Positions 1 to 64,000 of a stretch of DNA of 64,000 nt are shown here, one piece after another (the first letter of the stretch is position 1; the number at the start of each line of letters is the position of its first letter). Source of the stretch: Brachybacterium faecium DSM 4810 (lineage in GTDB: Bacteria; Actinomycetota; Actinomycetes; Actinomycetales; Dermabacteraceae); NCBI GenBank assembly GCA_000023405.1, contig CP001643.1:2728001-2792000 (forward strand), given 5' to 3'. The notes below the pieces were generated by a model. The model was not told where the DNA came from, made no database searches, and was given only the letters and a program-made list of their open reading frames with translations. Made by a program: the position numbers and the translations under genes.

Positions 1-800
1 AGGGCGCGGGCGTCGACGGCGACCCCCGCCTCTCGCAGGGCGCGCAGCAGCACCGGGTTGAGATCGGCGGTGGCGTCGACCTCGAGGTCGACGTCCTCGC
101 GGGCGTTGCCGCGCAGGCGCAGCGTGATGGGCCGCACCAGCACCGGGGCGTGGATCGGGGCGGAGCCGTCCTCCGGGTACCAGATCGCCTCGCCGATGCC
201 GAGGTGGCAGGTGGTCAGGCCCACCTCCTCCGCGTGGCGTTCGGCGATCTCCCGGATGGAGCGGGCGTGGGCGCGGGCGTCGGCGAGCGCACCGACCTCC
301 CGCACCAGGGAGGACAGGCGGGTGGGGCCGCGGCCGGCGAGCAGCTGGGCGAGGCCGGAGGGGTGGGAGTGGGTGAGGTCCAGCACCACGCCGCCGGCAC
401 GGATCTGGGTGAGGAAGGAGGGGGCCTGGACCCCGCCGGTGATCTGCTGGGACCAGCGGTCCAGGGCGTCGGCGACGCGGTCCTCCCGGCTCAGCGGCTG
501 GTGCTCGCGCGGGGTGGCGGGCAGGTCGTCCTCGTCCTGCTCGGGGGCGATGCCGGCGCCGACCTCGTCGAGGTGGCGGTCCACCACGACCTCGTACCCG
601 TTGCGCGGCTGCTCCGGGGCGCGACGAGCCGGAGGCTCCTCGTCGGCCGCCTCGGGGCGCTGCTCGCCCTCCACCCTCCGGGCGGCGGCGTTCCGGGCCT
701 CGCGGCGCTCGTCGGCCAGTGCCGACAGGGCGTCGTCACGGGGCACGGCAGCCTCGCTCGACCGGCCCGACCGCTTCTTCCCGCGCAGGAAACTCCACAT
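1..800 (-). CDS. DUF4011-type DNA2/NAM7-like helicase, N-terminal fragment
   Basis: Open frame that starts with ATG at 800 and runs off the left edge, so only the first 266 residues are visible. After a charged, low-complexity N-terminus (about residues 1-95) comes a block with the phrases LDLTHSHPSGLAQLL, GRGPTRLSSLVRE and HAPVLVRPITLRLRG. This arrangement is characteristic of large actinobacterial helicases with an N-terminal DUF4011 region followed by superfamily-1 motor domains. The Walker motifs that would prove helicase function lie outside the window, so the assignment rests on recall of the family N-terminus. It would be a cytoplasmic nucleic-acid enzyme of unknown physiological role. 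It is transcribed away from the divergent-looking cluster to its right and is followed upstream by the DeoR-type regulator on the same strand. Confidence 0.7.
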   Translation of the reverse strand, partial: MWSFLRGKKRSGRSSEAAVPRDDALSALADERREARNAAARRVEGEQRPEAADEEPPARRAPEQPRNGYEVVVDRHLDEVGAGIAPEQDEDDLPATPREHQPLSREDRVADALDRWSQQITGGVQAPSFLTQIRAGGVVLDLTHSHPSGLAQLLAGRGPTRLSSLVREVGALADARAHARSIREIAERHAEEVGLTTCHLGIGEAIWYPEDGSAPIHAPVLVRPITLRLRGNAREDVDLEVDATADLNPVLLRALREAGVAVDARA

Positions 801-894
801 GGACGCCCACGCTACCGGCGCAGGAGGCGACGCCCGCGCAGGCGTGCCGTGCGTCTCCCCGCGGCCTGCTCACATCGTGCGCGCCGCGAACGGC

Positions 895-1749
895 TCAGAC
901 CTCGTGCAGCCGCACCGACGCCTCGTCGAGATGGGCGCGCAGCGCCTCCGGGACGGGCCCGGCGATCACCAGGTCGGTGAGCACCGAGACCGGGCAGATG
1001 CCGGCGAGGGCGCGGTGGCCGATCTTGTCCGCCGTGGCGAGGCCGACCACGCGGCGGGAGTGGCCGATCATGATCCGGGTGACCCCCGCCTCGGCGTCCG
1101 AGTTGCAGGTCAGGCCCGCGTGGAGGTCCAGGCCGACGGTGCCCACGAACATGGTGTCCAGCCACAGGTCACGCATGGTGGCGGTCGCGAGCGGCCCGGT
1201 GAGCTCGAAGGAGTACGGCTCGGCGACGCCGCCCAGCACGACGGTGCGCACCGAGGGGCGCAGCACGGCCTCGGTGGCGATGTTCAGCGCCGCGCAGACG
1301 ACCGTGAGGCCCGGAGCGCCGTCTCGGGAGTCGATGTCGGGGCGGGCCACGGCCCGGCGGGCGGTGGAGGTGGTGGTGCGGCCGCCGTTGAAGCCGATGA
1401 TCTGACCGGGCTCGACCATCGCCGCGGCGCGGTCGGCGACCCGCTCGCGCTGGGCGGAGGCCTCGTCGGCCCGGCGCGGCACGGTGGCCAGCGAGTAGGC
1501 GACGTCGACGGCGACGATCCCGCCGTGGGTGCGCCGGGCGAGCTGGGCGCGCTCCATCTCCACGAAGTCCCGCCGCACGGTGGACTCGCTCACCCCCAGC
1601 TCGCGCGCCACCTCGGAGACGCTCAGCCGTTTCGTGGAGGCCAGCAGGGTGAGCACGTGGTCCCAGCGTGCGCTGCGGTCCTTGGCCGGGGCGGGCGGCG
1701 CGGAGAGGGGCGCGGGCTTCTGGTCAGATCCTGAAATACGCACGTTCAC
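895..1749 (-). CDS. DeoR/GlpR-family transcriptional regulator
   Basis: A 284-residue protein beginning with GTG. Residues about 30-85 form a DeoR-type winged helix-turn-helix (LLASTKRLSVSEVARELGVSE, then STVRRDFVEME and RRTHGGIV), which binds operator DNA. The rest matches the DeoR sensor domain, which resembles ribose-5-phosphate isomerase and normally binds a sugar phosphate. It contains the glycine-rich segment GFNGGRTTT and the late segment NSDAEAGVTRIM. Family length is normally 250-260, so a short N-terminal extension is present; a downstream GTG two codons later is an alternative start. Proteins of this family usually repress sugar or nucleoside catabolic operons, but no such operon adjoins it here, so the target is unknown. 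It shares a strand with the helicase gene downstream, with a 94-base gap. Confidence 0.9.
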   Translation of the reverse strand: MNVRISGSDQKPAPLSAPPAPAKDRSARWDHVLTLLASTKRLSVSEVARELGVSESTVRRDFVEMERAQLARRTHGGIVAVDVAYSLATVPRRADEASAQRERVADRAAAMVEPGQIIGFNGGRTTTSTARRAVARPDIDSRDGAPGLTVVCAALNIATEAVLRPSVRTVVLGGVAEPYSFELTGPLATATMRDLWLDTMFVGTVGLDLHAGLTCNSDAEAGVTRIMIGHSRRVVGLATADKIGHRALAGICPVSVLTDLVIAGPVPEALRAHLDEASVRLHEV

Positions 1750-1913
1750 GCGGCCAGTATCGCGCGCCCGGTCACGACTGGCCGGGCATTCGCGCAGAAA
1801 CCGTCAGGAGCGACGCAGGCCCGCAGGTCACGTTTGAGTCACGGACAGGGTGGGGTCTAGGTTGGCGGCATCGCCCCGCACGGGGCGGTTCCGCGAACGA
1901 GAGGGGATCCACC

Positions 1914-2147
1914 ATGGGTTTCGATGACGCGCTGAACAAGGCCAAGGGGTTCGCCTCCAAGAACTCCGACCAGACCGAGCAGGCGCTCGACACCGCCTCC
2001 GAGAAGATCAAGGAGCGCACGCCGGACAACGTCGACGGCCATGTCGACTCCGGCGTCGACGCGGCCCGCGATCAGCTCGGCCTCGGCAAGGAGGACAAGA
2101 AGGGCGGGGATCAGAAGAAGGGCGGCGACCAGAAGAAGGGTCGCTGA
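1914..2147 (+). CDS. MT0933-type antitoxin-like small protein
   Basis: A 77-residue, highly charged protein starting at ATG 1914, preceded by a good ribosome-binding site (GAGAGGGG at 1899-1906). The N-terminus MGFDDALNKAKGFASKNSDQ and the following amphipathic helix resemble the MT0933_antitox family (Mycobacterium Rv0909-like), annotated as antitoxins in that genus. The tail is a lysine/glycine/aspartate repeat (KKGGDQ twice). No toxin gene (usually a polyketide-cyclase-like partner) lies next to it, so the toxin-antitoxin role is not supported by context. It may instead be a free-standing stress-related helical protein. It is a single-gene unit ended by the strong hairpin at 2167-2198. Confidence 0.82.
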   Translation: MGFDDALNKAKGFASKNSDQTEQALDTASEKIKERTPDNVDGHVDSGVDAARDQLGLGKEDKKGGDQKKGGDQKKGR

Positions 2148-2166
2148 GCCCGCTCGCCCCGTGCAG

Positions 2167-2198
2167 AGAGCCCCCGACGCGATCGCGTCGGGGGCTCT
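2167..2198. terminator. perfect 32-base palindromic terminator hairpin
   Basis: A 14-bp stem (AGAGCCCCCGACGC with its exact complement) around a GATC centre. It lies between the small plus-strand gene ending at 2147 and the convergent copC-like gene ending at 2251, so it can serve both directions. There is no U-tract, as is common for terminators in high-GC actinobacteria. Confidence 0.75.
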
Positions 2199-2250
2199 CG
2201 CCGTCCTGGCCGGAGATGTTACGGGCCGGTGATGCTGCGGGGAGGCGGTG

Positions 2251-2895
2251 TCAGTCGCGCCGGCGCACGATGAAGAAGACGGCCGCGCCCGCGCCGACGA
2301 TCACCGCGGCGAGGATGATGATCAGCACGCCCATGCCGAGCCCGGCATCCTCCTCGGAGTCGGACTCCTGCGCATCCTGCGACTCCTCGGCGGGCTCCTG
2401 CGCGGCGGGGTCGTCCTGCTCGGCGGGCTGCTCCGCGCCGTCCTCGCCCTCGGCGGTGCCCTCCCCGCCGCCGTCGCTGGGCTCGGCGGCGCCCTTCGGG
2501 TCCTGCTCGACGGTGAGGGTGAGGGTGCCCTCGATGGGGTGGCCGTCGCTGGAGACCACGCGCCACTGGATCGAGTGGGTGCCGGCGGGGAGCGGCTCGG
2601 GCAGCGTCGCGGTCGCGGTCGGGCCATCGATGGTGGGGACGATCTCGGCGAGCTCGGTGCCGTCCTCGTCGGTGATCCGCACCAGCGGGCTCACCTCGAG
2701 GATGTCGGCGGAGAAGGTGAAGGTGATGTCCTCGGGCGAGGTCTCGAGGGTGGCACCGTCCTCGGGGTCGGTGCTGAGCAGCGTGTCGTGCGCCTGCGCG
2801 GGGGCCGGCAGCGCGAGCATCACGGCGAGCAGCAGGGCGCTGCACAGGGCGAGCAGCGAGGCGGGACGGGCGGCGGGGCGACTGAGCTGGGACAT
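2251..2895 (-). CDS. CopC-domain copper-binding protein, membrane-anchored
   Basis: A secreted protein of 214 residues. It has a Sec signal peptide (about residues 1-36, ending AQA) and a mature N-terminus that begins with histidine (HDTLLSTDPEDGATL). A CopC immunoglobulin-like domain (about 37-130) follows, with the typical phrases ITFTFSADI and WRVVSSDGHPIEGTL. Next come an acidic Glu/Asp/Gln-rich linker and a C-terminal membrane helix (VLIIILAAVIVGAGAAVFFIV) ending in RRRD. In CopC proteins the N-terminal histidine and the SDGH histidine bind Cu(II) outside the membrane. A fused CopD is absent. An immediately upstream GTG (2898) is an alternative start. It stands alone, converging on the antitoxin-like gene. 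Confidence 0.88.
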   Translation of the reverse strand: MSQLSRPAARPASLLALCSALLLAVMLALPAPAQAHDTLLSTDPEDGATLETSPEDITFTFSADILEVSPLVRITDEDGTELAEIVPTIDGPTATATLPEPLPAGTHSIQWRVVSSDGHPIEGTLTLTVEQDPKGAAEPSDGGGEGTAEGEDGAEQPAEQDDPAAQEPAEESQDAQESDSEEDAGLGMGVLIIILAAVIVGAGAAVFFIVRRRD

Positions 2896-2988
2896 CACGC
2901 CAGCAGGCTACGCCAGGGCGACGCGGGACGCCCCGTGCCTCCGCTCACACGCGGTGCCCGCCTCCGGGGCTCATGACACGGGCGGCTG

Positions 2989-4422
2989 TCACGGGTGGGG
3001 CAGCTCGACGTGGTGGCGCAGCACGGGCAGCTCGGCGCGGGCGGCCTCGATCTCCTCGAGGTCGAGATCCACGAGCAGCAGCCCGGGCTCGCGGCCGAGC
3101 TCCTGCCGCACCAGGCCCAGCGGGCCGATGACGGCGCTGCGCCCGATGCCCCGCGGGGCGCTGCCGGTGTGGTCCGCGGGCGGGGACTGATCGGCGGCGA
3201 GCACCACGACGGTCGCGTCGAGGGCGCGGGCGCGCAGCAGCAGCTGCAGCTGCTCGCGCTTGCCGGGCCCCTCCTTCCAGGCCAGCGGCAGCAGGATCGC
3301 CTGGGCGCCGCGCTGCGCGAGCGAGGTGAACTGCTCCGGGAAGCGCACGTCGTAGCAGGTGGCGATCCCGAAACGGGTGCCCTCCAGCTCGAAGGTGATC
3401 AGCTCCTCGCCCGGCGCGACGGTGCGGGACTCGTCGGTCCCGAAGGCGTCGAAGAGGTGGATCTTGCGGTAGTCCAGGTGCGGGTCCCAGCCGGGCCCGC
3501 GCACGATGACGGTGTTGTGGACCCGGCCGTCGTCCGCCGGGGTGAAGGAGCCCGCCGCGACCACCACCTCGTGCGTCTCCGCGAGCTCCTGCACCAGCTG
3601 CGCGAAGCTCTCGTGGTGCTGTTCGGCGGCGGCGCGCAGGTCGGTGCCGAAGGGGGTGAGGGTCGCCTCCGGCAGCAGCACCAGGTGGGCGCCCTCCGCG
3701 GCGGCCTCCGCCACGGCGCCGCGCACGATGTCGAAGGTCTCGCGCACGTCCTCGGAGACCTCGATCTGCGCCAGGGCGATGCGGGGCCCGGCGGCGCGGC
3801 GCACCTGGGCGAGCGCGTCGGGCGTGTCGATGTCCGCACCCTCCGCACCGGTGGCGGGCACGGTGAGCAGCTCCTCCTCGCGCAGCTGCGCGTACAGGCG
3901 GCGCAGGCTCAGATCGGCCCAGCCGCCCTCGGGGCGCTCGATCGCCTCGAGCGCGGCACGCAGCCTGCCCACCGGCCAGGCGGCGCCGAGGAACTGCAGC
4001 TGCCCCTCCGCGCCCTCGAGCGCCGCGACCCGCGCTGTCTCGGCGCTGCGGGCGGCCAGCGCGGCGAGCGTCTCCGGGCGCAGCATCGGCATGTCCCCGC
4101 CGAGCACCAGCACGGTCGCCTCATCGGGCCCCTCGGAGAACTCGGCGACGCCGCGGGCCACCGCGGCGAGCGGGCCGGAGCGCGGCGGGTCCTCGAGCAC
4201 GAAGCGGGCGCCGTGGCGTGCGGCGAGCACGTCGCCGTCCTCGCCGCTGGGGCCGACGACGATGCGACGGCCGACGGGGGCGGCGCGCAGCACCCGTTGC
4301 AGGGCGGTCGCCCCGGCGATCGGCAGACGGGTCTTGTCGGTGCCTCCCAGCCGCGAGGACGCACCACCGGCGAGGATGATCGCAGCGACGGTGGCAGGGG
4401 TCTCGGGCAGCTGGCTCGACAT
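2989..4422 (-). CDS. MobA-like nucleotidyltransferase fused to a nitrilase-family amidohydrolase
   Basis: One uninterrupted 477-residue frame with two enzyme halves. Residues about 12-205 look like a MobA/NTP-transferase domain: IILAGGASSRLGGTDKT binds nucleotide, and LGGDMPML carries the metal-binding aspartate. Residues about 213-477 are a carbon-nitrogen hydrolase with the complete catalytic triad: Glu252 in LPEATLTPFG, Lys320 in DYRKIHLFDAFG and Cys356 in ATCYDVRFPE. The hydrolase half most resembles the Nit1/Nit2 group (omega-amidase or deaminated-glutathione amidase). MobA normally attaches GMP to molybdopterin, but no other molybdenum-cofactor genes are in view. The role of the fusion is therefore unknown, and the transferase may act on a different nucleotide or sugar. 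It is transcribed alone, just left of tRNA-Arg. Confidence 0.88.
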   Translation of the reverse strand: MSSQLPETPATVAAIILAGGASSRLGGTDKTRLPIAGATALQRVLRAAPVGRRIVVGPSGEDGDVLAARHGARFVLEDPPRSGPLAAVARGVAEFSEGPDEATVLVLGGDMPMLRPETLAALAARSAETARVAALEGAEGQLQFLGAAWPVGRLRAALEAIERPEGGWADLSLRRLYAQLREEELLTVPATGAEGADIDTPDALAQVRRAAGPRIALAQIEVSEDVRETFDIVRGAVAEAAAEGAHLVLLPEATLTPFGTDLRAAAEQHHESFAQLVQELAETHEVVVAAGSFTPADDGRVHNTVIVRGPGWDPHLDYRKIHLFDAFGTDESRTVAPGEELITFELEGTRFGIATCYDVRFPEQFTSLAQRGAQAILLPLAWKEGPGKREQLQLLLRARALDATVVVLAADQSPPADHTGSAPRGIGRSAVIGPLGLVRQELGREPGLLLVDLDLEEIEAARAELPVLRHHVELPHP

Positions 4423-4496
4423 GCTCAGATCCTCCCACGGAGCGCTACCATGTTCGAGGCCCTAGGTCGCGGGAACATCCGGGATCGGGCCAGTGC

Positions 4497-4569
4497 GCCC
4501 CCGTAGCTCAGGGGATAGAGCACCGCTCTCCTAAAGCGGGTGTCGGACGTTCGAATCGTCTCGGGGGCA
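4497..4569 (+). tRNA. tRNA-Arg (CCT anticodon)
   Basis: A 73-base cloverleaf. The acceptor stem GCCCCCG pairs with CGGGGGC, followed by discriminator A. The anticodon loop is CTCCTAA, giving anticodon CCT for arginine AGG codons, and the T arm carries TTCGAAT. No CCA is encoded. The 3' half from the anticodon loop onwards is duplicated at 7414-7456, the mark of a tRNA used as an integration site; the tRNA itself stays intact. Confidence 0.95.
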
Positions 4570-4570
4570 C
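4528..4570 (+). repeat. att site, tRNA-proximal copy
   Basis: Forty-three bases from the anticodon loop to one base past the discriminator of tRNA-Arg. They recur at 7414-7456 with a single difference (A at 4533, C at 7419). The pair bounds the decayed element. Confidence 0.85.
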
Positions 4571-4594
4571 TTCTCTGACCAGCATGTTCATGCG

Positions 4595-5165
4595 TCACCA
4601 CAGCGGCTGACCAGCGTAGTCGGCCTCCTGTGACCCCCTGGCGACACCCGCCCTTCCGTTCACCAAGGCCGGCGCCGCTTTTTCTTCACTCCCGGCCACG
4701 TGGGTATGGCGCGAAGCCACCGCGAGCGAAGAGTGCCCCGCCCAGGTCCGGACTGTCGCCAGCGGCACCCCGGCACGCACCCACTCGGACACCGCGACGT
4801 GCCTGAGGTCGTACAGCCGCAACTCCGGAGCGATCACGGACCAGCACATATCCCGACGCATGTTCCGGGACGCGATCAGACCCCCGCCCGGCGCAGAGAA
4901 CACGCGATCACGAGGGCCAAGGTCCGCGACGTGCTGTCCGAGGCCTTCCCGCACAGCAGCCGCCAGCGGGACGTATCGAGCCTGATGGTTCTTCACGTCC
5001 TTCTCTTTGTGCCCCTCCGGGAAGGACCGCAGCACCCGCAGCCGCCCGCCGGACACGTCCCGGACCCGCAGCGCCCGCATCTCCCCCGGCCGCAGACCTG
5101 AATAGACCATGACCCGCACGTACAGTCGATACCCGGGATCCTTGATCTGCGCAGCGTGGCGGTAC
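4595..5165 (-). pseudogene. tyrosine recombinase (phage-type integrase), truncated and active-site damaged
   Basis: The readable part covers only the catalytic domain (from about YRHAAQIKDPGYRLYVRV to the stop). It keeps Arg-I in YSGLRPGE and the WAGHSS box. The box II sequence reads YDLRHV where HDLRH is expected, and the nucleophile segment reads SRHTHV where tyrosine should precede THV. The missing tyrosine (CAT in place of TAT) is one transition away. The core-binding domain is missing: to the right of about 5165 the sequence belongs to the oppositely oriented YdcF remnant. The open frame continues to 5227 but without integrase character. Both the truncation and the lost nucleophile imply an inactive enzyme, consistent with a trapped element. 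Confidence 0.8.
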
Positions 5166-5763
5166 CACCAGCTCAACAACGCCGACGAGCCCGCCGACAT
5201 AGCCATCGGCCTAGGCGGACACGACATTCGCGTAGCAGAACACGCAGCCGAGCTTTACGCACAAAGGATGGTTCCCCGAATTCTATTCACGGGGACAACG
5301 CACCAACGACGGGCAAGCCATTCCCTTGGGAAGAAGCAGATCACCTTACAGAACGGGCGATAGAACTCGGAGCACCCCCCGCCGCCATCCTGATCGAACC
5401 CGGGGCCACCAACACTACAGAGAACATCATTCTTGCAAAGAGGCTGCTGCAGGCGCAAAGCACCCCTATCATATCGGCCATCCTCGTTAGCTGGCCACAT
5501 CAACAGCGACGCGCATTGGCCGCCGCAAACAAGCAATGGCCCGAACTGATAGCTACACCCTCATCGCGACCCCAATCACTCACTGACTACCTTTCTGATA
5601 TCGGCGATATTGGTCGCGTATTGAACATGCTCGCTGGAGACACACAACGAATCTGGGTTTACGCCGATTGCGGGCACGCAACTGCTCAACCAGTCGACTC
5701 GGAAACAATGAGGCGTGCAACCAAATGGTCGACGCCGGATACGTCAGCCGCCTTATCAAATAG
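5150..5763 (+). pseudogene. YdcF-family (DUF218) protein, start lost and two frameshifts
   Basis: Three successive reading frames together spell a YdcF/DUF218 protein. First comes WRYHQLNNADEPADIAIGLG through ILFTG; after 5294 it continues as DNAPTTGKPFP, EADHLTERAIELG, ILIEPGATNTTENI and YLSDIGDIGRVLNMLAGD; after about 5718 the tail NQMVDAGYVSRLIK ends at TAG 5761-5763. Each jump is explained by one missing base, the first in the G-run at 5291-5294. The first few N-terminal codons are missing where the sequence meets the truncated integrase. YdcF proteins are small Rossmann-like cytoplasmic or membrane-linked proteins, some thought to bind nucleotide cofactors. Three independent lesions make sequencing error an unlikely sole cause. 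Confidence 0.82.
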
Positions 5764-6072
5764 GCGCACCCCCTAACACCATCAACAAGGCCGAATTTGC
5801 GCCCCTGCGCGATTGAACGGGCAAGACAAAGCCATGGCTCCAACAATCAACAGAACGCGATCCACAGAGCCCGCATGACCCCCTGCGCTTAAACCATCTT
5901 CACCGCAGGCACCCTCAAGCAATGCGCTTCCGAATGCACTCACGCAGGCACGGGCACGCCTGCCCCCACCGCCCGTCGCCAGCCGTGATAACGTGCCCGC
6001 GAGGAGCCGAGCCCAGCGGAGCGCCTCACGCAACGCTGCCATCGAGTGATGACCCACACCAAAGGGGGATAG
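5764..6072. other. island intergenic region without a recognisable gene
   Basis: I see no coding frame with supporting composition. The last bases (AAAGGGGGA at 6061-6069) are the ribosome-binding site of the small membrane peptide. The promoter for that peptide and the secreted protein should lie in this interval, but no convincing -35/-10 pair was found. Confidence 0.5.
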
Positions 6073-6207
6073 ATGCACTTTGTAGTGCCACAACTCAGTG
6101 AAGTCCTGTTCGGCGCAGGATGGCTCGCACTGATCGGCGCCATTGGATTCGCGCTTTTCAAGGGGTTCCGAAGGGGACGCGGCAAGACGGGCGGGGCAAA
6201 CAAGTGA
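6073..6207 (+). CDS. 44-residue single-span membrane peptide
   Basis: ATG at 6073 follows an excellent ribosome-binding site (AAAGGGGGA, three bases before the start). The product begins MHFVVPQLSEVLFGAGWLA, continues through a hydrophobic stretch to about residue 28 (LIGAIGFALFKGF) and ends in a basic tail (RRGRGKTGG). Its stop overlaps the GTG of the next gene in a GTGA arrangement, so the two are translationally coupled. I do not recognise a family. Possible roles are an immunity or maturation peptide for the secreted partner, a holin-like or toxic peptide, or a bacteriocin-like peptide; the sequence does not decide. Strong translation signals and the coupling support it as a real gene. 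Confidence 0.65.
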   Translation: MHFVVPQLSEVLFGAGWLALIGAIGFALFKGFRRGRGKTGGANK

Positions 6208-6944
6208 AACCAACTCGTCGCGCAGGCGCGCTGACCGCCTAGCTCATTGCGCTCATTATCGGGATCGGCTTCCCAGCGACCGCGACAGCTGAAACACCAG
6301 AGCAGAATGGGCTCGAAACGCACTCTGACACTGAGCTCACCGAGCTCTTTGGCGATGCCGGTGTGGCCGAAAAAGACATAGCAGGCCTTATAGCGAAGAT
6401 TCGCTCCGGGGAAGTCCCGGAATCAATGCAGCCCGACAGCACGCCGGCTGAGGAGTCCACTGAGGAAGTCAAGGGCGGCTACGTTACCGTCTACCGATAC
6501 GCAGACGGGTCTGCCACAACAGTCACCTCGACCTCAGGGAACCAGGCGGACGACCTCAAGCCCGGCACGATCGCGACCCAGGCGATCGCCGTCAAGGGAG
6601 TTGGATGCTCCTCGAAGAAGACTTCTGGCTCGACGACCACCTACACCGGGTGCAATGTTGAAGCTGCCTATTTGATTGGTACCGCCAAGTTCAAGTTCGA
6701 CGGCAAACGCTCTGGCGGGAAGTTCACGATCACGCGCGTTTACGGCGGTGGGTGCAACTACTTGACTAAGTGCGGCAGCCCCAAGATCGTGCGCAAGACG
6801 TCGTCTTCTTCGCAGCATGCACAGGCCGAGATGGCAGTGCACGGCACCCCCATTAAGGGCGTCGGCTGGACGCAGCATCTACTCGTCCGGGTTACCAACA
6901 AGGGCGTCATGACCGCTTACGGCGACTACAAGTACATCAAGTAG
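6204..6944 (+). pseudogene. secreted four-cysteine protein, signal peptide interrupted by an amber codon
   Basis: The frame starts at GTG 6204, coupled to the upstream peptide, and reads KPTRRAGALTA, then TAG at 6240-6242, then LIALIIGIGFPATATA followed by ETPEQ. With one residue in place of the stop this is a textbook Sec signal peptide with an ATA cleavage site. The full product would be 246 residues. The mature part has an acidic N-terminal region and a Thr/Gly/Ser/Lys-rich C-terminal half with four cysteines (VGCSSK, YTGCNV, GGCNYLTKCG), suggesting two disulfides in an exported protein. No family recognised. Restart at the in-frame GTG 6363 would give a 193-residue product without export signal. 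The rest of the frame is clean, so the lesion looks recent, is a read-through site, or is a base-call error. Confidence 0.65.
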
Positions 6945-6995
6945 TAGCACTTCACGCCCGTGAAGCGAGCTAGCTCACTTCATGTTGCCCAGGAA

Positions 6996-7035
6996 CGTAA
7001 GGCCTCACCGTTATTTTAATCGGTGAGGCCTTACG
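6996..7035 (+). terminator. strong hairpin terminator after the secreted-protein gene
   Basis: A 15-bp perfect stem (CGTAAGGCCTCACCG and its complement) around the A/T-only loop TTATTTTAAT. It lies 51 bases after the stop of the secreted-protein frame and ends the two-gene unit. Confidence 0.75.
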
Positions 7036-7532
7036 CTGTTCAGCGCGAAGATTCGAAGTATTCGCAAGGACCTCAGTCTGGCACGGCGAACCTCAGGCCC
7101 AACACATCCACACCCTTGCCACGCGGCAGCTACCGTCGCATTGGGTCCACACAGCGCCAGTGCGCTTTGTCGGTGAGAACTTTCCCTACTGAATCGAGGG
7201 CGGCCGCTGGTCTTCCAGGAACCGCCCTCGGGCCGACGAGACGACTACGCTAAGGCTGCCGCGAACGCTCCGCGTCCTTGCCCTCGAGGCGTCACGGGGC
7301 ACGGTTCAGCGTGACCCCCAGATGACCCCCGGACCTCGGAACACCTGCCGAACTCCGCATCCACGGCACCCCGTGCACCAGGCACAACGTCGCGCAGGAC
7401 CCGCCTCCCAGGACTCCTCAAGCGGGTGTCGGACGTTCGAATCGTCTCGGGGGCACGTCACGTCAGGAGTCCGTCATCGTCGACGGCTCCGAGTCCCCGG
7501 CGTCACGCGGCCCCGCGCTGCGGACCAGCCGC
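7036..7532. other. right end of the island and junction; no gene seen
   Basis: Contains the distal att copy (7414-7456) and otherwise no frame that I can support. After 7457 the composition returns to that of the chromosome, and the Crp/Fnr gene ends at 7533. Confidence 0.6.
7414..7456 (+). repeat. att site, distal copy of the tRNA-Arg 3' end
   Basis: Matches 4528-4570 at 42 of 43 bases. It lacks the 5' half of the tRNA, so it is not a tRNA gene. It marks the right boundary of the island. Confidence 0.85.
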
Positions 7533-8318
7533 TCAGCCCTCCCCGTCGGCCGCCTCCTCCAGCAGCGCACGGTCCAGCACGGCGGTCCAGCGCCGTCCCG
7601 AGTCGATGATCCCGGCCTTCTTCCAGCGGCTCATGACGCGCGAGACGGATTCCGGGGTGGAGCGGGCGAGGCCCGCGAGATCGGCGCGGGACAGAGGCAC
7701 CTCGAGCAGCAGCCCCTGGGCGCCGCGGTCCTTCCCGAGCTTGTCGGCCAGGCGCAGCAGGGCCCGGGCCACACGCTGCTCGACCGTGTCGGTGCCCTGC
7801 CCGCCGATGTCGGTCTCCGCGCGGGAGAGACGGGCGGCGAGATCGTCCACCACCCGCAGGCCGACGGTGGGGTTCTCGACCATCACCTCCCGGAACGCCT
7901 CCTGCCCGATGCGCAGGGTGCAGGAGCCGACCAGCGCCGTGGCGGTCTGCAGATGGTGCGGCTCGCCGAGGCTGCTCATCGCGCCGAACATGTCCCCGGG
8001 CCCCAGGATGTCCGTGACGGTCTGGGTCCCGGCGGCGGTGAGCTGGGAGATGCGCACCCGGCCGTCGGCGACCACGTAGAGGGTCCCGGCGGGCTCGCCG
8101 GCGCGGTAGATCACCTCCTCGGCCGCCCAGGTGGAGGTGCGCATCCTGCGATCGATGCGGTCCAGCGCCTCGGCGCCGAGGTCGTGGAAGTACGGCGAGC
8201 GATCCAGGACCGTCATCCGCACGGGGCGGGGGCAGTGGTGCGGGAGCGTGACCTCCGCCAGCGGGATCGTGCGGCGGCCCTGCGGGGCGGCCCCGGCGCG
8301 CGGATCCTGGAGCGTCAT
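7533..8318 (-). CDS. Crp/Fnr-family transcriptional regulator
   Basis: A 261-residue protein. Residues about 45-160 form a cyclic-nucleotide-binding-type beta-roll (VIYRAGEPAGTLYVVADGRV, ILGPGDMFGAMSSLGEP). A long dimerisation helix follows, and the C-terminal Crp winged helix has the recognition segment LSRADLAGLARSTPESVSRV. Only two cysteines are visible (HHCPRP near the N-terminus and GSCTLR), too few for an Fnr-type iron-sulfur cluster, so sensing is by another route. It is divergent from the metallochaperone/P-type ATPase pair. An FNR-like sequence TTGATCCCCGTCAT lies between them, making that pair its likely target. The ligand is unknown. Confidence 0.92.
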   Translation of the reverse strand: MTLQDPRAGAAPQGRRTIPLAEVTLPHHCPRPVRMTVLDRSPYFHDLGAEALDRIDRRMRTSTWAAEEVIYRAGEPAGTLYVVADGRVRISQLTAAGTQTVTDILGPGDMFGAMSSLGEPHHLQTATALVGSCTLRIGQEAFREVMVENPTVGLRVVDDLAARLSRAETDIGGQGTDTVEQRVARALLRLADKLGKDRGAQGLLLEVPLSRADLAGLARSTPESVSRVMSRWKKAGIIDSGRRWTAVLDRALLEEAADGEG

Positions 8319-8371
8319 GGCCCGACCATAGCCCTCTCCCGGAGGCCGCTCCCGGGATGATCTGCGGCTGA

Positions 8372-8385
8372 TTGATCCCCGTCAT
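8372..8385. promoter_or_regulatory. FNR/Crp-like binding site
   Basis: TTGATCCCCGTCAT resembles the FNR consensus TTGATnnnnATCAA, with a complete left half and three of five bases in the right half. It is 54 bases upstream of the Crp/Fnr start and 81 bases upstream of the metallochaperone start, suited to control of either or both. Confidence 0.5.
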
Positions 8386-8421
8386 GTGCAGGTGCGCGCG
8401 GCGTTCCTACTGTCGGATCAG

Positions 8422-8441
8422 GACGAGGGGACCACCTCGTC
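8422..8441 (+). promoter_or_regulatory. inverted repeat in the metallochaperone leader
   Basis: GACGAGG and CCTCGTC flank a six-base centre, 25 bases before the metallochaperone start. It could be an operator or a leader hairpin. The flanking GTCGGATC occurs on both sides (8412-8419 and 8439-8446). Confidence 0.4.
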
Positions 8442-8465
8442 GGATCCTCCAGAGAAAGGCTCGCC

Positions 8466-8705
8466 ATGACCTCCACCACCGGTTCTTCGACCCGCTCCCT
8501 CTTCCGCGCGGAGGGCTTCAGCTGCCCCTCGTGCGTGGCGAAGATCGAGAAGCGCGTGGGCCGCCTGCCCGGCGTCCAGCACGTCGCGGTGAAGTTCGCC
8601 TCCGGCCGCGTCGAGGTGGAGCACGATCCCGCGCTCACCACCGCCGACGAGATCATCGCCGCGATCGGCAAGGCCGGCTACCCGGCGGTGCTCTCCGCCT
8701 TCTGA
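8466..8705 (+). CDS. heavy-metal-associated (HMA) domain metallochaperone
   Basis: A 79-residue protein consisting of one ferredoxin-like HMA domain. The metal-binding loop reads GFSCPSCVAKIEKRV, so the CxxC is CPSC rather than the GMTCxxC typical of copper chaperones. The second half (VKFASGRVEVEHDPALTTAD, then AIGKAGYPAV) is standard. It would bind a soft metal ion in the cytoplasm and hand it to the adjacent P-type ATPase, which lacks its own HMA domain. Ribosome-binding site GAGAAAGG precedes ATG 8466. It forms a two-gene unit with the ATPase and lies divergent from the Crp/Fnr regulator. Confidence 0.9.
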   Translation: MTSTTGSSTRSLFRAEGFSCPSCVAKIEKRVGRLPGVQHVAVKFASGRVEVEHDPALTTADEIIAAIGKAGYPAVLSAF

Positions 8706-8796
8706 TGCCGGCACGCCGCCCGTCCCCGCTGCTCGACCCCACCGTCGCCCCGGCCCGTCCCCTCCGGGCCGGGGCCCCATGCGAAAGGACCCGTCC

Positions 8797-10800
8797 ATGA
8801 CCACCCTGCTGCGCGGCCTGCGAGGCCCATGGGGCGCCCCTGTGCTCGCGGGAGCCCTGATCCTCCTCGCCGCCGCGCTCTCCCTCACCGCCGGGGTGAA
8901 CCCCTTCGGCGCCGGGCACGGCGGGCTCGGCCTCGCCCTCGACCGCCCCGCGCCCCTGCTCGCCTCCGATCTGCTCATGGTCCTCGCCGCTGTGGTCGCC
9001 GGCGCCCGGATCCTCCGCCAAGCCGTGCGCGCCCTCATGGTGCGCACGCTCCCCATCGACCTGCTGGTCTCCATCGCCGCGATCGGCGCACTGGTCATCG
9101 GCGAGTACTGGGAGGCCGCGGCGGTGACCGTCCTGTTCGCGATCGGTCACGCCCTGGAAGCGGGCACCATGAACCGCACCCGCTCGGCGCTCGCCGAGCT
9201 GGTGGCCGTCGCGCCGGAGGTGGCCGTGGTGCTGCGCGAGGGCCGTCAGCGCGAGATCCCGGCCGCGGAGGTCGCGGCTGCGGAGACCGTGCTGGTCAAG
9301 AACGGTGCCAAAGTGCCGGTGGATGGCGTGGTCAGCGCGGGGACCGGCGCGCTGGACGAGGCCTCCATCACCGGGGAGTCGATCCCGGTGGAGAAGTCCG
9401 CGGGAGATCGGGTGTTCGCCGGCACCATCGCCACCGGCGGATTCCTCCAGGTGGTCGCGACCGGTGTCGGCGCAGACACCACGCTGGCGCGCATCATCCA
9501 CCGCGTCGAGGAGGCGCAGGACGCCAAGGCCCGCACCCAGGCCTTCATGGAGCGCTTCTCCTCCTGGTACACGCCCGGGATCATCCTGCTCGCTCTCGCG
9601 GCGGGGCTCGTGACCGGGGACGCGGTGCTGGGCCTGACGCTGCTCGTGATCGGCTGCCCGGGCGCGCTGGTCATCTCGATCCCGGTCGCGGTCGTGGCGG
9701 GCATCGGGCGAGGCGCACGGGACGGCATCCTCATCAAGGGTGGCGAGTACCTGGAGACCAGCGCGAAGATCACCGCCATCGCGCTCGACAAGACCGGCAC
9801 GCTCACCGAGGGCCGGCCGCGCCTCACCGACGTCACCGTGCTGGACCCGGCCATGGACCGCGCGGAGGTGCTGCACTGGGCGGCGCGCGCCGAGGCCGGC
9901 TCCGAGCATCCTCTGGCGCGTCCGCTGCTGGAGGCCGCCGAGGAGGAGGGCCTGACGGTCCGCGACCTGCCCGAGCACACCGCCCCGGTGCCCGGCAAGG
10001 GCATCGTCGCGCTCCTGGATGGTCATCGGGTCGCCGTCGGCAACCTGCCGCTGCTGGTCGAGGAGGGAGTCGTCGAGGACCGGGGTGCCGCCGCCGAGAT
10101 GGATCGGGTCGCCGGGCTCGGCCGCACCCCGATGGTCATCGCCCTCGACGGCGCGGTGATCGGCATGGTCGCGGTCGCCGACCGCCTGCGCGCCGACGCG
10201 GCGGAGATGGTCTCGCGCCTCCACCGCCACGGGATCAGGAGGGTCGTCATGCTCACCGGTGACGCCCGCCGGGTCGCCGAGGGGGTCGGCGCGGAGGTGG
10301 GCGTGGACGAGATCCATGCGGAGCTGCTGCCGGAGGACAAGCTCGCCGCGATCGCCGCCCTGCAGCGGGCAGGGCATGTGGTGGCGATGGTGGGCGACGG
10401 GGTGAACGACGCCCCGGCCCTCGCCACCGCCGACATCGGCGTGGCGATGGGGGCGGCCGGCACGGGAGTCGCCATCGAGACGGCGGACATCGCCCTCATG
10501 CAGGACGATCTGCTGAAGCTCCCGCAGGCGCTGGGGCTCGCGCGCCGCACGGTGCGGGTGATGCACCAGAACATCGCCCTGGCCGTGCTCACGGTCCTGG
10601 CCCTGCTGGCCGGAGTGTTCGCGGGCGGCGTCACCATGGCGGTGGGCATGCTGATCCACGAGGCCTCGGTGCTTCTGGTGATCGTCAATGCGATGCGGCT
10701 GCTGACTCGCCGTCGGGTCTCGCATCGCGCCGGGTCCTCGACCGGACCCCGCCCATCGGCCGCCGCCCATGTTCCGACCGCCGCACCGGGGACGCTGTGA
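8797..10800 (+). CDS. P1B-type heavy-metal-translocating ATPase with CPG motif
   Basis: A 667-residue membrane pump. The start at ATG 8797 is chosen because GAAAGGA lies upstream; an in-frame ATG at 8779 lacks such a site. Visible motifs are SITGESIPVEK (actuator), DKTGTLTEG with the phosphorylated Asp331, SEHPLARP (P1B His-Pro of the nucleotide domain) and MVGDGVNDAPALA. The metal-site helix reads GCPGALVIS (Cys287-Pro288-Gly289), not CPC or SPC, and the last helices end GMLIHEASVLLVIVN. There is no N-terminal HMA domain; the separate chaperone just upstream supplies one. CPG variants are unusual, so the transported metal cannot be assigned from the motif. Expected role is export of a transition metal across the plasma membrane. 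Confidence 0.92.
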   Translation: MTTLLRGLRGPWGAPVLAGALILLAAALSLTAGVNPFGAGHGGLGLALDRPAPLLASDLLMVLAAVVAGARILRQAVRALMVRTLPIDLLVSIAAIGALVIGEYWEAAAVTVLFAIGHALEAGTMNRTRSALAELVAVAPEVAVVLREGRQREIPAAEVAAAETVLVKNGAKVPVDGVVSAGTGALDEASITGESIPVEKSAGDRVFAGTIATGGFLQVVATGVGADTTLARIIHRVEEAQDAKARTQAFMERFSSWYTPGIILLALAAGLVTGDAVLGLTLLVIGCPGALVISIPVAVVAGIGRGARDGILIKGGEYLETSAKITAIALDKTGTLTEGRPRLTDVTVLDPAMDRAEVLHWAARAEAGSEHPLARPLLEAAEEEGLTVRDLPEHTAPVPGKGIVALLDGHRVAVGNLPLLVEEGVVEDRGAAAEMDRVAGLGRTPMVIALDGAVIGMVAVADRLRADAAEMVSRLHRHGIRRVVMLTGDARRVAEGVGAEVGVDEIHAELLPEDKLAAIAALQRAGHVVAMVGDGVNDAPALATADIGVAMGAAGTGVAIETADIALMQDDLLKLPQALGLARRTVRVMHQNIALAVLTVLALLAGVFAGGVTMAVGMLIHEASVLLVIVNAMRLLTRRRVSHRAGSSTGPRPSAAAHVPTAAPGTL

Positions 10801-10812
10801 GACCCTCGTCTC

Positions 10813-10902
10813 ATGGGAATCCTGGTGGACTTCGTGGTCGACGTGCTCGCGTCGCTGTTCCTGCCGAGCAGGCGCCGGCGCTCACGGGCGGAGAAGCAGT
10901 GA
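10813..10902 (+). CDS. 29-residue amphipathic/basic micropeptide
   Basis: A short frame from ATG 10813 reading MGILVDFVVDVLASLFLPS followed by a basic cluster RRRRSRAEK. Its TGA overlaps the GTG of the oxidoreductase (GTGA), a coupling arrangement. A hydrophobic helix with a basic tail suggests membrane association. The ribosome-binding region is weak. It begins 12 bases after the ATPase stop, so it may be part of that transcript. It may be a leader peptide or merely chance; the coupling is the main argument for it. Confidence 0.4.
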   Translation: MGILVDFVVDVLASLFLPSRRRRSRAEKQ

Positions 10903-11837
10903 GCACCGCAGCGTTCCCGGCGAGCCCGGGCCCCTCCCCCGTGTTCGTCACCACCGCGTACGGCGGTCCCGAGCACCAGAAGCTGAGCCACCGCGAGATC
11001 CCCGCCCCGCGGCCCGGGGAGATCGGGATCGAGGTGCGCGCCGCCGGGGTCAATCCGGCCGACGCCAAGCGCCGCGAGGGGCTGTTCGGCACCTCCGGGC
11101 CGCTGCCGCTCGCGATGGGGCTCGAGGCCTCGGGCGTGGTCACCGCGGTCGGCGAGGGCGTGGAGGGCTTCGCCCCGGGAGACGCGGTGCTGGGTTCGCC
11201 CGCCCGCGGCCTCGGCGCCTTCGCCGCGCACACCGTGCTGCGCGCCGCCGACACCGTGCCCAAGCCCGAGACGCTCCCCTTCGCCGAGGCGGCGACGCTC
11301 CCGGTCGCCGGGACCACCGCCTACGACCTCCTCCATCAGCTGCCGCTCGCCAAGGGCGCCGCCGTGCTGGTGCTCGGGGCCGGCGGCGGAGTGGGGCGGA
11401 TGGTGCTGCAGCTCGCCGAGGTGCGCGGCCTGCGCGCGCTCGGCATCGCCTCGGAGGCGAAGCGGGCGCTGATCGAGGAGACCGGGGCGGCCTTCGTGCC
11501 CTCCGGGAAGGCCGCGGGCCCCGCGGTGCGCGCCCTCGTGCCGGAAGGTGCCGCTGCGCTGATCGACCTCGTTGGCGGGGAGCCGCTGCGGGACCTCGCA
11601 CCCCTGGTCGCTGACCCGTCCGGTGTGGTCTCCGCGGCGGACGCGAGCACCGCCGAGGAGCTGGGCGGCGCCGGCCGTGCGAACTCGGGAGGGGCGCTCG
11701 CGCATGTCACGGAGCTGGCCGCGGCGGGGCGCGTGGACCCGCACGTGCTGCTCACCTTCCCGTTGGACCGCGCGGCGGAGGCGATGGCGGAGCTCGAGCA
11801 CGGCCATCACGGCGGGAAGCTCGTCATCACTCCCTGA
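10899..11837 (+). CDS. NADP-dependent oxidoreductase, quinone-oxidoreductase/zeta-crystallin type
   Basis: A 312-residue medium-chain dehydrogenase/reductase. The start GTG 10899 follows GGCGGAGAA. The N-terminal GroES-like fold shows REIPAPRPGEIGIEVRAAGV and NPADAKRREG. The Rossmann segment VLVLGAGGGVGRMVLQLAE binds the dinucleotide. The end, HVLLTFPLDRAAEAMAELEHG, is typical of the quinone oxidoreductase subgroup. Zinc-ligand cysteines are absent, as expected for this subgroup. It reduces quinones or enones with NADPH in the cytoplasm; the substrate is unknown. It is coupled to the upstream micropeptide and lies close before the S9 peptidase, which has its own start region. Confidence 0.9.
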   Translation: MSTAAFPASPGPSPVFVTTAYGGPEHQKLSHREIPAPRPGEIGIEVRAAGVNPADAKRREGLFGTSGPLPLAMGLEASGVVTAVGEGVEGFAPGDAVLGSPARGLGAFAAHTVLRAADTVPKPETLPFAEAATLPVAGTTAYDLLHQLPLAKGAAVLVLGAGGGVGRMVLQLAEVRGLRALGIASEAKRALIEETGAAFVPSGKAAGPAVRALVPEGAAALIDLVGGEPLRDLAPLVADPSGVVSAADASTAEELGGAGRANSGGALAHVTELAAAGRVDPHVLLTFPLDRAAEAMAELEHGHHGGKLVITP

Positions 11838-11857
11838 CCGGCGGTAGCGTGACGCAG

Positions 11858-13996
11858 ATGACCTCCTCCCCCGCAACCACCGCCCCGCAGCCCTCCGAGA
11901 GCTTCACCGACTTCTCCGACATCGACGGCTTCCTCCGCCTGCCGCGCCTCGCCTCCGTCGCCACGGGAGCGGGCGGCCGTGTGATCGCCGCGATCTCGGA
12001 GGCCGACGGCCCGGGGGCGAAGCTCGTCTCCGCCCTCTGGGAGCTGGATCCGAGCGGTGAGGCCCCGGCCCGCCGGCTCACCGTCTCGGAAAAGGGCGAG
12101 AGCGCGCCGCGCCTCGCCCCCGACGGGTCGGTGCTGTTCACCTCCTCCCGCCCGGACCCGCAGGGCGGGACCTACGAGGACAAGCCCGCGCTGTGGCGCC
12201 TGCCCACGACGGGTGAGGCACGCCTGCTGGCGGCCGCACCGGGCGGGCTCTCCCTGCTCGCCGTCGTCGAGGACGGCACGATGCTCGCCACCACGGAGGT
12301 GCTGCCCGGCAGCACCCTCGAGGACGACGCCGAGCGCCGCACCGCCCGCAAGGACGCGAAGCAGACCACCATCTGGCACACCGGGATGCCGATCCGGCTG
12401 TGGGACCGCGAGCTCGGCGACGCCGAGCGCCACCTGGTGCTGATCTCCCCGGCCGGTGAGCTCACCGACCTCACCCCCGCCGCCGGCACCGTGCCGCTGT
12501 ACGCCGCCTCGGCCGATCTCTCCCCCGACGGCTCCACGGTCGCGACCTCCTGGGCCCGGCGGGTGCGCGGCGGCGAGACCCGCAGCGACGTGGTCCTGGT
12601 CGACACCGCGACCGGCGCGCGCAGCACGCTGCTGAGCGCCGACGACGAGGTGCAGTACGGCAGCCCCTCCTTCTCCCCCGACGGCACCCGCCTCGCGGTG
12701 CTGCGCTCGACCCTGTCCACCCCGCACGACACCAGCTACACCCGCCTCGAGATCCGGCGACTCGACGAGGTGCTCCGTCGGACCGGCACGGCCGGCACGG
12801 CCGACGACGCCGTCGACGCCGACGCTGCGGACAGCGCGGACAGCACGGAGAGCGCCGAGAGCGCCGCGCCGGTGGTGGCCGAGCTCGGCGACCTCACCCT
12901 CACCGATCTCGAGTGGGCGGACGCCACCACGCTGCTGGTCGCCGGCGACCTGCACTCCTCCGGGGCGGTGCTCGCCGTGGACGCCACCACCGGCGAGACC
13001 CGCACCGTCGCGGACGGCGGCGTCTTCTCCTCCCTCACCGCCGGCGAGGACGGCGCCCTGTTCGCGCTGCGCAGCGATGTCGCGACCCCGCCCCGCCCGG
13101 TGCGGATCGACGCCGCGGACCCGGAAGGCACCGCCGCCGTCACCGAGCTGGCCGCGCCGGGCGCGGTGGGCGCGCTGCCGGGAACGCTCGAGTGGGTCGA
13201 GGCCGACCTCGACGGGATCACCGTCGGCGGCTGGCTCTGCGCCCCCGCCTCCGCCACGCCCGCCGAGCCGGCACCGGTGATGCTGTGGATCCATGGCGGC
13301 CCGCACAGCTCGTACAACGCCTGGAGCTGGCGCTGGTGCCCGTGGCTCGCGGTCGAGCGCGGCTATGCGGTGCTCATGCCCGATCCGGCGATGTCCACCG
13401 GCTACGGGGACACGGGCCTGAACCGTGGCTGGCCGCGCCGGCCGGACGTGGTCTTCCACGAGTGCGAGACGCTCTTCGACCAGATCCTGGAGCGGCCCGA
13501 GCTCGACGGCACGCGCACCGCGCTGCTGGGCGCCTCCTTCGGCGGGTTCATGACGAACTGGATCGCCGGGCGCAGCGACCGCTTCGACGCGATCGTCACC
13601 CACGCCGGGCTGTGGGCGCTGCCGCAGCAGCACCGCACCACCGATGCGGCCGCGTCGAAGATGCGGGTGCACCAGCACGAGGACGTGGCGCCGGACTGGT
13701 ACCGCGCCTTCTCCCCGCACCACGAGGTCGAGGCGATCACCACCCCGATGCTCGTCACCCACGGCAACCGCGACTACCGGGTGCCGGTGAGCGAGGCCCT
13801 GCGGCTGTGGTGGGATCTGGTCTCGGCCTGGGACGGCGAGCCGGAGGACATGCCGCACCGCTTCCTGCAGCTGACCAGCGAGAACCATTGGGTGCTCACG
13901 CCCTCCAACGCCCTGGCCTGGAACCAGGCGGTCCTCGCCTTCTGCGATCAGCACGTGCTCGGCGCGGCCCCGGTGCCCGAGGTCCTGCCCTGGTGA
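11858..13996 (+). CDS. S9-family prolyl oligopeptidase-type serine peptidase
   Basis: A 712-residue cytoplasmic peptidase with an N-terminal beta-propeller-like region (about 30-440; repeated segments such as APRLAPDGSVLFTSSRPD and SPSFSPDGTRLAVLRS). A C-terminal alpha/beta hydrolase follows. The catalytic triad is visible: Ser560 in LGASFGGFM, Asp639 in HGNRDYRVP and His677 in SENHWVL. The oxyanion region MLWIHGGPHSSYN is typical of acylaminoacyl-peptidase/dipeptidyl-peptidase relatives. An alanine/aspartate/serine-rich insertion (about 313-345) interrupts the propeller. No signal peptide. ATG 11858 was preferred over GTG 11849 three codons earlier. It likely trims oligopeptides; specificity is unknown. 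Confidence 0.93.
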   Translation: MTSSPATTAPQPSESFTDFSDIDGFLRLPRLASVATGAGGRVIAAISEADGPGAKLVSALWELDPSGEAPARRLTVSEKGESAPRLAPDGSVLFTSSRPDPQGGTYEDKPALWRLPTTGEARLLAAAPGGLSLLAVVEDGTMLATTEVLPGSTLEDDAERRTARKDAKQTTIWHTGMPIRLWDRELGDAERHLVLISPAGELTDLTPAAGTVPLYAASADLSPDGSTVATSWARRVRGGETRSDVVLVDTATGARSTLLSADDEVQYGSPSFSPDGTRLAVLRSTLSTPHDTSYTRLEIRRLDEVLRRTGTAGTADDAVDADAADSADSTESAESAAPVVAELGDLTLTDLEWADATTLLVAGDLHSSGAVLAVDATTGETRTVADGGVFSSLTAGEDGALFALRSDVATPPRPVRIDAADPEGTAAVTELAAPGAVGALPGTLEWVEADLDGITVGGWLCAPASATPAEPAPVMLWIHGGPHSSYNAWSWRWCPWLAVERGYAVLMPDPAMSTGYGDTGLNRGWPRRPDVVFHECETLFDQILERPELDGTRTALLGASFGGFMTNWIAGRSDRFDAIVTHAGLWALPQQHRTTDAAASKMRVHQHEDVAPDWYRAFSPHHEVEAITTPMLVTHGNRDYRVPVSEALRLWWDLVSAWDGEPEDMPHRFLQLTSENHWVLTPSNALAWNQAVLAFCDQHVLGAAPVPEVLPW

Positions 13997-14028
13997 CCGG
14001 GGCGCCGCGCCGCTCCCGCCGCACGCCG

Positions 14029-14113
14029 ATGAGGACGAACTTCGTGCTCTCCACGTGACCTCAACGCACAGAGCGCCCTCACCCCACGCAGGCGACAAGA
14101 AGTTCGTTCTCAC
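14029..14113. repeat. inverted pair of an 18-base element between convergent genes
   Basis: 14029-14046 and the reverse complement of 14096-14113 agree at 15 of 18 positions, sharing the core ACGAACTTC. Each arm also begins a short frame, MRTNFVLST on plus and MRTNFLSPAW on minus. The placement, just after the S9 peptidase and before the convergent SulP gene, suits a bidirectional terminator or a dispersed repeat. A tandem repeat with the unit GGGCGGCGCGTCCC follows at about 14150-14185. Confidence 0.5.
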
Positions 14114-14191
14114 CCGAGCCGGTGCATCCCGGAGCAGGCGCGTCCCCCTCGGGCGGCGCGTCCCGGGCGGCGCGTCCCGGGCGGCGGGGCG

Positions 14192-15667
14192 CTAGTTCAG
14201 CGTGCCGGTGAGCCGGCCGTGGAAGCCGGCGGAGCGCTCGTCGAGCCCGGTGAAGCTCACCTCGGTGCCGTGCTCGGCGTATTTGGTCTGCAGGGAGTCG
14301 AGCACGGCGACGGTCGAGGCGTCCCAGATCTGTGCGGCGGAGAAGTCGACGGTGACCTGGGGTGGGTCCTCGGCGTAGGAGAACTGCTCGACGAGGTCGT
14401 TGCTGCTGCCGAAGAACAGCGGCCCGCGCACGGTGTAGAGGGCGCCGTCCTCGGAGCGTCGCACGGTGATCACGTGGGCGACGCGGCGGGCGAAGAGCAC
14501 CATCGCCAGCAGCACACCGGCGGCCACCCCGATCGCGAGGTTGTTCGTCAGCACCACGACCACCACGGTCGTGACCATCACCAGGGTCTCCGACAGCGGC
14601 ATGCGCTTCAGCGTCGCGGGGCGCACGCTGTGGACGTCGACGGTGGAGACGGCGACGACCATCATCACCGCCGCGAGCGCGGCCATCGGGATCTGCTCCA
14701 TGAGGTCCGAGAGCGCGGTGACCAGCACCAGCAGCAGCACACCGGCGATGAAGGTGGAGAGGCGGGTGCGGGCCCGGCCGAGCTTCACGTTCATGACGGT
14801 CTGGCCGATCATGGCGCAGCCGGCGATGCCGCCCCAGAACCCGGCGAGGATGTTCGCGACGCCCAGCGCCCAGGATTCGCGGCCCTTGGCGGAGCGGGTG
14901 TCGGTGATGTCGTCCACCAGCTTGGCGGTCAGCAGCGTCTCCATGAGGCCCACGAAGGCGACGCTGAGCGCGGTGGGGGCGATCAGCTGCAGGGTCTCGA
15001 GAGTCAGCGGCACCTCGAGCGGGGTGATGCCGGGCAGCCCTCCCGAGACCTCGCCCTGGTCGCCGACGGTGGGGACGGTGAGGTGGGCGAGCATCGCGAT
15101 GGCGGTGACCAGGATGATCGCGACCAGCGGGGCGGGCACGGCCTTCGTGAAGCGCGGCAGCACGAGCACCACCACGAGGGTGAGCGCGAACAGCGGGTAG
15201 ACCGCGCCGGGCACGTCGAGCACGTGCTGCAGCTGCGCGGTGAAGATGAGGATGCCCAGCGCGTTGACGAACCCGATCATCACCGAGCGGGGGATGAAGC
15301 GCATGATCCGGGCGAGGCCGAGCACGCCGAAGGCGATCTGGATCAGGCCCGCGAGGATCACGGTGGGCAGCAGGTACTGCACGCCGTGGGTGTGCACGAG
15401 CGGGGCGACCACGAGGGCGACGGCGCCGGCGGCGGCGGTGATCATGGCGGGGCGCCCGCCGAGGAACGTCATCGAGATCGCGAGCACGACGGAGGCGATG
15501 AGGCTGACCTTCGGGTCCACGCCGGCGATCACCGAGAAGGAGATGACCTCGGGGATGAGCGCGAGCGTCGTCACCGCGCCGGCGAGCACCTCCGTGGTCA
15601 GGAGCCGCGGGCTGCGCAGCGCCTGCAGGGTGGTGGGGCTCGAGGTCGGCGGCGGGGTGGCTGTCAC
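14192..15667 (-). CDS. SulP-family anion transporter with C-terminal STAS domain
   Basis: A 491-residue integral membrane protein starting with GTG. About 10-12 hydrophobic segments cover residues 20-385, including the SulP landmarks LIPEVISFSVIAG, NALGILIFTAQ and GIAGCAMIGQTVMN. The C-terminal about 95 residues form a STAS domain (VRGPLFFGSSNDLVEQF, VTVDFSAAQIWDASTVAVLD), the cytoplasmic regulatory module of this family. SulP proteins move sulfate, bicarbonate or dicarboxylates. This short-linker, 490-residue type is often annotated as a bicarbonate or sulfate carrier, but the substrate cannot be read here. It is monocistronic and convergent with the S9 peptidase. Confidence 0.92.
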   Translation of the reverse strand: MTATPPPTSSPTTLQALRSPRLLTTEVLAGAVTTLALIPEVISFSVIAGVDPKVSLIASVVLAISMTFLGGRPAMITAAAGAVALVVAPLVHTHGVQYLLPTVILAGLIQIAFGVLGLARIMRFIPRSVMIGFVNALGILIFTAQLQHVLDVPGAVYPLFALTLVVVLVLPRFTKAVPAPLVAIILVTAIAMLAHLTVPTVGDQGEVSGGLPGITPLEVPLTLETLQLIAPTALSVAFVGLMETLLTAKLVDDITDTRSAKGRESWALGVANILAGFWGGIAGCAMIGQTVMNVKLGRARTRLSTFIAGVLLLVLVTALSDLMEQIPMAALAAVMMVVAVSTVDVHSVRPATLKRMPLSETLVMVTTVVVVVLTNNLAIGVAAGVLLAMVLFARRVAHVITVRRSEDGALYTVRGPLFFGSSNDLVEQFSYAEDPPQVTVDFSAAQIWDASTVAVLDSLQTKYAEHGTEVSFTGLDERSAGFHGRLTGTLN

Positions 15668-15764
15668 GCCGTGATGCTATCGGTCCCCGCCCGGTGCCCG
15701 GGGTTAGGGTGGAGGACTCAGCTCCGGGGCGCACCGCCCGCGGATCGGACCGGACGAAGGACCC

Positions 15765-16025
15765 ATGACTCCACCCAGCCGCCGCTTCGACGCCACCTGG
15801 CTCCCCTTCGGGATGATGATCGGCTTCACCGTGGGCATCGGGATCGGCCTGTCGGTGCTCGACAACCTCTTCATCGGGGCCGGCCTCGGCTTCGCGGTCG
15901 GCGCAGGGCTCGGCATCGCCCTGGGGTTCCGCAACCCTCGCCGCTCCGGCAATGAGGAGGATGCGGAGGACGACCGCTACCGCCGCGATCACGGCGACCC
16001 CGGGCCCCGCCGCCCGGAGGACTGA
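15765..16025 (+). CDS. small glycine-zipper membrane protein
   Basis: An 86-residue protein from ATG 15765, preceded by GACGAAGGA. Two hydrophobic, glycine-spaced helices (FGMMIGFTVGIGIGLSVL and FIGAGLGFAVGAGLGIALGF) are followed by a polar tail rich in Glu, Asp and Arg. The glycine spacing suggests tightly packed or oligomerising helices. I do not recognise a named family with certainty. It is divergent from the SulP gene, with 97 bases between starts, so the promoters face each other. Confidence 0.78.
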   Translation: MTPPSRRFDATWLPFGMMIGFTVGIGIGLSVLDNLFIGAGLGFAVGAGLGIALGFRNPRRSGNEEDAEDDRYRRDHGDPGPRRPED

Positions 16026-16221
16026 CCGCCCCCGGCGCAGGGCGATCGTCCGCCCCGCAGGGCGCTCCGCCCGGCGAGCACCCTGCCAGCACCCCGGTCG
16101 CCGCCATTTCATGGCAATTCCTTGACCTTCTCTTGACCTTTTGGCACGGTGTGTCCCGGGCCGCATCGGTCCCGCCCGCCGCGGCGCGAGGTCGCGCGGA
16201 CGACGGAGGAGAGGATCCGCC

Positions 16222-17184
16222 ATGACGATCACGAGCTTCGGGCGACGTGTGCGTGCCGCGACAGCGCTCGGCGCCGGCGCCGCGCTGCTGGCCCTGACCG
16301 GCTGCGGGACGAGCGCCGAGAGCCCCGAGGACGCCCCCGCCGCGACCTCCGACAGCGCCGCGGAGGACACCGCGAGCGCCCCCGAGCAGGAGGATCCCGC
16401 CGACGAGAGCACCGACAGCGACTCCGAGGACGGCGCCGCCGACTCCGAGGACGGGACGGACGACGGGGACGACGCGGACAGCACGGGGGACGAGACGTCG
16501 GGGGACGACGAGGGTGCGGGCGAGGACGGCGCGGCGATGGGAGATCGCACGCGCATCATGCTGAGGACCGAGCTCGGCGTGGACGACACCAGCGGCGACG
16601 GCGCTCTCGCCCTGCCGGCCGAGGAGCTGGCGGCGCTGCTCGCGGAACCGTTCGGCGACACCGCGGAGTGCAGCGACGAGCTGCTGCTCGAGCCGGGCGC
16701 GGACCCCGTGGACTGCAAGGGCCCGGCGAGCTTCGACGACACCGCGCCCACCGAGCCGTGGGTCGCGAACGTGGTGTTCGTCCCGGGCGAGGGCGGCTTC
16801 CAGGACGGCGCGCGCGTCGCGGTGCTGTTCTCCACCGGGGAGGCGCTCCCGGAGACGGCGGAGGAGCTGCTGGACGAGGACGTCACCGTCACCGGGGTGG
16901 GCTTCGGGTCGATGTTCGGCGTCGAGCCCCTCAGCGCCGAGGAGCTCGCCGAGAGCACGCTGCAGACCCTCACCTCGGAGAACGCCTACGTGCCGGTGGA
17001 CGAGATGGCCGAGTGGAGCGAGGTCACCTGCGAGGACGGCATGGACTTCGACGACTTCGCGACGGTGGGCTGCGAGGCGTCCACCGCGGACGGCGAGTCG
17101 TGGGAGCTGCTCGTCGCGCCGGGCACCTACGTGGACAACGATCAGGGGCTGCTCGTGGGCATCGACGTCCGGCCCGACGCCTGA
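16222..17184 (+). CDS. putative lipoprotein with acidic linker
   Basis: A 320-residue protein. ATG 16222 is chosen because GGAGGAGAGGA precedes it. A lipoprotein signal peptide ends in LLALTGCGTS (lipobox cysteine about residue 26). There follows a low-complexity Asp/Glu/Ser/Ala stretch (about 30-110) that would act as a spacer from the membrane, then a compact domain of about 200 residues with paired cysteines (AECSDEL, VDCKGP, VTCEDG, VGCEAS). No known domain recognised. It would be anchored on the outer face of the membrane. Stand-alone gene. Confidence 0.85.
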   Translation: MTITSFGRRVRAATALGAGAALLALTGCGTSAESPEDAPAATSDSAAEDTASAPEQEDPADESTDSDSEDGAADSEDGTDDGDDADSTGDETSGDDEGAGEDGAAMGDRTRIMLRTELGVDDTSGDGALALPAEELAALLAEPFGDTAECSDELLLEPGADPVDCKGPASFDDTAPTEPWVANVVFVPGEGGFQDGARVAVLFSTGEALPETAEELLDEDVTVTGVGFGSMFGVEPLSAEELAESTLQTLTSENAYVPVDEMAEWSEVTCEDGMDFDDFATVGCEASTADGESWELLVAPGTYVDNDQGLLVGIDVRPDA

Positions 17185-17409
17185 GCCGACCCGCCCCCGG
17201 GCCGGCCCGGCGAATGAGCCGGCCCGACGCCTGAACCGACCCGACACCTGAGCCGGCCCGCCCGCGGTCAGGTCGCTCACCACGGGTTTCCTGCCGCGGC
17301 GCGCCGCCTCTAGGCTGGGAGGTGCGCCGCGCGGCACGCGTCGGCGCCGCGGCCGGGACGACCCGGTCGACGCGCTCGCAGGAGGACGGCCTCGCAGGAG
17401 GACTCCCCG

Positions 17410-18732
17410 ATGCCCTCTCGCTCCCACGCCCCCGTCGACGGCACCCGCACCGACCGCACCGACCCCCGCATCGATCGCGCAGACCGCACCGATCGCGCAG
17501 ATCACACCGATCCTGCTCCCGCGGGCGGCGCTCCGGCGGGCGGCCCGCCCGCCGATCCTCCGCCCGTCGGCCCGCTCCGCGCCGTGCTCACCCGCGACGC
17601 CCTCACCCGCCTGCTGCTCGGCTGGGCGGGCGTCGGCGTGCTCACCCTCGCCGCCCCGGGCCCCGGCCTCCCCTCCCTCGCGCTCGCGCTGGTGCTCGCC
17701 GGCATCGTCGCGATCATCGTGGTGGCCGCCGGCGGCGTGGTCCGGCAAGCCGAGGCGCTCGCCCACCGGCTCGGCGATCCCTACGGCACGCTCGTGCTCA
17801 CCCTGTCGATCGTGGTGATCGAGGTGGTGCTCATCGCGGCGGTGATGCTGGGCCCGGGCGAGCACGCGACCATCGCGCGCGACTCGGTGATGGCGGTCTC
17901 GATGATCATCATGAACCTGGTGCTCGGCCTGTGCCTGCTGGTGGGCGGGCTGCGGCACGGGGATCTCGCCGTGCAGCGCGTGGGCGCCTCCGCCTACATG
18001 GTGATGCTGGTGGCGCTGTCCGCGCTCGCCTTCGCCCTGCCCGCCCTGCTGGATGCCGGCGGCAGCTACTCCCCCGTCCAGGCCGCCGTGGTCGGCGGGG
18101 CGACGGTGCTGGTCTACGCCGTCTTCCTCGCCCGGCAGATGGGTGCGCAGGCCGGGGACTTCCAGGAGGCCGCCCCCGGCACCGGCGCCCCCTCCCCCGC
18201 CTCCGGCACTGCCGCAGACACCGACGCCGACGCGGACTCCGACGCCCCGACCCCGCTGGGCGAGACCCTCGCCGCGCACCGCACGGAGCTGTTCGCCCGC
18301 ACCGCGCTGCTCATCGTGACCGTGCTGCCGATCGTGCTGCTCTCCCACCACATGGCGGGGCTGCTCGACGAGGGCCTCGCCCGGCTCGGCGCCCCGGCCG
18401 CGCTCGGCGGCGTGCTCATCGCGCTGATCGTGTTCACCCCGGAGTCCCTCACCTCCGTGCGCGCCGCCCTGGCCGGGGAGACGCAGCGGGTGGTGAACCT
18501 CTGCCACGGCGCGCTGGTCTCGACCCTCGCCCTGACCATCCCCACGGTGCTGATGATCGGCCTCGTCACCGGGAACCCGGTGGTGCTCGCCGAGTCGCCC
18601 GCCAACCTGCTGCTGCTCGCGGTGACCCTCGCGGTCGCGGCGATCTCCGCCGCCGCCCCGCGCGTCACGGCGATCCACGGCGCGGTGCACCTGCTGCTGT
18701 TCGGGGTGTACGCGCTCGCGCTGTTCTCCTGA
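17410..18732 (+). CDS. ChaA-like calcium(sodium/potassium):proton antiporter
   Basis: A 440-residue membrane protein. The N-terminal 55 residues are polar with an imperfect Asp-Arg-Thr-Asp repeat and are not part of the transporter fold. About eleven membrane helices follow in two halves. Each half carries the acidic signature of cation/Ca2+ exchangers (LSIVVIEVVLIAAVMLG in the first, IVFTPESLTSVRAALAG in the second), separated by a polar loop with the Asp/Ala-rich tract TDADADSDA. The order and spacing match ChaA-type antiporters, which use the proton gradient to expel Ca2+ or Na+/K+. It contributes to ion and alkali homeostasis. Confidence 0.9.
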   Translation: MPSRSHAPVDGTRTDRTDPRIDRADRTDRADHTDPAPAGGAPAGGPPADPPPVGPLRAVLTRDALTRLLLGWAGVGVLTLAAPGPGLPSLALALVLAGIVAIIVVAAGGVVRQAEALAHRLGDPYGTLVLTLSIVVIEVVLIAAVMLGPGEHATIARDSVMAVSMIIMNLVLGLCLLVGGLRHGDLAVQRVGASAYMVMLVALSALAFALPALLDAGGSYSPVQAAVVGGATVLVYAVFLARQMGAQAGDFQEAAPGTGAPSPASGTAADTDADADSDAPTPLGETLAAHRTELFARTALLIVTVLPIVLLSHHMAGLLDEGLARLGAPAALGGVLIALIVFTPESLTSVRAALAGETQRVVNLCHGALVSTLALTIPTVLMIGLVTGNPVVLAESPANLLLLAVTLAVAAISAAAPRVTAIHGAVHLLLFGVYALALFS

Positions 18733-18794
18733 CCGGCCGGATCGGAACGGGTCGCTTCGGATCGGTTCGGTTCGGTTCGCGGTATGGTCGCGGC

Positions 18795-19544
18795 GTGAGT
18801 GCGACGACGCTTCCGATCCCGACCGACGACGGCGACCTGCCGGGCCTGCTGTGGCTGCCCGAGAACCTCGAGGAGCCGGTGCCCGGGCTCGTGGTGCTGC
18901 AGGAGATCTTCGGGCTGTCCCCGTACATCCGGCAGCGCTGCGCGGATCTCGCCGCGCTCGGCTGCGCCGTGCTCGCCCCGCAGCTGTTCGCCCGGCTGGA
19001 CCCGCCGGTCGCCGCGGTCGAGGATCAGGAGGACGTCGAGGCCTGGCTCGCGGAGGGGATGGCGCTGACGGAGCGGCTGCCCTGGGAGCGGGCCGAGGCC
19101 GACGCGATCGCCGCGCTGGGCGCGCTGCGGGCCCACGGCGCCGTCGACTCCGAGCGGGTGGGGCTGGTGGGCTTCTGCTACGGCGGCGGCCTCGCCGTCG
19201 CCGCGACGGCCTCCGCGGCCGCGGAGGACCGGCCGCCCTCGGTGCTGGTGAGCTACTACGGCTCCGCCCTGCCCACGCTGCTGGACCGGGCGGCGGGGAT
19301 CGAGGTGCCGAGCCTGCACCACTTCGGCACGGCCGACTCCTTCATCCCCGAGCCGATGGTCGAGGAGATCCGCCGCACGGTCACCGCCGAGGGCACCCGC
19401 GAGCAGGTGCGCTTCCACCTGCACGAGGGCGCGGGCCACGCCTTCGACAACCCCCACCCCGCGCTGCATCACGCCGCGGCGGCCGAGGCCGCCTGGCGGC
19501 AGACGGTCGACGTCCTCGCCGAGACGCTGCCGCTGCGGCGTTGA
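18795..19544 (+). CDS. dienelactone hydrolase family protein
   Basis: A 249-residue alpha/beta hydrolase starting at GTG 18795. The catalytic triad is Cys128 in VGFCYGGGLA, Asp181 in FGTADSFI and His215 in GAGHAFDNP, matching the dienelactone hydrolase family with cysteine nucleophile. The oxyanion segment VVLQEIFGLSPYI also fits. The classical reaction opens 4-carboxymethylenebut-2-en-4-olide in chlorocatechol breakdown. No catechol genes are nearby, so a general esterase or lactonase role is more likely. A possible -10 element (TATGGT at 18782-18787) lies just upstream, hinting at a short leader. Confidence 0.92.
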   Translation: MSATTLPIPTDDGDLPGLLWLPENLEEPVPGLVVLQEIFGLSPYIRQRCADLAALGCAVLAPQLFARLDPPVAAVEDQEDVEAWLAEGMALTERLPWERAEADAIAALGALRAHGAVDSERVGLVGFCYGGGLAVAATASAAAEDRPPSVLVSYYGSALPTLLDRAAGIEVPSLHHFGTADSFIPEPMVEEIRRTVTAEGTREQVRFHLHEGAGHAFDNPHPALHHAAAAEAAWRQTVDVLAETLPLRR

Positions 19545-19651
19545 GGCAGGGCTGAGGCCGGGCACCGGCGGGGCTGCGGCGGGGCCGAGGGGGCTTCCGC
19601 ACGACCGGCACGCACCCCGCGGGCGACCCGCCGACAGCCCGCAGGCACCCT

Positions 19652-19686
19652 GTGGAGGGTGATCCGCGTCCTCGGTCACCCTCCAC
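19652..19686 (+). terminator. 11-bp hairpin after the dienelactone hydrolase gene
   Basis: GTGGAGGGTGA pairs perfectly with TCACCCTCCAC across a 13-base loop. It is 107 bases after the hydrolase stop. It may be a terminator or part of a leader structure of the following operon. Confidence 0.5.
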
Positions 19687-19716
19687 CGCACTCGTTGCCG
19701 AATAGTTATCTCTGGA

Positions 19717-19733
19717 TTGTCGGACAGTCGGAC
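19717..19733. promoter_or_regulatory. candidate osmoregulatory operator upstream of proV
   Basis: TTGTCGGACAGTCGGAC contains two copies of GTCGGAC with an 8-base period. The same element, differing at two positions, lies at 46057-46073 upstream of the ectoine genes. It is 267 bases before the proV start. Confidence 0.55.
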
Positions 19734-20000
19734 GGCCTGAGGCGACGCCGGTCCATGCGCCCCCATCGCTCCAGGCCATGCCGGGGATCGGAAGGCACCG
19801 CGAGAGGCCTCCCCGAGGGGCCCCGGAGACCGCGAAGACAGGTCCGGAGAGACTGAACACCCTGTTCCGAGGCATATTCCGAACCCGACGGGGCCTACGC
19901 TTCAAGGTGTCCCCAGGGTGCGCCGGGGACCCCTCGGGGGGACGGAGGGCCCACGGCGCGACCCGTACCACGCCACCCGTCCGCCGACGAAGGAGCCCAC

Positions 20001-21323
20001 GTGCCGCCAGTGATCACTGCGGAAGGCCTGTACAAGGTCTTCGGCCGCCGTCCCGCCCGAGGAGTCGAGGCGCTCGAACGCGGGCGCTCTCGGGCTGAGC
20101 TCCGCGAGGACGGCCTCACGGCCGCCGTGATCGATGCGAGCTTCAGCGTCGACCCCGGAGAGATCTTCGTGGTGATGGGGCTGTCGGGCTCCGGCAAGTC
20201 CACCCTCATCCGCATGGTCAACGGCCTGCTGCCCGCGACCGCGGGCACGCTGCGCATCGGTGACGACGTGCTCTCCGACATGAGCGCCGCGAAGATCCGC
20301 GACGTGCGCCGCCGGCGCATCTCGATGGTGTTCCAGCACTTCGCCCTGCTCCCCCACCGCACCGTCGGCGAGAACGCCGCCTACGGCCTGCAGGTCAGCG
20401 GCATGAACCGCAGCGACCGCGAGGCCCGCGCCACCGAGGCGCTGAAGATGGTGGGGCTCGAGGGCTGGGGCGGATACCGTCCCGGCGACCTCTCGGGCGG
20501 CATGCAGCAGCGTGTGGGCCTGGCCCGGGCGCTCGCTGCGGACACCGACGTGCTGCTGATGGACGAGGCGTTCAGCGCCCTGGACCCCCTGATCCGCCGC
20601 GACATGCAGGATCAGCTCGCGGACCTCCAGCAGCACCTGGACAAGACGATCCTGTTCATCACCCACGATCTGAACGAGGCCATGCGCCTCGGCGACCGGA
20701 TCGCGATGATGCGCGACGGCCGGATCGAGCAGATCGGCACCTCGGACGAGATCCTCAACGAGCCGGCCAACGACTACGTGGCCCGCTTCATCCAGGACGT
20801 GGACCGCTCCCGGGTGCTCACCGCGAGCACCGTCATGGAGCACCCGGCCCAGACCCTCGGCAGCGAGCAGGGCCCCCGCACCGCGCACAAGATGCTGCGC
20901 GAGACGCAGAACCCCTGGCTGATCGTCCTGAAGCGCGACCGCACCCCGGCGGGCGTGCTGTGGGAGGACGACGTCGCGGCGGCCGTGAGCGACGGCCGCG
21001 ACGACCTGCCCTGGTCGACCGTCCACGAGATGCCCGTCGTCTCGCACGACACCCCGGTCGCGGAGCTCTTCACGCTCTCGGCGCAGCATCTCAGCCCGCT
21101 GGTGGTGGTGGACGACGAAGGCCGCTTCGCCGGCGTCGTCCCCCGGGTCACGCTCCTCACCGCCGCCGGTGTCGGCCTCGGCGAGAACGGCTCCGACGCC
21201 CCCGCGGACGGCCCGGACCCCGGCGCCGGCCCCGGCCCCGGCCCCGGCCCCGGCCCCGGCCCCGAGGACGATCCCGATTCCCCTGCTCTCCACTCCACCG
21301 ACGCCCTGGGAGGTGACCGATGA
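20001..21323 (+). CDS. proV: glycine betaine/proline ABC transporter ATP-binding protein
   Basis: A 440-residue ATPase that energises uptake of glycine betaine or related osmolytes. Walker A is GLSGSGKST (about 59-67), the signature is LSGGMQQRVGLARA and Walker B is VLLMDEAFSALDP. QHFALLPHRTV and the about-30-residue insertion before Walker A (ALERGRSR region) are typical of ProV/OpuAA. Two C-terminal CBS-like repeats (about 280-395) fit the ionic-strength sensor of this family. An odd Gly-Pro tandem tail, encoded by a CGGCCC-type hexamer repeat at about 21220-21262, follows. GTG start after GAAGGAG. Its last bases overlap the permease start (ATGA), giving a proVWX operon. Confidence 0.94.
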   Translation: MPPVITAEGLYKVFGRRPARGVEALERGRSRAELREDGLTAAVIDASFSVDPGEIFVVMGLSGSGKSTLIRMVNGLLPATAGTLRIGDDVLSDMSAAKIRDVRRRRISMVFQHFALLPHRTVGENAAYGLQVSGMNRSDREARATEALKMVGLEGWGGYRPGDLSGGMQQRVGLARALAADTDVLLMDEAFSALDPLIRRDMQDQLADLQQHLDKTILFITHDLNEAMRLGDRIAMMRDGRIEQIGTSDEILNEPANDYVARFIQDVDRSRVLTASTVMEHPAQTLGSEQGPRTAHKMLRETQNPWLIVLKRDRTPAGVLWEDDVAAAVSDGRDDLPWSTVHEMPVVSHDTPVAELFTLSAQHLSPLVVVDDEGRFAGVVPRVTLLTAAGVGLGENGSDAPADGPDPGAGPGPGPGPGPGPEDDPDSPALHSTDALGGDR

Positions 21324-22231
21324 CCCCGCAGGACGATTCCTTCATGCCCCGCGTGCCGGTCGGCGAATGGGCCGACAGCGCCATCGACTGGCTGAAGGCG
21401 AACCTCTCCTGGCTGTTCGACGCCTTCCGCACCGTGATGGGCTTCCTGGTCGACAACCTCACCGACCTGCTGCTGCTCGTGCCCGCGCTCGTGGCGATCC
21501 CGGTGTTCGCCCTCATCGCGCTGACGCTGCGCTCCTGGAAGCTCGCCGTGGGCACCGTGATCAGCTTCGCGCTCGTGCTCTCGATGGACCAGTGGGAGAC
21601 GATGATGCAGACCATGGCGCTGGTGCTGGTCGCCACCGCCTTCGCCGTGCTCATCGCGGTGCCGCTGGGCGTCCTCGCCTCCCTCAACAGCACGGTGAGC
21701 GCGATCGTCAAGCCGGTCATGGACTTCATGCAGACCATGCCCGCCTTCGTCTACCTGATCCCGGCGGTCACCTTCTTCTCCATCGGAGTGGTCCCCGGCA
21801 TCTTCGCGACCATCATCTTCGCGCTGCCCCCGGGGGTGCGGATGACCGAGCTGGGGATCCGTCAGGTGGATTCCGAGACCGTCGAGGCCGGCGAGGCCTT
21901 CGGCGCGACCCCCTGGCAGATCCTCCGCGGCATCCAGCTGCCGCTGGCGATCCCCACCATCATGGCGGGCGTCAACCAGGTCATCATGCTCGCGCTGTCC
22001 ATGGCCGTGGTCGCCGGCATGGTGGGTGCGGACGGCCTGGGCAAGGAGGTCGTGCAGGCGATCTCGACCCAGAACCTGGCGCTCGGCGTCGAGGCCGGTC
22101 TCAGCGTGGTCGTGCTGGCCGTCTTCCTCGACCGCCTCACCGCGGCCCTCGGCAACCCCGGCGACTACCGGACCTCGCTGATCGCCCTGACCCAGCGCGC
22201 GATCGCTCAGCGCGCCACCACCACGGTCTGA
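21320..22231 (+). CDS. proW: glycine betaine/proline ABC transporter permease
   Basis: A 303-residue inner-membrane permease with about seven helices. The binding-protein-dependent transport loop reads EAGEAFGATPWQILRGIQLP, the coupling-helix (EAA) motif that contacts the ATPase. MVGADGLGKEVV and MDFMQTMPAFVYLIP are typical of ProW/OpuAB. The start overlaps the proV stop by four bases, so translation is coupled. The Trp/Leu-rich N-terminal segment (SAIDWLKANLSWLFDAFRTV) is also a hallmark of this family. Part of the betaine-uptake operon. Confidence 0.94.
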   Translation: MTPQDDSFMPRVPVGEWADSAIDWLKANLSWLFDAFRTVMGFLVDNLTDLLLLVPALVAIPVFALIALTLRSWKLAVGTVISFALVLSMDQWETMMQTMALVLVATAFAVLIAVPLGVLASLNSTVSAIVKPVMDFMQTMPAFVYLIPAVTFFSIGVVPGIFATIIFALPPGVRMTELGIRQVDSETVEAGEAFGATPWQILRGIQLPLAIPTIMAGVNQVIMLALSMAVVAGMVGADGLGKEVVQAISTQNLALGVEAGLSVVVLAVFLDRLTAALGNPGDYRTSLIALTQRAIAQRATTTV

Positions 22232-22286
22232 TCCGGCAGACCCCGCACGACTGCCCGATGATCACCCCACGAAAGGAACACTGATC

Positions 22287-23246
22287 ATGACGACACGACG
22301 AAATCCCTTCGCTCCCCGCTCCCTCGGCGCCCGCTCCGCGGCCCGCCGTCCGATCAGCCGCCGCGCCGCCCTCCTGGGCGGAGCGGGCCTGATGGGCATG
22401 GGCCTGGCGGCCTGCGGCTCCGACGGCGGCAACGGCGGCGGCGAGGGCGGCGGCGGCGAGACCATCACCCTCGGCTACATCCCGTCGTGGACCGACGGCC
22501 TGTCCACCGCCTACCTGCTCGACAACCGCCTCACGGCGATGGGCTACACGGTGGAGCACGAGCCGATCACCGAGGCCGGCGTGCTGTACGCGGGTCTCGC
22601 CCAGGGCGACGTGGACATGTTCCCCTCCGCCTGGCCCGAGGTCACCCATGCCTCCTACATGGAGGAGTACGGCGATTCCATCGAGGACCTCGTCTCCTAC
22701 TACGAGGGCGCGGTGCTGAACCTCTCCGTCCCCGAGTACGTGGACATCTCCTCGATCGAGGAGCTGGTGGGCCAGGCCGACCGCTTCGGCGGCCGCATCG
22801 TCGGCATCGAGCCGGGCGCCGGCCTCACCGAGGCCACCCAGGAGAGCGTCATCCCCGGATACGGGCTCGATGACTACGAGCTGGTCACCTCCTCCACCCC
22901 CGCGATGATCACGGAGCTGGAGAACGCGATCGACGCCGAGGAGGACATCGTCGTCACGCTGTGGACCCCGTTCTGGGCCATGCCGGCGTACTCGATGAAG
23001 GCGCTCGAGGACCCCGAGGGCCACTTCGGCGAGCCCGAGTCGCTGCACCACCTGGGCCGCGACGGCTTCGCGTCGGACTTCCCCGACGTCGCCGAGTGGA
23101 TCGCCGGCGCGACCATGACCGACGAGGAGTTCGGCTCGCTCGAGGACAAGGTCGTCAACGAGTTCGGCGAGGGCCAGGAAGCCGAGGCCGTCGAGGCCTG
23201 GCTCGAGGAGAACCCGGACGTGCTCCCGCCCGTCGAGGGCGAGTGA
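22287..23246 (+). CDS. proX: glycine betaine/proline ABC transporter substrate-binding lipoprotein
   Basis: A 319-residue extracytoplasmic binding protein. The signal peptide has a twin-arginine-like start (ISRRAALLGG) and a lipobox LAACG, so it is tethered to the membrane. After a Gly-rich spacer the OpuAC fold begins at ITLGYIPSWTDGLSTAYLLD. The segments MFPSAWPEVTH, GIEPGAGL and TLWTPFWAMPAYSMKALEDP supply the aromatic residues that normally cage the quaternary ammonium group. RBS GAAAGGA lies before ATG. It is the last gene of the operon, followed by a 23-bp terminator stem. Confidence 0.94.
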   Translation: MTTRRNPFAPRSLGARSAARRPISRRAALLGGAGLMGMGLAACGSDGGNGGGEGGGGETITLGYIPSWTDGLSTAYLLDNRLTAMGYTVEHEPITEAGVLYAGLAQGDVDMFPSAWPEVTHASYMEEYGDSIEDLVSYYEGAVLNLSVPEYVDISSIEELVGQADRFGGRIVGIEPGAGLTEATQESVIPGYGLDDYELVTSSTPAMITELENAIDAEEDIVVTLWTPFWAMPAYSMKALEDPEGHFGEPESLHHLGRDGFASDFPDVAEWIAGATMTDEEFGSLEDKVVNEFGEGQEAEAVEAWLEENPDVLPPVEGE

Positions 23247-23291
23247 TCTCGCCCGGGAGATGAGCATCCCCGCGGAGCACCGCGGGCACTC

Positions 23292-23340
23292 ACGGAGAGC
23301 GGGCCGGTCGCGACAGTGTCGCGACCGGCCCGCTCTCCGT
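23292..23340. terminator. 23-bp terminator between proX and the convergent oxidoreductase gene
   Basis: ACGGAGAGCGGGCCGGTCGC and the following bases pair perfectly with the right arm around a three-base centre. It sits between convergent genes and can stop transcription from both sides. Confidence 0.85.
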
Positions 23341-23389
23341 TCTCCTCGGCGTGCTGTGCGCAGCGCGCTGCGCTCGGCCGGCGCGCCGC

Positions 23390-24490
23390 TCAGCGGGCGA
23401 CGGCCACCTCGCCGCCGGCCTCGGCCGAGGCGTAGCAGGCGTCGATGACCTGGGCGCGGCGCAGGGCCAGCGAGCCGTCGTGCGCGGCGGTGTCCCCGGA
23501 GCGCACCTTCTGCAGGAAGTCGGCGACCGCGGCGGCGTGGTGGCCGTCCTCGCCCACCGCGGGCTGGAGCTCCGCGGGCATCCCGGCGACCTCGGTCCAC
23601 ACCGTGATCTGCGGGCGCGCCGCGTCGCCGCCCCATTCGATGTGGGCGCCGCCGTCGGCCCCGTAGAGGGTCACGTAGCACAGGTCGTGCGGGATCCACT
23701 GGGCCCAGCTGGACTCCAGCAGCATGGTGCCGCCGCCGTCGAGGCGCAGGAAGGCGGTGGCGAGGTCCTCGACCTCGAAGGGGACGCCCTCCTCGACCTG
23801 TGAGACGCCGAAGCCGGAGCCGCCGCGGCCCAGCGGGCCGAACTCGGCGTGGGTGGACGCGGAGACCGCGGTGACCTCGGGCTCGCCCATGAGGTGGAGG
23901 GTCATGTCGAGCATGTGGATGCCGATGTCCATCATCGCGCCGCCGCCCGCGCTCGCGGCCTTGGTGAACCACGTGCCCAGCCCGGGGATGCCCTGGCGGC
24001 GCACCCAGCCGGTCTTGGCGTAGTAGAGCTTGCCCAGCACGCCCGAGTCGACCACGGACTTCAGCGCCGTGACGTTGCCGCGGCGGCGATGGTTGAAGGA
24101 CACGTCCAGCACGCGGCCGGCCGCGCGGGCGGCGGAGACCATGTCCGCCGCGGCCTCGCCGGTCTCCGCCATCGGCTTCTCGGCGATCACGTGCAGGCCC
24201 GCCTCGAGGGCGTGGACGGCCATCGGACGGTGGAGGAAGGTGGGCGTGGCGATCGAGACGACGTCGAGCTCCGCCTCGGCGATCATCTGCTTCCAGTCCT
24301 GGTAGCGGCCGGGCACGTCGTGCTCCTCGCCGAAGCGGTCCAGGAGGTGCTCCTCCATCGCCGAGAGCGCGACGAGGTCGACGGTGGGATCGGCGGCGTA
24401 GGCGGCCACGTGCTGCTGGCCGGCCCAGCCCAGGCCGATCACTCCGGCGCGCAGCCTGCGCTGCCCGCCCTCCGGGGTGGCGTCCGTCAT
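23390..24490 (-). CDS. Gfo/Idh/MocA-family oxidoreductase
   Basis: A 366-residue NAD(P)-dependent dehydrogenase. The N-terminal Rossmann fold begins RAGVIGLGWAGQQHVAAY. The family signature EKPMAETGE contains the catalytic lysine, and GGGAMMDIGIHMLDM in the C-terminal domain holds the conserved histidine. Family members oxidise or reduce sugar, inositol or amino-sugar carbons. The gene is transcribed in the same direction as, and 86 bases after, the ROK regulator, across from a sugar-import operon. A role in converting an imported sugar is plausible, but the substrate is not determined. Confidence 0.92.
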   Translation of the reverse strand: MTDATPEGGQRRLRAGVIGLGWAGQQHVAAYAADPTVDLVALSAMEEHLLDRFGEEHDVPGRYQDWKQMIAEAELDVVSIATPTFLHRPMAVHALEAGLHVIAEKPMAETGEAAADMVSAARAAGRVLDVSFNHRRRGNVTALKSVVDSGVLGKLYYAKTGWVRRQGIPGLGTWFTKAASAGGGAMMDIGIHMLDMTLHLMGEPEVTAVSASTHAEFGPLGRGGSGFGVSQVEEGVPFEVEDLATAFLRLDGGGTMLLESSWAQWIPHDLCYVTLYGADGGAHIEWGGDAARPQITVWTEVAGMPAELQPAVGEDGHHAAAVADFLQKVRSGDTAAHDGSLALRRAQVIDACYASAEAGGEVAVAR

Positions 24491-24576
24491 GATGCGTGGT
24501 TCCCTTCGATCGGTGGTCGGGTCCCCGGCCGCCGGGCGGCGGTCGGGAGGGTGTCAGGAATGTCCGGGGAGGACTC

Positions 24577-25803
24577 TCACACGTCCGGTGCGAGCAGGTC
24601 CAGCGGGTCCTCGCGCAGGCGTGCCAGGGCGAGCTCGATCGCGCCGTGCACCACCACGTCCCGGCCGAGCGCGCTGGCTTCGAGCCGCGGGTGCGGCGGG
24701 GTGGAGATCCGCGGCAGGGCGGCGCGGGCGTGGACGAGCACCGGCTCGCTGGCCTCGGCGATCGCGCCGGCCACGACCACCAGCTCGACCCCGAGCAGGC
24801 TCGAGAGGATCGCCGCGATCCGGGCCAGGCGCTCGCCGATGCGCGCGAGCACGGCACCGGCGAGCGGGTCGCCGTCCCGGGCGGCGGCGAAGACGTCGAC
24901 GGCGCTGAGCGTGGACGCGGGCACGGCACCGAGCGCGGGAGAGGTCTCCCCCGCCGCGAGCGCCTCGAGGGTCCAGCGCCGGGCGAGCGCGGCGACGCCG
25001 TCGGCCCCGCGGTCATCGCCCATCACCACGTCGAGGAAGCGCATCTCGCCGGCCCCGCCCTCGGCGCCGCGCAGCAGGTGGGAGTCGACCACGAGGCCGG
25101 CACCGAAGCGCTCCCCCATCAGCAGGGCGGCGAGGTGGGGGCTGTCGGCGCCCGCGCGCTCGGCGAGCGCGGCGAGGTTGGCGTCGTTCTCCACCACCAC
25201 GGCACCCTCGAGCGCCTCGACGAAGCCGGGGTTCATGGCGGGCCAGTAGATCGTCCCGCCGCTCGGCGAATGCCCGTCGGCGTCGACCGGGGCGGGGACG
25301 CCGACGACGGTCAGCAGGCGGCGTCGGCGCGCGGCGCCGGCCTCCTCGAGCACCTGGTCGAGGAGGCGGCGGACGGTCTCCACACGCACCTCGGCCGCGG
25401 CGGCGCCCACCTCGACGTCGGTGCCCTCGATCGTCCCGCCGAGGGTGCTGCGGGCGGTGGCGAGCTCCCTGCCGCGCAGGTCCGCGGCGCGGGCGGTGAG
25501 GGTGTGCTGCCCGGCGTCGACGGCGAGCAGGACGGCGGCGTCCTCGCGCAGCGCGTAGTGCCGGGCGGGGCGGCCGCGCTGGACGGCGCCGGCGGCCCGG
25601 GCCGCGGAGACCTCGTGGAGCAGGCCGGCCTCCTCGAGCTCCGCGCACACCCCGAGCACGGTGGCGCGGGTCAGGCCGGTCGCGGACATCGCGTCCGCCG
25701 CGGTGAAGGCGTCCACGCGCAGGGCGTGCTGCATGAGCGCCTGCCGGTTGGCGCGCCGCATCAGCTGCGGCGAGCTCGCCCCTCGATCATGCGCTGTTGA
25801 CAT
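24577..25803 (-). CDS. ROK-family transcriptional repressor (NagC/XylR type)
   Basis: A 408-residue protein with an N-terminal winged helix (LRVDAFTAADAMSATGLTRA, then VLGVCAELEEAGLLHEV) and a ROK sugar-kinase-like domain (VDAGQHTLTARAADLRG, VENDANLAALAERAGA, VVVAGAIAEASEPV). The zinc-binding CxCGxxGC motif of classical ROK proteins is absent, which is seen in some regulators of the group. It binds a sugar effector and represses the divergent operon; an imperfect dyad at 25831-25863 lies between them. Start ATG 25803. The oxidoreductase gene lies downstream on the same strand. Confidence 0.92.
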   Translation of the reverse strand: MSTAHDRGASSPQLMRRANRQALMQHALRVDAFTAADAMSATGLTRATVLGVCAELEEAGLLHEVSAARAAGAVQRGRPARHYALREDAAVLLAVDAGQHTLTARAADLRGRELATARSTLGGTIEGTDVEVGAAAAEVRVETVRRLLDQVLEEAGAARRRRLLTVVGVPAPVDADGHSPSGGTIYWPAMNPGFVEALEGAVVVENDANLAALAERAGADSPHLAALLMGERFGAGLVVDSHLLRGAEGGAGEMRFLDVVMGDDRGADGVAALARRWTLEALAAGETSPALGAVPASTLSAVDVFAAARDGDPLAGAVLARIGERLARIAAILSSLLGVELVVVAGAIAEASEPVLVHARAALPRISTPPHPRLEASALGRDVVVHGAIELALARLREDPLDLLAPDV

Positions 25804-25830
25804 GCGCCGTTCACCGCCCCCATACTTCCG

Positions 25831-25863
25831 ATAGACCGTAAATATAACGCCTTACGTATCTAT
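25831..25863. promoter_or_regulatory. ROK-type operator with overlapping promoters
   Basis: ATAGACCGTAA and TTACGTATCTAT form an imperfect dyad with a 10-base A/T-rich centre, a local low-GC island in a GC-rich region. TATATT on the minus strand (25841-25846) could be the -10 of the repressor. On plus, TTGACA at 25797-25802 with CATACT 18 bases later could drive the import operon. The repressor probably binds here. Confidence 0.6.
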
Positions 25864-25912
25864 GGTCGCATCAATCCCGCGAGTCCGCACACACATCGCG
25901 AAGGAGACGAAG

Positions 25913-27187
25913 GTGTCATCCTCCCCCGGAGAACCCGGACCGTTCACCCGCCGCAGCCTGCTGGCCGGAGCCGGCGGCGCGCTCGCCGCGACCGCCCTGT
26001 CCGCCTGTGCAGGGGCGAGCGGCGCTTCCGAGCTCACGCTCTACCAGTCCAAACCCGAGGCGATCCCCCGCTTCTCGCAGCTCGCGGCGGAGTTCTCCTC
26101 CTCCCAGCAGCGCTTCGCCGTCCAGCACGACATCGCCACGAACCTCTCGGCGAGCTTCGTGCGCAACAACCCGCCGGATCTCGGCTGCCTGAACTACAAC
26201 CTCGAGATGGGCCGCTTCATGGAGCGCGGCGCGCTCTCGGACCTCTCGGACCTGCCCGAGGCGGGCCGGATCCGTGAGGACGTCGCGGAGCTCGCCGACT
26301 GGTACCCCACCTATGAGGGCCGCACCAGCGTGCTGCCCTACTCGGTGACCGCCGCCTCGGTGATCTACAACCGCCGGATCTTCGACGAGCACGGCCTCGA
26401 GGTGCCCACCACCTGGGAGGAGATGCTCGCGGTCTGCGAGACGCTGCAGGCCGCGGAGGTCACCCCCATCTACGCGACCTTCCTCGATGCGTGGACCGTG
26501 GCCCAGGGCCTGTTCGACTACACCGTCGGCGGCCTCGTGGACGTGCGCGCGTTCTACGCGGCGATGACCGAGATCGGCGAGGACGTCGGCCCGGAGTCCG
26601 AGGTCTCCTTCCAGCGCACCCTGCTGGAGCCGGTGCAGCGCATGACCGAGCTCGTCGCCTTCACCAACCGCGATGCGAACAACCGCGCCTACGGCGACGG
26701 CAACACCGCGATGGCCCAGGGCGAGGCCGCGATGTACTTCCAGGGGCCGTGGGCCTTCGGCGAGATCGAGAAGGCCGGCACGGACGTGGAGCTGGGCACC
26801 TTCCCGCTCCCGGTGACCGACGATCCCGCCGATCTGAAGGTCCGCGTGAACATCGACCTCTCGCTGTGGATCCCGGAGGCGGCGAACGAGCAGGAGGGTG
26901 CCCGGGAGCTCGCGCAGTTCCTCATGCGCCCCGAGGTGCAGGACCCCTACAACGCGGAGTTCCTCGCCTTCGGCACCACCGAGGACGCCCCGCCGGTGAC
27001 CGACGAGCGGATCGTCGAGATGCAGCAGTACTACGACGAGGGCCGCTTCTACATGGGCGCCTCGCAGTTCATCCCGAACTCGATCCCGGCCGAGAACTAC
27101 ATCCAGTCGATCGCCGGCGGCGCCGATCCCGAACCGGTCCTGGCGCGCATGGACGCCGACTGGGCCCGGCTCGCCTTCCGGGAGTGA
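25913..27187 (+). CDS. sugar ABC transporter substrate-binding lipoprotein
   Basis: A 424-residue extracytoplasmic solute-binding protein of the MalE/UgpB type. GTG 25913 is preferred because AAGGAG lies seven bases upstream. The signal peptide has TRRSLLAGAGG followed by lipobox LSACAG. The mature protein shows the usual family patterns: YSVTAASVIYNRRIFDEHGL, VPTTWEEMLAVCETL, GEAAMYFQGPWAFGEIEKAG and the final TPxW-like region. It captures an oligosaccharide, most likely an alpha-glucoside given the GH13 enzyme at the end of the operon. First gene of a four-gene unit under the ROK operator. Confidence 0.92.
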   Translation: MSSSPGEPGPFTRRSLLAGAGGALAATALSACAGASGASELTLYQSKPEAIPRFSQLAAEFSSSQQRFAVQHDIATNLSASFVRNNPPDLGCLNYNLEMGRFMERGALSDLSDLPEAGRIREDVAELADWYPTYEGRTSVLPYSVTAASVIYNRRIFDEHGLEVPTTWEEMLAVCETLQAAEVTPIYATFLDAWTVAQGLFDYTVGGLVDVRAFYAAMTEIGEDVGPESEVSFQRTLLEPVQRMTELVAFTNRDANNRAYGDGNTAMAQGEAAMYFQGPWAFGEIEKAGTDVELGTFPLPVTDDPADLKVRVNIDLSLWIPEAANEQEGARELAQFLMRPEVQDPYNAEFLAFGTTEDAPPVTDERIVEMQQYYDEGRFYMGASQFIPNSIPAENYIQSIAGGADPEPVLARMDADWARLAFRE

Positions 27188-27218
27188 GCACGCCATGACA
27201 CAGCAGCAAGGAGCGTCG

Positions 27219-28145
27219 ATGTCGACAGCACCGCACCGCACGGCGGCCGACGGGGAGGCGGGGAGCAGCACACCGCTGGTCTCCCGCCGCCGACGGACCG
27301 ACCCCCTCTACCACCTGTTCCTCTTCCCCTCGCTGGCCCTGTTCACCGCCGCGGTGACGATCCCGGCGCTGCTCGGCTTCGCCTACAGCTTCACCAACTC
27401 GATCGGCTTCGGCGACTGGGAGGTCATCGGGCTGCGCAACTACATCGCGATGTTCCGCGACCAGGGGATCCTGGGCTCCTACGCCTTCACCCTCGGCTTC
27501 GCGCTGGTCACCGTGGTGCTGGTGAACGTGCTCGCCTTCGTGCTGGCGCTGGGGCTCACGGCGCGGATCCGCTTCATCACGGCGCTGCGCACGATCTACG
27601 TGATCCCGATGGTCATCTCCGGCATCGTCATCGCCTTCGTGTTCCAGTACCTGTTCGCCAACACCGTGCCGGGCATCGGCCAGACCCTCGGCTCGGAGGC
27701 GCTGTCCGTCTCGATCCTGGCGAACCCGGACTGGGCGTGGCTGTCGATCGTGGTCGTCACCGCGTGGCAGTCGATCCCCGGCACGATGCTCATCTACATC
27801 GCCGGGCTGGTCACGATCCCCGGCGAGGTGTACGAGGCGGCCTCGATCGACGGCTCCACCGGCTGGCAGAGCCTGCGCCACATCACGCTGCCGCTGGTCT
27901 CCGGGTTCATCGTCATCAACACGATCCTGGGCTTCAAGAACTACCTCAACGCCTACGACATCATCGTGGGCCTCACCGACGGCGGCCCCGGCGTCGCCAC
28001 CCGCTCCGTGGCGATGACCATCTTCCGCGGCTTCGAAGGCGGCGACTACGCCTATCAGATGGCGAACGCGATGGTGTTCTTCCTGATCTCGATCGCCCTC
28101 GCCCTGCTGCAGCTGCGCGTCACCCGAGGAAGGACGGCGTTCTGA
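27219..28145 (+). CDS. sugar ABC transporter permease (MalF type)
   Basis: A membrane protein of 308 residues with six helices. The start at ATG 27219 follows CAAGGAG; an in-frame ATG at 27195 is possible and would add eight residues. The coupling loop reads YEAASIDGSTGWQSLRHITLPL (EAA motif). FLFPSLALFTAAVTIPALLGFAYSF is the typical first helix of MalF-like CUT1 permeases. NYLNAYDIIVGLTDGGPGVATRS is the family end region. It pairs with the next permease to form the channel. No ATPase is encoded in the operon, so a shared MsmK-like ATPase elsewhere is expected. Confidence 0.92.
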   Translation: MSTAPHRTAADGEAGSSTPLVSRRRRTDPLYHLFLFPSLALFTAAVTIPALLGFAYSFTNSIGFGDWEVIGLRNYIAMFRDQGILGSYAFTLGFALVTVVLVNVLAFVLALGLTARIRFITALRTIYVIPMVISGIVIAFVFQYLFANTVPGIGQTLGSEALSVSILANPDWAWLSIVVVTAWQSIPGTMLIYIAGLVTIPGEVYEAASIDGSTGWQSLRHITLPLVSGFIVINTILGFKNYLNAYDIIVGLTDGGPGVATRSVAMTIFRGFEGGDYAYQMANAMVFFLISIALALLQLRVTRGRTAF

Positions 28146-28147
28146 TC

Positions 28148-29059
28148 ATGTCCACTGCCACTCCTGCCGCCTCCGCGGCTGCTGTCCCGCCCGCGACCCC
28201 TTCGACCCCCGCGCGCCGCCGCCGGCGCGGCAAGGTGGGACGCGAGCGCGTCAACTGGCCCGCGACCGTGCTGCTGCTCCTCGGCTCGCTGACGGTGCTG
28301 GTGCCGCTGTTCGTCACGGTGAACATGTCGCTGAAGACCACCGCGCAGGCGGTCGACGGCAAGGCGTTCAGCCTGCCGGACCCGCTGACCTTCTCGAGCT
28401 TCGTCGAGGCGTGGAACCTCACGAACTTCCCGCGCGGCTTCGCGATCTCGATCTTCATCACCACCGTCGCGGTGGCGGGCGAGATCATCATCTCCGCGCT
28501 GGCCGCCTTCGCGATCGTGCGCAACTGGGACCGCCGGCTGTTCCGCTGGTCGTTCTTCTACCTGCTGGCGGCGATGTTCATCCCGTTCCCGGTGGTGGCG
28601 CTGCCGCAGATCCAGCTGACCGGCATGCTGGGGCTGGACAATCCGCTGGGCGTCGCGATCCTGCACATCGCCTTCGCGCTGGCGTTCAACACGCTGCTGT
28701 TCACCGCGTTCCTGCGCACGATCCCGCTCGAGCTCGAGGAGTCGATGCGGATGGATGGTGCGGGCACCTGGAAGGTGTTCTGGCGGCTGATCCTGCCGCT
28801 GCTGGGGCCGATGTGCGCCACGGTGGGGATCTTCGCGTTCATCCAGTCCTGGAACGACTTCATGATGCCCTCGCTGATCATCTCGGATCCGACCCTGCAG
28901 ACGGTCCCGGTGCTGCAGAACATGTTCCAGACCCAGTTCAGCAACAACTACAACGTGGCCTTCTCCTCGTACCTGATGGCCATGGCGCCCGCGATCGTCG
29001 TCTACCTGTTCGCGCAGCGCTGGGTGATGTCCGGCCTCACCCAGGGTGCGATCAAGTGA
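28148..29059 (+). CDS. sugar ABC transporter permease (MalG type)
   Basis: A 303-residue permease starting at ATG 28148, two bases after the previous stop. The N-terminal Pro/Ala and Arg-rich tail is cytoplasmic. Six helices follow, with the coupling loop LELEESMRMDGAGTWKVFWRL. FIQSWNDFMMPSLIISDPTLQTVPVLQ is the hallmark end region of MalG/CUT1 proteins, and the C-terminus FAQRWVMSGLTQGAIK is typical. With the preceding permease and binding protein it forms a carbohydrate importer lacking its own ATPase gene here. Confidence 0.93.
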   Translation: MSTATPAASAAAVPPATPSTPARRRRRGKVGRERVNWPATVLLLLGSLTVLVPLFVTVNMSLKTTAQAVDGKAFSLPDPLTFSSFVEAWNLTNFPRGFAISIFITTVAVAGEIIISALAAFAIVRNWDRRLFRWSFFYLLAAMFIPFPVVALPQIQLTGMLGLDNPLGVAILHIAFALAFNTLLFTAFLRTIPLELEESMRMDGAGTWKVFWRLILPLLGPMCATVGIFAFIQSWNDFMMPSLIISDPTLQTVPVLQNMFQTQFSNNYNVAFSSYLMAMAPAIVVYLFAQRWVMSGLTQGAIK

Positions 29060-29954
29060 CCCGTCGGCCCCCTGCCGAAGCGACCGCTCCCCCGGGCTCC
29101 TCCATCGCCCGCCCCATCGACCGACCGACTCCCCCACCCACCGACCCCGGAGGTTCATCGACCGTGACCACTGCCCTCGAGACCGCCCCCACCGCCCTGC
29201 AGGCCGATCCCGACTGGTGGCGGCAGGCGGCCGTCTACCAGATCTATCCGCGCTCCTTCGCGGACGGCAACGGCGACGGCATCGGCGATCTGCGCGGGAT
29301 CATCTCCCGCGTCCCGTACCTCAAGAGCCTCGGGATCGATGCGGTGTGGCTGAGCCCCTTCTATCCCTCGGCCCTCGCCGACGGCGGCTACGACGTGGAT
29401 GACTACCGCGACGTGGATCCGAAGATCGGCACCCTCGAGCAGTTCGACGAGATGGTCGCCGCGCTGCACGGGGCCGGGATCCGGCTCATCGTGGACGTGG
29501 TGCCGAACCATTCCTCGGACCGCCACGAATGGTTCCAGGAGGCGCTCGCCTCGCCGAAGGGCTCGAACGCTCGCGAGCGGTACATCTTCCGCGACGGTCG
29601 CGGCGAGAACGGGGAGCTGCCGCCGGCGGACTGGACCTCGATCTTCTCGGGGCCGGCCTGGACCCGGGTGCCGGACGGCCAGTGGTACCTGCACTCCTTC
29701 GCCACCGAGCAGCCGGACTTCAACTGGAAGCATCCGGAGGTCCATGCGGATTTCCTGCGCACCCTGGAGTTCTGGTCGGATCGCGGGGTGGACGGCTTCC
29801 GCATCGATGTGGCGCACGGCCTGTCGAAGGATCTGCCGGAGGTGCTGCCCTCGACGGCGGAGCTGCAGAAGATGCCGAAGGACGGCACCCATCCGCTGTG
29901 GGACCGCGATGACGTGCACGAGATCTATGCGGAGTGGCGAGAGCTGTTCAACCG

Positions 29955-32771
<2,817 letters not shown>

Positions 32772-32846
32772 GCCCCTCATCCTGCCCTGAACGAGCGTGT
32801 TTCGAAACCCTGTACGACAATTGTGGATAACGTCGCCGACGGGCCG

Positions 32847-32938
32847 ACACCTCCTCCACAATGGCCAACCATCACCTTCATGCAGGCGCAAATTCCTGAC
32901 CTGCGCACGGAGGCACCTCGAACACCTCCTCCACAATG
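32847..32938. repeat. 17-base direct repeat upstream of the HNH gene
   Basis: ACACCTCCTCCACAATG occurs at 32847-32863 and 32922-32938, 75 bases apart. A perfect DnaA-box-like TGTGGATAA lies at 32822-32830. The 400-base interval 32781-33183 otherwise shows no gene. It could carry the HNH promoter and regulatory sites. Confidence 0.55.
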
Positions 32939-33183
32939 CCCTGATCACTTTCCCTGTGGAGGAACGGTCGCACTGGGACACGGCGACCACCACAGAAGCC
33001 AGGCCCACGCGAGGACGACGCCGGTTCGGCGCCGCCGCTTGCGAGACCGTGCCCGCGGGTATCTGATGGGAGCACGGTGCCGCCGGCCCCGCCCCACTCT
33101 CACTCGCCCCCGACCCGAGCTCCCCCTCCCCACGGCCGCCCTCGACTCGCCCACCGCCCGACCCGTCACCTCAGGAGGTTCCG

Positions 33184-33600
33184 ATGGAGAAGTTCGACAG
33201 GAAGCCCACAGCCGCAGGCCCGGAGTCCGCGTTCACCGGCGAGGTGCTGATGGACGCGCTGCGCGGCCCGATCGGCGACTCGCGCACGGCGATGAGCCAC
33301 GTCCACTTCGCGCCGGGCGCGCGGACGCACTGGCACTGGCATCCCGTCGGCCAGACCCTCTACGGCACGCAGGGGGTGGGCCTGGTGGTGACGCGCACGG
33401 GCGAGGTGCTCACCCTCGAACCGGGCCGCACCGTCTGGATCCCGCCGCAGGAGGAGCACTGGCACGGGGCTCGAGAGGACTCGCTCATGTCGCACCTGGC
33501 CGTGCAGGAAGCCGACGAGGAGGACGAGACCGTGACGTGGCTCGAACCGGTCAGCGACGAGGAGTTCGCTCGCGCGAACGCCGAGGCCGCCCGGCGGTGA
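33184..33600 (+). CDS. cupin-domain protein
   Basis: A 138-residue single-domain beta-barrel. ATG 33184 follows AGGAGG. The metal-binding cupin motif 1 reads GARTHWHWHPVGQTLYGTQGVG with three histidines, and motif 2 gives PGRTVWIPPQEEHWHGA. It resembles small cupins annotated as quercetinase-like or with carboxymuconolactone decarboxylase partners. The bound metal and substrate are unknown, and no pathway genes adjoin it. Convergent with the membrane protein gene, leaving 15 bases between the two stops. Confidence 0.9.
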   Translation: MEKFDRKPTAAGPESAFTGEVLMDALRGPIGDSRTAMSHVHFAPGARTHWHWHPVGQTLYGTQGVGLVVTRTGEVLTLEPGRTVWIPPQEEHWHGAREDSLMSHLAVQEADEEDETVTWLEPVSDEEFARANAEAARR

Positions 33601-33615
33601 GAGGCCGCGGGAGGC

Positions 33616-35421
33616 TCACCAGCGCGGGAGGATTGGCGCGCCCGGAGGAGGACCCGGCGGCATCTGCTCCGGGCCTCGCCCCTGGTCGGTGCCCAGCGCG
33701 TGGCCGTCGGTGCGGCGCGCCCGGGCCGAGCGGCGGAACCAGTTCACGAGCACCCCGGGCAGGAAGCGGTCCACGAAGGGAGCACCGAACCGTGCGAGCA
33801 CTTCGACCAGCGCTCCGATGACGAACGCGACCAGCGGCATCCACAGCGCGAGGCTGACGTTGACCGTGATCTGCCCGAGCATCCCCATCCGCGCGTGCGC
33901 CCCCGTCCAGACCAGCGCGAGCAGGGCCACGGAGCAGGCGACATAGGCGAGCGGGAGGGCGATCCACGACGCGGCCAGCCCGAGGATGTTGCCCCGCACG
34001 ATCTCGCGGTCCCGGTTCCACAGCAGCGCGACCAGAATCGGCGCCAGCAGTGCGATCAGGACCATCGGGATCCACCCGTACCAGGGCAGGTCGAAGAACC
34101 ACAGGAACTCGTCGGTGCGGTCCACCCCGAGCCCCTCGACGTCTCCGCGCAGGTTCACGTGCATCGGCACGGCCAGCATCCCGAGCCCGGGCAGCAGCGC
34201 GAGGGCGTTCAGTCCCCAGATCGGCAGCGCCAGGAACAGCACGAGAGCTGTCCGTCCCTCCCCGTCCAGGGCCATGGCGATCGCACCGCCCCCGGCCATC
34301 AGGACGAAGACGGGCAGTGCGAACCCCAGGGCGTGGACGAGCACGAGCCGGGGCGCGGCCGCCAGATCCGCCACGAGCGGCCACCAGGAGGGCTTCTGCA
34401 TGCCCGCGATATGCCCCAGGAGCAGCGGGAGCGCGATGAGCGCCCAGGTGCCGAAGAACATGTCGATGCCGGCGGAGTGCATCGACAGGGACATCCCGAG
34501 AGTGTCGTCCTCCGCCGCGAAGGCAGTGAGGCGTGTGGCGATCACGGCGAAGATCGCCACCGCGAGCCCGGAGATCCCGGACCACAGCACGGCGCCGAGC
34601 ATGCCGTTGGATCCCCACCGGCGCTGGGCGAAGCGGGCGGCGAGGAAGGCCGTCCCCGCCATCGCCACGGTGATCACCAGCGGCAGGCCCCGCCAGCCCA
34701 TGGTGGCGTTGCCCAGGAAGCCCATGCGCAGCGTCATCTCATAGGAGCCGAAGCTCGCGAGGGAGACCAGCTGGAAGGGGATCCCGACCAGGCCCACGAG
34801 GAGCTCCCACCCGCCATCGCCCGACGGGGCGACCGGGCCGGTGGTGGGCGCGGAGGCTCCCGAGGGCAGACCGCCCGTGTCGACGGCGAGGGCCGCGATG
34901 ATGGCCGAGACGATCACCAGCAGCGCGGCGCAGAGCGCGACGACATACGCGAGCCCGCCGACGACGAAGGTGGGGAGCGGGTTGCCGATGCCGAACCGCC
35001 GCAGCGCCGCCCCGGCCTGCGCGGCGGAGAGCGCCTGCGCCCCGGGAGCAGCGGAGAGCGTCTGTGCCCCCGGCGCAGCGGAGGGGGCCGACACCGGCCC
35101 GGTCGGGGGCCCGACCGGCGGGCTGGCAGGCAGCTCGACCGGCGGGCTCGTGGGGAGCCCGACCTGTGGGCTGGTGGGGAGCCCGACGGGCGGGCCGGGC
35201 ACCGGACCTGGAGCAGCGGCGCCGAAGGGCCCCGGAGAAGGCGATGCCGCGGGCGAGCCGTGCACAGGGCCGGGCACAGCAGCACCGAAGGGTCCCGGTG
35301 AGGGTGGCGGCGCGGGCTGTCCGTCGCCATACCCGTACGACTCGGTGCCGTCGACGGGGTGAGCAGCGCCGGGATGGTCCTGGCGTCCCCTGTGGTCCTC
35401 CGGCTGGTTCGTCCCTGACAT
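33616..35421 (-). CDS. multi-span membrane protein with long Pro/Gly-rich N-terminus
   Basis: A 601-residue protein. Residues 1-140 are disordered and repetitive, with PGPFGAA and PVGLPTSP-type repeats and APGAQ(T/A)LSAA twice. From about 150 onwards around nine to eleven hydrophobic helices alternate with short loops, including VGGLAYVVALCAALLVIVSAII. No catalytic or transport motif is recognised. Actinobacterial membrane proteins of this architecture are common and uncharacterised. It ends in a polar tail (PPGPPPGAPILPRW). Stand-alone; it converges with the cupin gene. Confidence 0.82.
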   Translation of the reverse strand: MSGTNQPEDHRGRQDHPGAAHPVDGTESYGYGDGQPAPPPSPGPFGAAVPGPVHGSPAASPSPGPFGAAAPGPVPGPPVGLPTSPQVGLPTSPPVELPASPPVGPPTGPVSAPSAAPGAQTLSAAPGAQALSAAQAGAALRRFGIGNPLPTFVVGGLAYVVALCAALLVIVSAIIAALAVDTGGLPSGASAPTTGPVAPSGDGGWELLVGLVGIPFQLVSLASFGSYEMTLRMGFLGNATMGWRGLPLVITVAMAGTAFLAARFAQRRWGSNGMLGAVLWSGISGLAVAIFAVIATRLTAFAAEDDTLGMSLSMHSAGIDMFFGTWALIALPLLLGHIAGMQKPSWWPLVADLAAAPRLVLVHALGFALPVFVLMAGGGAIAMALDGEGRTALVLFLALPIWGLNALALLPGLGMLAVPMHVNLRGDVEGLGVDRTDEFLWFFDLPWYGWIPMVLIALLAPILVALLWNRDREIVRGNILGLAASWIALPLAYVACSVALLALVWTGAHARMGMLGQITVNVSLALWMPLVAFVIGALVEVLARFGAPFVDRFLPGVLVNWFRRSARARRTDGHALGTDQGRGPEQMPPGPPPGAPILPRW

Positions 35422-35532
35422 GCGTGCCCCCTCCTGCGCGCCGCGCCGACATCGGGTGCGGTCTCGCGCCCCCGCTGAGGAGCCTAGCCGGTGCCGCTCC
35501 CCTGCCCCGCGCGGAGCGGAGGGAGCTCGTGC

Positions 35533-36762
35533 TCACTCCCGCAGCCCGAACTCCGGATCGAACTCGGAGGTGACCAGGTAGCGGGAGTCCTCGGCCCGCA
35601 CCGCCGCGGCGCTCTCGGCCGTGAACACCTCGGGCACGGCGAGCGGTCCGCTGAGGTCCACGTCGTACGGGTTGACCATGCGACCCTGGCCGGTGTCGAG
35701 CACCACCAGCGTGCCCTCCTGCTCCCGCTGCGCATAGGCGAGCCGCTCCCCCGCGCTGACCAGCGTGAGCGGCTCGGGGTCCTCGTGCCGCCACTGCTCC
35801 GCGCCCTCGCTGTCGAGGCCACGCACCAGGGTGCCCGCGGCGACCACCGTCGTCTCCAGCACGTGGTCGCGCGCCGCCGCGGTCGCCTCCTCGGCGACCA
35901 CGGTCCCGTCGTGCAGGTCGAGGACCACACCGTGCCCCTCGTCGCCGTCGGCGCCGTCGGCGCCGGTGAGCACCGCGATGGAGGTGGCCGGATCGATGCG
36001 CCCCCGCACCCGCAGCTCGGCCGCGTCGAGTCCGGCGGGCACGGGGATGCTCCACTGCTCCTCCCCCTCGGGCGAGAGCGCCATGAGCTGGTCGCCGGCG
36101 GTCTGCAGCACCGTGCCGAGGTGCTCGGCCAGCAGGCGCACCTGCTGGCCCTCCTCCTCGCGGTGCAGCACGCCGCCGTCGGCGCCGGAGAGCACCTCGC
36201 GGGGCCCGCCCGGCCCCATGGGGGCGTCCTGCGAGGAGGCGAGCACGAGACCCTCGCCGACCAGGGGGCCGACGGCGTCGAGGGGTCCCCAGAGCTGCTC
36301 GGCGGTGCGCAGGTCGTAGCCGGTCAGCGTCATCGTGTCGAGGGAGTCGGGGTCGAGGTCGGCGAGGACCGCGACGGGGCGGTCGTCGGCCCCGCGGGTG
36401 AGCACGAAGCCGGTGCAGCTGCGGGGGCGCGCCGCGTCCCACAGCACGGTGCCGTCCTGGTCGACGGCGCGGTAGGTCAGCTGCGCGCCGTCGTCGGCGT
36501 AGCCGAGGAAGATGCCGTCCAGCTGCCGGGGTGTGGCGGCCCAGCCCGGGTCCACGACGATCATCGGGGTCATCTCGAGCGGGAGGCGGAGGGTCTCCGG
36601 CGCGACCACCTCGGCGCGCTCCCCGCGGAGCACGGGGGTGGGATCCTCGACGGGCGAGGCCGGGGCGGCCGAGGGTTCTGTCGTGCTCGGATCGCAGGCG
36701 GCGAGGGCCGCGAGCGGGAGCGCGGCGAGCGGGACGGCGGCGAGCAGGTGGCGGCGCTTCAC
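35533..36762 (-). CDS. PQQ-like beta-propeller lipoprotein
   Basis: A 409-residue exported protein. GTG 36762 is chosen because GGGAGG lies five bases upstream and a signal peptide starts there (KRRHLLAAVPLAALPLAALAAC, lipobox LAAC). The mature part contains repeats such as QDGTVLWDAARPRS, YDLRTAEQLWGPLDA, PEGEEQWSIPVPAG and SEGAEQWRHEDPEP. These Trp-docking repeats resemble PQQ/outer-membrane-BamB-type propellers, which mostly act as protein scaffolds. Its start overlaps the stop of the ccdA-like gene (GTGA), so it is coupled to the thiol-redox pair upstream. It may be a client or partner of that system at the membrane surface. Confidence 0.85.
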   Translation of the reverse strand: MKRRHLLAAVPLAALPLAALAACDPSTTEPSAAPASPVEDPTPVLRGERAEVVAPETLRLPLEMTPMIVVDPGWAATPRQLDGIFLGYADDGAQLTYRAVDQDGTVLWDAARPRSCTGFVLTRGADDRPVAVLADLDPDSLDTMTLTGYDLRTAEQLWGPLDAVGPLVGEGLVLASSQDAPMGPGGPREVLSGADGGVLHREEEGQQVRLLAEHLGTVLQTAGDQLMALSPEGEEQWSIPVPAGLDAAELRVRGRIDPATSIAVLTGADGADGDEGHGVVLDLHDGTVVAEEATAAARDHVLETTVVAAGTLVRGLDSEGAEQWRHEDPEPLTLVSAGERLAYAQREQEGTLVVLDTGQGRMVNPYDVDLSGPLAVPEVFTAESAAAVRAEDSRYLVTSEFDPEFGLRE

Positions 36763-37631
36763 GGTCGCCTCCCGGGGGTGAGGGTGATCGTGGGGGCCTC
36801 GCGGCGGCGTCGGCGACGGTCGGCGCGCCACCACAGCAGCAGCGCGAGGAGGGTGAGGGCGAGGATCACGCCGATCTGCAGGGCGGGGCTGGAGAGGTCC
36901 GGGCCGCTGGTCTGCCAGCGGGCGAGGGTGCTGGTGGGGATCAGCGACGGCAGCGTGACCAGGCCGTTGGTCACCCAGAACAGCACGCCGAGGGCGATGA
37001 TCACGAGGCCGGTGAGCACGGTGGTGGTGTGCAGGCGCCGTCCCAGGACGGTGACGCCGCGCCCGCGCAGCCGTTCCCGCGCCCGCGCGCCCAGCCGCTC
37101 CCACACCAGGGCCAGCGCCACGAGCGGCACCACCATCCCGGCGCCGTAGACGGCGAGCAGCACACCGGCGAGCGCGAGGCTCTGCTGCCCCATCGCGAGG
37201 GTGAGCACGGCGCCGAGGATCGGGCCGGCGCAGAACCCTGCCACGCCGCCGACGGCGCCGAGCAGGAAGGTGCGCAGCGCGCCGCGGCTCCGGGAGGCAG
37301 CGCGCTGCAGCCGTGCGCCGCCGGGCAGCACGGCGGCCAGGTCGATCCCGAACCCGAGCGCGTGGAGCGCGCCGAGCACGATGAGCAGCAGGGAGGTCGC
37401 ACCGATCAGCAGCGCGCGGTGTCCGGCCAGGAGGACGCCCAGGGCCCCGGCCCCGATCCCGAGCGGGACGAGGGTGAGCACGAGGCCGAGGTAGAAGATC
37501 AGGGCGTGCAGGGCGAGGCTCGCGCGGGTGGTGGCGGTGGCGGCGAAGAATCCCGGCAGCAGCAGCGCCCCGCAGGGGCTGAGCAGGGCGAGCGCCCCGC
37601 CGAGGAACGCGCTGAGCAGGCCGATCTCCAT
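36759..37631 (-). CDS. CcdA/DsbD-type thiol-disulfide transporter
   Basis: A 290-residue membrane protein with about seven helices. The two redox cysteines are visible in ALLSPCGALLLPGF (helix 1) and GVAGFCAGPILGAV (helix 4), the pair that carries electrons across the membrane in CcdA. It would pass reducing equivalents from cytoplasmic thioredoxin to the extracytoplasmic DsbA-like protein encoded directly upstream. Starts one base after that gene's stop. The C-terminal extension with an extra helix and an Arg-rich tail is unusual for CcdA. No cytochrome c maturation genes are adjacent. Confidence 0.9.
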   Translation of the reverse strand: MEIGLLSAFLGGALALLSPCGALLLPGFFAATATTRASLALHALIFYLGLVLTLVPLGIGAGALGVLLAGHRALLIGATSLLLIVLGALHALGFGIDLAAVLPGGARLQRAASRSRGALRTFLLGAVGGVAGFCAGPILGAVLTLAMGQQSLALAGVLLAVYGAGMVVPLVALALVWERLGARARERLRGRGVTVLGRRLHTTTVLTGLVIIALGVLFWVTNGLVTLPSLIPTSTLARWQTSGPDLSSPALQIGVILALTLLALLLWWRADRRRRRREAPTITLTPGRRP

Positions 37632-37632
37632 C

Positions 37633-38481
37633 TCAGCTGCCGCTCTCGGCCAGGGCGTCGTCGATCGCGGTGGTGAACACGTCGGTGGGCTGGGCGCCGA
37701 CCATCGGGGTGCCGCCGACGACGAACGCCGGGGTGGACATGATCCCCAGGTCCCAGCCCTGGCTGGCGTTGGCGGAGATGGTCTCGGCGACCTCCTCGGA
37801 GTGGAGATCCTCGGTGAACTGCTCGGTGTCCAGGCCGAGCTCGTCGGCGAGCGCGACGAGGGAGGACTCGTCGAGCTCGGCGCCGGTGCGGATCTCGCCG
37901 CCCTCGAAGAGACGGTCGTGGTACTCGGCGTGGGCGTCCTGCCGGGCCGCGGCGAGGCTCGCGCGGGCGGCCCGCTCGGAGTCGTCGCCGTAGATGTTCA
38001 CGTCCCGCCACTCGATGCGCAGCTCGCCGCGCTCCACGTACTCGCGCACCGCGGGCAGGGTCTCCTGGGACCACTCGGCGCAGTAGGGGCACTGGTAGTC
38101 GGTGAAGACGATGAGCACCACGGGGGCGTCGACGGGGCCCTCGGCGAGCAGGTCGTCCTCGTCGCGGGCCTCCTCCTCGCTGAGGTCGGGGACGGCGACG
38201 GAGGAGGGGTGCTCGACCGCCCCGGGGTCCTCCGCCTCGGCGCCGTCGGCCGGCGCATCAGCGACGTCGGTGGAGTCGGTGGAGGCGGCGGGTTCGGTGC
38301 TGTCCCCGCCGGGTCGCAGCCAGAGCACCGCGGCGATCAGCGCGGCGGCGACGACGAGGATCAGCAGCGGGACCATCCAGCGCCGGCCGGCGGGGCGCGC
38401 GGCGCGATGGCTCTGCGGGCTGTCGGAACCGCGCGGGCTGTCGGGGCCGCGCGGGGCGTCGGGGCGGTCGGGGGCGGTCAT
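37633..38481 (-). CDS. membrane-anchored DsbA/thioredoxin-like protein
   Basis: A 282-residue protein. Pro/Ser-rich cytoplasmic tail, one membrane helix (WMVPLLILVVAAALIAAVLWL, about 36-56), an acidic linker, then a DsbA-like thioredoxin fold (about 115-282). The fold has active site FTDYQCPYCAEW and cis-proline loop IMSTPAFVVGG. The CPYC pair would exchange disulfides with secreted proteins. First gene of a three-gene unit with the CcdA-like transporter and the propeller lipoprotein. The order suggests a dedicated extracytoplasmic redox relay. Confidence 0.92.
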   Translation of the reverse strand: MTAPDRPDAPRGPDSPRGSDSPQSHRAARPAGRRWMVPLLILVVAAALIAAVLWLRPGGDSTEPAASTDSTDVADAPADGAEAEDPGAVEHPSSVAVPDLSEEEARDEDDLLAEGPVDAPVVLIVFTDYQCPYCAEWSQETLPAVREYVERGELRIEWRDVNIYGDDSERAARASLAAARQDAHAEYHDRLFEGGEIRTGAELDESSLVALADELGLDTEQFTEDLHSEEVAETISANASQGWDLGIMSTPAFVVGGTPMVGAQPTDVFTTAIDDALAESGS

Positions 38482-38696
38482 GCAGGTCTCCGATGCGGGA
38501 CGGGGTCAGGAGCGGTGGGGCCGACGGGCGGCTCGGGGTCGTGCTGCGGGGCGCGCCGGGAGGCGGGGCGCCGCACCGGCTGCATGCTCGGGATCATCAC
38601 CGCTGGGGCGACCATATCGAGACGTGCGCGAGAGGCGAGCGCCGCCGGCCGCCCGGTGAGGAACGACGCACGGGCCGGCTGCGCGAGACTGGGGGC

Positions 38697-39032
38697 ATGA
38701 GCACCGCAGACCTCGCCCATGGCATCGCCGCTCTCAGCCGCTGGATCGATGAGGGCAACCGCGGCCGCGACCCCGAGGCGGCGACCTGGGCGCGGCTGGC
38801 GAAGATCACCGAGGAGGCGGGCGAGGTGGTGGCCGCGCAGATCGGCGCCACCGGCCAGAACCCGCGCAAGGGCGTCACCCACACCGCGGGCGATGTCGAG
38901 GAGGAGCTGCTGGACGTGGCCCTCACCGCGCTCGCGGCGCTCGAGCATCTGCGCGGGCACGACGAGCGCTCGCTCGCCCTGCTCGAGGAGAAGCTCGCGC
39001 GGACCCTGCAGCGCGCCGGCCTGCGCGGCTGA
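38697..39032 (+). CDS. MazG-like nucleotide pyrophosphohydrolase
   Basis: A 111-residue all-alpha protein. The metal-binding pattern of the MazG superfamily is visible: LAKITEEAGEVVAAQ supplies the EExxE part and VEEELLDVALTALAALEHL the ExxD part. It matches short single-domain MazG-like proteins, which hydrolyse non-canonical or excess NTPs to NMP and pyrophosphate. Start ATG 38697 with a weak GGGGG upstream. Divergent from the DsbA-like gene and convergent with the kinase gene. Confidence 0.88.
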   Translation: MSTADLAHGIAALSRWIDEGNRGRDPEAATWARLAKITEEAGEVVAAQIGATGQNPRKGVTHTAGDVEEELLDVALTALAALEHLRGHDERSLALLEEKLARTLQRAGLRG

Positions 39033-39103
39033 GCGCCGGCGCCGGTCAGCCGCTGCGCCGGCCCCGACGCTGCCCGCCCGTGATCCGGCGGCCGCGGCGC
39101 CGG

Positions 39104-40042
39104 TCAGCCGGTGGTGTCGGTGGTGAGCTCGATGGCGCGCAGCAGGCGCTCGAGGTCGTCGGCCCGGCCCGAATGCTGGGCCTCCCAGAAGTAGGAGGCG
39201 ACCAGTCGTGCGAAGGAGATCGTCTCGGCGCGGTCCGCGTCCGCGCCCGCGGCCTCGCAGAACGCCTCGACCACGCCGCGTATCGCCTCTCGCGGCCGGG
39301 GCGCCTCGAGCACGCCGCCGAGCACGCTGCGCACGACGGTGTGGGCCTCGAACTCGACCGGCCCGCAGAGGTAGCCGGGGTCGATCGCGACCCAGCTGCC
39401 GTCCGCGCGCCGCAGCACGTTCTCGAGGCTGAGGTCGCCGTGGGTCATCGTGGTCGAGGAGTCCTCCGCGAGCTCGTCGATGATCTCCGCGGCCAGCTCC
39501 CCCGCCCCGACCGGGATCGGCAGCGCCGCGGCCACCGCCCGGGCGTGCTGCGCCTGGAACGCCTCGCCCCAGGAGCGCGAGGTCTCGGCCAGGCGCGGGG
39601 CGCCCGACGGCGCGGGGACCGTGGCGATGCGCCGCGCCACCTCCCCCGCGATCCGCGCGGCGTCGACGACCTCGACGACCTCGGGGTGCTCGAGGAGCGT
39701 CGCGGTCTCGAGCCGTTCGATGAGCAGCGCCTGCTCGTCCCCGTCGGCGCGCAGCAGGTCCACCACCCCGTGGCCCGCGAGCGCGGAGAGGGCCGTGGCC
39801 TCGAGGGCCGCGTCCGCGATCGGGGAGACGAGCTTGAGCGAGGCGCGCACGCCGTCCTCCGTGCGCACGGGCAGCACGATGCTCGTGCCGCCGACCGCTG
39901 GTTCGCCGTCCGTCTCGAGGCCCCAGCGCCGGCACAGCCGCTCGGCGTGCCCGGGAAGGGCGTCGAGCCAGGGCCCGGTGGACCGGTCCTGGTGGAGCAG
40001 CCGCCGGCGGAAGGCTCCGGGGATCTGCAGCGGGCGTGTCAT
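39104..40042 (-). CDS. aminoglycoside/hydroxyurea-type phosphotransferase (APH(6)-like)
   Basis: A 312-residue kinase-fold protein. The catalytic loop is THGDLSLENVL and the metal-binding aspartate lies in VAIDPGYLCGP. The lead-in WLDALPGHAERLCRRWGL and TSIVLPVRTEDG match the APH(6)/streptomycin and hydroxyurea phosphotransferase family. ATG 40042 is preferred over upstream in-frame starts, which read through a low-complexity Arg/Pro segment. Chromosomal members of this family in actinobacteria often do not confer resistance, so a housekeeping small-molecule kinase is equally likely. It lies 64 bases downstream of the MmyB-like regulator on the same strand. Confidence 0.88.
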   Translation of the reverse strand: MTRPLQIPGAFRRRLLHQDRSTGPWLDALPGHAERLCRRWGLETDGEPAVGGTSIVLPVRTEDGVRASLKLVSPIADAALEATALSALAGHGVVDLLRADGDEQALLIERLETATLLEHPEVVEVVDAARIAGEVARRIATVPAPSGAPRLAETSRSWGEAFQAQHARAVAAALPIPVGAGELAAEIIDELAEDSSTTMTHGDLSLENVLRRADGSWVAIDPGYLCGPVEFEAHTVVRSVLGGVLEAPRPREAIRGVVEAFCEAAGADADRAETISFARLVASYFWEAQHSGRADDLERLLRAIELTTDTTG

Positions 40043-40106
40043 CACCGCATCATCCCAGGGTCCCGGCCGCCCGGCGCCGTCCTCCGAGGCACGGACCCGC
40101 GCCGTG

Positions 40107-40988
40107 TCAGCGCGTCGTGGGCCCGTGGTCTCCGGCCGGCGCCTCCTCCGTGGCGGCCCAGGTGGCGAGCATCCGCAGGGCATCCGCGCTGGGGGTGTCC
40201 GGTGCGGCGGCGTAGACCAGCAGCGTGAGGTCCGGATCCGAGGAGAGGGTCATCGCCTCGAAGCTCAGCTCCATCTCGCCGACCACCGGGTGATGCAGCT
40301 GTTTGACCCCGGTGCGGTGGAAGCGCACGTCGTGCGCGGCCCAGCGCCGGCGGAAGTCCTCGCTGCGGGTGGACAGCTCCCCGATGAGGTCCTGGAGCTT
40401 CTGGTCGTGCGGGTGGCGGCCGGCCTCCGAGCGGAGCATGGCGGCGATGTCGTCGGCCGCGCGCTCCCAGTCCACGAAGAAATCCTGCGCGGCGGGATCG
40501 AGGTAGATGAAGCGGGCGGAGTTCGCGGGCCGACGGGGGTCTGCCAGCGCCGGCGAGTACAGCGCCCGCGCCATCTGGTTGTGGGCCAGGTGGTCGAAGC
40601 GGGCGTTGCGCACCCAGGCCGGGGCGTCGGTGATCGCGTCGAGGACCTGCTGGACCACGGGCCGGATGGTGGCCGGGCGGGCCGAGCGGCGCCGTGCGGA
40701 GGTGCCGGCGGAGCGGCGGGCGAGGTCGAACAGGTGCACCCGCTCCGCCTCGTCCAGCTGGAGGGCGTCGGCGAGGGCCTCGAGCACCGCGTCGCTCGCC
40801 CCGGAGATCCTGCCCCGTTCGAGCCGGTTGTAGTAGTCCACGCTCACGCCGGCGAGCATCGCGACCTCTTCACGGCGCAGCCCCGGCACGCGGCGGGTGC
40901 CGCCGTACGCCGGCAGGCCGGCCTTGTCCGGGGTGAGCCGTGCGCGGCGCGAGGTGAGGAACTCACGGATATCGCCCTGGGGATTCAT
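40107..40988 (-). CDS. XRE-family regulator with MmyB-like ligand-binding domain
   Basis: A 293-residue protein. The N-terminal helix-turn-helix reads VPGLRREEVAMLAGVSVDYY and LERGRISGASDAVLEALADAL, the standard opening of actinobacterial MmyB-like regulators. The C-terminal part (about 105-275) has the PAS-like MmyB fold with WVRNARFDHLAHNQMARALYS and FDAW-type segments. This domain is reported to bind fatty-acid-like ligands. Such regulators commonly sit beside, and control, short-chain dehydrogenase and aldo/keto reductase genes. A palindrome 36 bases upstream of the start is the probable operator. ATG 40988. Confidence 0.92.
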   Translation of the reverse strand: MNPQGDIREFLTSRRARLTPDKAGLPAYGGTRRVPGLRREEVAMLAGVSVDYYNRLERGRISGASDAVLEALADALQLDEAERVHLFDLARRSAGTSARRRSARPATIRPVVQQVLDAITDAPAWVRNARFDHLAHNQMARALYSPALADPRRPANSARFIYLDPAAQDFFVDWERAADDIAAMLRSEAGRHPHDQKLQDLIGELSTRSEDFRRRWAAHDVRFHRTGVKQLHHPVVGEMELSFEAMTLSSDPDLTLLVYAAAPDTPSADALRMLATWAATEEAPAGDHGPTTR

Positions 40989-41023
40989 GCCTGGAGGCTA
41001 GCCCCGGCCGGCGGGACGAGCCA

Positions 41024-41038
41024 GGTACTGGCAGTACC
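41024..41038. promoter_or_regulatory. perfect palindrome GGTACTG-G-CAGTACC, probable MmyB-like operator
   Basis: A 15-base perfect dyad 36 bases upstream of the regulator start, where it would overlap the promoter. The sequence GGTACTGnCAG recurs upstream of the MFS exporter (43815-43825). Confidence 0.65.
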
Positions 41039-41075
41039 CGGGACCGCGGGGGACCCGCACCCGCCGCGGCCAGGT

Positions 41076-41234
41076 TCATCCGGACGGGGCGCGCCAGGCT
41101 CCCACGGCACGGTCGACGCAGACGGTCACGGCGGCGGCGACGTCGGTGGACGGATCCAGCAGCCACTGCAGCCCGATGCCGTCCATCGCGGCGGTGAGCA
41201 GCCGGACCTCGATCTGGATCTGTGCCTCGGCCAT
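41076..41234 (-). pseudogene. TetR-family regulator, C-terminal remnant
   Basis: The 52 codons before the stop read MAEAQIQIEVRLLTAAMDGI, then GLQWLLDPSTDVAAAVTVCV. This is the standard closing helix pair of TetR/AcrR ligand-binding domains (the LLDGLxLQWLLDP pattern). No DNA-binding domain is found upstream; the frame runs out into the aldo/keto reductase leader. The remnant suggests a deletion that fused the end of a regulator gene to the reductase gene. Confidence 0.6.
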
Positions 41235-41313
41235 CGGGGCGATGTCGCCGGCGTCGAAGGGGCGCTGACCGACGCACCGCCCCTCTCCTGCCGCCTGGTG
41301 AAGGGACTCCACG

Positions 41314-42285
41314 ATGAAGTACTCCGTTCTCGGCCCGAGCGGGATCCGCGTCTCGCAGATCTGCCTGGGCAGCGCCACCTTCGGCGTCGCCCCCACCTCG
41401 CAGGAGGCCGACGAGGTGGTCGGCGCGGCGCTCGATCTGGGCGTGACCTTCTTCGACACCGCGAACGTCTACGGCTCCGCGCCGACGTTCGATCGTCCCG
41501 GGCATCCGCCGGCGGCGCAGCGGGAATCGGCCGAGGAGATCCTAGGCCGCGCCCTCGAGGGGCGGCGCGACGAGGTGGTGCTGGCGACCAAATCCGGGGA
41601 GCGCCGCGTCGGTGCGGGGGCAGGCCTGTCGCGCCGGCACATCATCGGGCAGGTCGAGCAGAGCCTGCGCCGCCTGCGCACGGACCACATCGACGTCTAC
41701 TACGGCCATTTCCCGGATCCGCACACTCCGCTCGAGCAGACCCTCGCCGTCTACGACGACCTGATCCGACAGGGCAAGACCCGGTACGCGGCGCTGTCGA
41801 ACCATCCGGCGTGGCAGATGACCGAGGCGCTGTGGATCGCCGACGACCGCCGGCTGGTCTCGACCCCGGTCGCCGCGCAGGTGCAGTACAGCCTGCTGCA
41901 CCGCGGCCCGGAGGCGGAGCTCGTGCCCGCCTGCTCCCGCTTCGGGATCTCGATCGTGCCGTTCGCCCCGCTGCACGGCGGTCTGCTCGCCGACCTCTCG
42001 GTGCTGGAGCGGGAGATCTCCGGGGACCAGCGGTACGGCGGCGCCGGATTCTCCGCACAGGAGATCGCGGTGGCTCGCGCGCTGGACGGGCTGGCCCGCG
42101 AGTGGGGCCTCGAGATGCAGCAGGTCTCGCTCGCGTGGCTGCTCTCCCGCCCAGCGGTGGCGTCGATGATCGTCGGCGCCGAGACCGCCGAGGAGATGCG
42201 CGCCAACGCCTCGGCCGCCGAGGTGGAGCTCAGTGCGGAGCAGCTCGAGGCCGTCTCCGCCCTCACCGAGAACCGCCCAGCCTGA
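41314..42285 (+). CDS. aldo/keto reductase
   Basis: A 323-residue NADPH-dependent reductase of the (beta/alpha)8 fold. The catalytic tetrad is visible: Asp in FFDTANVYG with the following Tyr, Lys in LATKSGERR and His in VYYGHFPDPHTP. YSVLGPSGIRVSQICLGSATF is the family opening. It reduces aldehydes or ketones; the substrate is unknown. ATG 41314 follows AAGGGA. Upstream lies a TetR remnant and downstream a truncated Rossmann-protein start, so it is a survivor of a larger cluster. It is likely controlled from the MmyB-like regulator region. Confidence 0.93.
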   Translation: MKYSVLGPSGIRVSQICLGSATFGVAPTSQEADEVVGAALDLGVTFFDTANVYGSAPTFDRPGHPPAAQRESAEEILGRALEGRRDEVVLATKSGERRVGAGAGLSRRHIIGQVEQSLRRLRTDHIDVYYGHFPDPHTPLEQTLAVYDDLIRQGKTRYAALSNHPAWQMTEALWIADDRRLVSTPVAAQVQYSLLHRGPEAELVPACSRFGISIVPFAPLHGGLLADLSVLEREISGDQRYGGAGFSAQEIAVARALDGLAREWGLEMQQVSLAWLLSRPAVASMIVGAETAEEMRANASAAEVELSAEQLEAVSALTENRPA

Positions 42286-42313
42286 CCACCCCGTTCACGA
42301 AGGAGAGCTCCCC

Positions 42314-42352
42314 ATGGGCCGCATCCTCATCACCGGCGCGGCCCGGGGCGCT
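42314..42352 (+). pseudogene. truncated start of a Rossmann-fold (SDR/epimerase) gene
   Basis: After AAGGAG at 42299-42304, ATG 42314 begins MGRILITGAARG, the classic first strand and glycine-rich loop of a short-chain dehydrogenase or epimerase. Homologous character then stops and the frame passes into sequence belonging to the end of the convergent MFS gene. It appears to be the first 12-13 codons of a gene whose remainder was deleted. Confidence 0.5.
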
Positions 42353-42478
42353 CTCTCATGCAGAGAATCACCACCGCTCACGCAGCCGCGGCACCGAGCA
42401 TCCTCGCTGTCGCCCAGTCGGAGCTCGGACGCGGTGCGGGGAGGGGCCGGTGCTCGCACGCCCGGATCGCACCGCGCG

Positions 42479-43738
42479 TCACGCCCTGCTCCGCCGGGCA
42501 CGCCTGGCGAGGAGGGCCAGTGCGGTGGTGGGGATCAGCGTGAGCGCGAGGACGGTGGTGCCGACCGTGGCCGGCCCATCGAGGCCCAGCGGGGACTCGA
42601 GGGTGGAACCGGCGATCGGGGTGATGACGGCGGTGCCGAGGTTGAACGCGGCGACGCTGAGCGCGGACCCCAGCGAAGCCGCTGTCCCCGAGAACCGCAC
42701 GGCGAGGTGGATGAGCACCCCGTTCGCGCTCAGGCCGAACACGCCGAGGAGCGTGATCGCGGAGATCATCGCCCAGGCCTGGCTGGAGAACAGGAGGATC
42801 ACGGCCATCAGCGCGGTCGAGACCGCCGGGGTGATGATCGTGACGGCGTGCGGGCTGCTGTCCCCCAGCCGCCCGGCGACGAGGGTGCCGAGGAAGGAGC
42901 CGACGCCGAAGGCGGTGAGCACCAGGGGCACGACGGAGGCGGCGACGCCGGAGCGGTCGATGAGGACCGGGGCGATGAAGGAGTAGAGGGCGAGCACACC
43001 GCCGCTGGTGGTGACGCAGGCGAGCAGCACCAACCAGAGGCGGACGGAGAGGAGCCCGGCGAGGTCGGCGAGGAGCGAGGCCCCCGCCGCGGTGTCACGC
43101 TCGTCGCGCGGCACGCAGCGGAGGACCAGGACCGTGACGAGCACGGCCCCGACCGCCAGGGCCCAGAAGGTCCCCCGCCACCCCACCAGCTGCGCGATGT
43201 ATGCCCCGATCGGCACACCGAGGACGGTGGCCAGGGATCCGCCGGCGGCGACGACGGCGACTGCACGCGATCCCATCGCGGGGCCCGCGGCGCGGCTCGC
43301 GACGACTGCGGCGACGGCCCAGAACGCGCCCGTGGCGAGGCCCGTGAGGAGCCGGGCGATGACGATCTGCTCCACATCCGAGGCCAGCGCCACCCAGAGG
43401 TGGCCCACGACGAAGATGCTGAGCGCGAGCACGAGCGTGAAACGTGCGGAGAGCCGGGCGGTCGCCATCGTCATCACAGGCGCGCCGACGATCATCCCGA
43501 CGGCGAAGACGGTGATGAAGGATCCCACCCGTGCCAGCGACACCCCCAGATCGTCAGCGATGTCGGGCAGGATGCCGGCGACGACGAACTCCGTGGTGAG
43601 CATAAGGAAGGTGCCCACGGCGAGGACGTAGGCGACCAGCGGAAGGCGCCGGCGTGCGGCGGGCGCGGTTCCGGCGTCGGCCCCACCGGTGCGAACTCCT
43701 CCGCCTGTGTCCATGGTGTCCGTGGTCGTGGCTGGCAT
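42479..43738 (-). CDS. MFS drug/sugar efflux transporter (DHA1 type)
   Basis: A 419-residue protein with twelve membrane helices. ATG 43738 follows GAAGGAGAG. The DHA1-type motif EFVVAGILPDIADDLGVS in helix 1 and the proton/drug motif WRGTFWALAVGAVL in the middle resemble the AraJ/CmlA/YdhP exporters. It would expel a small molecule using the proton gradient. A half palindrome GGTACTGCCAG 77 bases upstream of its start matches the operator of the MmyB-like regulator 3 kb away, suggesting common control with the aldo/keto reductase locus. Confidence 0.92.
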   Translation of the reverse strand: MPATTTDTMDTGGGVRTGGADAGTAPAARRRLPLVAYVLAVGTFLMLTTEFVVAGILPDIADDLGVSLARVGSFITVFAVGMIVGAPVMTMATARLSARFTLVLALSIFVVGHLWVALASDVEQIVIARLLTGLATGAFWAVAAVVASRAAGPAMGSRAVAVVAAGGSLATVLGVPIGAYIAQLVGWRGTFWALAVGAVLVTVLVLRCVPRDERDTAAGASLLADLAGLLSVRLWLVLLACVTTSGGVLALYSFIAPVLIDRSGVAASVVPLVLTAFGVGSFLGTLVAGRLGDSSPHAVTIITPAVSTALMAVILLFSSQAWAMISAITLLGVFGLSANGVLIHLAVRFSGTAASLGSALSVAAFNLGTAVITPIAGSTLESPLGLDGPATVGTTVLALTLIPTTALALLARRARRSRA

Positions 43739-44153
43739 GGTCTCTCCTTCGTGGTGCGTTCTCGCCTTGCAGAACACCACGGTTCCGGCGCGGTGGAGAG
43801 ACCCGCTTGATAGGGGTACTGCCAGGGCATCCCTCGTAGCTGGCGTGCCTTCCCGACTGAGAGGGCACGCTGCCCTCCCACTGAGGCGCGATCCGGCCGG
43901 CACGGCGGCCTCAGCATGCGCTGCGGAGATCGCCCCGCCATGCGTCCACGCCGTTACTCCTCAACGGCGCAACAGTTCGGCCGATTACGCTCAGTCGTAC
44001 GCCGGGACGGGGAAACGGGCCCGCACCTCGCGCGAACACCGGTGGGCCGAGCACTCGATCCCTCCGACGGCGGCCCGACCCGACGTGCGGCACCGAGTGC
44101 CACACCCGCCGACAGAGCAGATTCCTCTGCCGCAGACCGGGACGTCTTCTCGG
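43739..44153. other. MFS promoter region and gap before tRNA-Lys; no gene
   Basis: Open frames here, including one antisense to tRNA-Lys that ends ARRGSNPRPAD, are tRNA shadows. The only element I recognise is the GGTACTGCCAG site at 43815-43825. Confidence 0.6.
43815..43825. promoter_or_regulatory. MmyB-like operator half site upstream of the MFS gene
   Basis: GGTACTGCCAG matches the left arm, centre and first three bases of the right arm of the palindrome at 41024-41038. It is 77 bases before the MFS start codon. Confidence 0.5.
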
Positions 44154-44225
44154 TGGGCCCGGAGGGGATCGAACCCTCGACCCGCGGATTAAAAGTCCGA
44201 TGCTCTACCACTGAGCTACAGGCCC
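44154..44225 (-). tRNA. tRNA-Lys (TTT anticodon)
   Basis: A 72-base cloverleaf on the minus strand. Acceptor GGGCCTG pairs with CGGGCCC with one G-T pair; D arm GCTCAGTGGTAGAGC; anticodon loop CTTTTAA gives TTT; T loop GTTCGAT; discriminator A. No encoded CCA. The outermost anticodon-stem pair is a mismatch. Confidence 0.93.
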
Positions 44226-44344
44226 CGTGCCCGCCGAGCGGGCCCGTCCATACTACCGGCGGGTGACCACGGCGAAGGACGCCGGGCAGCGGTGCGAGAC
44301 CGCTCCCCGGCGTCCTTCGAACGCGGCGGAGTCCGCCGGTGGGG

Positions 44345-45853
44345 TCAGGACTGTTCGGCGAGCTTGCGCTCGTCCTGGTAGTCGCAGACGTCCTCGTTCA
44401 CCCACACCTCGACGTTCTTGATCTCCGGCAGATCGGAGGCGACGAAGATCGGGTCCAGGCCCTGGGCGCGCTGGGCGTTGTAGTGCCGCAGCAGCTTGAT
44501 CGCGGTGGGCGCGAGGATCGCGATCACCACGAGGTTGATCAGGGCGATGAACACCATGGACACCCCGGCGATGGTCCAGGCGAGGTCCACGGCGATCACG
44601 GAGCCCATGAGCACCAGCGCCACCACGGCGACGCCGAAGGCGATGTGCCAGCCGCGCTTGGAGGTCAGGAAGTGCATGTTCGCCTCGCCGTAGGAGAAGT
44701 TGCCCAGCACCGAGGTGAAGGCGAGCAGGAACATGATCACCGCCAGCAGCACCGCGGACCAGGCGCCGAGGTTCGACGACAGCGACTCCTGCACCATGAC
44801 CAGGCCCTCACCGCCGGCGGAGACGTCCGGGAACGAGACCAGCACGATGAACGCGGTGATGGAGCAGATCAGCAGGGTGTCGAAGTAGACGCCGAGGGTC
44901 TGCACCAGGCCCTGCTTGACGGGGTGGCTGACCGAGGAGGTCGCCGCGACGTTGGGGACCGAGCCCATGCCCGCCTCGTTGGAGAGCATGCCGCGCTGGA
45001 CGCCGTTGACGATCACGGCACCCAGCCCGCCGCCGATCACGGCTTGCGGGTTGAAGGCCTCGACGACGATCTGCCCGAGCACGCGGGGCAGCTCGCTGAA
45101 GTTCATGCCCACGATGATGATGCCGATGAGCAGGTAGAGCGCCGCCATGATCGGGACCATGTTCTGGGCGACGTCCGCGACGCGGCGCATGCCGCCGAAG
45201 ATGATCCCGGCGGTCAGCAGCGCGAGCAGGATGCCGAGCACGGGCGCCAGCCACGGCAGGCCCTCGGGGTCGGTGTAGACCGCCACGGCGCCGCTCACGG
45301 CGTCGACGATGGTGTTGGCCTGCAGCGAGGTGAAGGCGAAGGCGAAGCAGAAGATGAACAGCACCGCGAAGAACGCGCCGAAGCCGCGCGAGCCCAGCCC
45401 GCGGTGGATGTAGAACGCGGGGCCGCCCTTGTAGGTGTCGTCGGCCCGGACCTTCCACAGCTGCGCGAGGGTGGACTCGATGAAGCTCGCGGCGCCGCTG
45501 ACCACGCACATGATCCACATCCACAGCACCGCGCCGGGGCCGCCGAGGAAGATCGCACCGGCCACGCCAGAGATGTTCCCGGTGCCCACCCGGGCCGCCG
45601 CCGAGACGGAGAACGCCTGGAAGGCGCTGAGGGACTTGGCGCGCTCGGTGCGCCGGCTGCCGTGACCCACCTCCTCGCGCTGGGCCTTCTGGGTGATGGC
45701 GCCGAACATCGCGGGGATCATCCGCACCTGCACGGCGCCGGAGCGGATCGTGAAGTAGATGCCGAGCACCACGACCACGGGCATCCCGGCCCAGGTCCAG
45801 AGCCAGCCCTCGGCGTTGCCGAGGAACTCGTTCAGTGATTCGAGGGGGTTCAT
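44345..45853 (-). CDS. alanine/glycine:cation symporter (AGCS family)
   Basis: A 502-residue sodium-coupled amino-acid importer. The AGCS signature region is visible: ARVGTGNISGVAGAIFLGGPGAVLW (shown in full in the protein at about residues 90-115), then FIESTLAQLWK and GGPAFYIHRGL, and later RGMLSNEAGMGSVPN. About eleven helices. ATG 45853 is preferred; upstream in-frame starts add a 41-residue Arg-rich segment with no homologous character. It imports alanine or glycine with Na+ or H+. It is divergent from ectA across 330 bases, so its expression might be influenced by the osmotic control region. Confidence 0.92.
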   Translation of the reverse strand: MNPLESLNEFLGNAEGWLWTWAGMPVVVVLGIYFTIRSGAVQVRMIPAMFGAITQKAQREEVGHGSRRTERAKSLSAFQAFSVSAAARVGTGNISGVAGAIFLGGPGAVLWMWIMCVVSGAASFIESTLAQLWKVRADDTYKGGPAFYIHRGLGSRGFGAFFAVLFIFCFAFAFTSLQANTIVDAVSGAVAVYTDPEGLPWLAPVLGILLALLTAGIIFGGMRRVADVAQNMVPIMAALYLLIGIIIVGMNFSELPRVLGQIVVEAFNPQAVIGGGLGAVIVNGVQRGMLSNEAGMGSVPNVAATSSVSHPVKQGLVQTLGVYFDTLLICSITAFIVLVSFPDVSAGGEGLVMVQESLSSNLGAWSAVLLAVIMFLLAFTSVLGNFSYGEANMHFLTSKRGWHIAFGVAVVALVLMGSVIAVDLAWTIAGVSMVFIALINLVVIAILAPTAIKLLRHYNAQRAQGLDPIFVASDLPEIKNVEVWVNEDVCDYQDERKLAEQS

Positions 45854-46056
45854 GACCACGACCGTAGCGGGGCGGCCCCTCCGCACCCCCGCTCCGCGCG
45901 GCTCCGCAGGAGCGCGAGAGGCTTTTGACTCTCGCGCGCGCGAGGATGTGTCCCACAACGCGGTCACGTGACGCACACCACACGCTCGGCGATCGAGGCG
46001 CGGGATCCGAGGTCAGAGCGCTGGCATCGTTGCAGGTCGGCACGAATGATCGACGG

Positions 46057-46073
46057 TTGTCGGACAATCGGAT
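46057..46073. promoter_or_regulatory. candidate osmoregulatory operator upstream of ectA
   Basis: TTGTCGGACAATCGGAT includes the palindrome TTGTC-G-GACAA and two GTCGGA-like units. It agrees with 19717-19733 upstream of proV at 15 of 17 positions. It is 111 bases before the proposed ectA start, in the region shared with the divergent symporter gene. Confidence 0.55.
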
Positions 46074-46183
46074 TCGCGGATACCTGACAGTCACGTTTGC
46101 GTTACGACACTCCGAGGAACCCCCTCCCGACCCACCCCGGGGGGTCCACAACCGTCGCTGCTCTCGATAGCGTTGATGGCGAT

Positions 46184-46735
46184 ATGGGCCCGTTGATGAC
46201 GCACAGCGCAGACCACCCGTCCACCACTGACCAGAGCACCGGAGCAGGATCCGGCCTGGACATCCGCCCTCCTGCCATGGAGGACGGCGCCGCCATGTGG
46301 CGCATCGCCCGTGACAGCGGCACCCTCGATCTGAACACCTCCTACGCCTACCTGCTGATGGCCCGCGACTTCGCGGCCACCTCCCGCCTCGCCGTGAGCG
46401 ATGGCGAGCCGGTCGGGTTCGTACTCGGCTACCAGCGGCCGACGGCGCCGGGGACGCTGTTCATCTGGCAGATCGGCGTGGACGCCTCCCAGCGCGGAAA
46501 GGGCGTCGCCGGGCAGCTGCTGGACCACCTGCTCGTCAGCCTTCCGGAGGTCACCGCTCTGGAGACCACGATCACCGCGGACAACACCGCTTCCCAGCGC
46601 CTGTTCGCCTCCTTCGCCGCTCGACACGGCGCCACAGAGGAGGTCGCACCGCTGATCGAGGAGCACCACTTCCCGGACGCCGGCCACGGCGCCGAGCTGC
46701 TCCACGTGATCAGCCCGCTGCCCAGCGGCACCTGA
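46184..46735 (+). CDS. ectA: L-2,4-diaminobutyrate N-acetyltransferase
   Basis: First-listed enzyme of ectoine synthesis; it acetylates diaminobutyrate to N-gamma-acetyl-diaminobutyrate using acetyl-CoA. The GNAT fold is clear. IRPPAMEDGAAMWRIARDSG and LDLNTSYAYLLMARDF are the EctA-specific opening. IWQIGVDASQRGKGVAGQLL holds the acetyl-CoA loop (Q-R-G-K-G-V-A). LETTITADNTASQRLFASFA follows. 183 residues from ATG 46184; ATG 46196 is an alternative, and neither has a strong ribosome-binding site. First gene of ectABC, under the GTCGGA element. Confidence 0.93.
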   Translation: MGPLMTHSADHPSTTDQSTGAGSGLDIRPPAMEDGAAMWRIARDSGTLDLNTSYAYLLMARDFAATSRLAVSDGEPVGFVLGYQRPTAPGTLFIWQIGVDASQRGKGVAGQLLDHLLVSLPEVTALETTITADNTASQRLFASFAARHGATEEVAPLIEEHHFPDAGHGAELLHVISPLPSGT

Positions 46736-46831
46736 GAGCTTCCACCACCCGCACGACCCTCCGTCGGCGCGGACGCCTCCGCGCGCCCTCGCGCCGCCCC
46801 GGACCACCGAACCACCACCCAGGGAGATGTC

Positions 46832-48151
46832 ATGACCACGACTGCACCGAACGACACCACTGAGAAGCCCGAGCTGACCACCGAGGTCAGCGCCCCCGCC
46901 GTCGACCCGACCGAGCTCGAGTCGGGCGTCCGCAGCTACTCGCGCGGCTGGCCCACCGTGTTCACCCACGCCAAGGGCTCCGTGCTCACCTCCGAGGACG
47001 GCCGCGAGTACATCGACTTCTTCGCCGGTGCCGGCACCCTGAACTACGGGCACAACCACCCCGAGCTGAAGAAGGTCGTCGTCGACCACTACCTCGAGGA
47101 CCGCGTCGTGCACGGCCTGGACATGTTCACCGACGTGCGCCGCGAGTTCCTGCAGACCTTCGACGCGAAGATCCTCAAGCCCCGCGGCCTGGACTACAAG
47201 GTCGCCTTCCCCGGCCCGGGCGGCGCCAACGCCGTCGAGGCCGCGCTGAAGCTGGCCCGCAAGGTCACCGGCCGCGAGTCCGTCGTGAACTTCACCAACG
47301 GCTTCCACGGCATGACCCTCGGCGCACTCTCCGTGACCGGCAACTCGATGAAGCGCGGCGGCGCCGGGATCCCCCTGGTGCACGCCACCCCGATGCCGTT
47401 CGACGACTACTTCGGCCAGGTCGTGCCGGACTTCATGTACCTCGAGCGCCTGCTGACCGATGACGGCTCCGGCCTGAACAAGCCCGCCGCCGTGATCGTC
47501 GAGACGGTCCAGGGCGAGGGCGGCATCAACGCCGCCCGCGCCGAGTGGCTGCGCGGCCTCTCCGAGCTGTGCAAGAAGCACGAGATCCTGCTCATCGTCG
47601 ACGACATCCAGATGGGCTGCGGCCGCACCGGCGGGTTCTTCAGCTTCGAGGAGGCCGGGATCGAGCCCGACATGGTCACCCTGTCGAAGTCGATCAGCGG
47701 CTACGGCCACCCGCTCGCGCTCACCCTCATCAAGCCCGAGCTCGACATCTGGGAGCCCGGCGAGCACAACGGCACCTTCCGCGGCTTCGGCCCGGCCTTC
47801 GCGACCGCCACCAAGGCGATCGACCTGTTCTGGAGCGATGACGAGCTGGAGAAGTCCACCATCGCCAAGGGCGCCTACGTGGAGAGCCGCTTCAACCAGA
47901 TCGCCGCCCGCTTCCCCGAGCACGAGCTCGTGGTCAAGGGTCGCGGCCTCGCCCGCGGCCTGCAGATGCCCAGCGGCGACATCGCCGGGCAGATCGCGAA
48001 GCGCTCCTTCGAGGAGGGCCTGCTGGTGGAGACCTCCGGCCCCTCCGACGAGGTCGTCAAGCTCCTGCCGGCGCTCACCATCCCGGACGAGCAGCTGAAG
48101 CAGGGCCTGGACATCATCGAGGCCGCCGTCGCCGAGGCGCTCTCGGCCTGA
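46832..48151 (+). CDS. ectB: diaminobutyrate--2-oxoglutarate transaminase
   Basis: A 439-residue class-III PLP aminotransferase that makes diaminobutyrate from aspartate semialdehyde and glutamate. The PLP lysine is Lys286 in [11 protein letters not shown]. The cofactor aspartate lies in [18 protein letters not shown], and [20 protein letters not shown] binds the phosphate. Tyr/Ser at VRSYSRGWP near the start is typical of EctB. A 30-residue Thr/Pro-rich N-terminal extension precedes the fold. RBS AGGGAGA. Second gene of the operon. Confidence 0.95.
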
Positions 48152-48263
48152 CCCACCCTCCCCGTCGGCCCGTCGCCTCTCGCGGCGGGCCGACGCCCTG
48201 CGTACCGGCACCCGCCGGCCGCAGCACCCTGACCTGGACCATCCACCGGAAGGACATCCCCTC

Positions 48264-48656
48264 ATGCTCGTTCGCTCGCTCGCCGAGATCGAAGGCACCG
48301 ACGCCGACGTCACGTCGGACACCTGGCGCTCGAAGCGCATCATCCTCGCCAAGGAGGGCGTGGGCTTCTCCGTCCACGAGACCACCCTGTACGAGGGCAC
48401 TGAGAGCTACTTCTGGTACGCCAACCACATCGAGGCCGTCTTCATCACCCACGGCGAGGGCGAGATCGAGGATCTGGCCACCGGCGAGGTGCATCAGCTC
48501 GCCCCAGGCACGCTGTACCTGCTCAACGACCACGACAAGCACAAGGTGCGGGTCCGCAAGGAGATCCGCTGCGTGTGCGTGTTCAACCCGCCGGTCACCG
48601 GCCGCGAGGTCCACGACGAGAACGGCGTCTACCCGCTGATCACCGAGGACGCCTGA
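48264..48656 (+). CDS. ectC: L-ectoine synthase
   Basis: A 130-residue cupin enzyme that closes the ring of N-acetyl-diaminobutyrate to ectoine. Typical EctC segments are [55 protein letters not shown] and [14 protein letters not shown] with the metal-binding Glu, Tyr and His. The length equals that of known EctC. RBS GGAAGGA. No ectD hydroxylase follows, so the product should be ectoine, not hydroxyectoine. The operon ends at the hairpin 48707-48739. Confidence 0.95.
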
Positions 48657-48706
48657 GCGCAGTGACTCGCTGAGCGGCGCGCCCCGGCACGCCGCACCAC
48701 AGCACG

Positions 48707-48739
48707 GAGCCCGGCAGGACCACTGGTCCTGCCGGGCTC
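48707..48739. terminator. ectABC terminator hairpin
   Basis: GAGCCCGGCAGGACCA pairs perfectly with TGGTCCTGCCGGGCTC, followed by TCTTCCC. It lies 50 bases after ectC and before the convergent membrane-protein gene. Confidence 0.85.
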
Positions 48740-48783
48740 TTCCCATGTATGGGGGCGGGCGGCGGGTCAGCCGCGGGGAGCGC

Positions 48784-49485
48784 TCAGGCGCGGCGCTTGC
48801 GCAGGATCAGCAGGATCGCGCCGATCGCCAGCAGCAGGAGGCCGAGAGCGCCGCCGCCGACGGCCAGGAGGATGCCGCCGAGGCCGGCGAAGATCCCGCC
48901 GATCGAGACGGGCGGGCCGACCATCACCGGGGTGTCCCCGCACTGGATGTCGTAGGTGCCGGCCTCCTCGGCGGTGAAGGAGTCGAAGGACGACCACTCC
49001 CGCCCCTCGAGCCCGAATCCGCTCGTCTGGATGGTGCCCGAGCCGACGGCGGGCCCGTCGATCGTGCACTCGGGAACGGGCACGCCCTCCTCGGCGTACA
49101 GCTGCAGGGTGTCCCCGGGCGCCGCCGTGACCGTGCCGCTGCCGCTCTCGAAGATCTCGTACTTCGAGGCGTCGTTGGCGACGCCTCCGAAGCCGACCAC
49201 GGCGAGCACCACCCCGGCGACCACGCTGAGCACGAGGATCAGCGCGCCGATGATGAGAAGCACGGTCGGCGCCTTGGAGGGCTTCCGGGCCGGGGCGCCG
49301 CCGTGCGGGGCCTCGCCCCCAGGCGGCGGGCCGCCGTAGCCCGGCTGCGGGGCGCCATAGCCGGGCTGCGGGGCGCCGTGGCCGCCCTGCGGGACCGGGA
49401 CGCCCGGGGGCGGCATGCCGCCCTGAGGGGGGACACCGTGCTGCGGTGAGAGGGGCCCGGGCTGGAGCGGGGGCGTCTGGGTCAC
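48784..49485 (-). CDS. two-span membrane protein with Pro/Gly-rich N-terminus
   Basis: A 233-residue protein from GTG 49485. A repetitive cytoplasmic segment (GAPQPGYGAPQPGYGGPPPG) is followed by a membrane helix (PTVLLIIGALILVLSVVAGVVL). An external domain of about 90 residues has two cysteines (PECTIDG, DIQCGDTP), and a final helix pair ends in RKRRA. The external part resembles small beta-sandwich domains, but no family is recognised. Converges with ectC and is divergent from the YigZ gene. Confidence 0.8.
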   Translation of the reverse strand: MTQTPPLQPGPLSPQHGVPPQGGMPPPGVPVPQGGHGAPQPGYGAPQPGYGGPPPGGEAPHGGAPARKPSKAPTVLLIIGALILVLSVVAGVVLAVVGFGGVANDASKYEIFESGSGTVTAAPGDTLQLYAEEGVPVPECTIDGPAVGSGTIQTSGFGLEGREWSSFDSFTAEEAGTYDIQCGDTPVMVGPPVSIGGIFAGLGGILLAVGGGALGLLLLAIGAILLILRKRRA

Positions 49486-49586
49486 GGGGAGCTCCTGGGA
49501 TCGTCGGGACGCCGGTGGCGGAACGGGCTCAGGCTATCGCCCGCAGGGATGCCGGGGGCGCGATGTCCCGTCCTAGACTCAGGGGC

Positions 49587-50240
49587 ATGTCCGCTCCCCT
49601 CGTCCTCTCCGCCGATGTCGAGACCGAGCTGGTCGAGAAGCGGTCCCGGTTCCTCACCCGGCTGCACCGGGTCGAGAGCGTCGAGCAGGCCGATGCGCTG
49701 CTGCGCACCGCCCGCGCCGAGCATCCCGATGCCCGTCACCACTGCACGGCGCTGGTGCTCGCGGAGACGCCGGAGCGGGCCGAGATGCACCGCTCCAACG
49801 ATGACGGCGAACCGGCCGGGACCGCGGGCATGCCGATGCTGCAGTCGCTGCTGCACGCGCACGTGGTGGACACCTTCGCGATCGTGATCCGCTACTTCGG
49901 CGGGATCAAGCTCGGCGCCGGAGGCCTGGTGCGGGCCTACACCGCCGGGGTCGAGCAGGCGGTCGCGGCGGCGACCCTGCTGCGACGCACCGAGCTCGCC
50001 GTCGCCCGTATCGAGGTGCCTCCGGCGGAGGTCGGCCTCGCGGAGAACGCCGTGCGGGTGTGGGCCGCGGCGCATGCCGCCACGGTCGAGCCCACGCAGT
50101 ACACCTCGCGCAGCGCCCTGCTCACGGTGCTGGTGCCGCCCGAGAGGTTCGCGGAGCTCAGCGCGGACACGGCCCGCTGGTCCTCCGGGCGGCGCACCGT
50201 CGAGGACGCCGGCCGCAGGACGGCCGACGTCCCCTTCTGA
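49587..50240 (+). CDS. YigZ/IMPACT-family protein
   Basis: A 217-residue protein of the YigZ family. The conserved N-terminal IMPACT domain shows VEKRSRFLTRLHRVESVEQA, DDGEPAGTAGMPML and the signature YFGGIKLGAGGLVRAYTAGV. A C-terminal DUF1949 ferredoxin-like domain follows (about 140-205). Relatives in eukaryotes regulate translation via Gcn1, while the bacterial function is unclear, possibly RNA or ribosome-related. Start ATG 49587 with AGGGG just upstream. Single gene, divergent from the membrane-protein gene. Confidence 0.92.
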   Translation: MSAPLVLSADVETELVEKRSRFLTRLHRVESVEQADALLRTARAEHPDARHHCTALVLAETPERAEMHRSNDDGEPAGTAGMPMLQSLLHAHVVDTFAIVIRYFGGIKLGAGGLVRAYTAGVEQAVAAATLLRRTELAVARIEVPPAEVGLAENAVRVWAAAHAATVEPTQYTSRSALLTVLVPPERFAELSADTARWSSGRRTVEDAGRRTADVPF

Positions 50241-50275
50241 GAGCGCGCTCGCTCAGATCCTGAGAGCGCGCCCGC

Positions 50276-50599
50276 TCAGATGTCGTCCTCGGCGGCGGGC
50301 CCGCCCTCGTTCTCCCAGTTCTCCAGGCGCTTCACCGTGCGCGGGTTGAACTTCTGGCGCACGCCGTAGCCGTGGCCGGCGTGCTCGTCCCCCGGCAGGA
50401 ACTCCACCCCGAACTCCTCCAGCGCGTGCTGGAGGCGGTGGTTCTCCTCGTCGGTCAGGACGGGCTGCCAGCGCTCGAAGTGCCGCAGCCGTTCGCTGTC
50501 CACGCCGGCGCGCTCGGCGAGGACCTCGGGGGAGACCTGCGCGAGCGCACGCGCCGCGCGCGCGAGATCAGCGGTGATCAGACTCATCATAGTACTCAT
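50276..50599 (-). CDS. small protein with a degenerate helix-turn-helix-like start
   Basis: A 107-residue protein from ATG 50599. Residues about 8-40 (LARAARALAQVSPEVLAERA, then GVDSERLRHFE) have the pattern of phage-type XRE helix-turn-helix proteins. The remainder (FGVEFLPGDEHAGHGYGVRQ) also recalls small regulators whose end reads EFIPENGGGPGVRL. The tail is acidic. It may be a chromosomal transcription factor of that group, but the recognition helix is atypical. Converges with the YigZ gene, 35 bases apart. Confidence 0.75.
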   Translation of the reverse strand: MSTMMSLITADLARAARALAQVSPEVLAERAGVDSERLRHFERWQPVLTDEENHRLQHALEEFGVEFLPGDEHAGHGYGVRQKFNPRTVKRLENWENEGGPAAEDDI

Positions 50600-50662
50600 G
50601 GCCCCAGCGTGGCCCATCTGCGACGAAAGGGCCAGCGCAGCGCGCAGCGTCCCGACATGACG

Positions 50663-50696
50663 GCGGCGCCGCCCCGGAGATCCGGGACGGCGCCGC
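50663..50696. terminator. GC-rich hairpin after the GlsB-like gene
   Basis: GCGGCGCCGCCCCGGA pairs with TCCGGGACGGCGCCGC with one mismatch around a GA loop. It lies after the stop of the minus-strand gene at 50730. Confidence 0.65.
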
Positions 50697-50729
50697 GCGC
50701 AGGGCGCCCGCAGGCAGCCTCAGAGGTGG

Positions 50730-51014
50730 TCAGGCGCGGCCCTTGGTCGCGAAGCCGTAGATGGCCATCACGATGATCGCGCCGACGATGCCCAGCAGGA
50801 TGGTTCCCAGGCTCCAGGGGTTGTTCATGATGCCGCTGACACCGTCGCCTCCCAGCAGCGCGCCGATGAACCCGCCGACGATCGCGCCGACGACGCCGAG
50901 CACGATCGACATGCCCAGGCCCATGGCCTGCTTGCCGGGCATGATCGCCCGGGCCAGGAGGCCGATGATCGCGCCGATGATGATCCAGGAGATGATGAGT
51001 CCGATGAGTCCCAT
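50730..51014 (-). CDS. GlsB/YeaQ/YmgE-family stress membrane protein
   Basis: A 94-residue protein of three short hydrophobic helices separated by glycine-rich turns (LIGLIISWIIIGAIIGLLAR, IVLGVVGAIVGGFIGALLG and LGIVGAIIVMAIYGF). AIMPGKQAMGLGMSIVLGVVG contains the family PG(K/R)xxxG motif. Members are induced by general stress; their molecular function is not known. ATG 51014. Monocistronic, with a leader of moderate AT content to the right. Confidence 0.9.
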   Translation of the reverse strand: MGLIGLIISWIIIGAIIGLLARAIMPGKQAMGLGMSIVLGVVGAIVGGFIGALLGGDGVSGIMNNPWSLGTILLGIVGAIIVMAIYGFATKGRA

Positions 51015-51211
51015 TGTCGAGTCCTATCCGTGGTGGGGAAGTAAGGGATCGTGCGCCCACAGTATGGCCGGATCAGCGCTCAATTCCGAGAATCATTTAC
51101 GAACCTGCAGGTCACAGGAACGACCAGGCGGTTCGTGATAGCCGTCACGATGCATTATCGGTAACTGTGCCGGGATCTCTCGCAGCCTCGCCCAGGCCGG
51201 CGCGGACGCAG

Positions 51212-51241
51212 AACGGGCCGGGCGCTGCCGCCCGGCCCGTT
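51212..51241. terminator. nrdF terminator hairpin
   Basis: AACGGGCCGGGC pairs perfectly with GCCCGGCCCGTT around a six-base loop. It lies 50 bases beyond the nrdF stop. Confidence 0.85.
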
Positions 51242-51291
51242 CTCCTGCGCGAGCAGCCTCGAGGGGCTGCGCGGCGTGACTCAGGGGTGAC

Positions 51292-52689
<1,398 letters not shown>

Positions 52690-53988
52690 ATGTCCGCGTC
52701 CGCCGCCTCCACCCCCTCCCCCGCCGAATCTGCCTCACCTGCCGCACCTGCCTCACCCGCCGCTGACACCATCGGCCCGCAGACCCTCCCCGGGCGCTCC
52801 CTGGCGCCCGATGTCGCGCGCGGGCTGATGCTCGCGCTGATCGCGATGGCGAACGTCGCCTGGCTGCTGTGGGGGCACGAGGGATCGGTGGGCACCACCC
52901 CGCACGTCCCGGCGCGCGGCCCCCTCGACACCGCGGTGCAGGCGGTGATGACGATCGCGGTCGATCACCGCGCCATGCCGCTGTTCGCCTTCCTGTTCGG
53001 CTACGGCATGGTGCAGTTCCACCGCTCCCGCCTCGACCGGGGCATGGAGCCGCGGACCGTGCGGGTGATGCTGCGCCGGCGGCACTGGGCGATGCTGCTG
53101 CTGGGGCTCCTCCACGCCGCGCTGCTGTTCTACGGGGACATCCTCGGCGCCTACGCGGTCGCCGGGCTGCTGCTGGTGTGGCTCTTCTTCGAGCGGCTCA
53201 CCCGCACCCTGATCATCTGGGCCGCGGTGCTCGGCGGGCTCATGCTGCTCTTCGGCCTGTTCAGCCTGGTCGGGGGCGCCGCCACGATGCTCTTCTCCCC
53301 ACCCGAGGTGCTCGCGCAGATGGAGGCCGGCGGGGCGGCGTACGCGACCGACCAGCTGCGCGACCTCGCCTCCGGGCAGCCGTACCTGCCGAGCATGGCG
53401 GCCCGGGCGGGGATGTGGGCGATCACCACCATCCCGCTGGCCCTGTTCATGGCCCCGCTGCCGATCCTGCTGGGCTGGATCGCCGCCCGGGCGCGCCTGC
53501 TGGACGAGCCCTGGCGCCACACCCGCACGCTGCGCCGCCTCGCGCTCGCCGGCATCGCCATCGGCTGGCTCACGGGGCTGCCGGATGCGCTCGTGATCCT
53601 CGGCGTGCTCCCGCTCCCCGACGCCGTGGGCTGGACGTTCTCCGGCCTCAACGGGGCGGGCGGGGTGTGCTGCGGGATCGGTTACGCCGCCGCCTTCGGG
53701 CTGTTCGCGGCGCGGCGGGAGGGCCGACGGACCGGGATCACCCGGGCGCTCGCCGCCGTGGGGCAGCGCTCGCTGACCTTCTACCTGTTCCAGTCCGTGG
53801 TGCTGGTGCCGCTCATGGCCAGCTGGGGGCTCGGCCTGGCACCGCTGCTGGGCACCTCCTCCGCTGTCGCGGTCGCCGCCGGGGTCTGGCTGGTCTCCCT
53901 GCTGATCGCGGCATGGATGGACTCCCGCGGGATGCGCGGCCCGGCCGAGCACCTGCTGCGGCGCATGACGTACGGCCGGCACACCTAG
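52690..53988 (+). CDS. DUF418-family membrane protein
   Basis: A 432-residue protein with an Ala/Pro/Ser-rich N-terminal tail and about ten membrane helices. LAPDVARGLMLALIAMANVAW is the usual DUF418/YeiB opening. FAFLFGYGMVQFHRSRLDRG and the C-terminal DUF418 region (ITRALAAVGQRSLTFYLFQS) confirm it. The family shares its fold with acyltransferase-3 proteins; its function is unknown. It separates nrdF from the nrdHIE group and points toward the PadR gene, which has its own palindrome. Confidence 0.9.
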   Translation: MSASAASTPSPAESASPAAPASPAADTIGPQTLPGRSLAPDVARGLMLALIAMANVAWLLWGHEGSVGTTPHVPARGPLDTAVQAVMTIAVDHRAMPLFAFLFGYGMVQFHRSRLDRGMEPRTVRVMLRRRHWAMLLLGLLHAALLFYGDILGAYAVAGLLLVWLFFERLTRTLIIWAAVLGGLMLLFGLFSLVGGAATMLFSPPEVLAQMEAGGAAYATDQLRDLASGQPYLPSMAARAGMWAITTIPLALFMAPLPILLGWIAARARLLDEPWRHTRTLRRLALAGIAIGWLTGLPDALVILGVLPLPDAVGWTFSGLNGAGGVCCGIGYAAAFGLFAARREGRRTGITRALAAVGQRSLTFYLFQSVVLVPLMASWGLGLAPLLGTSSAVAVAAGVWLVSLLIAAWMDSRGMRGPAEHLLRRMTYGRHT

Positions 53989-53993
53989 ACATG

Positions 53994-54008
53994 CTACGCG
54001 TGTCGTAG
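53994..54008. promoter_or_regulatory. candidate PadR operator
   Basis: CTACG-CGTGT-CGTAG is a perfect five-base-arm palindrome, 54 bases before the PadR start and immediately after the DUF418 stop. PadR genes of this type are usually autoregulated. Confidence 0.5.
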
Positions 54009-54061
54009 TACGTTGCGTGGAGTACACGAGGTCGTCACGACACCGGGAGGCAGGTGATGAG

Positions 54062-54397
54062 GTGATCGGAGCGGACGCCATCCGCGGGCACATCGACCTG
54101 ATCCTGCTGTCGATCCTCGAGTCCCGCCCCTCGTACGCCTACGAGATCTCCAAGACCATCACCGACCGCTCGCAGGGCGAGTACGTCATCAAGCAGACCA
54201 CCCTCTACTCGGCGGTCAAGCGCCTGCAGTCGCAGGGCCTGCTCGACAGCTATGAGGACGTCTCCTCCTCCGGCAAACCCCGCACCTACTACACGCTCAC
54301 CTCCGAGGGCCTCGCCCAGCTCGACGTCAAGCGCGATGAATGGCGCCGCACCCGAGCCCTGGTGGACCACTTCGCGGACGGAAAGGACGCCCCGTGA
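54062..54397 (+). CDS. PadR-family transcriptional regulator
   Basis: A 111-residue dimeric winged-helix protein. The helix-turn-helix LDLILLSILESRPSYAYEIS and the wing EYVIKQTTLYSAVKRLQSQG are textbook PadR. The tail is short, as in subfamily-2 members. GTG 54062 begins the homologous part. Its TGA overlaps the GTG of the next gene (GTGA), a layout repeated in many actinobacteria and Firmicutes where PadR controls a downstream HAAS-type membrane protein. It probably represses its own operon in response to an unknown ligand. Confidence 0.93.
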   Translation: MIGADAIRGHIDLILLSILESRPSYAYEISKTITDRSQGEYVIKQTTLYSAVKRLQSQGLLDSYEDVSSSGKPRTYYTLTSEGLAQLDVKRDEWRRTRALVDHFADGKDAP

Positions 54398-55422
54398 ACG
54401 TCATCGACTCCTACCTCGACACCCTCTTCGCCCCCTATCCCGACACCCCGCGCCTGCGCGAGGCGAGGGCCGAGCTGCGCACGATGATGGAGGACCAGCA
54501 GGACGGACTCATGGAGGAGGGCCTCACCGAGTCCCAGGCCGTCGGCCGCGTGATCGCCGAGTTCGGCTCCCTCGAGGAGGTCGCCCCCGTGCTGGGGATC
54601 GACACCGAGCTGGGCCGCGCCGGCACCGGCCCGATCCCGCCGGGCGCTCCCGAGCTCGATCTCCCGCGAGCGCGCCAGTACGTCGAGACCCTGCACCGCA
54701 CCCAGTGGATGCCGGCGACGGGGCTGGCCCTGTTCGTGCTGTGCGCCGCGCCGCTGCTGCTGCTCATCGCGACCACCGCCCCGCCGTCGGGCGAGCCGGT
54801 GGGCTGGGCGGTCGCGACCGGGATCGCCGCGGTGCTGGTGATGGTGGCCGCGGGCCTGCTGCTGCTGATGGTGCGCGACGCCCTCCTGAAGGACTACGAG
54901 GACATCGCCGAGGGCGACTTCACCGCGGGCGCGCAGGTGCTGGCCTTCGCGGAGGATCTGCGCCGCCGCAGGCGGCGCGATGTCACCATCGCCGCGGCCA
55001 CGGCGATCCTGCTGTGGGTGCTCTCCGCCCTCCCCGTCATCCTCACCGCTCTGCTCTCCCCGGACGATTCCTTCGCCCCGCTGCTCGGCGTGAGCCTCAC
55101 GCTCGTGATGGTGGCGGCCGGGCTGGCGATCATGACGGGCGCGGGCTGGTCCGACACCGCGACCGAGAACCTCCTGCAGTCCACGGCGCGGGACGAGGAC
55201 AGCCCCGAGCACAGCGAGAGCCCCGCGATCCGTGCGATCGCCGCGATCTACTGGCCCGTGATGGCCGCGATCTACCTGGCGTGGAGCTTCCTCAGCGGCG
55301 ACTGGGGCATCACCTGGGTGCTCTGGCCGGTGGCGGGCGTGCTCTACGCGGGGCTCTACAGCCTCAGCGCCGCCCTGCGCACCGAGGACCCGACGCCGCA
55401 GGCGAGCAGGCGCCGCCGCTGA
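54394..55422 (+). CDS. HAAS/permease-prefix-domain membrane protein
   Basis: A 342-residue protein. Residues 1-70 form the HAAS-like permease prefix domain (NVIDSYLDTLFAPYPDTPRL, ESQAVGRVIAEFGSLEEVAP), known as the partner domain of PadR-linked membrane proteins. A linker and six to seven membrane helices follow, arranged in pairs, with a charged cytoplasmic stretch around residues 165-205. No transport motif is recognised. Coupled translation with PadR suggests membrane-stress sensing or control of PadR activity. Confidence 0.88.
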   Translation: MNVIDSYLDTLFAPYPDTPRLREARAELRTMMEDQQDGLMEEGLTESQAVGRVIAEFGSLEEVAPVLGIDTELGRAGTGPIPPGAPELDLPRARQYVETLHRTQWMPATGLALFVLCAAPLLLLIATTAPPSGEPVGWAVATGIAAVLVMVAAGLLLLMVRDALLKDYEDIAEGDFTAGAQVLAFAEDLRRRRRRDVTIAAATAILLWVLSALPVILTALLSPDDSFAPLLGVSLTLVMVAAGLAIMTGAGWSDTATENLLQSTARDEDSPEHSESPAIRAIAAIYWPVMAAIYLAWSFLSGDWGITWVLWPVAGVLYAGLYSLSAALRTEDPTPQASRRRR

Positions 55423-55520
55423 GCACCCGGCTCGGCGAGAGCCCGGCCGCTCCCCCGCCCCGAGCTGCTCGACCTCCTGGCTCCGCGCCGCACCCCATGC
55501 CGACGCCGACGGGCGGGATG

Positions 55521-55572
55521 ACGACGCCGACGGGCGGGCCTCCTCGGAAGGAGACCCGCCCGTCGGCGTCGT
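55521..55572. terminator. 18-bp terminator between convergent operons, with duplicated arm
   Basis: ACGACGCCGACGGGCGGG pairs with its complement at 55555-55572. A second near-copy of the left arm lies just upstream (about 55500-55517), so two alternative stems can form. It separates the PadR/HAAS operon from nrdE. Confidence 0.85.
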
Positions 55573-55591
55573 GCGAGATCGCGGAGCGAAC

Positions 55592-57742
55592 TCAGAGCAT
55601 GCAGCTCACGCAGCCCTCGACCTCGGTGCCCTCGAGCGCCATCTGCCGCAGGCGGATGTAGTAGAGGGTCTTGATGCCCTTGCGCCAGGCGTAGATCTGC
55701 GCCCGGTTGACGTCACGCGTGGTGGCGGTGTCCTTGAAGAACAGCGTCAGCGACAGGCCCTGGTCCACGTGCTGCGTGGCCTGGGCGTAGGTGTCGATGA
55801 TCTTCTCGTAGCCGATCTCGTACGCGTCCTCGTAGTACTCGAGGTTGTCGTTGGTCATGTAGGGCGCCGGGTAGTACACCCGGCCGATCTTGCCCTCCTT
55901 GCGGATCTCGATCTGGGAGACGATCGGGTGGATCGAGGAGGTGGAGTGGTTGATGTAGGAGATCGAACCGGTCGGCGGCACGGCCTGCAGGTAGGCGTTG
56001 TACATGCCGTGCTCCGCGACCTCGTCGCGCAGCTGCTTCCAGTCCTCCTGCGTGGGCAGGTGGGCGTTGGAGTCGGCGAACAGCCCGCGCACCTTCTCCG
56101 TCTTCGGCTCCCACACCTGGTCGATGTACTTGTCGAAGTACTCGCCGGTGGCGTACTTGGAGTTCTCGAAGTCGTAGAACTTCTCCCCGCGCTCCTTCGC
56201 GATCTTCATCGACGCCTTGATGGCGTGATACGTGACCGAGTAGAAGTACATGTTGGTGAAGTCCAGGCCCTCCTCGGAGCCGTAGAACACCCGCTCGCGC
56301 GCCAGGTACCCGTGGAGGTTCATCTGGCCCAGGCCGATCGCGTGGGACTTGCGGTTGCCCTCGGCGATGGTCGGCACGGACTCGATGTCCGAGGTGTCCG
56401 AGACCGCGGTCAGGCCGCGGATGGCCGTCTCGATGGACTGCGCGAAGTCCGGGGAGTCCATCGCCTTGGCGATGTTCAGCGACCCCAGGTTGCAGGAGAT
56501 GTCGCGGCCCATCTCGTCGTACGTGAGGTCCACGTTCATCGACGAGGGGGTCGAGACCTGCAGGATCTCCGAGCACAGGTTGGAGTGGGTGACCTTGCCG
56601 GCGATCGGGTTCGCCCGGTTCACCGTGTCCTCGAACATGATGTACGGGTAGCCGGACTCGAACTGGATCTCGGCGAGGTTCTGGAAGAAGTCGCGCGCCT
56701 GGATCTTCTTCTTGGAGATGTTCGGGTTATCGACCATCTCGCGGTAGACCTCGGAGACGTTGACGTCCGCGAAGGGCTTGCCGTACTCGCGCTCCACGTC
56801 GTACGGGGAGAACAGGTACATCGGCTCGTTCTGCTTGGCCAGCTCGAAGGTGATGTCGGGGATCACCACGCCGAGGGAGAGGGTCTTGATGCGGATCTTC
56901 TCGTCGGCGTTCTCGCGCTTGGTGTCCAGGAAACGCAGGATGTCCGGGTGGTGGGCGTTGAGGTACACCGCACCGGCGCCCTGGCGGGCCCCGAGCTGGT
57001 TGGCGTAGGAGAAGGAGTCCTCCAGCAGCTTCATCACCGGGATGACACCGCTGGACTGGTTCTCGATGTGCTTGATCGGCGCGCCGTACTCGCGCAGGTT
57101 GCTCAGCAGCAGCGCGACGCCGCCGCCGCGCTTGGACAGCTGCAGCGCGGAGTTGATGGAGCGGCCGATGGACTCCATGTTGTCCTCGATGCGCAGCAGG
57201 AAGCAGGAGACCAGCTCGCCGCGCTGGGCCTTGCCGGCGTTGAGGAAGGTGGGGGTGGCGGGCTGGAAGCGGCCGTCGAGGATCTCGTCGACCAGGTTGC
57301 GGGCCAGCTGCTCGTCGCCCTGGGCCAGGCCGAGGGCCACCATCACCACGCGGTCCTCGAAGCGCTCGAGGTACCGCTCGCCGTCGAACGTCTTCAGGGT
57401 GTACGAGGTGTAGTACTTGAAGGCGCCCAGGAAGGTCGGGAAGCGGAACTTCTTGGCGTAGGCCTGCTCCGACAGGGACTCGATGAAGGAGAAGTCGTAC
57501 TGCTCGAGGACGTCGGCCTCGTAGTACTTGTTCTCGACCAGGTAGTCCATCTTCTCGCGCAGCGAGTGGAAGAAGACGGTGTTGGGGTTCACGTGCTGCA
57601 GGAAGTACTCCCGCGCCGCCTCGCGGTCCTTCTCGAACTGGATGTTCCCATCGGGACCGTAGAGGTTCAGCATCGCGTTGAGCGCGTGGTAGTCGAGCTT
57701 CCGGTTGTGCTCGACCGGGGGCATCTCGGTCAGTGTCGCCAA
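55592..57742 (-). CDS. nrdE: class Ib ribonucleotide reductase alpha subunit
   Basis: A 716-residue catalytic subunit that reduces ribonucleoside diphosphates. Signature parts are [36 protein letters not shown] with the active-site cysteine, [15 protein letters not shown], and the C-terminal redox pair in GCVSCML that exchanges with NrdH. The N-terminal allosteric ATP-cone is absent, as in class Ib. TTG 57742 is preferred because GGAAG lies five bases upstream; ATG 57724 would be an alternative. It overlaps the end of nrdI by 13 bases in the operon nrdH-nrdI-nrdE. Confidence 0.95.
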
Positions 57743-58128
57743 AATTCTTCCAATCCGTCATGGACCCGCGTCACGTCGCGCGGAGTACCGAACAGTTCGA
57801 ACCTGTACATGTGGGGGACCTCGCACTTGCGGGCGATGATGTCGCCCGCCAGGCAGTAGGCCTCCCCGAAGTTGGTGTTCCCCGCACCGATCACGCCGCG
57901 GATGTGCTTCCGATTGCGTTCGTCGTTGAGGAACTTGATGACCTGCTTGGGCACGGCGCCGCGGCCGTTGCCCCCGCCGTAGGTCGGCACGACGAGGACG
58001 AAGTCCTGGTCGACGACGAGAGGCTCCTCCTTGGGATAGAGCGGGATGCGCGCGGCAGGCATCCCGAGCTTCTCGATGAAGCGCTTGGTGTTACCCGACA
58101 CCGAGGAGAAGTAGACGAGGTTGGTCAC
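57730..58128 (-). CDS. nrdI: NrdI flavodoxin-like protein
   Basis: A 132-residue flavodoxin-fold protein that delivers oxidant for assembling the NrdF metal-radical cofactor. [20 protein letters not shown] holds the FMN phosphate loop. [18 protein letters not shown] and [19 protein letters not shown] are typical. GTG 58128 follows GGGAGG and is chosen over a start seven codons earlier. Presence of NrdI argues that NrdF can use a manganese-tyrosyl radical. Confidence 0.94.
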
Positions 58129-58149
58129 GCCGACGCCTCCCGACCGCAC

Positions 58150-58404
58150 TCAGATCGCGGCGGCCTGGCGCTGCGCGCCGGCGCCCGCGAGCGCCTTGAT
58201 CTTGTCGGGGCGGAAGCCGGACCAGTGGTCCTCGGAGGTGATGACGACCGGAGCCTGGACGTAGCCGAGCGACTTGACCTTCGCCAGCGCGTCGGCGTCC
58301 TCGGTGATGTCGACGACGTCGTAGGCGATGCCCGCCTTGTTCAGGGCGCGCTTGGTCGCATCGCACTGCACGCAGAGGGGCTTCGAGTACACGGTGATGT
58401 CCAA
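58150..58404 (-). CDS. nrdH: NrdH glutaredoxin-like redox protein
   Basis: An 84-residue thioredoxin-fold protein that reduces the C-terminal disulfide of NrdE. Active site LCVQC (Cys11, Cys14), with ITVYSKPLCVQCDATKRALN and WSGFRPDKI, the hallmark of NrdH. The start is TTG at 58404: no ATG or GTG gives the conserved N-terminus DITVYSKP. First gene of the nrdHIE operon, with NrdR-like boxes 131-178 bases upstream. Confidence 0.93.
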   Translation of the reverse strand: MDITVYSKPLCVQCDATKRALNKAGIAYDVVDITEDADALAKVKSLGYVQAPVVITSEDHWSGFRPDKIKALAGAGAQRQAAAI

Positions 58405-58534
58405 GAGGAGGGCCTTTCACGAGCGACGCGCCGAGGCGCGAGAACAGGGGATGTCACGGTGGTCCACGGAGGTCCGGGGGACCCGTGCGCCGCGTCCCGG
58501 AGCCTGTGGGCCCCGGATCGCTGCGACTGCGTCA

Positions 58535-58582
58535 ACACTACACCTAGTGGTGTCCCTGCGCGACAACCACTAGATGTACTGA
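58535..58582. promoter_or_regulatory. tandem NrdR boxes upstream of nrdHIE
   Basis: Two 16-base dyads, ACACTACACCTAGTGG (58535-58550) and CCACTAGATGTACTGA (58567-58582), each with CACTA on the left and TAGTG or TACTG on the right. They are 32 bp apart centre to centre, about three helical turns. This is the paired arrangement bound by the ATP-cone repressor NrdR. Confidence 0.8.
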
Positions 58583-59076
58583 ACTACAACACTGTCATCC
58601 ACAATCCGATGTTGACAGGCTGTGGACGGATGGGTGCGGAGGGGGACGAAGCGGTCCCGCCCCGTGTGAAAGCGGAGGATGCGTGCACACAGGAGTGTGG
58701 ATGACGGGTCCGACAGACGCTCCCGGCGGTGGACGACGCCCCTCCCCCGGCCCCTCCGAAGGGCTCTCGAGAGGGCAGAAGTGACATGACTCCCCGGCGT
58801 GTCTCCGGCGTGTCCCCCCGGAGCGCCTCGGCGTGTCGCCCGGCGCTCCCCCGGTGCCCGCCGGCGTGTCGCCCGACGCTCTCCCAGTGCTCTCCCGGTG
58901 CACCGCGCGGCGCTGCCCCGGGTGCTCCCCCGGCGCGTCGCGCGCCCCGGGTCCGGCAGGTCACCGATGAGCCGTCGCGGTGTCGGGCGCGTCCCGGTCC
59001 CGGGCCCCGGGTCCCGGGCCCGCACAGAGACGATCCCCGGCGCCCGAGGGGCGGCGGGGATCGCGGCAGGCGGCGC
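58583..59076. other. gene-free GC-rich interval with degenerate repeats
   Basis: The left part carries inverted DnaA-box-like words, TCATCCACA at 58595-58603 and TGTGGATGA at 58696-58704. From about 58790 to 58940 the phrase CGGCGTGTC and the words GGTGC and GCTCCC recur in imperfect tandem. Frames here on both strands are Arg/Pro/Ala-rich and look spurious. I see no RNA gene. Confidence 0.5.
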
Positions 59077-60615
59077 TCAGGGGCGGGTCGGGTCCTCGGC
59101 GGGATCCTGCGCGGCCCCCGTGCTCCAGGCGTCGACGGGCTCCTCACCGGCGGTGCCGGCGGGCGCGGGCTCTGCGGGCCCGGCGGGCTCGGCGGCCGGC
59201 TCCGCGGGCGGCTCGCTCTCGGCATTCTCTGCGGCGTCCGTCGCGGGCGCGGGATCCGTGGTCGGCGCCGTGTCGTCGGCCGATGCCGCTGTGTCCGCTG
59301 TGCTCTCGGTGCTCTCGATGGCCGCGGGGCCCGCGGCGCTCTCGATGTCCTCGGCGTCCGCTGCGCTCTCGGAGCTCTCAGCGCTCTCGGCCGCCCCGGT
59401 GCTCTCGGCGGCCTCAGTGGCCTCAGTGACCGCAGCGGCCTCAGCGCTCTCGGACTCTCCGGCATCATCCTCGGCGTCGTCCTCGGCGTCGAGGCTTCGT
59501 CCGTCGGCCTCGACGATGCTCGAGAGCACCTCGCGCAGGAGGATCACCTGGTCGCGTGCCTCCGCCGCGCCGGAGACCGGCTCCTTCCCCTTCTCGACGA
59601 AGGCGTGGAAGGCCTCCCACATGAGCTCCGCCGCACCCTTGGGCGCTGTCGTCGCGGTCTCCTGGACCACGCCGCTCTTCTTCTCCCGCAGCGCCACCGT
59701 CGAGCGGCTGTCGCCGTGCGAGGGCGCCGGCAGCTCGACCCGCATCTTCCGCCGGGCGGAGAGGATCTGCACGGTCTCGGAGTATTCGGGGGCGAAGGGC
59801 AGATAGTGCCACACCAGGCGCACCCGCGCCCCGCCGGCCAGCTCCCCCATCAGCTCGAGCGACCCGGGGATCACGCCCTTGGGCCAGTGCCGCACGGCCG
59901 TGAGCTGCGTGAGCGGTCCGTAGGAGGCCTCGAGCACCGCCAGCTGGTGGGCCACGCCCGTGAGCAGGCCCTTGACGTACAGGTCGCGGTCACGCTGCGT
60001 GGCGCCGCCGCCCGCGCCCGCCTCGACCGCGGCCTGCAGGGCCTTGCGCCGCTGGGAGCGCACCTCGGTGGGCAGGTCGTAGGAGGAGGTGGTCACGTGG
60101 GCGGCGCCGAACAGCGGCTGGCTGGCCGGCATCAGCACCTCGTGGTCCACCATCCGCAGATCCTTGGTCGCGATCTGCTCGGCCATGCGGGTCACCGAGT
60201 CGTCGTACTGCTGCGGGTAGGCCATCATCAGCAGGCGTCGGCCCGTCATCCGCTCGAAGTCGGCGACCTTCGCGACCTCCTCGCCGGAGTAGCCGATCGG
60301 CGGCTCCACCAGCACCGGGATCCCGCGGCGCATGAGCGCGAGGAGATCCTCGACGTGCAGCCCGTCGGTGGACAGCAGCGCCGCATCCAGGGAGAGGGTC
60401 TTGGCGCGCACCGCCGCGATGAGATCGGCGACGGACTCGTAGCGCTTGTCCTCCTCGATCCCCCACACCTCGGAGGATTCCCGTCGGCGGCGCGGCGAGT
60501 GGTCCACGAGCGCGGCGATCGTGAAGCGGTCCCAGCGCCGGCGCAGCACCGGCAGGTGCACGGCCTGGGCCATGGTTCCGGCGCCGATCACGGCGATGTT
60601 CAGGGTCTTGGGCAT
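59077..60615 (-). CDS. Gfo/Idh/MocA-like oxidoreductase with long acidic C-terminal tail
   Basis: A 512-residue protein. Residues 1-125 are a Rossmann domain (LNIAVIGAGTMAQAVHLPVL), and the usual EKP is replaced by EPPIGYSGEEV, so the catalytic lysine is missing. Residues about 130-365 follow the family C-terminal fold with AYPQQYDDSVTRMAEQIA. The last about 140 residues are an Ala/Glu/Ser/Thr/Asp low-complexity tail with no predicted fold. The altered motif suggests a substrate-binding or regulatory role rather than ordinary dehydrogenase activity. Stand-alone gene, divergent from the acyltransferase. Confidence 0.85.
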   Translation of the reverse strand: MPKTLNIAVIGAGTMAQAVHLPVLRRRWDRFTIAALVDHSPRRRRESSEVWGIEEDKRYESVADLIAAVRAKTLSLDAALLSTDGLHVEDLLALMRRGIPVLVEPPIGYSGEEVAKVADFERMTGRRLLMMAYPQQYDDSVTRMAEQIATKDLRMVDHEVLMPASQPLFGAAHVTTSSYDLPTEVRSQRRKALQAAVEAGAGGGATQRDRDLYVKGLLTGVAHQLAVLEASYGPLTQLTAVRHWPKGVIPGSLELMGELAGGARVRLVWHYLPFAPEYSETVQILSARRKMRVELPAPSHGDSRSTVALREKKSGVVQETATTAPKGAAELMWEAFHAFVEKGKEPVSGAAEARDQVILLREVLSSIVEADGRSLDAEDDAEDDAGESESAEAAAVTEATEAAESTGAAESAESSESAADAEDIESAAGPAAIESTESTADTAASADDTAPTTDPAPATDAAENAESEPPAEPAAEPAGPAEPAPAGTAGEEPVDAWSTGAAQDPAEDPTRP

Positions 60616-60871
60616 CGGCAGGCTCCTCGGGCTCGGCGGGACCGGCGGCAGCTCCGCCGGCTCGCGGCGGGCGCCGTGCCGTCTCCGGCAACGCGACCCG
60701 GATCACTGCGGGGCGCACGCCCGTTTCTACCACACCGGCTCGGTCCGGCGACCGCTCGCTTCACCCGCCTCACCTGCACCGCCGAGACGCACACCGCACC
60801 GTGTACCGCGAAACCGAGGGCCCCCGCGGCATTATCGTGGAGCGCGGATCATCACGTCTCAGGAGGACCCC

Positions 60872-61513
60872 GTGGCTCAACGCTTCTACTTCGGCGCCCG
60901 CAACGTCTCGCGACCTCTCGTGCGGCTGCTGTGGAACCCGCGGGTCTCGGGGCTCGAGAACATCCCCCGCGACGGGGGATTCGTGATCGCCTCCAACCAT
61001 CTGGCCAACATCGACAGCTTCATGCTGCCGGTGGTGCTCCCCCGCCAGATCCGTTTCGTCGCCAAGGACACCCTGTGGACGCAGAAGGGCGTGCTCGGGT
61101 GGATCCTGCGCTGGTTCTTCGACGCCGTCGAAGCGGTGCCCGTGAACCGTGACGCCCTCTCCTCCGGCAAGGGGGCGCTGCAGGCCGGCCTCACCATCCT
61201 CCGCGAGGGCGACGGCTTCGCGATCTACCCCGAGGGCACCCGGTCCAAGGACGGCCTGCTGCATCCGGGGAAGCAGGGCGCCGCATGGCTCGCCCTCGAA
61301 TCCGGCTGCCCGGTGATCCCCGTCGGCCTCAAGGGCACCCAGCACATGTTCTCGCGCCTGCTGCCGCACCGCGGCGCCATCACCGTCCGCGTCGGCACCC
61401 CGATCGCGGTCGACGAGATCGACCCCACCGCCTCCAAGGGCGTGCGCCGGCGGCTGATGAACGCCCGCATCATGGACGAGATCCAGAAGCTCTCCGGCCA
61501 GCGCCGCGCCTGA
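60872..61513 (+). CDS. lysophospholipid acyltransferase (PlsC-like)
   Basis: A 213-residue membrane-associated enzyme that adds an acyl chain to lysophosphatidic acid in phospholipid synthesis. GTG 60872 follows AGGAGG. The HX4D active site is NHLANID, followed by FVAKDTLW, VPVNRD, the EGTR motif in IYPEGTRSKDG and the fourth block VIPVGLKGT. Length matches one-domain PlsC proteins. It is followed 150 bases later by the universal stress protein gene, probably separately expressed. Confidence 0.92.
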   Translation: MAQRFYFGARNVSRPLVRLLWNPRVSGLENIPRDGGFVIASNHLANIDSFMLPVVLPRQIRFVAKDTLWTQKGVLGWILRWFFDAVEAVPVNRDALSSGKGALQAGLTILREGDGFAIYPEGTRSKDGLLHPGKQGAAWLALESGCPVIPVGLKGTQHMFSRLLPHRGAITVRVGTPIAVDEIDPTASKGVRRRLMNARIMDEIQKLSGQRRA

Positions 61514-61663
61514 CCCTGCCGCCCACCCCGCCGTCATGCACGATGTCGCGGCCGTGGATCCGCACGGGTCCCACCCCGGGCGCCCCTCGGACCAGTAGGA
61601 TCTGGCCAGGCCGCACGCCGACCAGGTGGCGGCCGCCGCCCGGACCGCACCCCAGGAGACCAG

Positions 61664-62047
61664 ATGGCCGTCGTCGTCGGATTCATCCCCACCGAAGTGG
61701 GCTTCAAGGCCCTGGCCGCAGCCCGTGAGGAGGCCGAGCAGCGGGGCGGCCCGCTGATCGTGGTCAACGTGCTGCGCGCGGGCGTCACGGACGATCCCCG
61801 CCACGCCAACGACCAGCAGCTCGAGATCGCCCGCGACCAGCTGCGCCGCGCGACCGTGCGGGTGGAGTTCCGCCAGGAGACCACCGAGGACGACATCGCC
61901 GACATCCTCCTGGACGTGGTCGAGAAGGAGAAGGCGCAGCTGCTCGTGCTCGGCGTGCGCCGCCAGCAGGATCTGGCCCGCCACCTGCTGGGCCTGACCG
62001 TCCAGAAGCTGCTGCTCTCCGCGGACAGCGAGGTCCTCGTGGTCTGA
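61664..62047 (+). CDS. universal stress protein (UspA fold)
   Basis: A 127-residue single-domain protein. VVVGFIPTEVGFKALAAARE opens the fold, LIVVNVLRAG follows and QLLVLGVRRQQDLARHLLGL closes it before EVLVV. The ATP-binding loop G-2x-G-9x-G(S/T) is not intact (GVRRQQ in its place), so this is probably a non-ATP-binding UspA. Cytoplasmic; role in stress survival. Converges with the catalase gene, sharing a terminator. Confidence 0.9.
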   Translation: MAVVVGFIPTEVGFKALAAAREEAEQRGGPLIVVNVLRAGVTDDPRHANDQQLEIARDQLRRATVRVEFRQETTEDDIADILLDVVEKEKAQLLVLGVRRQQDLARHLLGLTVQKLLLSADSEVLVV

Positions 62048-62115
62048 GCAGCCCGCAGGCCGTGCGCCGCCCGTCCCGGGCACCCCGCGGTCCCTGCACG
62101 ACCGCTCCCGACGCA

Positions 62116-62156
62116 CGACGCGGCCCGTCCCCCTTCGCAGGGGGCGGGCCGCGTCG
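62116..62156. terminator. shared terminator of usp and catalase genes
   Basis: CGACGCGGCCCG and CGGGCCGCGTCG flank an inner CCCCC/GGGGG stem with TTCGCA loop. Convergent genes on both sides. Confidence 0.85.
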
Positions 62157-62262
62157 CTGTCCCGGGCCGGTCGCGCACCTCGGGTGCGGCGCCGGCCCGG
62201 GGGTCAGCACCTGCGGGCGGGCCCGGCCTGTGGAGCAGGCCCGCTCGCTCAGGTGCTGCGGA

Positions 62263-63756
62263 TCAGGCGTCCAGCGGGTCGCCGCCGGGCTGCTCATCAC
62301 CCTTGGACGTGTTCACCGCGAGCTCGATCCGCTCGCCGATGGTGGTGTCCACGTTCTTCCAGTACTGCAGCGCCTTGGACAGCACCGGCTCCTCGACCGT
62401 GGCCAGCGAGCCCGAGACGGTCTCGACGAACTGGTCGCGCTGGGCGTCGTCGAACACCTCGCGCACCAGGATGCCGGGCTGGATGAAGTCGCTGTCGTCC
62501 GCGTGCAGCGTGTACGCCGCACGGACCATCTCGCCATCGGCCTCCCAGCCGTTCTCGACCGGGCCCTGCTCGTCCTGGTAGGCGCGGCCGTACGAGTTCG
62601 GCGCGTACACCGGGGCGTCCCCGCTGTGCAGGAACTGCATGAACCCCTCCTTGTCGTAGGAGTTCGTGGGCACGATCGGCTGGTTCACCGGCAGCTGGTT
62701 GAAGTTGGTGCCGATGCGGTGGCGCTGCGCGTCCGGGTAGGAGAACACGCGGCCCAGCAGCATCTTGTCCGGCGAGACGCCCGTGCCCGGCACGGTGTTC
62801 GAGGGGCTGAACGCGGCCTGCTCCACCTGCGCGAAGTGGTTCTTCGGGTTCTTGTTCAGCGTGAACCGGCCGACCTTGATCAGCGGGTAGTCCGAGTGGG
62901 GCACCGTCTTGGTGAGATCGAAGATGTTGAAGCGGTAGTTCTTCGCATCCTCGTACGGGATCACCTGGACGGAGAAGGTCCAGCTCGGGTTCTCGCCGCG
63001 GGCGATCGCGTCGAAGAGGTCCCGGCGGTGGTAGTCGCCGTCGGAGCCGGCGATCTTCTCGGCCTCCTCGTTGCTGAGGAACTCCATGCCCTGATCGGTG
63101 TGGAAGTGGTACTTGATCCAGAACTTCTCACCGGAGGCGTTGACCCACATGTAGGTGTGCGAGCCGTAGCCGTTCATGTGGCGCCAGGACTTCGGAAGGC
63201 CGCGCTCGCCCATCAGGTAGGTCACCTGGTGCGCGGACTCCGGGGAGTTGGACCAGAAGTCCCACTGCATCTGGTTCGAGCGCAGGCCGGAATCCGGGGT
63301 GCGCTTCTGGGAGTGGATGAAGTCGGGGAACTTGATGGGGTCGCGCAGGAAGAAGATCGGGGTGTTGTTCCCGACGATGTCGAGGTTGCCCTCCTGCGTG
63401 TAGAACTTCAGGGCGAAGCCGCGCACATCGCGCCAGGTGTCGGGCGAGCCGAGCTCACCGGCGACGGTCGAGAAGCGGGCCAGCATCGGGGTCTTGCGAC
63501 CGGGCTGGAACACATCCGCCTTGGTGTACTGCGAGACGTCCTCGGTGATCTCGAGCTCGCCGAAGGCACCGGAGCCCTTCGCGTGCGGGCTGCGCTCCGG
63601 GACGCGCTCGCGGTCGAAGCGGGCGAGCTTCTCGACGAGGGCGACGTCGTGGAGCATCAGCGGGCCGTCGGCGCCGAGGCTCAGCGAATGCGCATCGGAC
63701 TCGCGCGGCGCGCCGGACTCCGTGGTGCTGGGGACCGTGGGATCGAACTGGGTCAT
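62263..63756 (-). CDS. monofunctional haem catalase
   Basis: A 497-residue small-subunit (clade 3 type) catalase that dismutates hydrogen peroxide. The distal histidine is His58 in [11 protein letters not shown] and the distal asparagine Asn130 in VGNNTPIFF. The haem-ligand tyrosine lies in [18 protein letters not shown] 63756 is preferred since AGGAG lies six bases upstream, whereas ATG 63762 directly abuts it. Downstream of a Fur-family gene on the same strand with a 95-base gap, the usual Fur-catalase arrangement. Confidence 0.95.
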
Positions 63757-63780
63757 GTGCATCTCCTGTGTGGTGAGGGA

Positions 63781-63812
63781 TTCTGACAAGCTGTAAGTAA
63801 AAGTTCTGATAA
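63781..63812. promoter_or_regulatory. AT-rich direct repeat before the catalase gene
   Basis: TTCTGACAAG at 63781-63790 and TTCTGATAAA at 63804-63813 form a direct repeat with a 23-base period in an otherwise GC-rich gap. It may be a catalase promoter or a binding site for the Fur-family regulator. Confidence 0.45.
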
Positions 63813-63850
63813 AGGGGCCGGGGACGCATCGGAGCGGCCCCGGGACGGGT

Positions 63851-64000
63851 TCAGGTGGTGGCGGGTGCCGTGTGCCCGGCAGGGCTCACGGCGCTCGCGG
63901 CACGGCAGTCCGAGCAGAGGCCGCGGTAGACGACATCCGCGATCTCGACATCGAAGCCGTGATCATCGTGCGGGGTCAGGCAGGGAGCCTCCCCGACGGC
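63851..64000 (-). CDS. Fur-family regulator, C-terminal fragment
   Basis: The last 49 residues of a protein that begins beyond the right edge. [20 protein letters not shown] and [13 protein letters not shown], with the CSDC zinc pair and the EVVYRG-type phrase, are typical of actinobacterial FurA/PerR-like repressors next to catalase genes. It would repress the catalase operon and respond to peroxide or iron. The DNA-binding domain is outside the window. Confidence 0.8.

Follow-up and report, generated by a model that had tools for sequence, protein, structure and literature searches.

How bacteria balance the making of compatible solutes against their import is only partly understood, and the cues sensed by EctR are given as unknown in the sections we draw on from one review (PMC5924519). 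The question arises at a stretch of 64,000 nucleotides of the Brachybacterium faecium DSM 4810 genome (CP001643.1, positions 2,728,001 to 2,792,000; hereafter the window), in which a proVWX import operon and an ectABC synthesis operon are preceded by similar 17-bp elements. An initial annotation had suggested a common regulator of compatible-solute import and synthesis that it could not name, and comparative evidence now supports such a regulator. We put at about 0.78 the probability that the elements belong to a compatible-solute regulon of an ehu-linked FadR-type regulator, layered on control by MtrAB.

The two 17-mers, located at 19717-19733 and 46057-46073, agree at 15 of 17 positions as had been reported, and there is indeed no third copy in the window at up to three mismatches. 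Genome-wide, their joint pattern is matched without mismatch by these two alone, once more with two mismatches and seven times with three; the reversed control pattern gives five matches. Their likeness by itself is weak and unremarkable. A 15/17 match was present in 44 of 500 promoter pairs simulated under a Markov-1 model, and, with up to three mismatches allowed, the fitted pattern was matched twice in 9 of 100 shuffles of the window. The element is accepted as real because it is conserved in relatives, not because the two 17-mers resemble each other.

Comparison across relatives defines the shared element as an 11-bp palindrome, TTGTCSGACAR. It had been read as two GTCGGA(C/T) units eight bases apart, which holds for the proVWX-side site but not for the ect site, where the second unit is ATCGGAT, and the direct-repeat anatomy proved to be a misreading. 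In 66 distinct sites of relatives, dyad positions ±1 to ±4 are perfect (66/66 each), partly by selection since the sites were chosen by their likeness to the palindrome, whereas direct-repeat agreement ranges from 12 to 59 of 66 per position; the direct repeat was rejected as the weaker fit. A degenerate right-hand copy, RTCSG, is well conserved among the same sites, and covariation between the centre base and the base at +8 was not significant (Fisher p 0.094). The palindrome fits the FadR-subfamily consensus TNGTNNNACNA (PMC2230225) and the FadR-type operator TKGT-3-ACMA (PMC4494728) as quoted from these papers, TTGT-CSG-ACAA agreeing letter by letter with TKGT-N3-ACMA/TNGTNNNACNA. No riboswitch was detected with Rfam, at the gathering threshold, at the five promoters described below.

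The own-genome scan, restricted to sites with an intact TGTCSGACA core, was scored with a matrix whose training sites all came from other genomes. Among its 22 core matches, five exceed 21 bits, and all five are intergenic: they precede ectABC, proVWX, an SSF symporter and an AGCS symporter, or lie in the gap between an FCD/GntR regulator and ehuBCDA. The next-best match (14.4 bits) is inside a gene, and the motif does not occur at many unrelated promoters. Across the genus (38 genomes), 42 of the 48 exact palindromes fall in the target promoter classes (ect 18, SSF 13, regulator/ehu 8, AGCS2 3), and only six lie elsewhere (L105, L107, L110, L121, L128 and L129), two of them within called genes; genes beyond the window were called by a custom codon-usage script, not a published caller. 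The motif is kept upstream of ectA and proV where the regulator is present, and near letter-for-letter at both. Of the two outcomes that the initial annotation had set as refuting, occurrence at many unrelated loci and lack of conservation before ect and pro in relatives, neither was observed.

With regard to the proVWX locus, the predicted palindromic operator TTGTCGGACAG (19717..19727; 24.1 bits with the matrix from other genomes) lies beside an MtrA-type direct repeat, GTTGC-CGAATA-GTTAT (19694..19709, + strand; 6 of 8 defined positions). Downstream on the + strand are genes for the proV-type ATPase of a betaine/proline/choline transporter (20001..21323; PF00005 and CBS; TIGR01186 377.3 bits, cut-off 326.6), a proW-type permease (21320..22231; PF00528) and a proX-type binding protein (22287..23246; PF04069 OpuAC). 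The palindrome recurs 261-284 bases upstream of proV in 19 of the 27 loci; in G015, the pro site is at an unusual distance.

At the ect locus, the predicted palindromic operator TTGTCGGACAA (46057..46067; 25.5 bits) lies between ectA and a divergent AGCS-family sodium/amino-acid symporter gene (44345..45859, − strand; TIGR00835 392.3 bits, cut-off 272.65), which is the neighbour of ectA in 21 of the 22 loci and is possibly a co-target of the operator. It is followed by the MtrA-type direct repeat GTCAC-GTTTGC-GTTAC (46090..46105, + strand; 8/8 positions), with an extra in-phase half site, GATAC, at 46079-46083. The ect-locus alignment suggests TAGCGT (46168..46173, + strand) as the −10 of ectABC, upstream of a conserved ATG at 46184, and we infer a leaderless start at this ATG, the probable first codon of ectA (alternative, 46196). 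The operon, on the + strand, comprises ectA, coding for diaminobutyrate acetyltransferase (46184..46735; TIGR02406 167.3 bits, cut-off 120.6), ectB, for a class-III aminotransferase (46832..48151; PF00202), and ectC, for ectoine synthase (48264..48656; PF06339). The same alignment puts the operator some 120 bases ahead of the presumed start, which would not be a classical repressor position. Of 22 ect loci, 19 keep the palindrome, at distances of 138-187 bases; the ect site of G014 is at an unusual distance.

The MtrA-type repeat, which fits MtrA, a known regulator of salt stress, is a second conserved element that the initial annotation had missed. The MtrA motif is a direct repeat, GTnAC-N6-GTnAC (GtnAcC-n5-GTnAcn), as given in the published excerpt (PMC13189361). 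GTNAC-N6-GTNAC at 7/8 positions or better is present in 19 of 19 ect, 8 of 13 SSF and 7 of 19 pro promoters; it falls below 7/8 in the other 12 pro and 5 SSF promoters, and reaches this level at 0/3 AGCS2 and 1/10 ehu promoters. The version GTGAC-N6-GTTAT (7/8 positions) occurs in 7 of the 19 pro promoters. A gap of 6 is the commonest in each of the ect, SSF and pro classes, gaps of 7 and 8 also being frequent in SSF repeats (6 and 5 of 13), and the position of the palindrome relative to the repeat is fixed within each promoter class. Five of six proV promoters from genomes without the regulator keep an MtrA-type repeat, as against 6-8 of 1000 simulations each. The genome has mtrA, mtrB and lpqB (NF040689, 381.6 bits, cut-off 300; NF040691, 584.8 bits, cut-off 450); LpqB models match below their own cut-offs, and Gmad1 above its cut-off.

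The protein that the annotation could not name may be the FCD-domain GntR protein encoded at G000:C1:824984-825781, divergently from ehuBCDA and with the palindrome in between. A GntR winged helix (PF00392) and an FCD domain (PF07729) score above cut-off in all four relatives' regulators scanned; this Pfam scan covered the relatives' proteins, and the own-genome regulator is 71-87% identical to seven of eight aligned others and 51% to the eighth. Its AlphaFold2 model (mean pLDDT 83.6) predicts the all-helical C-terminal FCD fold by which the FadR subfamily is recognised, and the best Foldseek matches to it are the GntR/FCD regulators 6za3, 7u5q, 3ihu and 4p9f. The metal/ligand site of FCD domains is made of one Asp and three His; in an alignment read by eye, D155 and H159 are invariant (14/14), and the later His are variable or absent. 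In the adjacent importer, EhuC (198.2 bits, cut-off 196.95) and EhuD (227.6, cut-off 205.2) score above the cut-offs of the NCBIfam equivalogs, and EhuA (342.9, cut-off 345.4) and EhuB (170.1, cut-off 190.9) below.

In each of the 25 scored regulator loci, the palindrome lies upstream of the regulator gene, which runs divergently from that of EhuB. Target promoters carry a site in 62 of 69 cases where the regulator is present and in 0 of 14 where it is absent, as counted with a matrix for which many of the positive sites had served as training data. The ProV tree reduces this association to two independent phylogenetic contrasts, and the pooled Fisher value is therefore not taken at face value. 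The seven promoters scoring below threshold in regulator-bearing genomes are proV of G014, AGCS2 of G035, and SSF of G014, G025 (15.4 bits), G027 (which has a site outside the scored stretch), G030 (scored over only 318 upstream bases) and G035.

A genome-contig search for the regulator returned 17 loci, 14 of them in Brachybacterium; the remaining three are two loci of an Actinomycetales MAG (87-88%-identical proteins) and one 29%-identical Anaerolineae protein. Outside the genus but within the family, the seven genomes listed gave no match at 1e-35; a further 351 genomes with no match fall outside that list. Elsewhere in the order, other families have regulators of 35-39% identity, which are divergent from ehuBCDA in all nine readable loci (10 fetched); TTGTCTGACA(A/G) stands between regulator and ehu in five of these loci, which belong to a single genus. 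Of the 11 exact palindromes in genus g12 (six genomes), one is at regulator/ehu and another precedes an ABC operon with weak likeness to EhuB; the remaining nine have no query-protein match within 3 kb, and no site was seen at ect or pro. A regulator and neighbour operon shared by several families, with extra targets in one genus, make a clear candidate for regulon expansion. We consider it somewhat better than an even bet that in Brachybacterium a local ectoine-uptake FCD/GntR regulator was promoted to a global compatible-solute regulator through the planting of its palindrome next to MtrA boxes that synthesis and import promoters already had, each promoter thus combining turgor and solute status.

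What emerges for one genus is a named candidate regulator with its predicted operator, five putative target promoters and, as a probable second input, MtrA-type repeats. We can propose that the shared element is the operator of the FadR-subfamily (GntR/FCD) factor encoded beside the putative ehuBCDA-type ectoine ABC importer; this factor would dimerise, bind TTGTCSGACAR and control the regulator/ehu divergon, ectABC (with the divergent AGCS gene), proVWX, the SSF symporter and the second AGCS symporter. In the case of ehu, a TAGCGT resembling a −10 element stands some 30 bases upstream of the operator, an arrangement that fits repression responsive to a compatible solute such as ectoine as the ligand. 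At ect, pro and SSF, the palindromes are at most about 40 bases from an MtrA-type repeat, and may thereby tune osmotic activation by MtrAB. Turgor via MtrA and solute status via the FadR-type protein would then be the two inputs.

Other readings have to be weighed against this one. A chance likeness of the two promoters, which the equally good simulated pairs would allow, has a negligible probability and is already refuted by conservation at orthologous promoters. It is improbable that another regulator binds the palindrome, the ehu-linked protein being merely a neighbour. The consensus is common to many FadR-type proteins according to the cited passage (PMC4494728), but the palindrome stands between regulator and ehuB in every scored regulator locus, target promoters of genomes without the ehu-linked regulator have no site, and in the five far loci of one genus a near-identical palindrome still accompanies the regulator and ehu. 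Quite improbable, too, is that only the MtrA-type repeats matter osmotically, the ect and pro palindromes being fossils or serving other transcripts such as that of the AGCS gene. Such a view would account for the distance of the ect operator from the ectA start, the adjoining AGCS gene and the repeats retained in palindrome-free proV promoters; however, it is at odds with the near letter-for-letter conservation of both palindromes across regulator-bearing genomes and with the fixed palindrome-repeat spacing of each class.

The proposed FadR-type regulon can be set beside known systems. BusR carries an RCK_C domain that senses c-di-AMP, unlike the relatives' regulators, in which FCD was found. 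The candidate, too, would be a GntR-type regulator of an osmolyte importer, BusR being described in the cited section as the repressor of a betaine importer (PMC5924519). CosR of Vibrio, a MarR-type protein with global control of compatible-solute genes and acting on ectABC, betIBA-proXWV, proVWX and bccT3 in the account cited, resembles the proposed regulator in placing ectoine synthesis and betaine/proline import under one protein (PMC7876524), whereas the present candidate is of GntR/FCD type and is encoded, in an actinobacterium, next to a predicted ectoine importer, with MtrA-type repeats alongside. A CosR/EctR identity was rejected, the regulators being GntR/FCD with one MarR_2 match, below cut-off. 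EnuR/EhuR, a repressor of MocR type that acts on ectoine uptake and catabolism, shares the GntR superfamily and the ehu link, but it is portrayed in the extract used as having an aminotransferase-like PLP domain (PMC8739950), where the candidate has FCD and a regulon that would include synthesis genes; an EnuR/EhuR identity was likewise discarded, FCD replacing the PLP domain and NF052286 giving 21.6 bits against a cut-off of 480. Corynebacterium GntR1/2 have the GntR and FCD architecture and a TNGTNNNACNA-type operator, but control gluconate and sugar genes, as summarised in the source (PMC2230225), and not an osmolyte regulon. In Streptomyces venezuelae, where MtrAB controls ectABCD, the ect genes likewise have an MtrA-type direct repeat upstream, and the portion of that paper cited here mentions no FadR-type palindrome (PMC13189361), whereas in Brachybacterium the repeat has one alongside.

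A third element, CAGGTC/CAGGCC with its flanks, was noticed upstream of ect in 13 of 22 cases and upstream of pro in 17 of 27; within the window, its core is present 174 times.

The two 17-mers that the initial annotation had singled out upstream of proVWX (window 19717-19733) and ectABC (window 46057-46073) are indeed present, identical at 15 of 17 positions and with no third copy within three mismatches in the window. Of their described architecture, two GTCGGA(C/T) units each, the pro site shows both units, and the ect site does not. Across the genome of B. faecium DSM 4810 (one contig, C1, of 3,614,992 bases), the joint pattern has no further exact match and one match with two mismatches. 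Taken alone, the 15/17 resemblance proves little, since a match as good arose in 44 of 500 simulations of both upstream regions under a first-order Markov model.

The invariant part of the shared element is the palindrome TTGTC-S-GACAR. This genome has three exact copies of TTGTCSGACAA, located upstream of ectA (window 46057), of an SSF symporter (C1:212098) and of an AGCS symporter (C1:2115590), while the proVWX site reads TTGTCGGACAG; a second copy of TTGTCCGACAG lies within an ABC-transporter gene. In 66 distinct sites of relatives, chosen by core likeness, the four centre-flanking base pairs are complementary without exception (66/66), and extension of the palindrome toward CGGATTGTCSGACAATCCG is partly conserved. 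A matrix built on 72 sites from other genomes was run on all 22 TGTCSGACA cores of the genome (14 for the reversed control pattern), a scan that covers intact cores and that broken-core sites would escape. The highest scores were obtained for ect (25.5 bits), pro (24.1), the interval between a GntR regulator gene and ehu (23.4), SSF (22.7) and AGCS2, the second AGCS symporter promoter, distinct from that of the AGCS gene divergent from ectA (21.3); the next-best core, at 14.4 bits, is inside a gene.

Within the genus, 24 of the 38 genomes (a set that includes B. faecium) contain the exact palindrome, with 48 sites in all versus 29 for the reversed control. Eighteen of these sites precede ectA and 13 the SSF symporter gene; eight lie between the regulator and ehuB, three precede AGCS2, and six are elsewhere. 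When one mismatch is allowed, 19 of 22 ectA loci have the site 138-187 bases ahead of the matched start. The proV site stands 261-284 bases ahead in 19 of 27 loci, with the form TTGTCSGACAG in 15 of the 19.

The regulator gene, present in 24 of 38 genus genomes (C1:824984-825781 in B. faecium), is divergent from ehuBCDA, an ectoine-uptake type ABC importer; its product combines a GntR winged helix with an FCD domain (4/4 proteins scanned, all from relatives). The palindrome lies upstream of it in all 25 scored loci (two copies in G026, and one piece of the split gene of G027), and EhuB is divergent from it in every scored locus (28/28 sequences, including three repeats of loci already counted). 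EhuC and EhuD of B. faecium exceed curated cut-offs, EhuA and EhuB falling slightly under. The AlphaFold2 model of the regulator (mean pLDDT 83.6) best matches solved GntR/FCD regulators; the usual FCD metal site appears incomplete by eye. In G027 (L156, L158, L119), the regulator and SSF genes are each broken into two frames with operators retained, likely a sequencing error since completeness of this genome is 85%. In two genomes, the gene after ehuA encodes a phosphoenolpyruvate carboxylase (L159:9501-12001 and L160:9753-11001), which could reflect aspartate supply toward ectoine or mere neighbourhood, and a potassium-channel-like protein with TrkA_N/TrkA_C domains is encoded close to the regulator gene (L159:2534-4192, + strand).

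With a site called present at ≥16 bits and ≤600 bases upstream, regulator-bearing genomes carry it at 20/20 ect, 20/21 pro, 17/22 SSF and 5/6 AGCS2 promoters, versus 0/2, 0/6, 0/2 and 0/4 in genomes lacking the regulator; one SSF row (G029, single upstream base) was left out. Pooled, this amounts to 62/69 versus 0/14, and the Fisher value of 4e-11 is not a true probability because kinship leaves two independent contrasts in the ProV tree, both concordant. The matrix was trained on many of the same sites; a consensus scan without it gave the same picture. Two sites occupy unusual places, in G014 (ect, 17.7 bits at -269) and G015 (pro, -125). In regulator-lacking G011, an exact palindrome (L110, 4071) lies 22 bases ahead of a 425-aa gene without NCBIfam match, possibly by chance or as the target of another FadR-type regulator.

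No close regulator was seen outside Brachybacterium among 396 genomes of the order. Matches of 37-42% identity exist in 11 genomes of four other families, and all nine gene-called loci, out of ten distant loci, pair the gene with a divergent ehuBCDA operon. The intervening gap contains TTGTCTGACAA or TTGTCTGACAG in five loci of one genus and TTGTAGGACAA in another locus, with no close palindrome match in three of the nine. Scanning six genomes of that other genus revealed no exact palindrome associated with ect or pro genes, which suggests that the wider regulon may be a Brachybacterium expansion.

Aligned promoters harbour a further conserved element, GTNAC-N6-GTNAC, offset from the palindrome start by +33 (ect), +38 (SSF) and -23 (pro). 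Matching at least seven of eight defined positions, it is found in 19/19 ect, 8/13 SSF and 7/19 pro promoters, against 0/3 for AGCS2 and 1/10 for ehu; the B. faecium copies agree at 8/8 (ect and SSF) and 6/8 (pro). Gap 6 is the commonest among gaps 2-12 in the ect, SSF and pro classes, with gaps 7 and 8 in SSF (6/13, 5/13) and 11 in ect (14/19) near in frequency. The repeat fits the Streptomyces MtrA site, GtnAcC-n5-GTnAcn, as excerpted from PMC13189361, where direct activation of S. venezuelae ectABCD by MtrA is also reported. MtrA and MtrB of B. faecium exceed curated cut-offs, and an LpqB gene adjoins. In regulator-lacking genomes, five of six proV promoters, from genomes that are not independent in the ProV tree, hold GTNAY-N6-GTNAY (6-8 per 1000 by simulation for each promoter) without the palindrome, which separates the two elements.

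We propose that a FadR-type protein, repressor or dual regulator, would respond to a compatible solute and act on top of MtrA-driven promoters. Ectoine would be the natural guess for its ligand, given the linkage of the regulator to ehu. At ehu, the palindrome follows a -10-like TAGCGT by about 30 bases in most of 11 aligned loci, a predicted repressor position. At ect, a conserved TA(G/C)CGT and ATG place the putative start roughly 120 bases downstream of the palindrome, which might from there interfere with MtrA or assist it, or else control the divergent AGCS gene, a neighbour of ectA in 21 of 22 loci. Searches by title and abstract start, in mainly open-access literature, found no published description of ehu, ect and pro genes under an FCD/GntR regulator; mainly open-access literature likewise yielded no work joining Brachybacterium, ectoine, operon and transcriptional regulator. 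RegPrecise is named as holding GntR-family regulons in an excerpt of PMC4494728.

A CAGGTC/CAGGCC element recurs near operators in ect and pro promoters of relatives and in the window near 46038, and TGACCTGC occurs downstream of the SSF operator. Elsewhere in the window, a Guanidine-II riboswitch aptamer (17350-17394, + strand; 35.4 bits, gathering 32) stands 15 bases ahead of a Na/Ca-exchanger family gene (17410-18732), ChaA-like and under the ChaA model cut-off, which is an unexpected partner of a guanidine aptamer.
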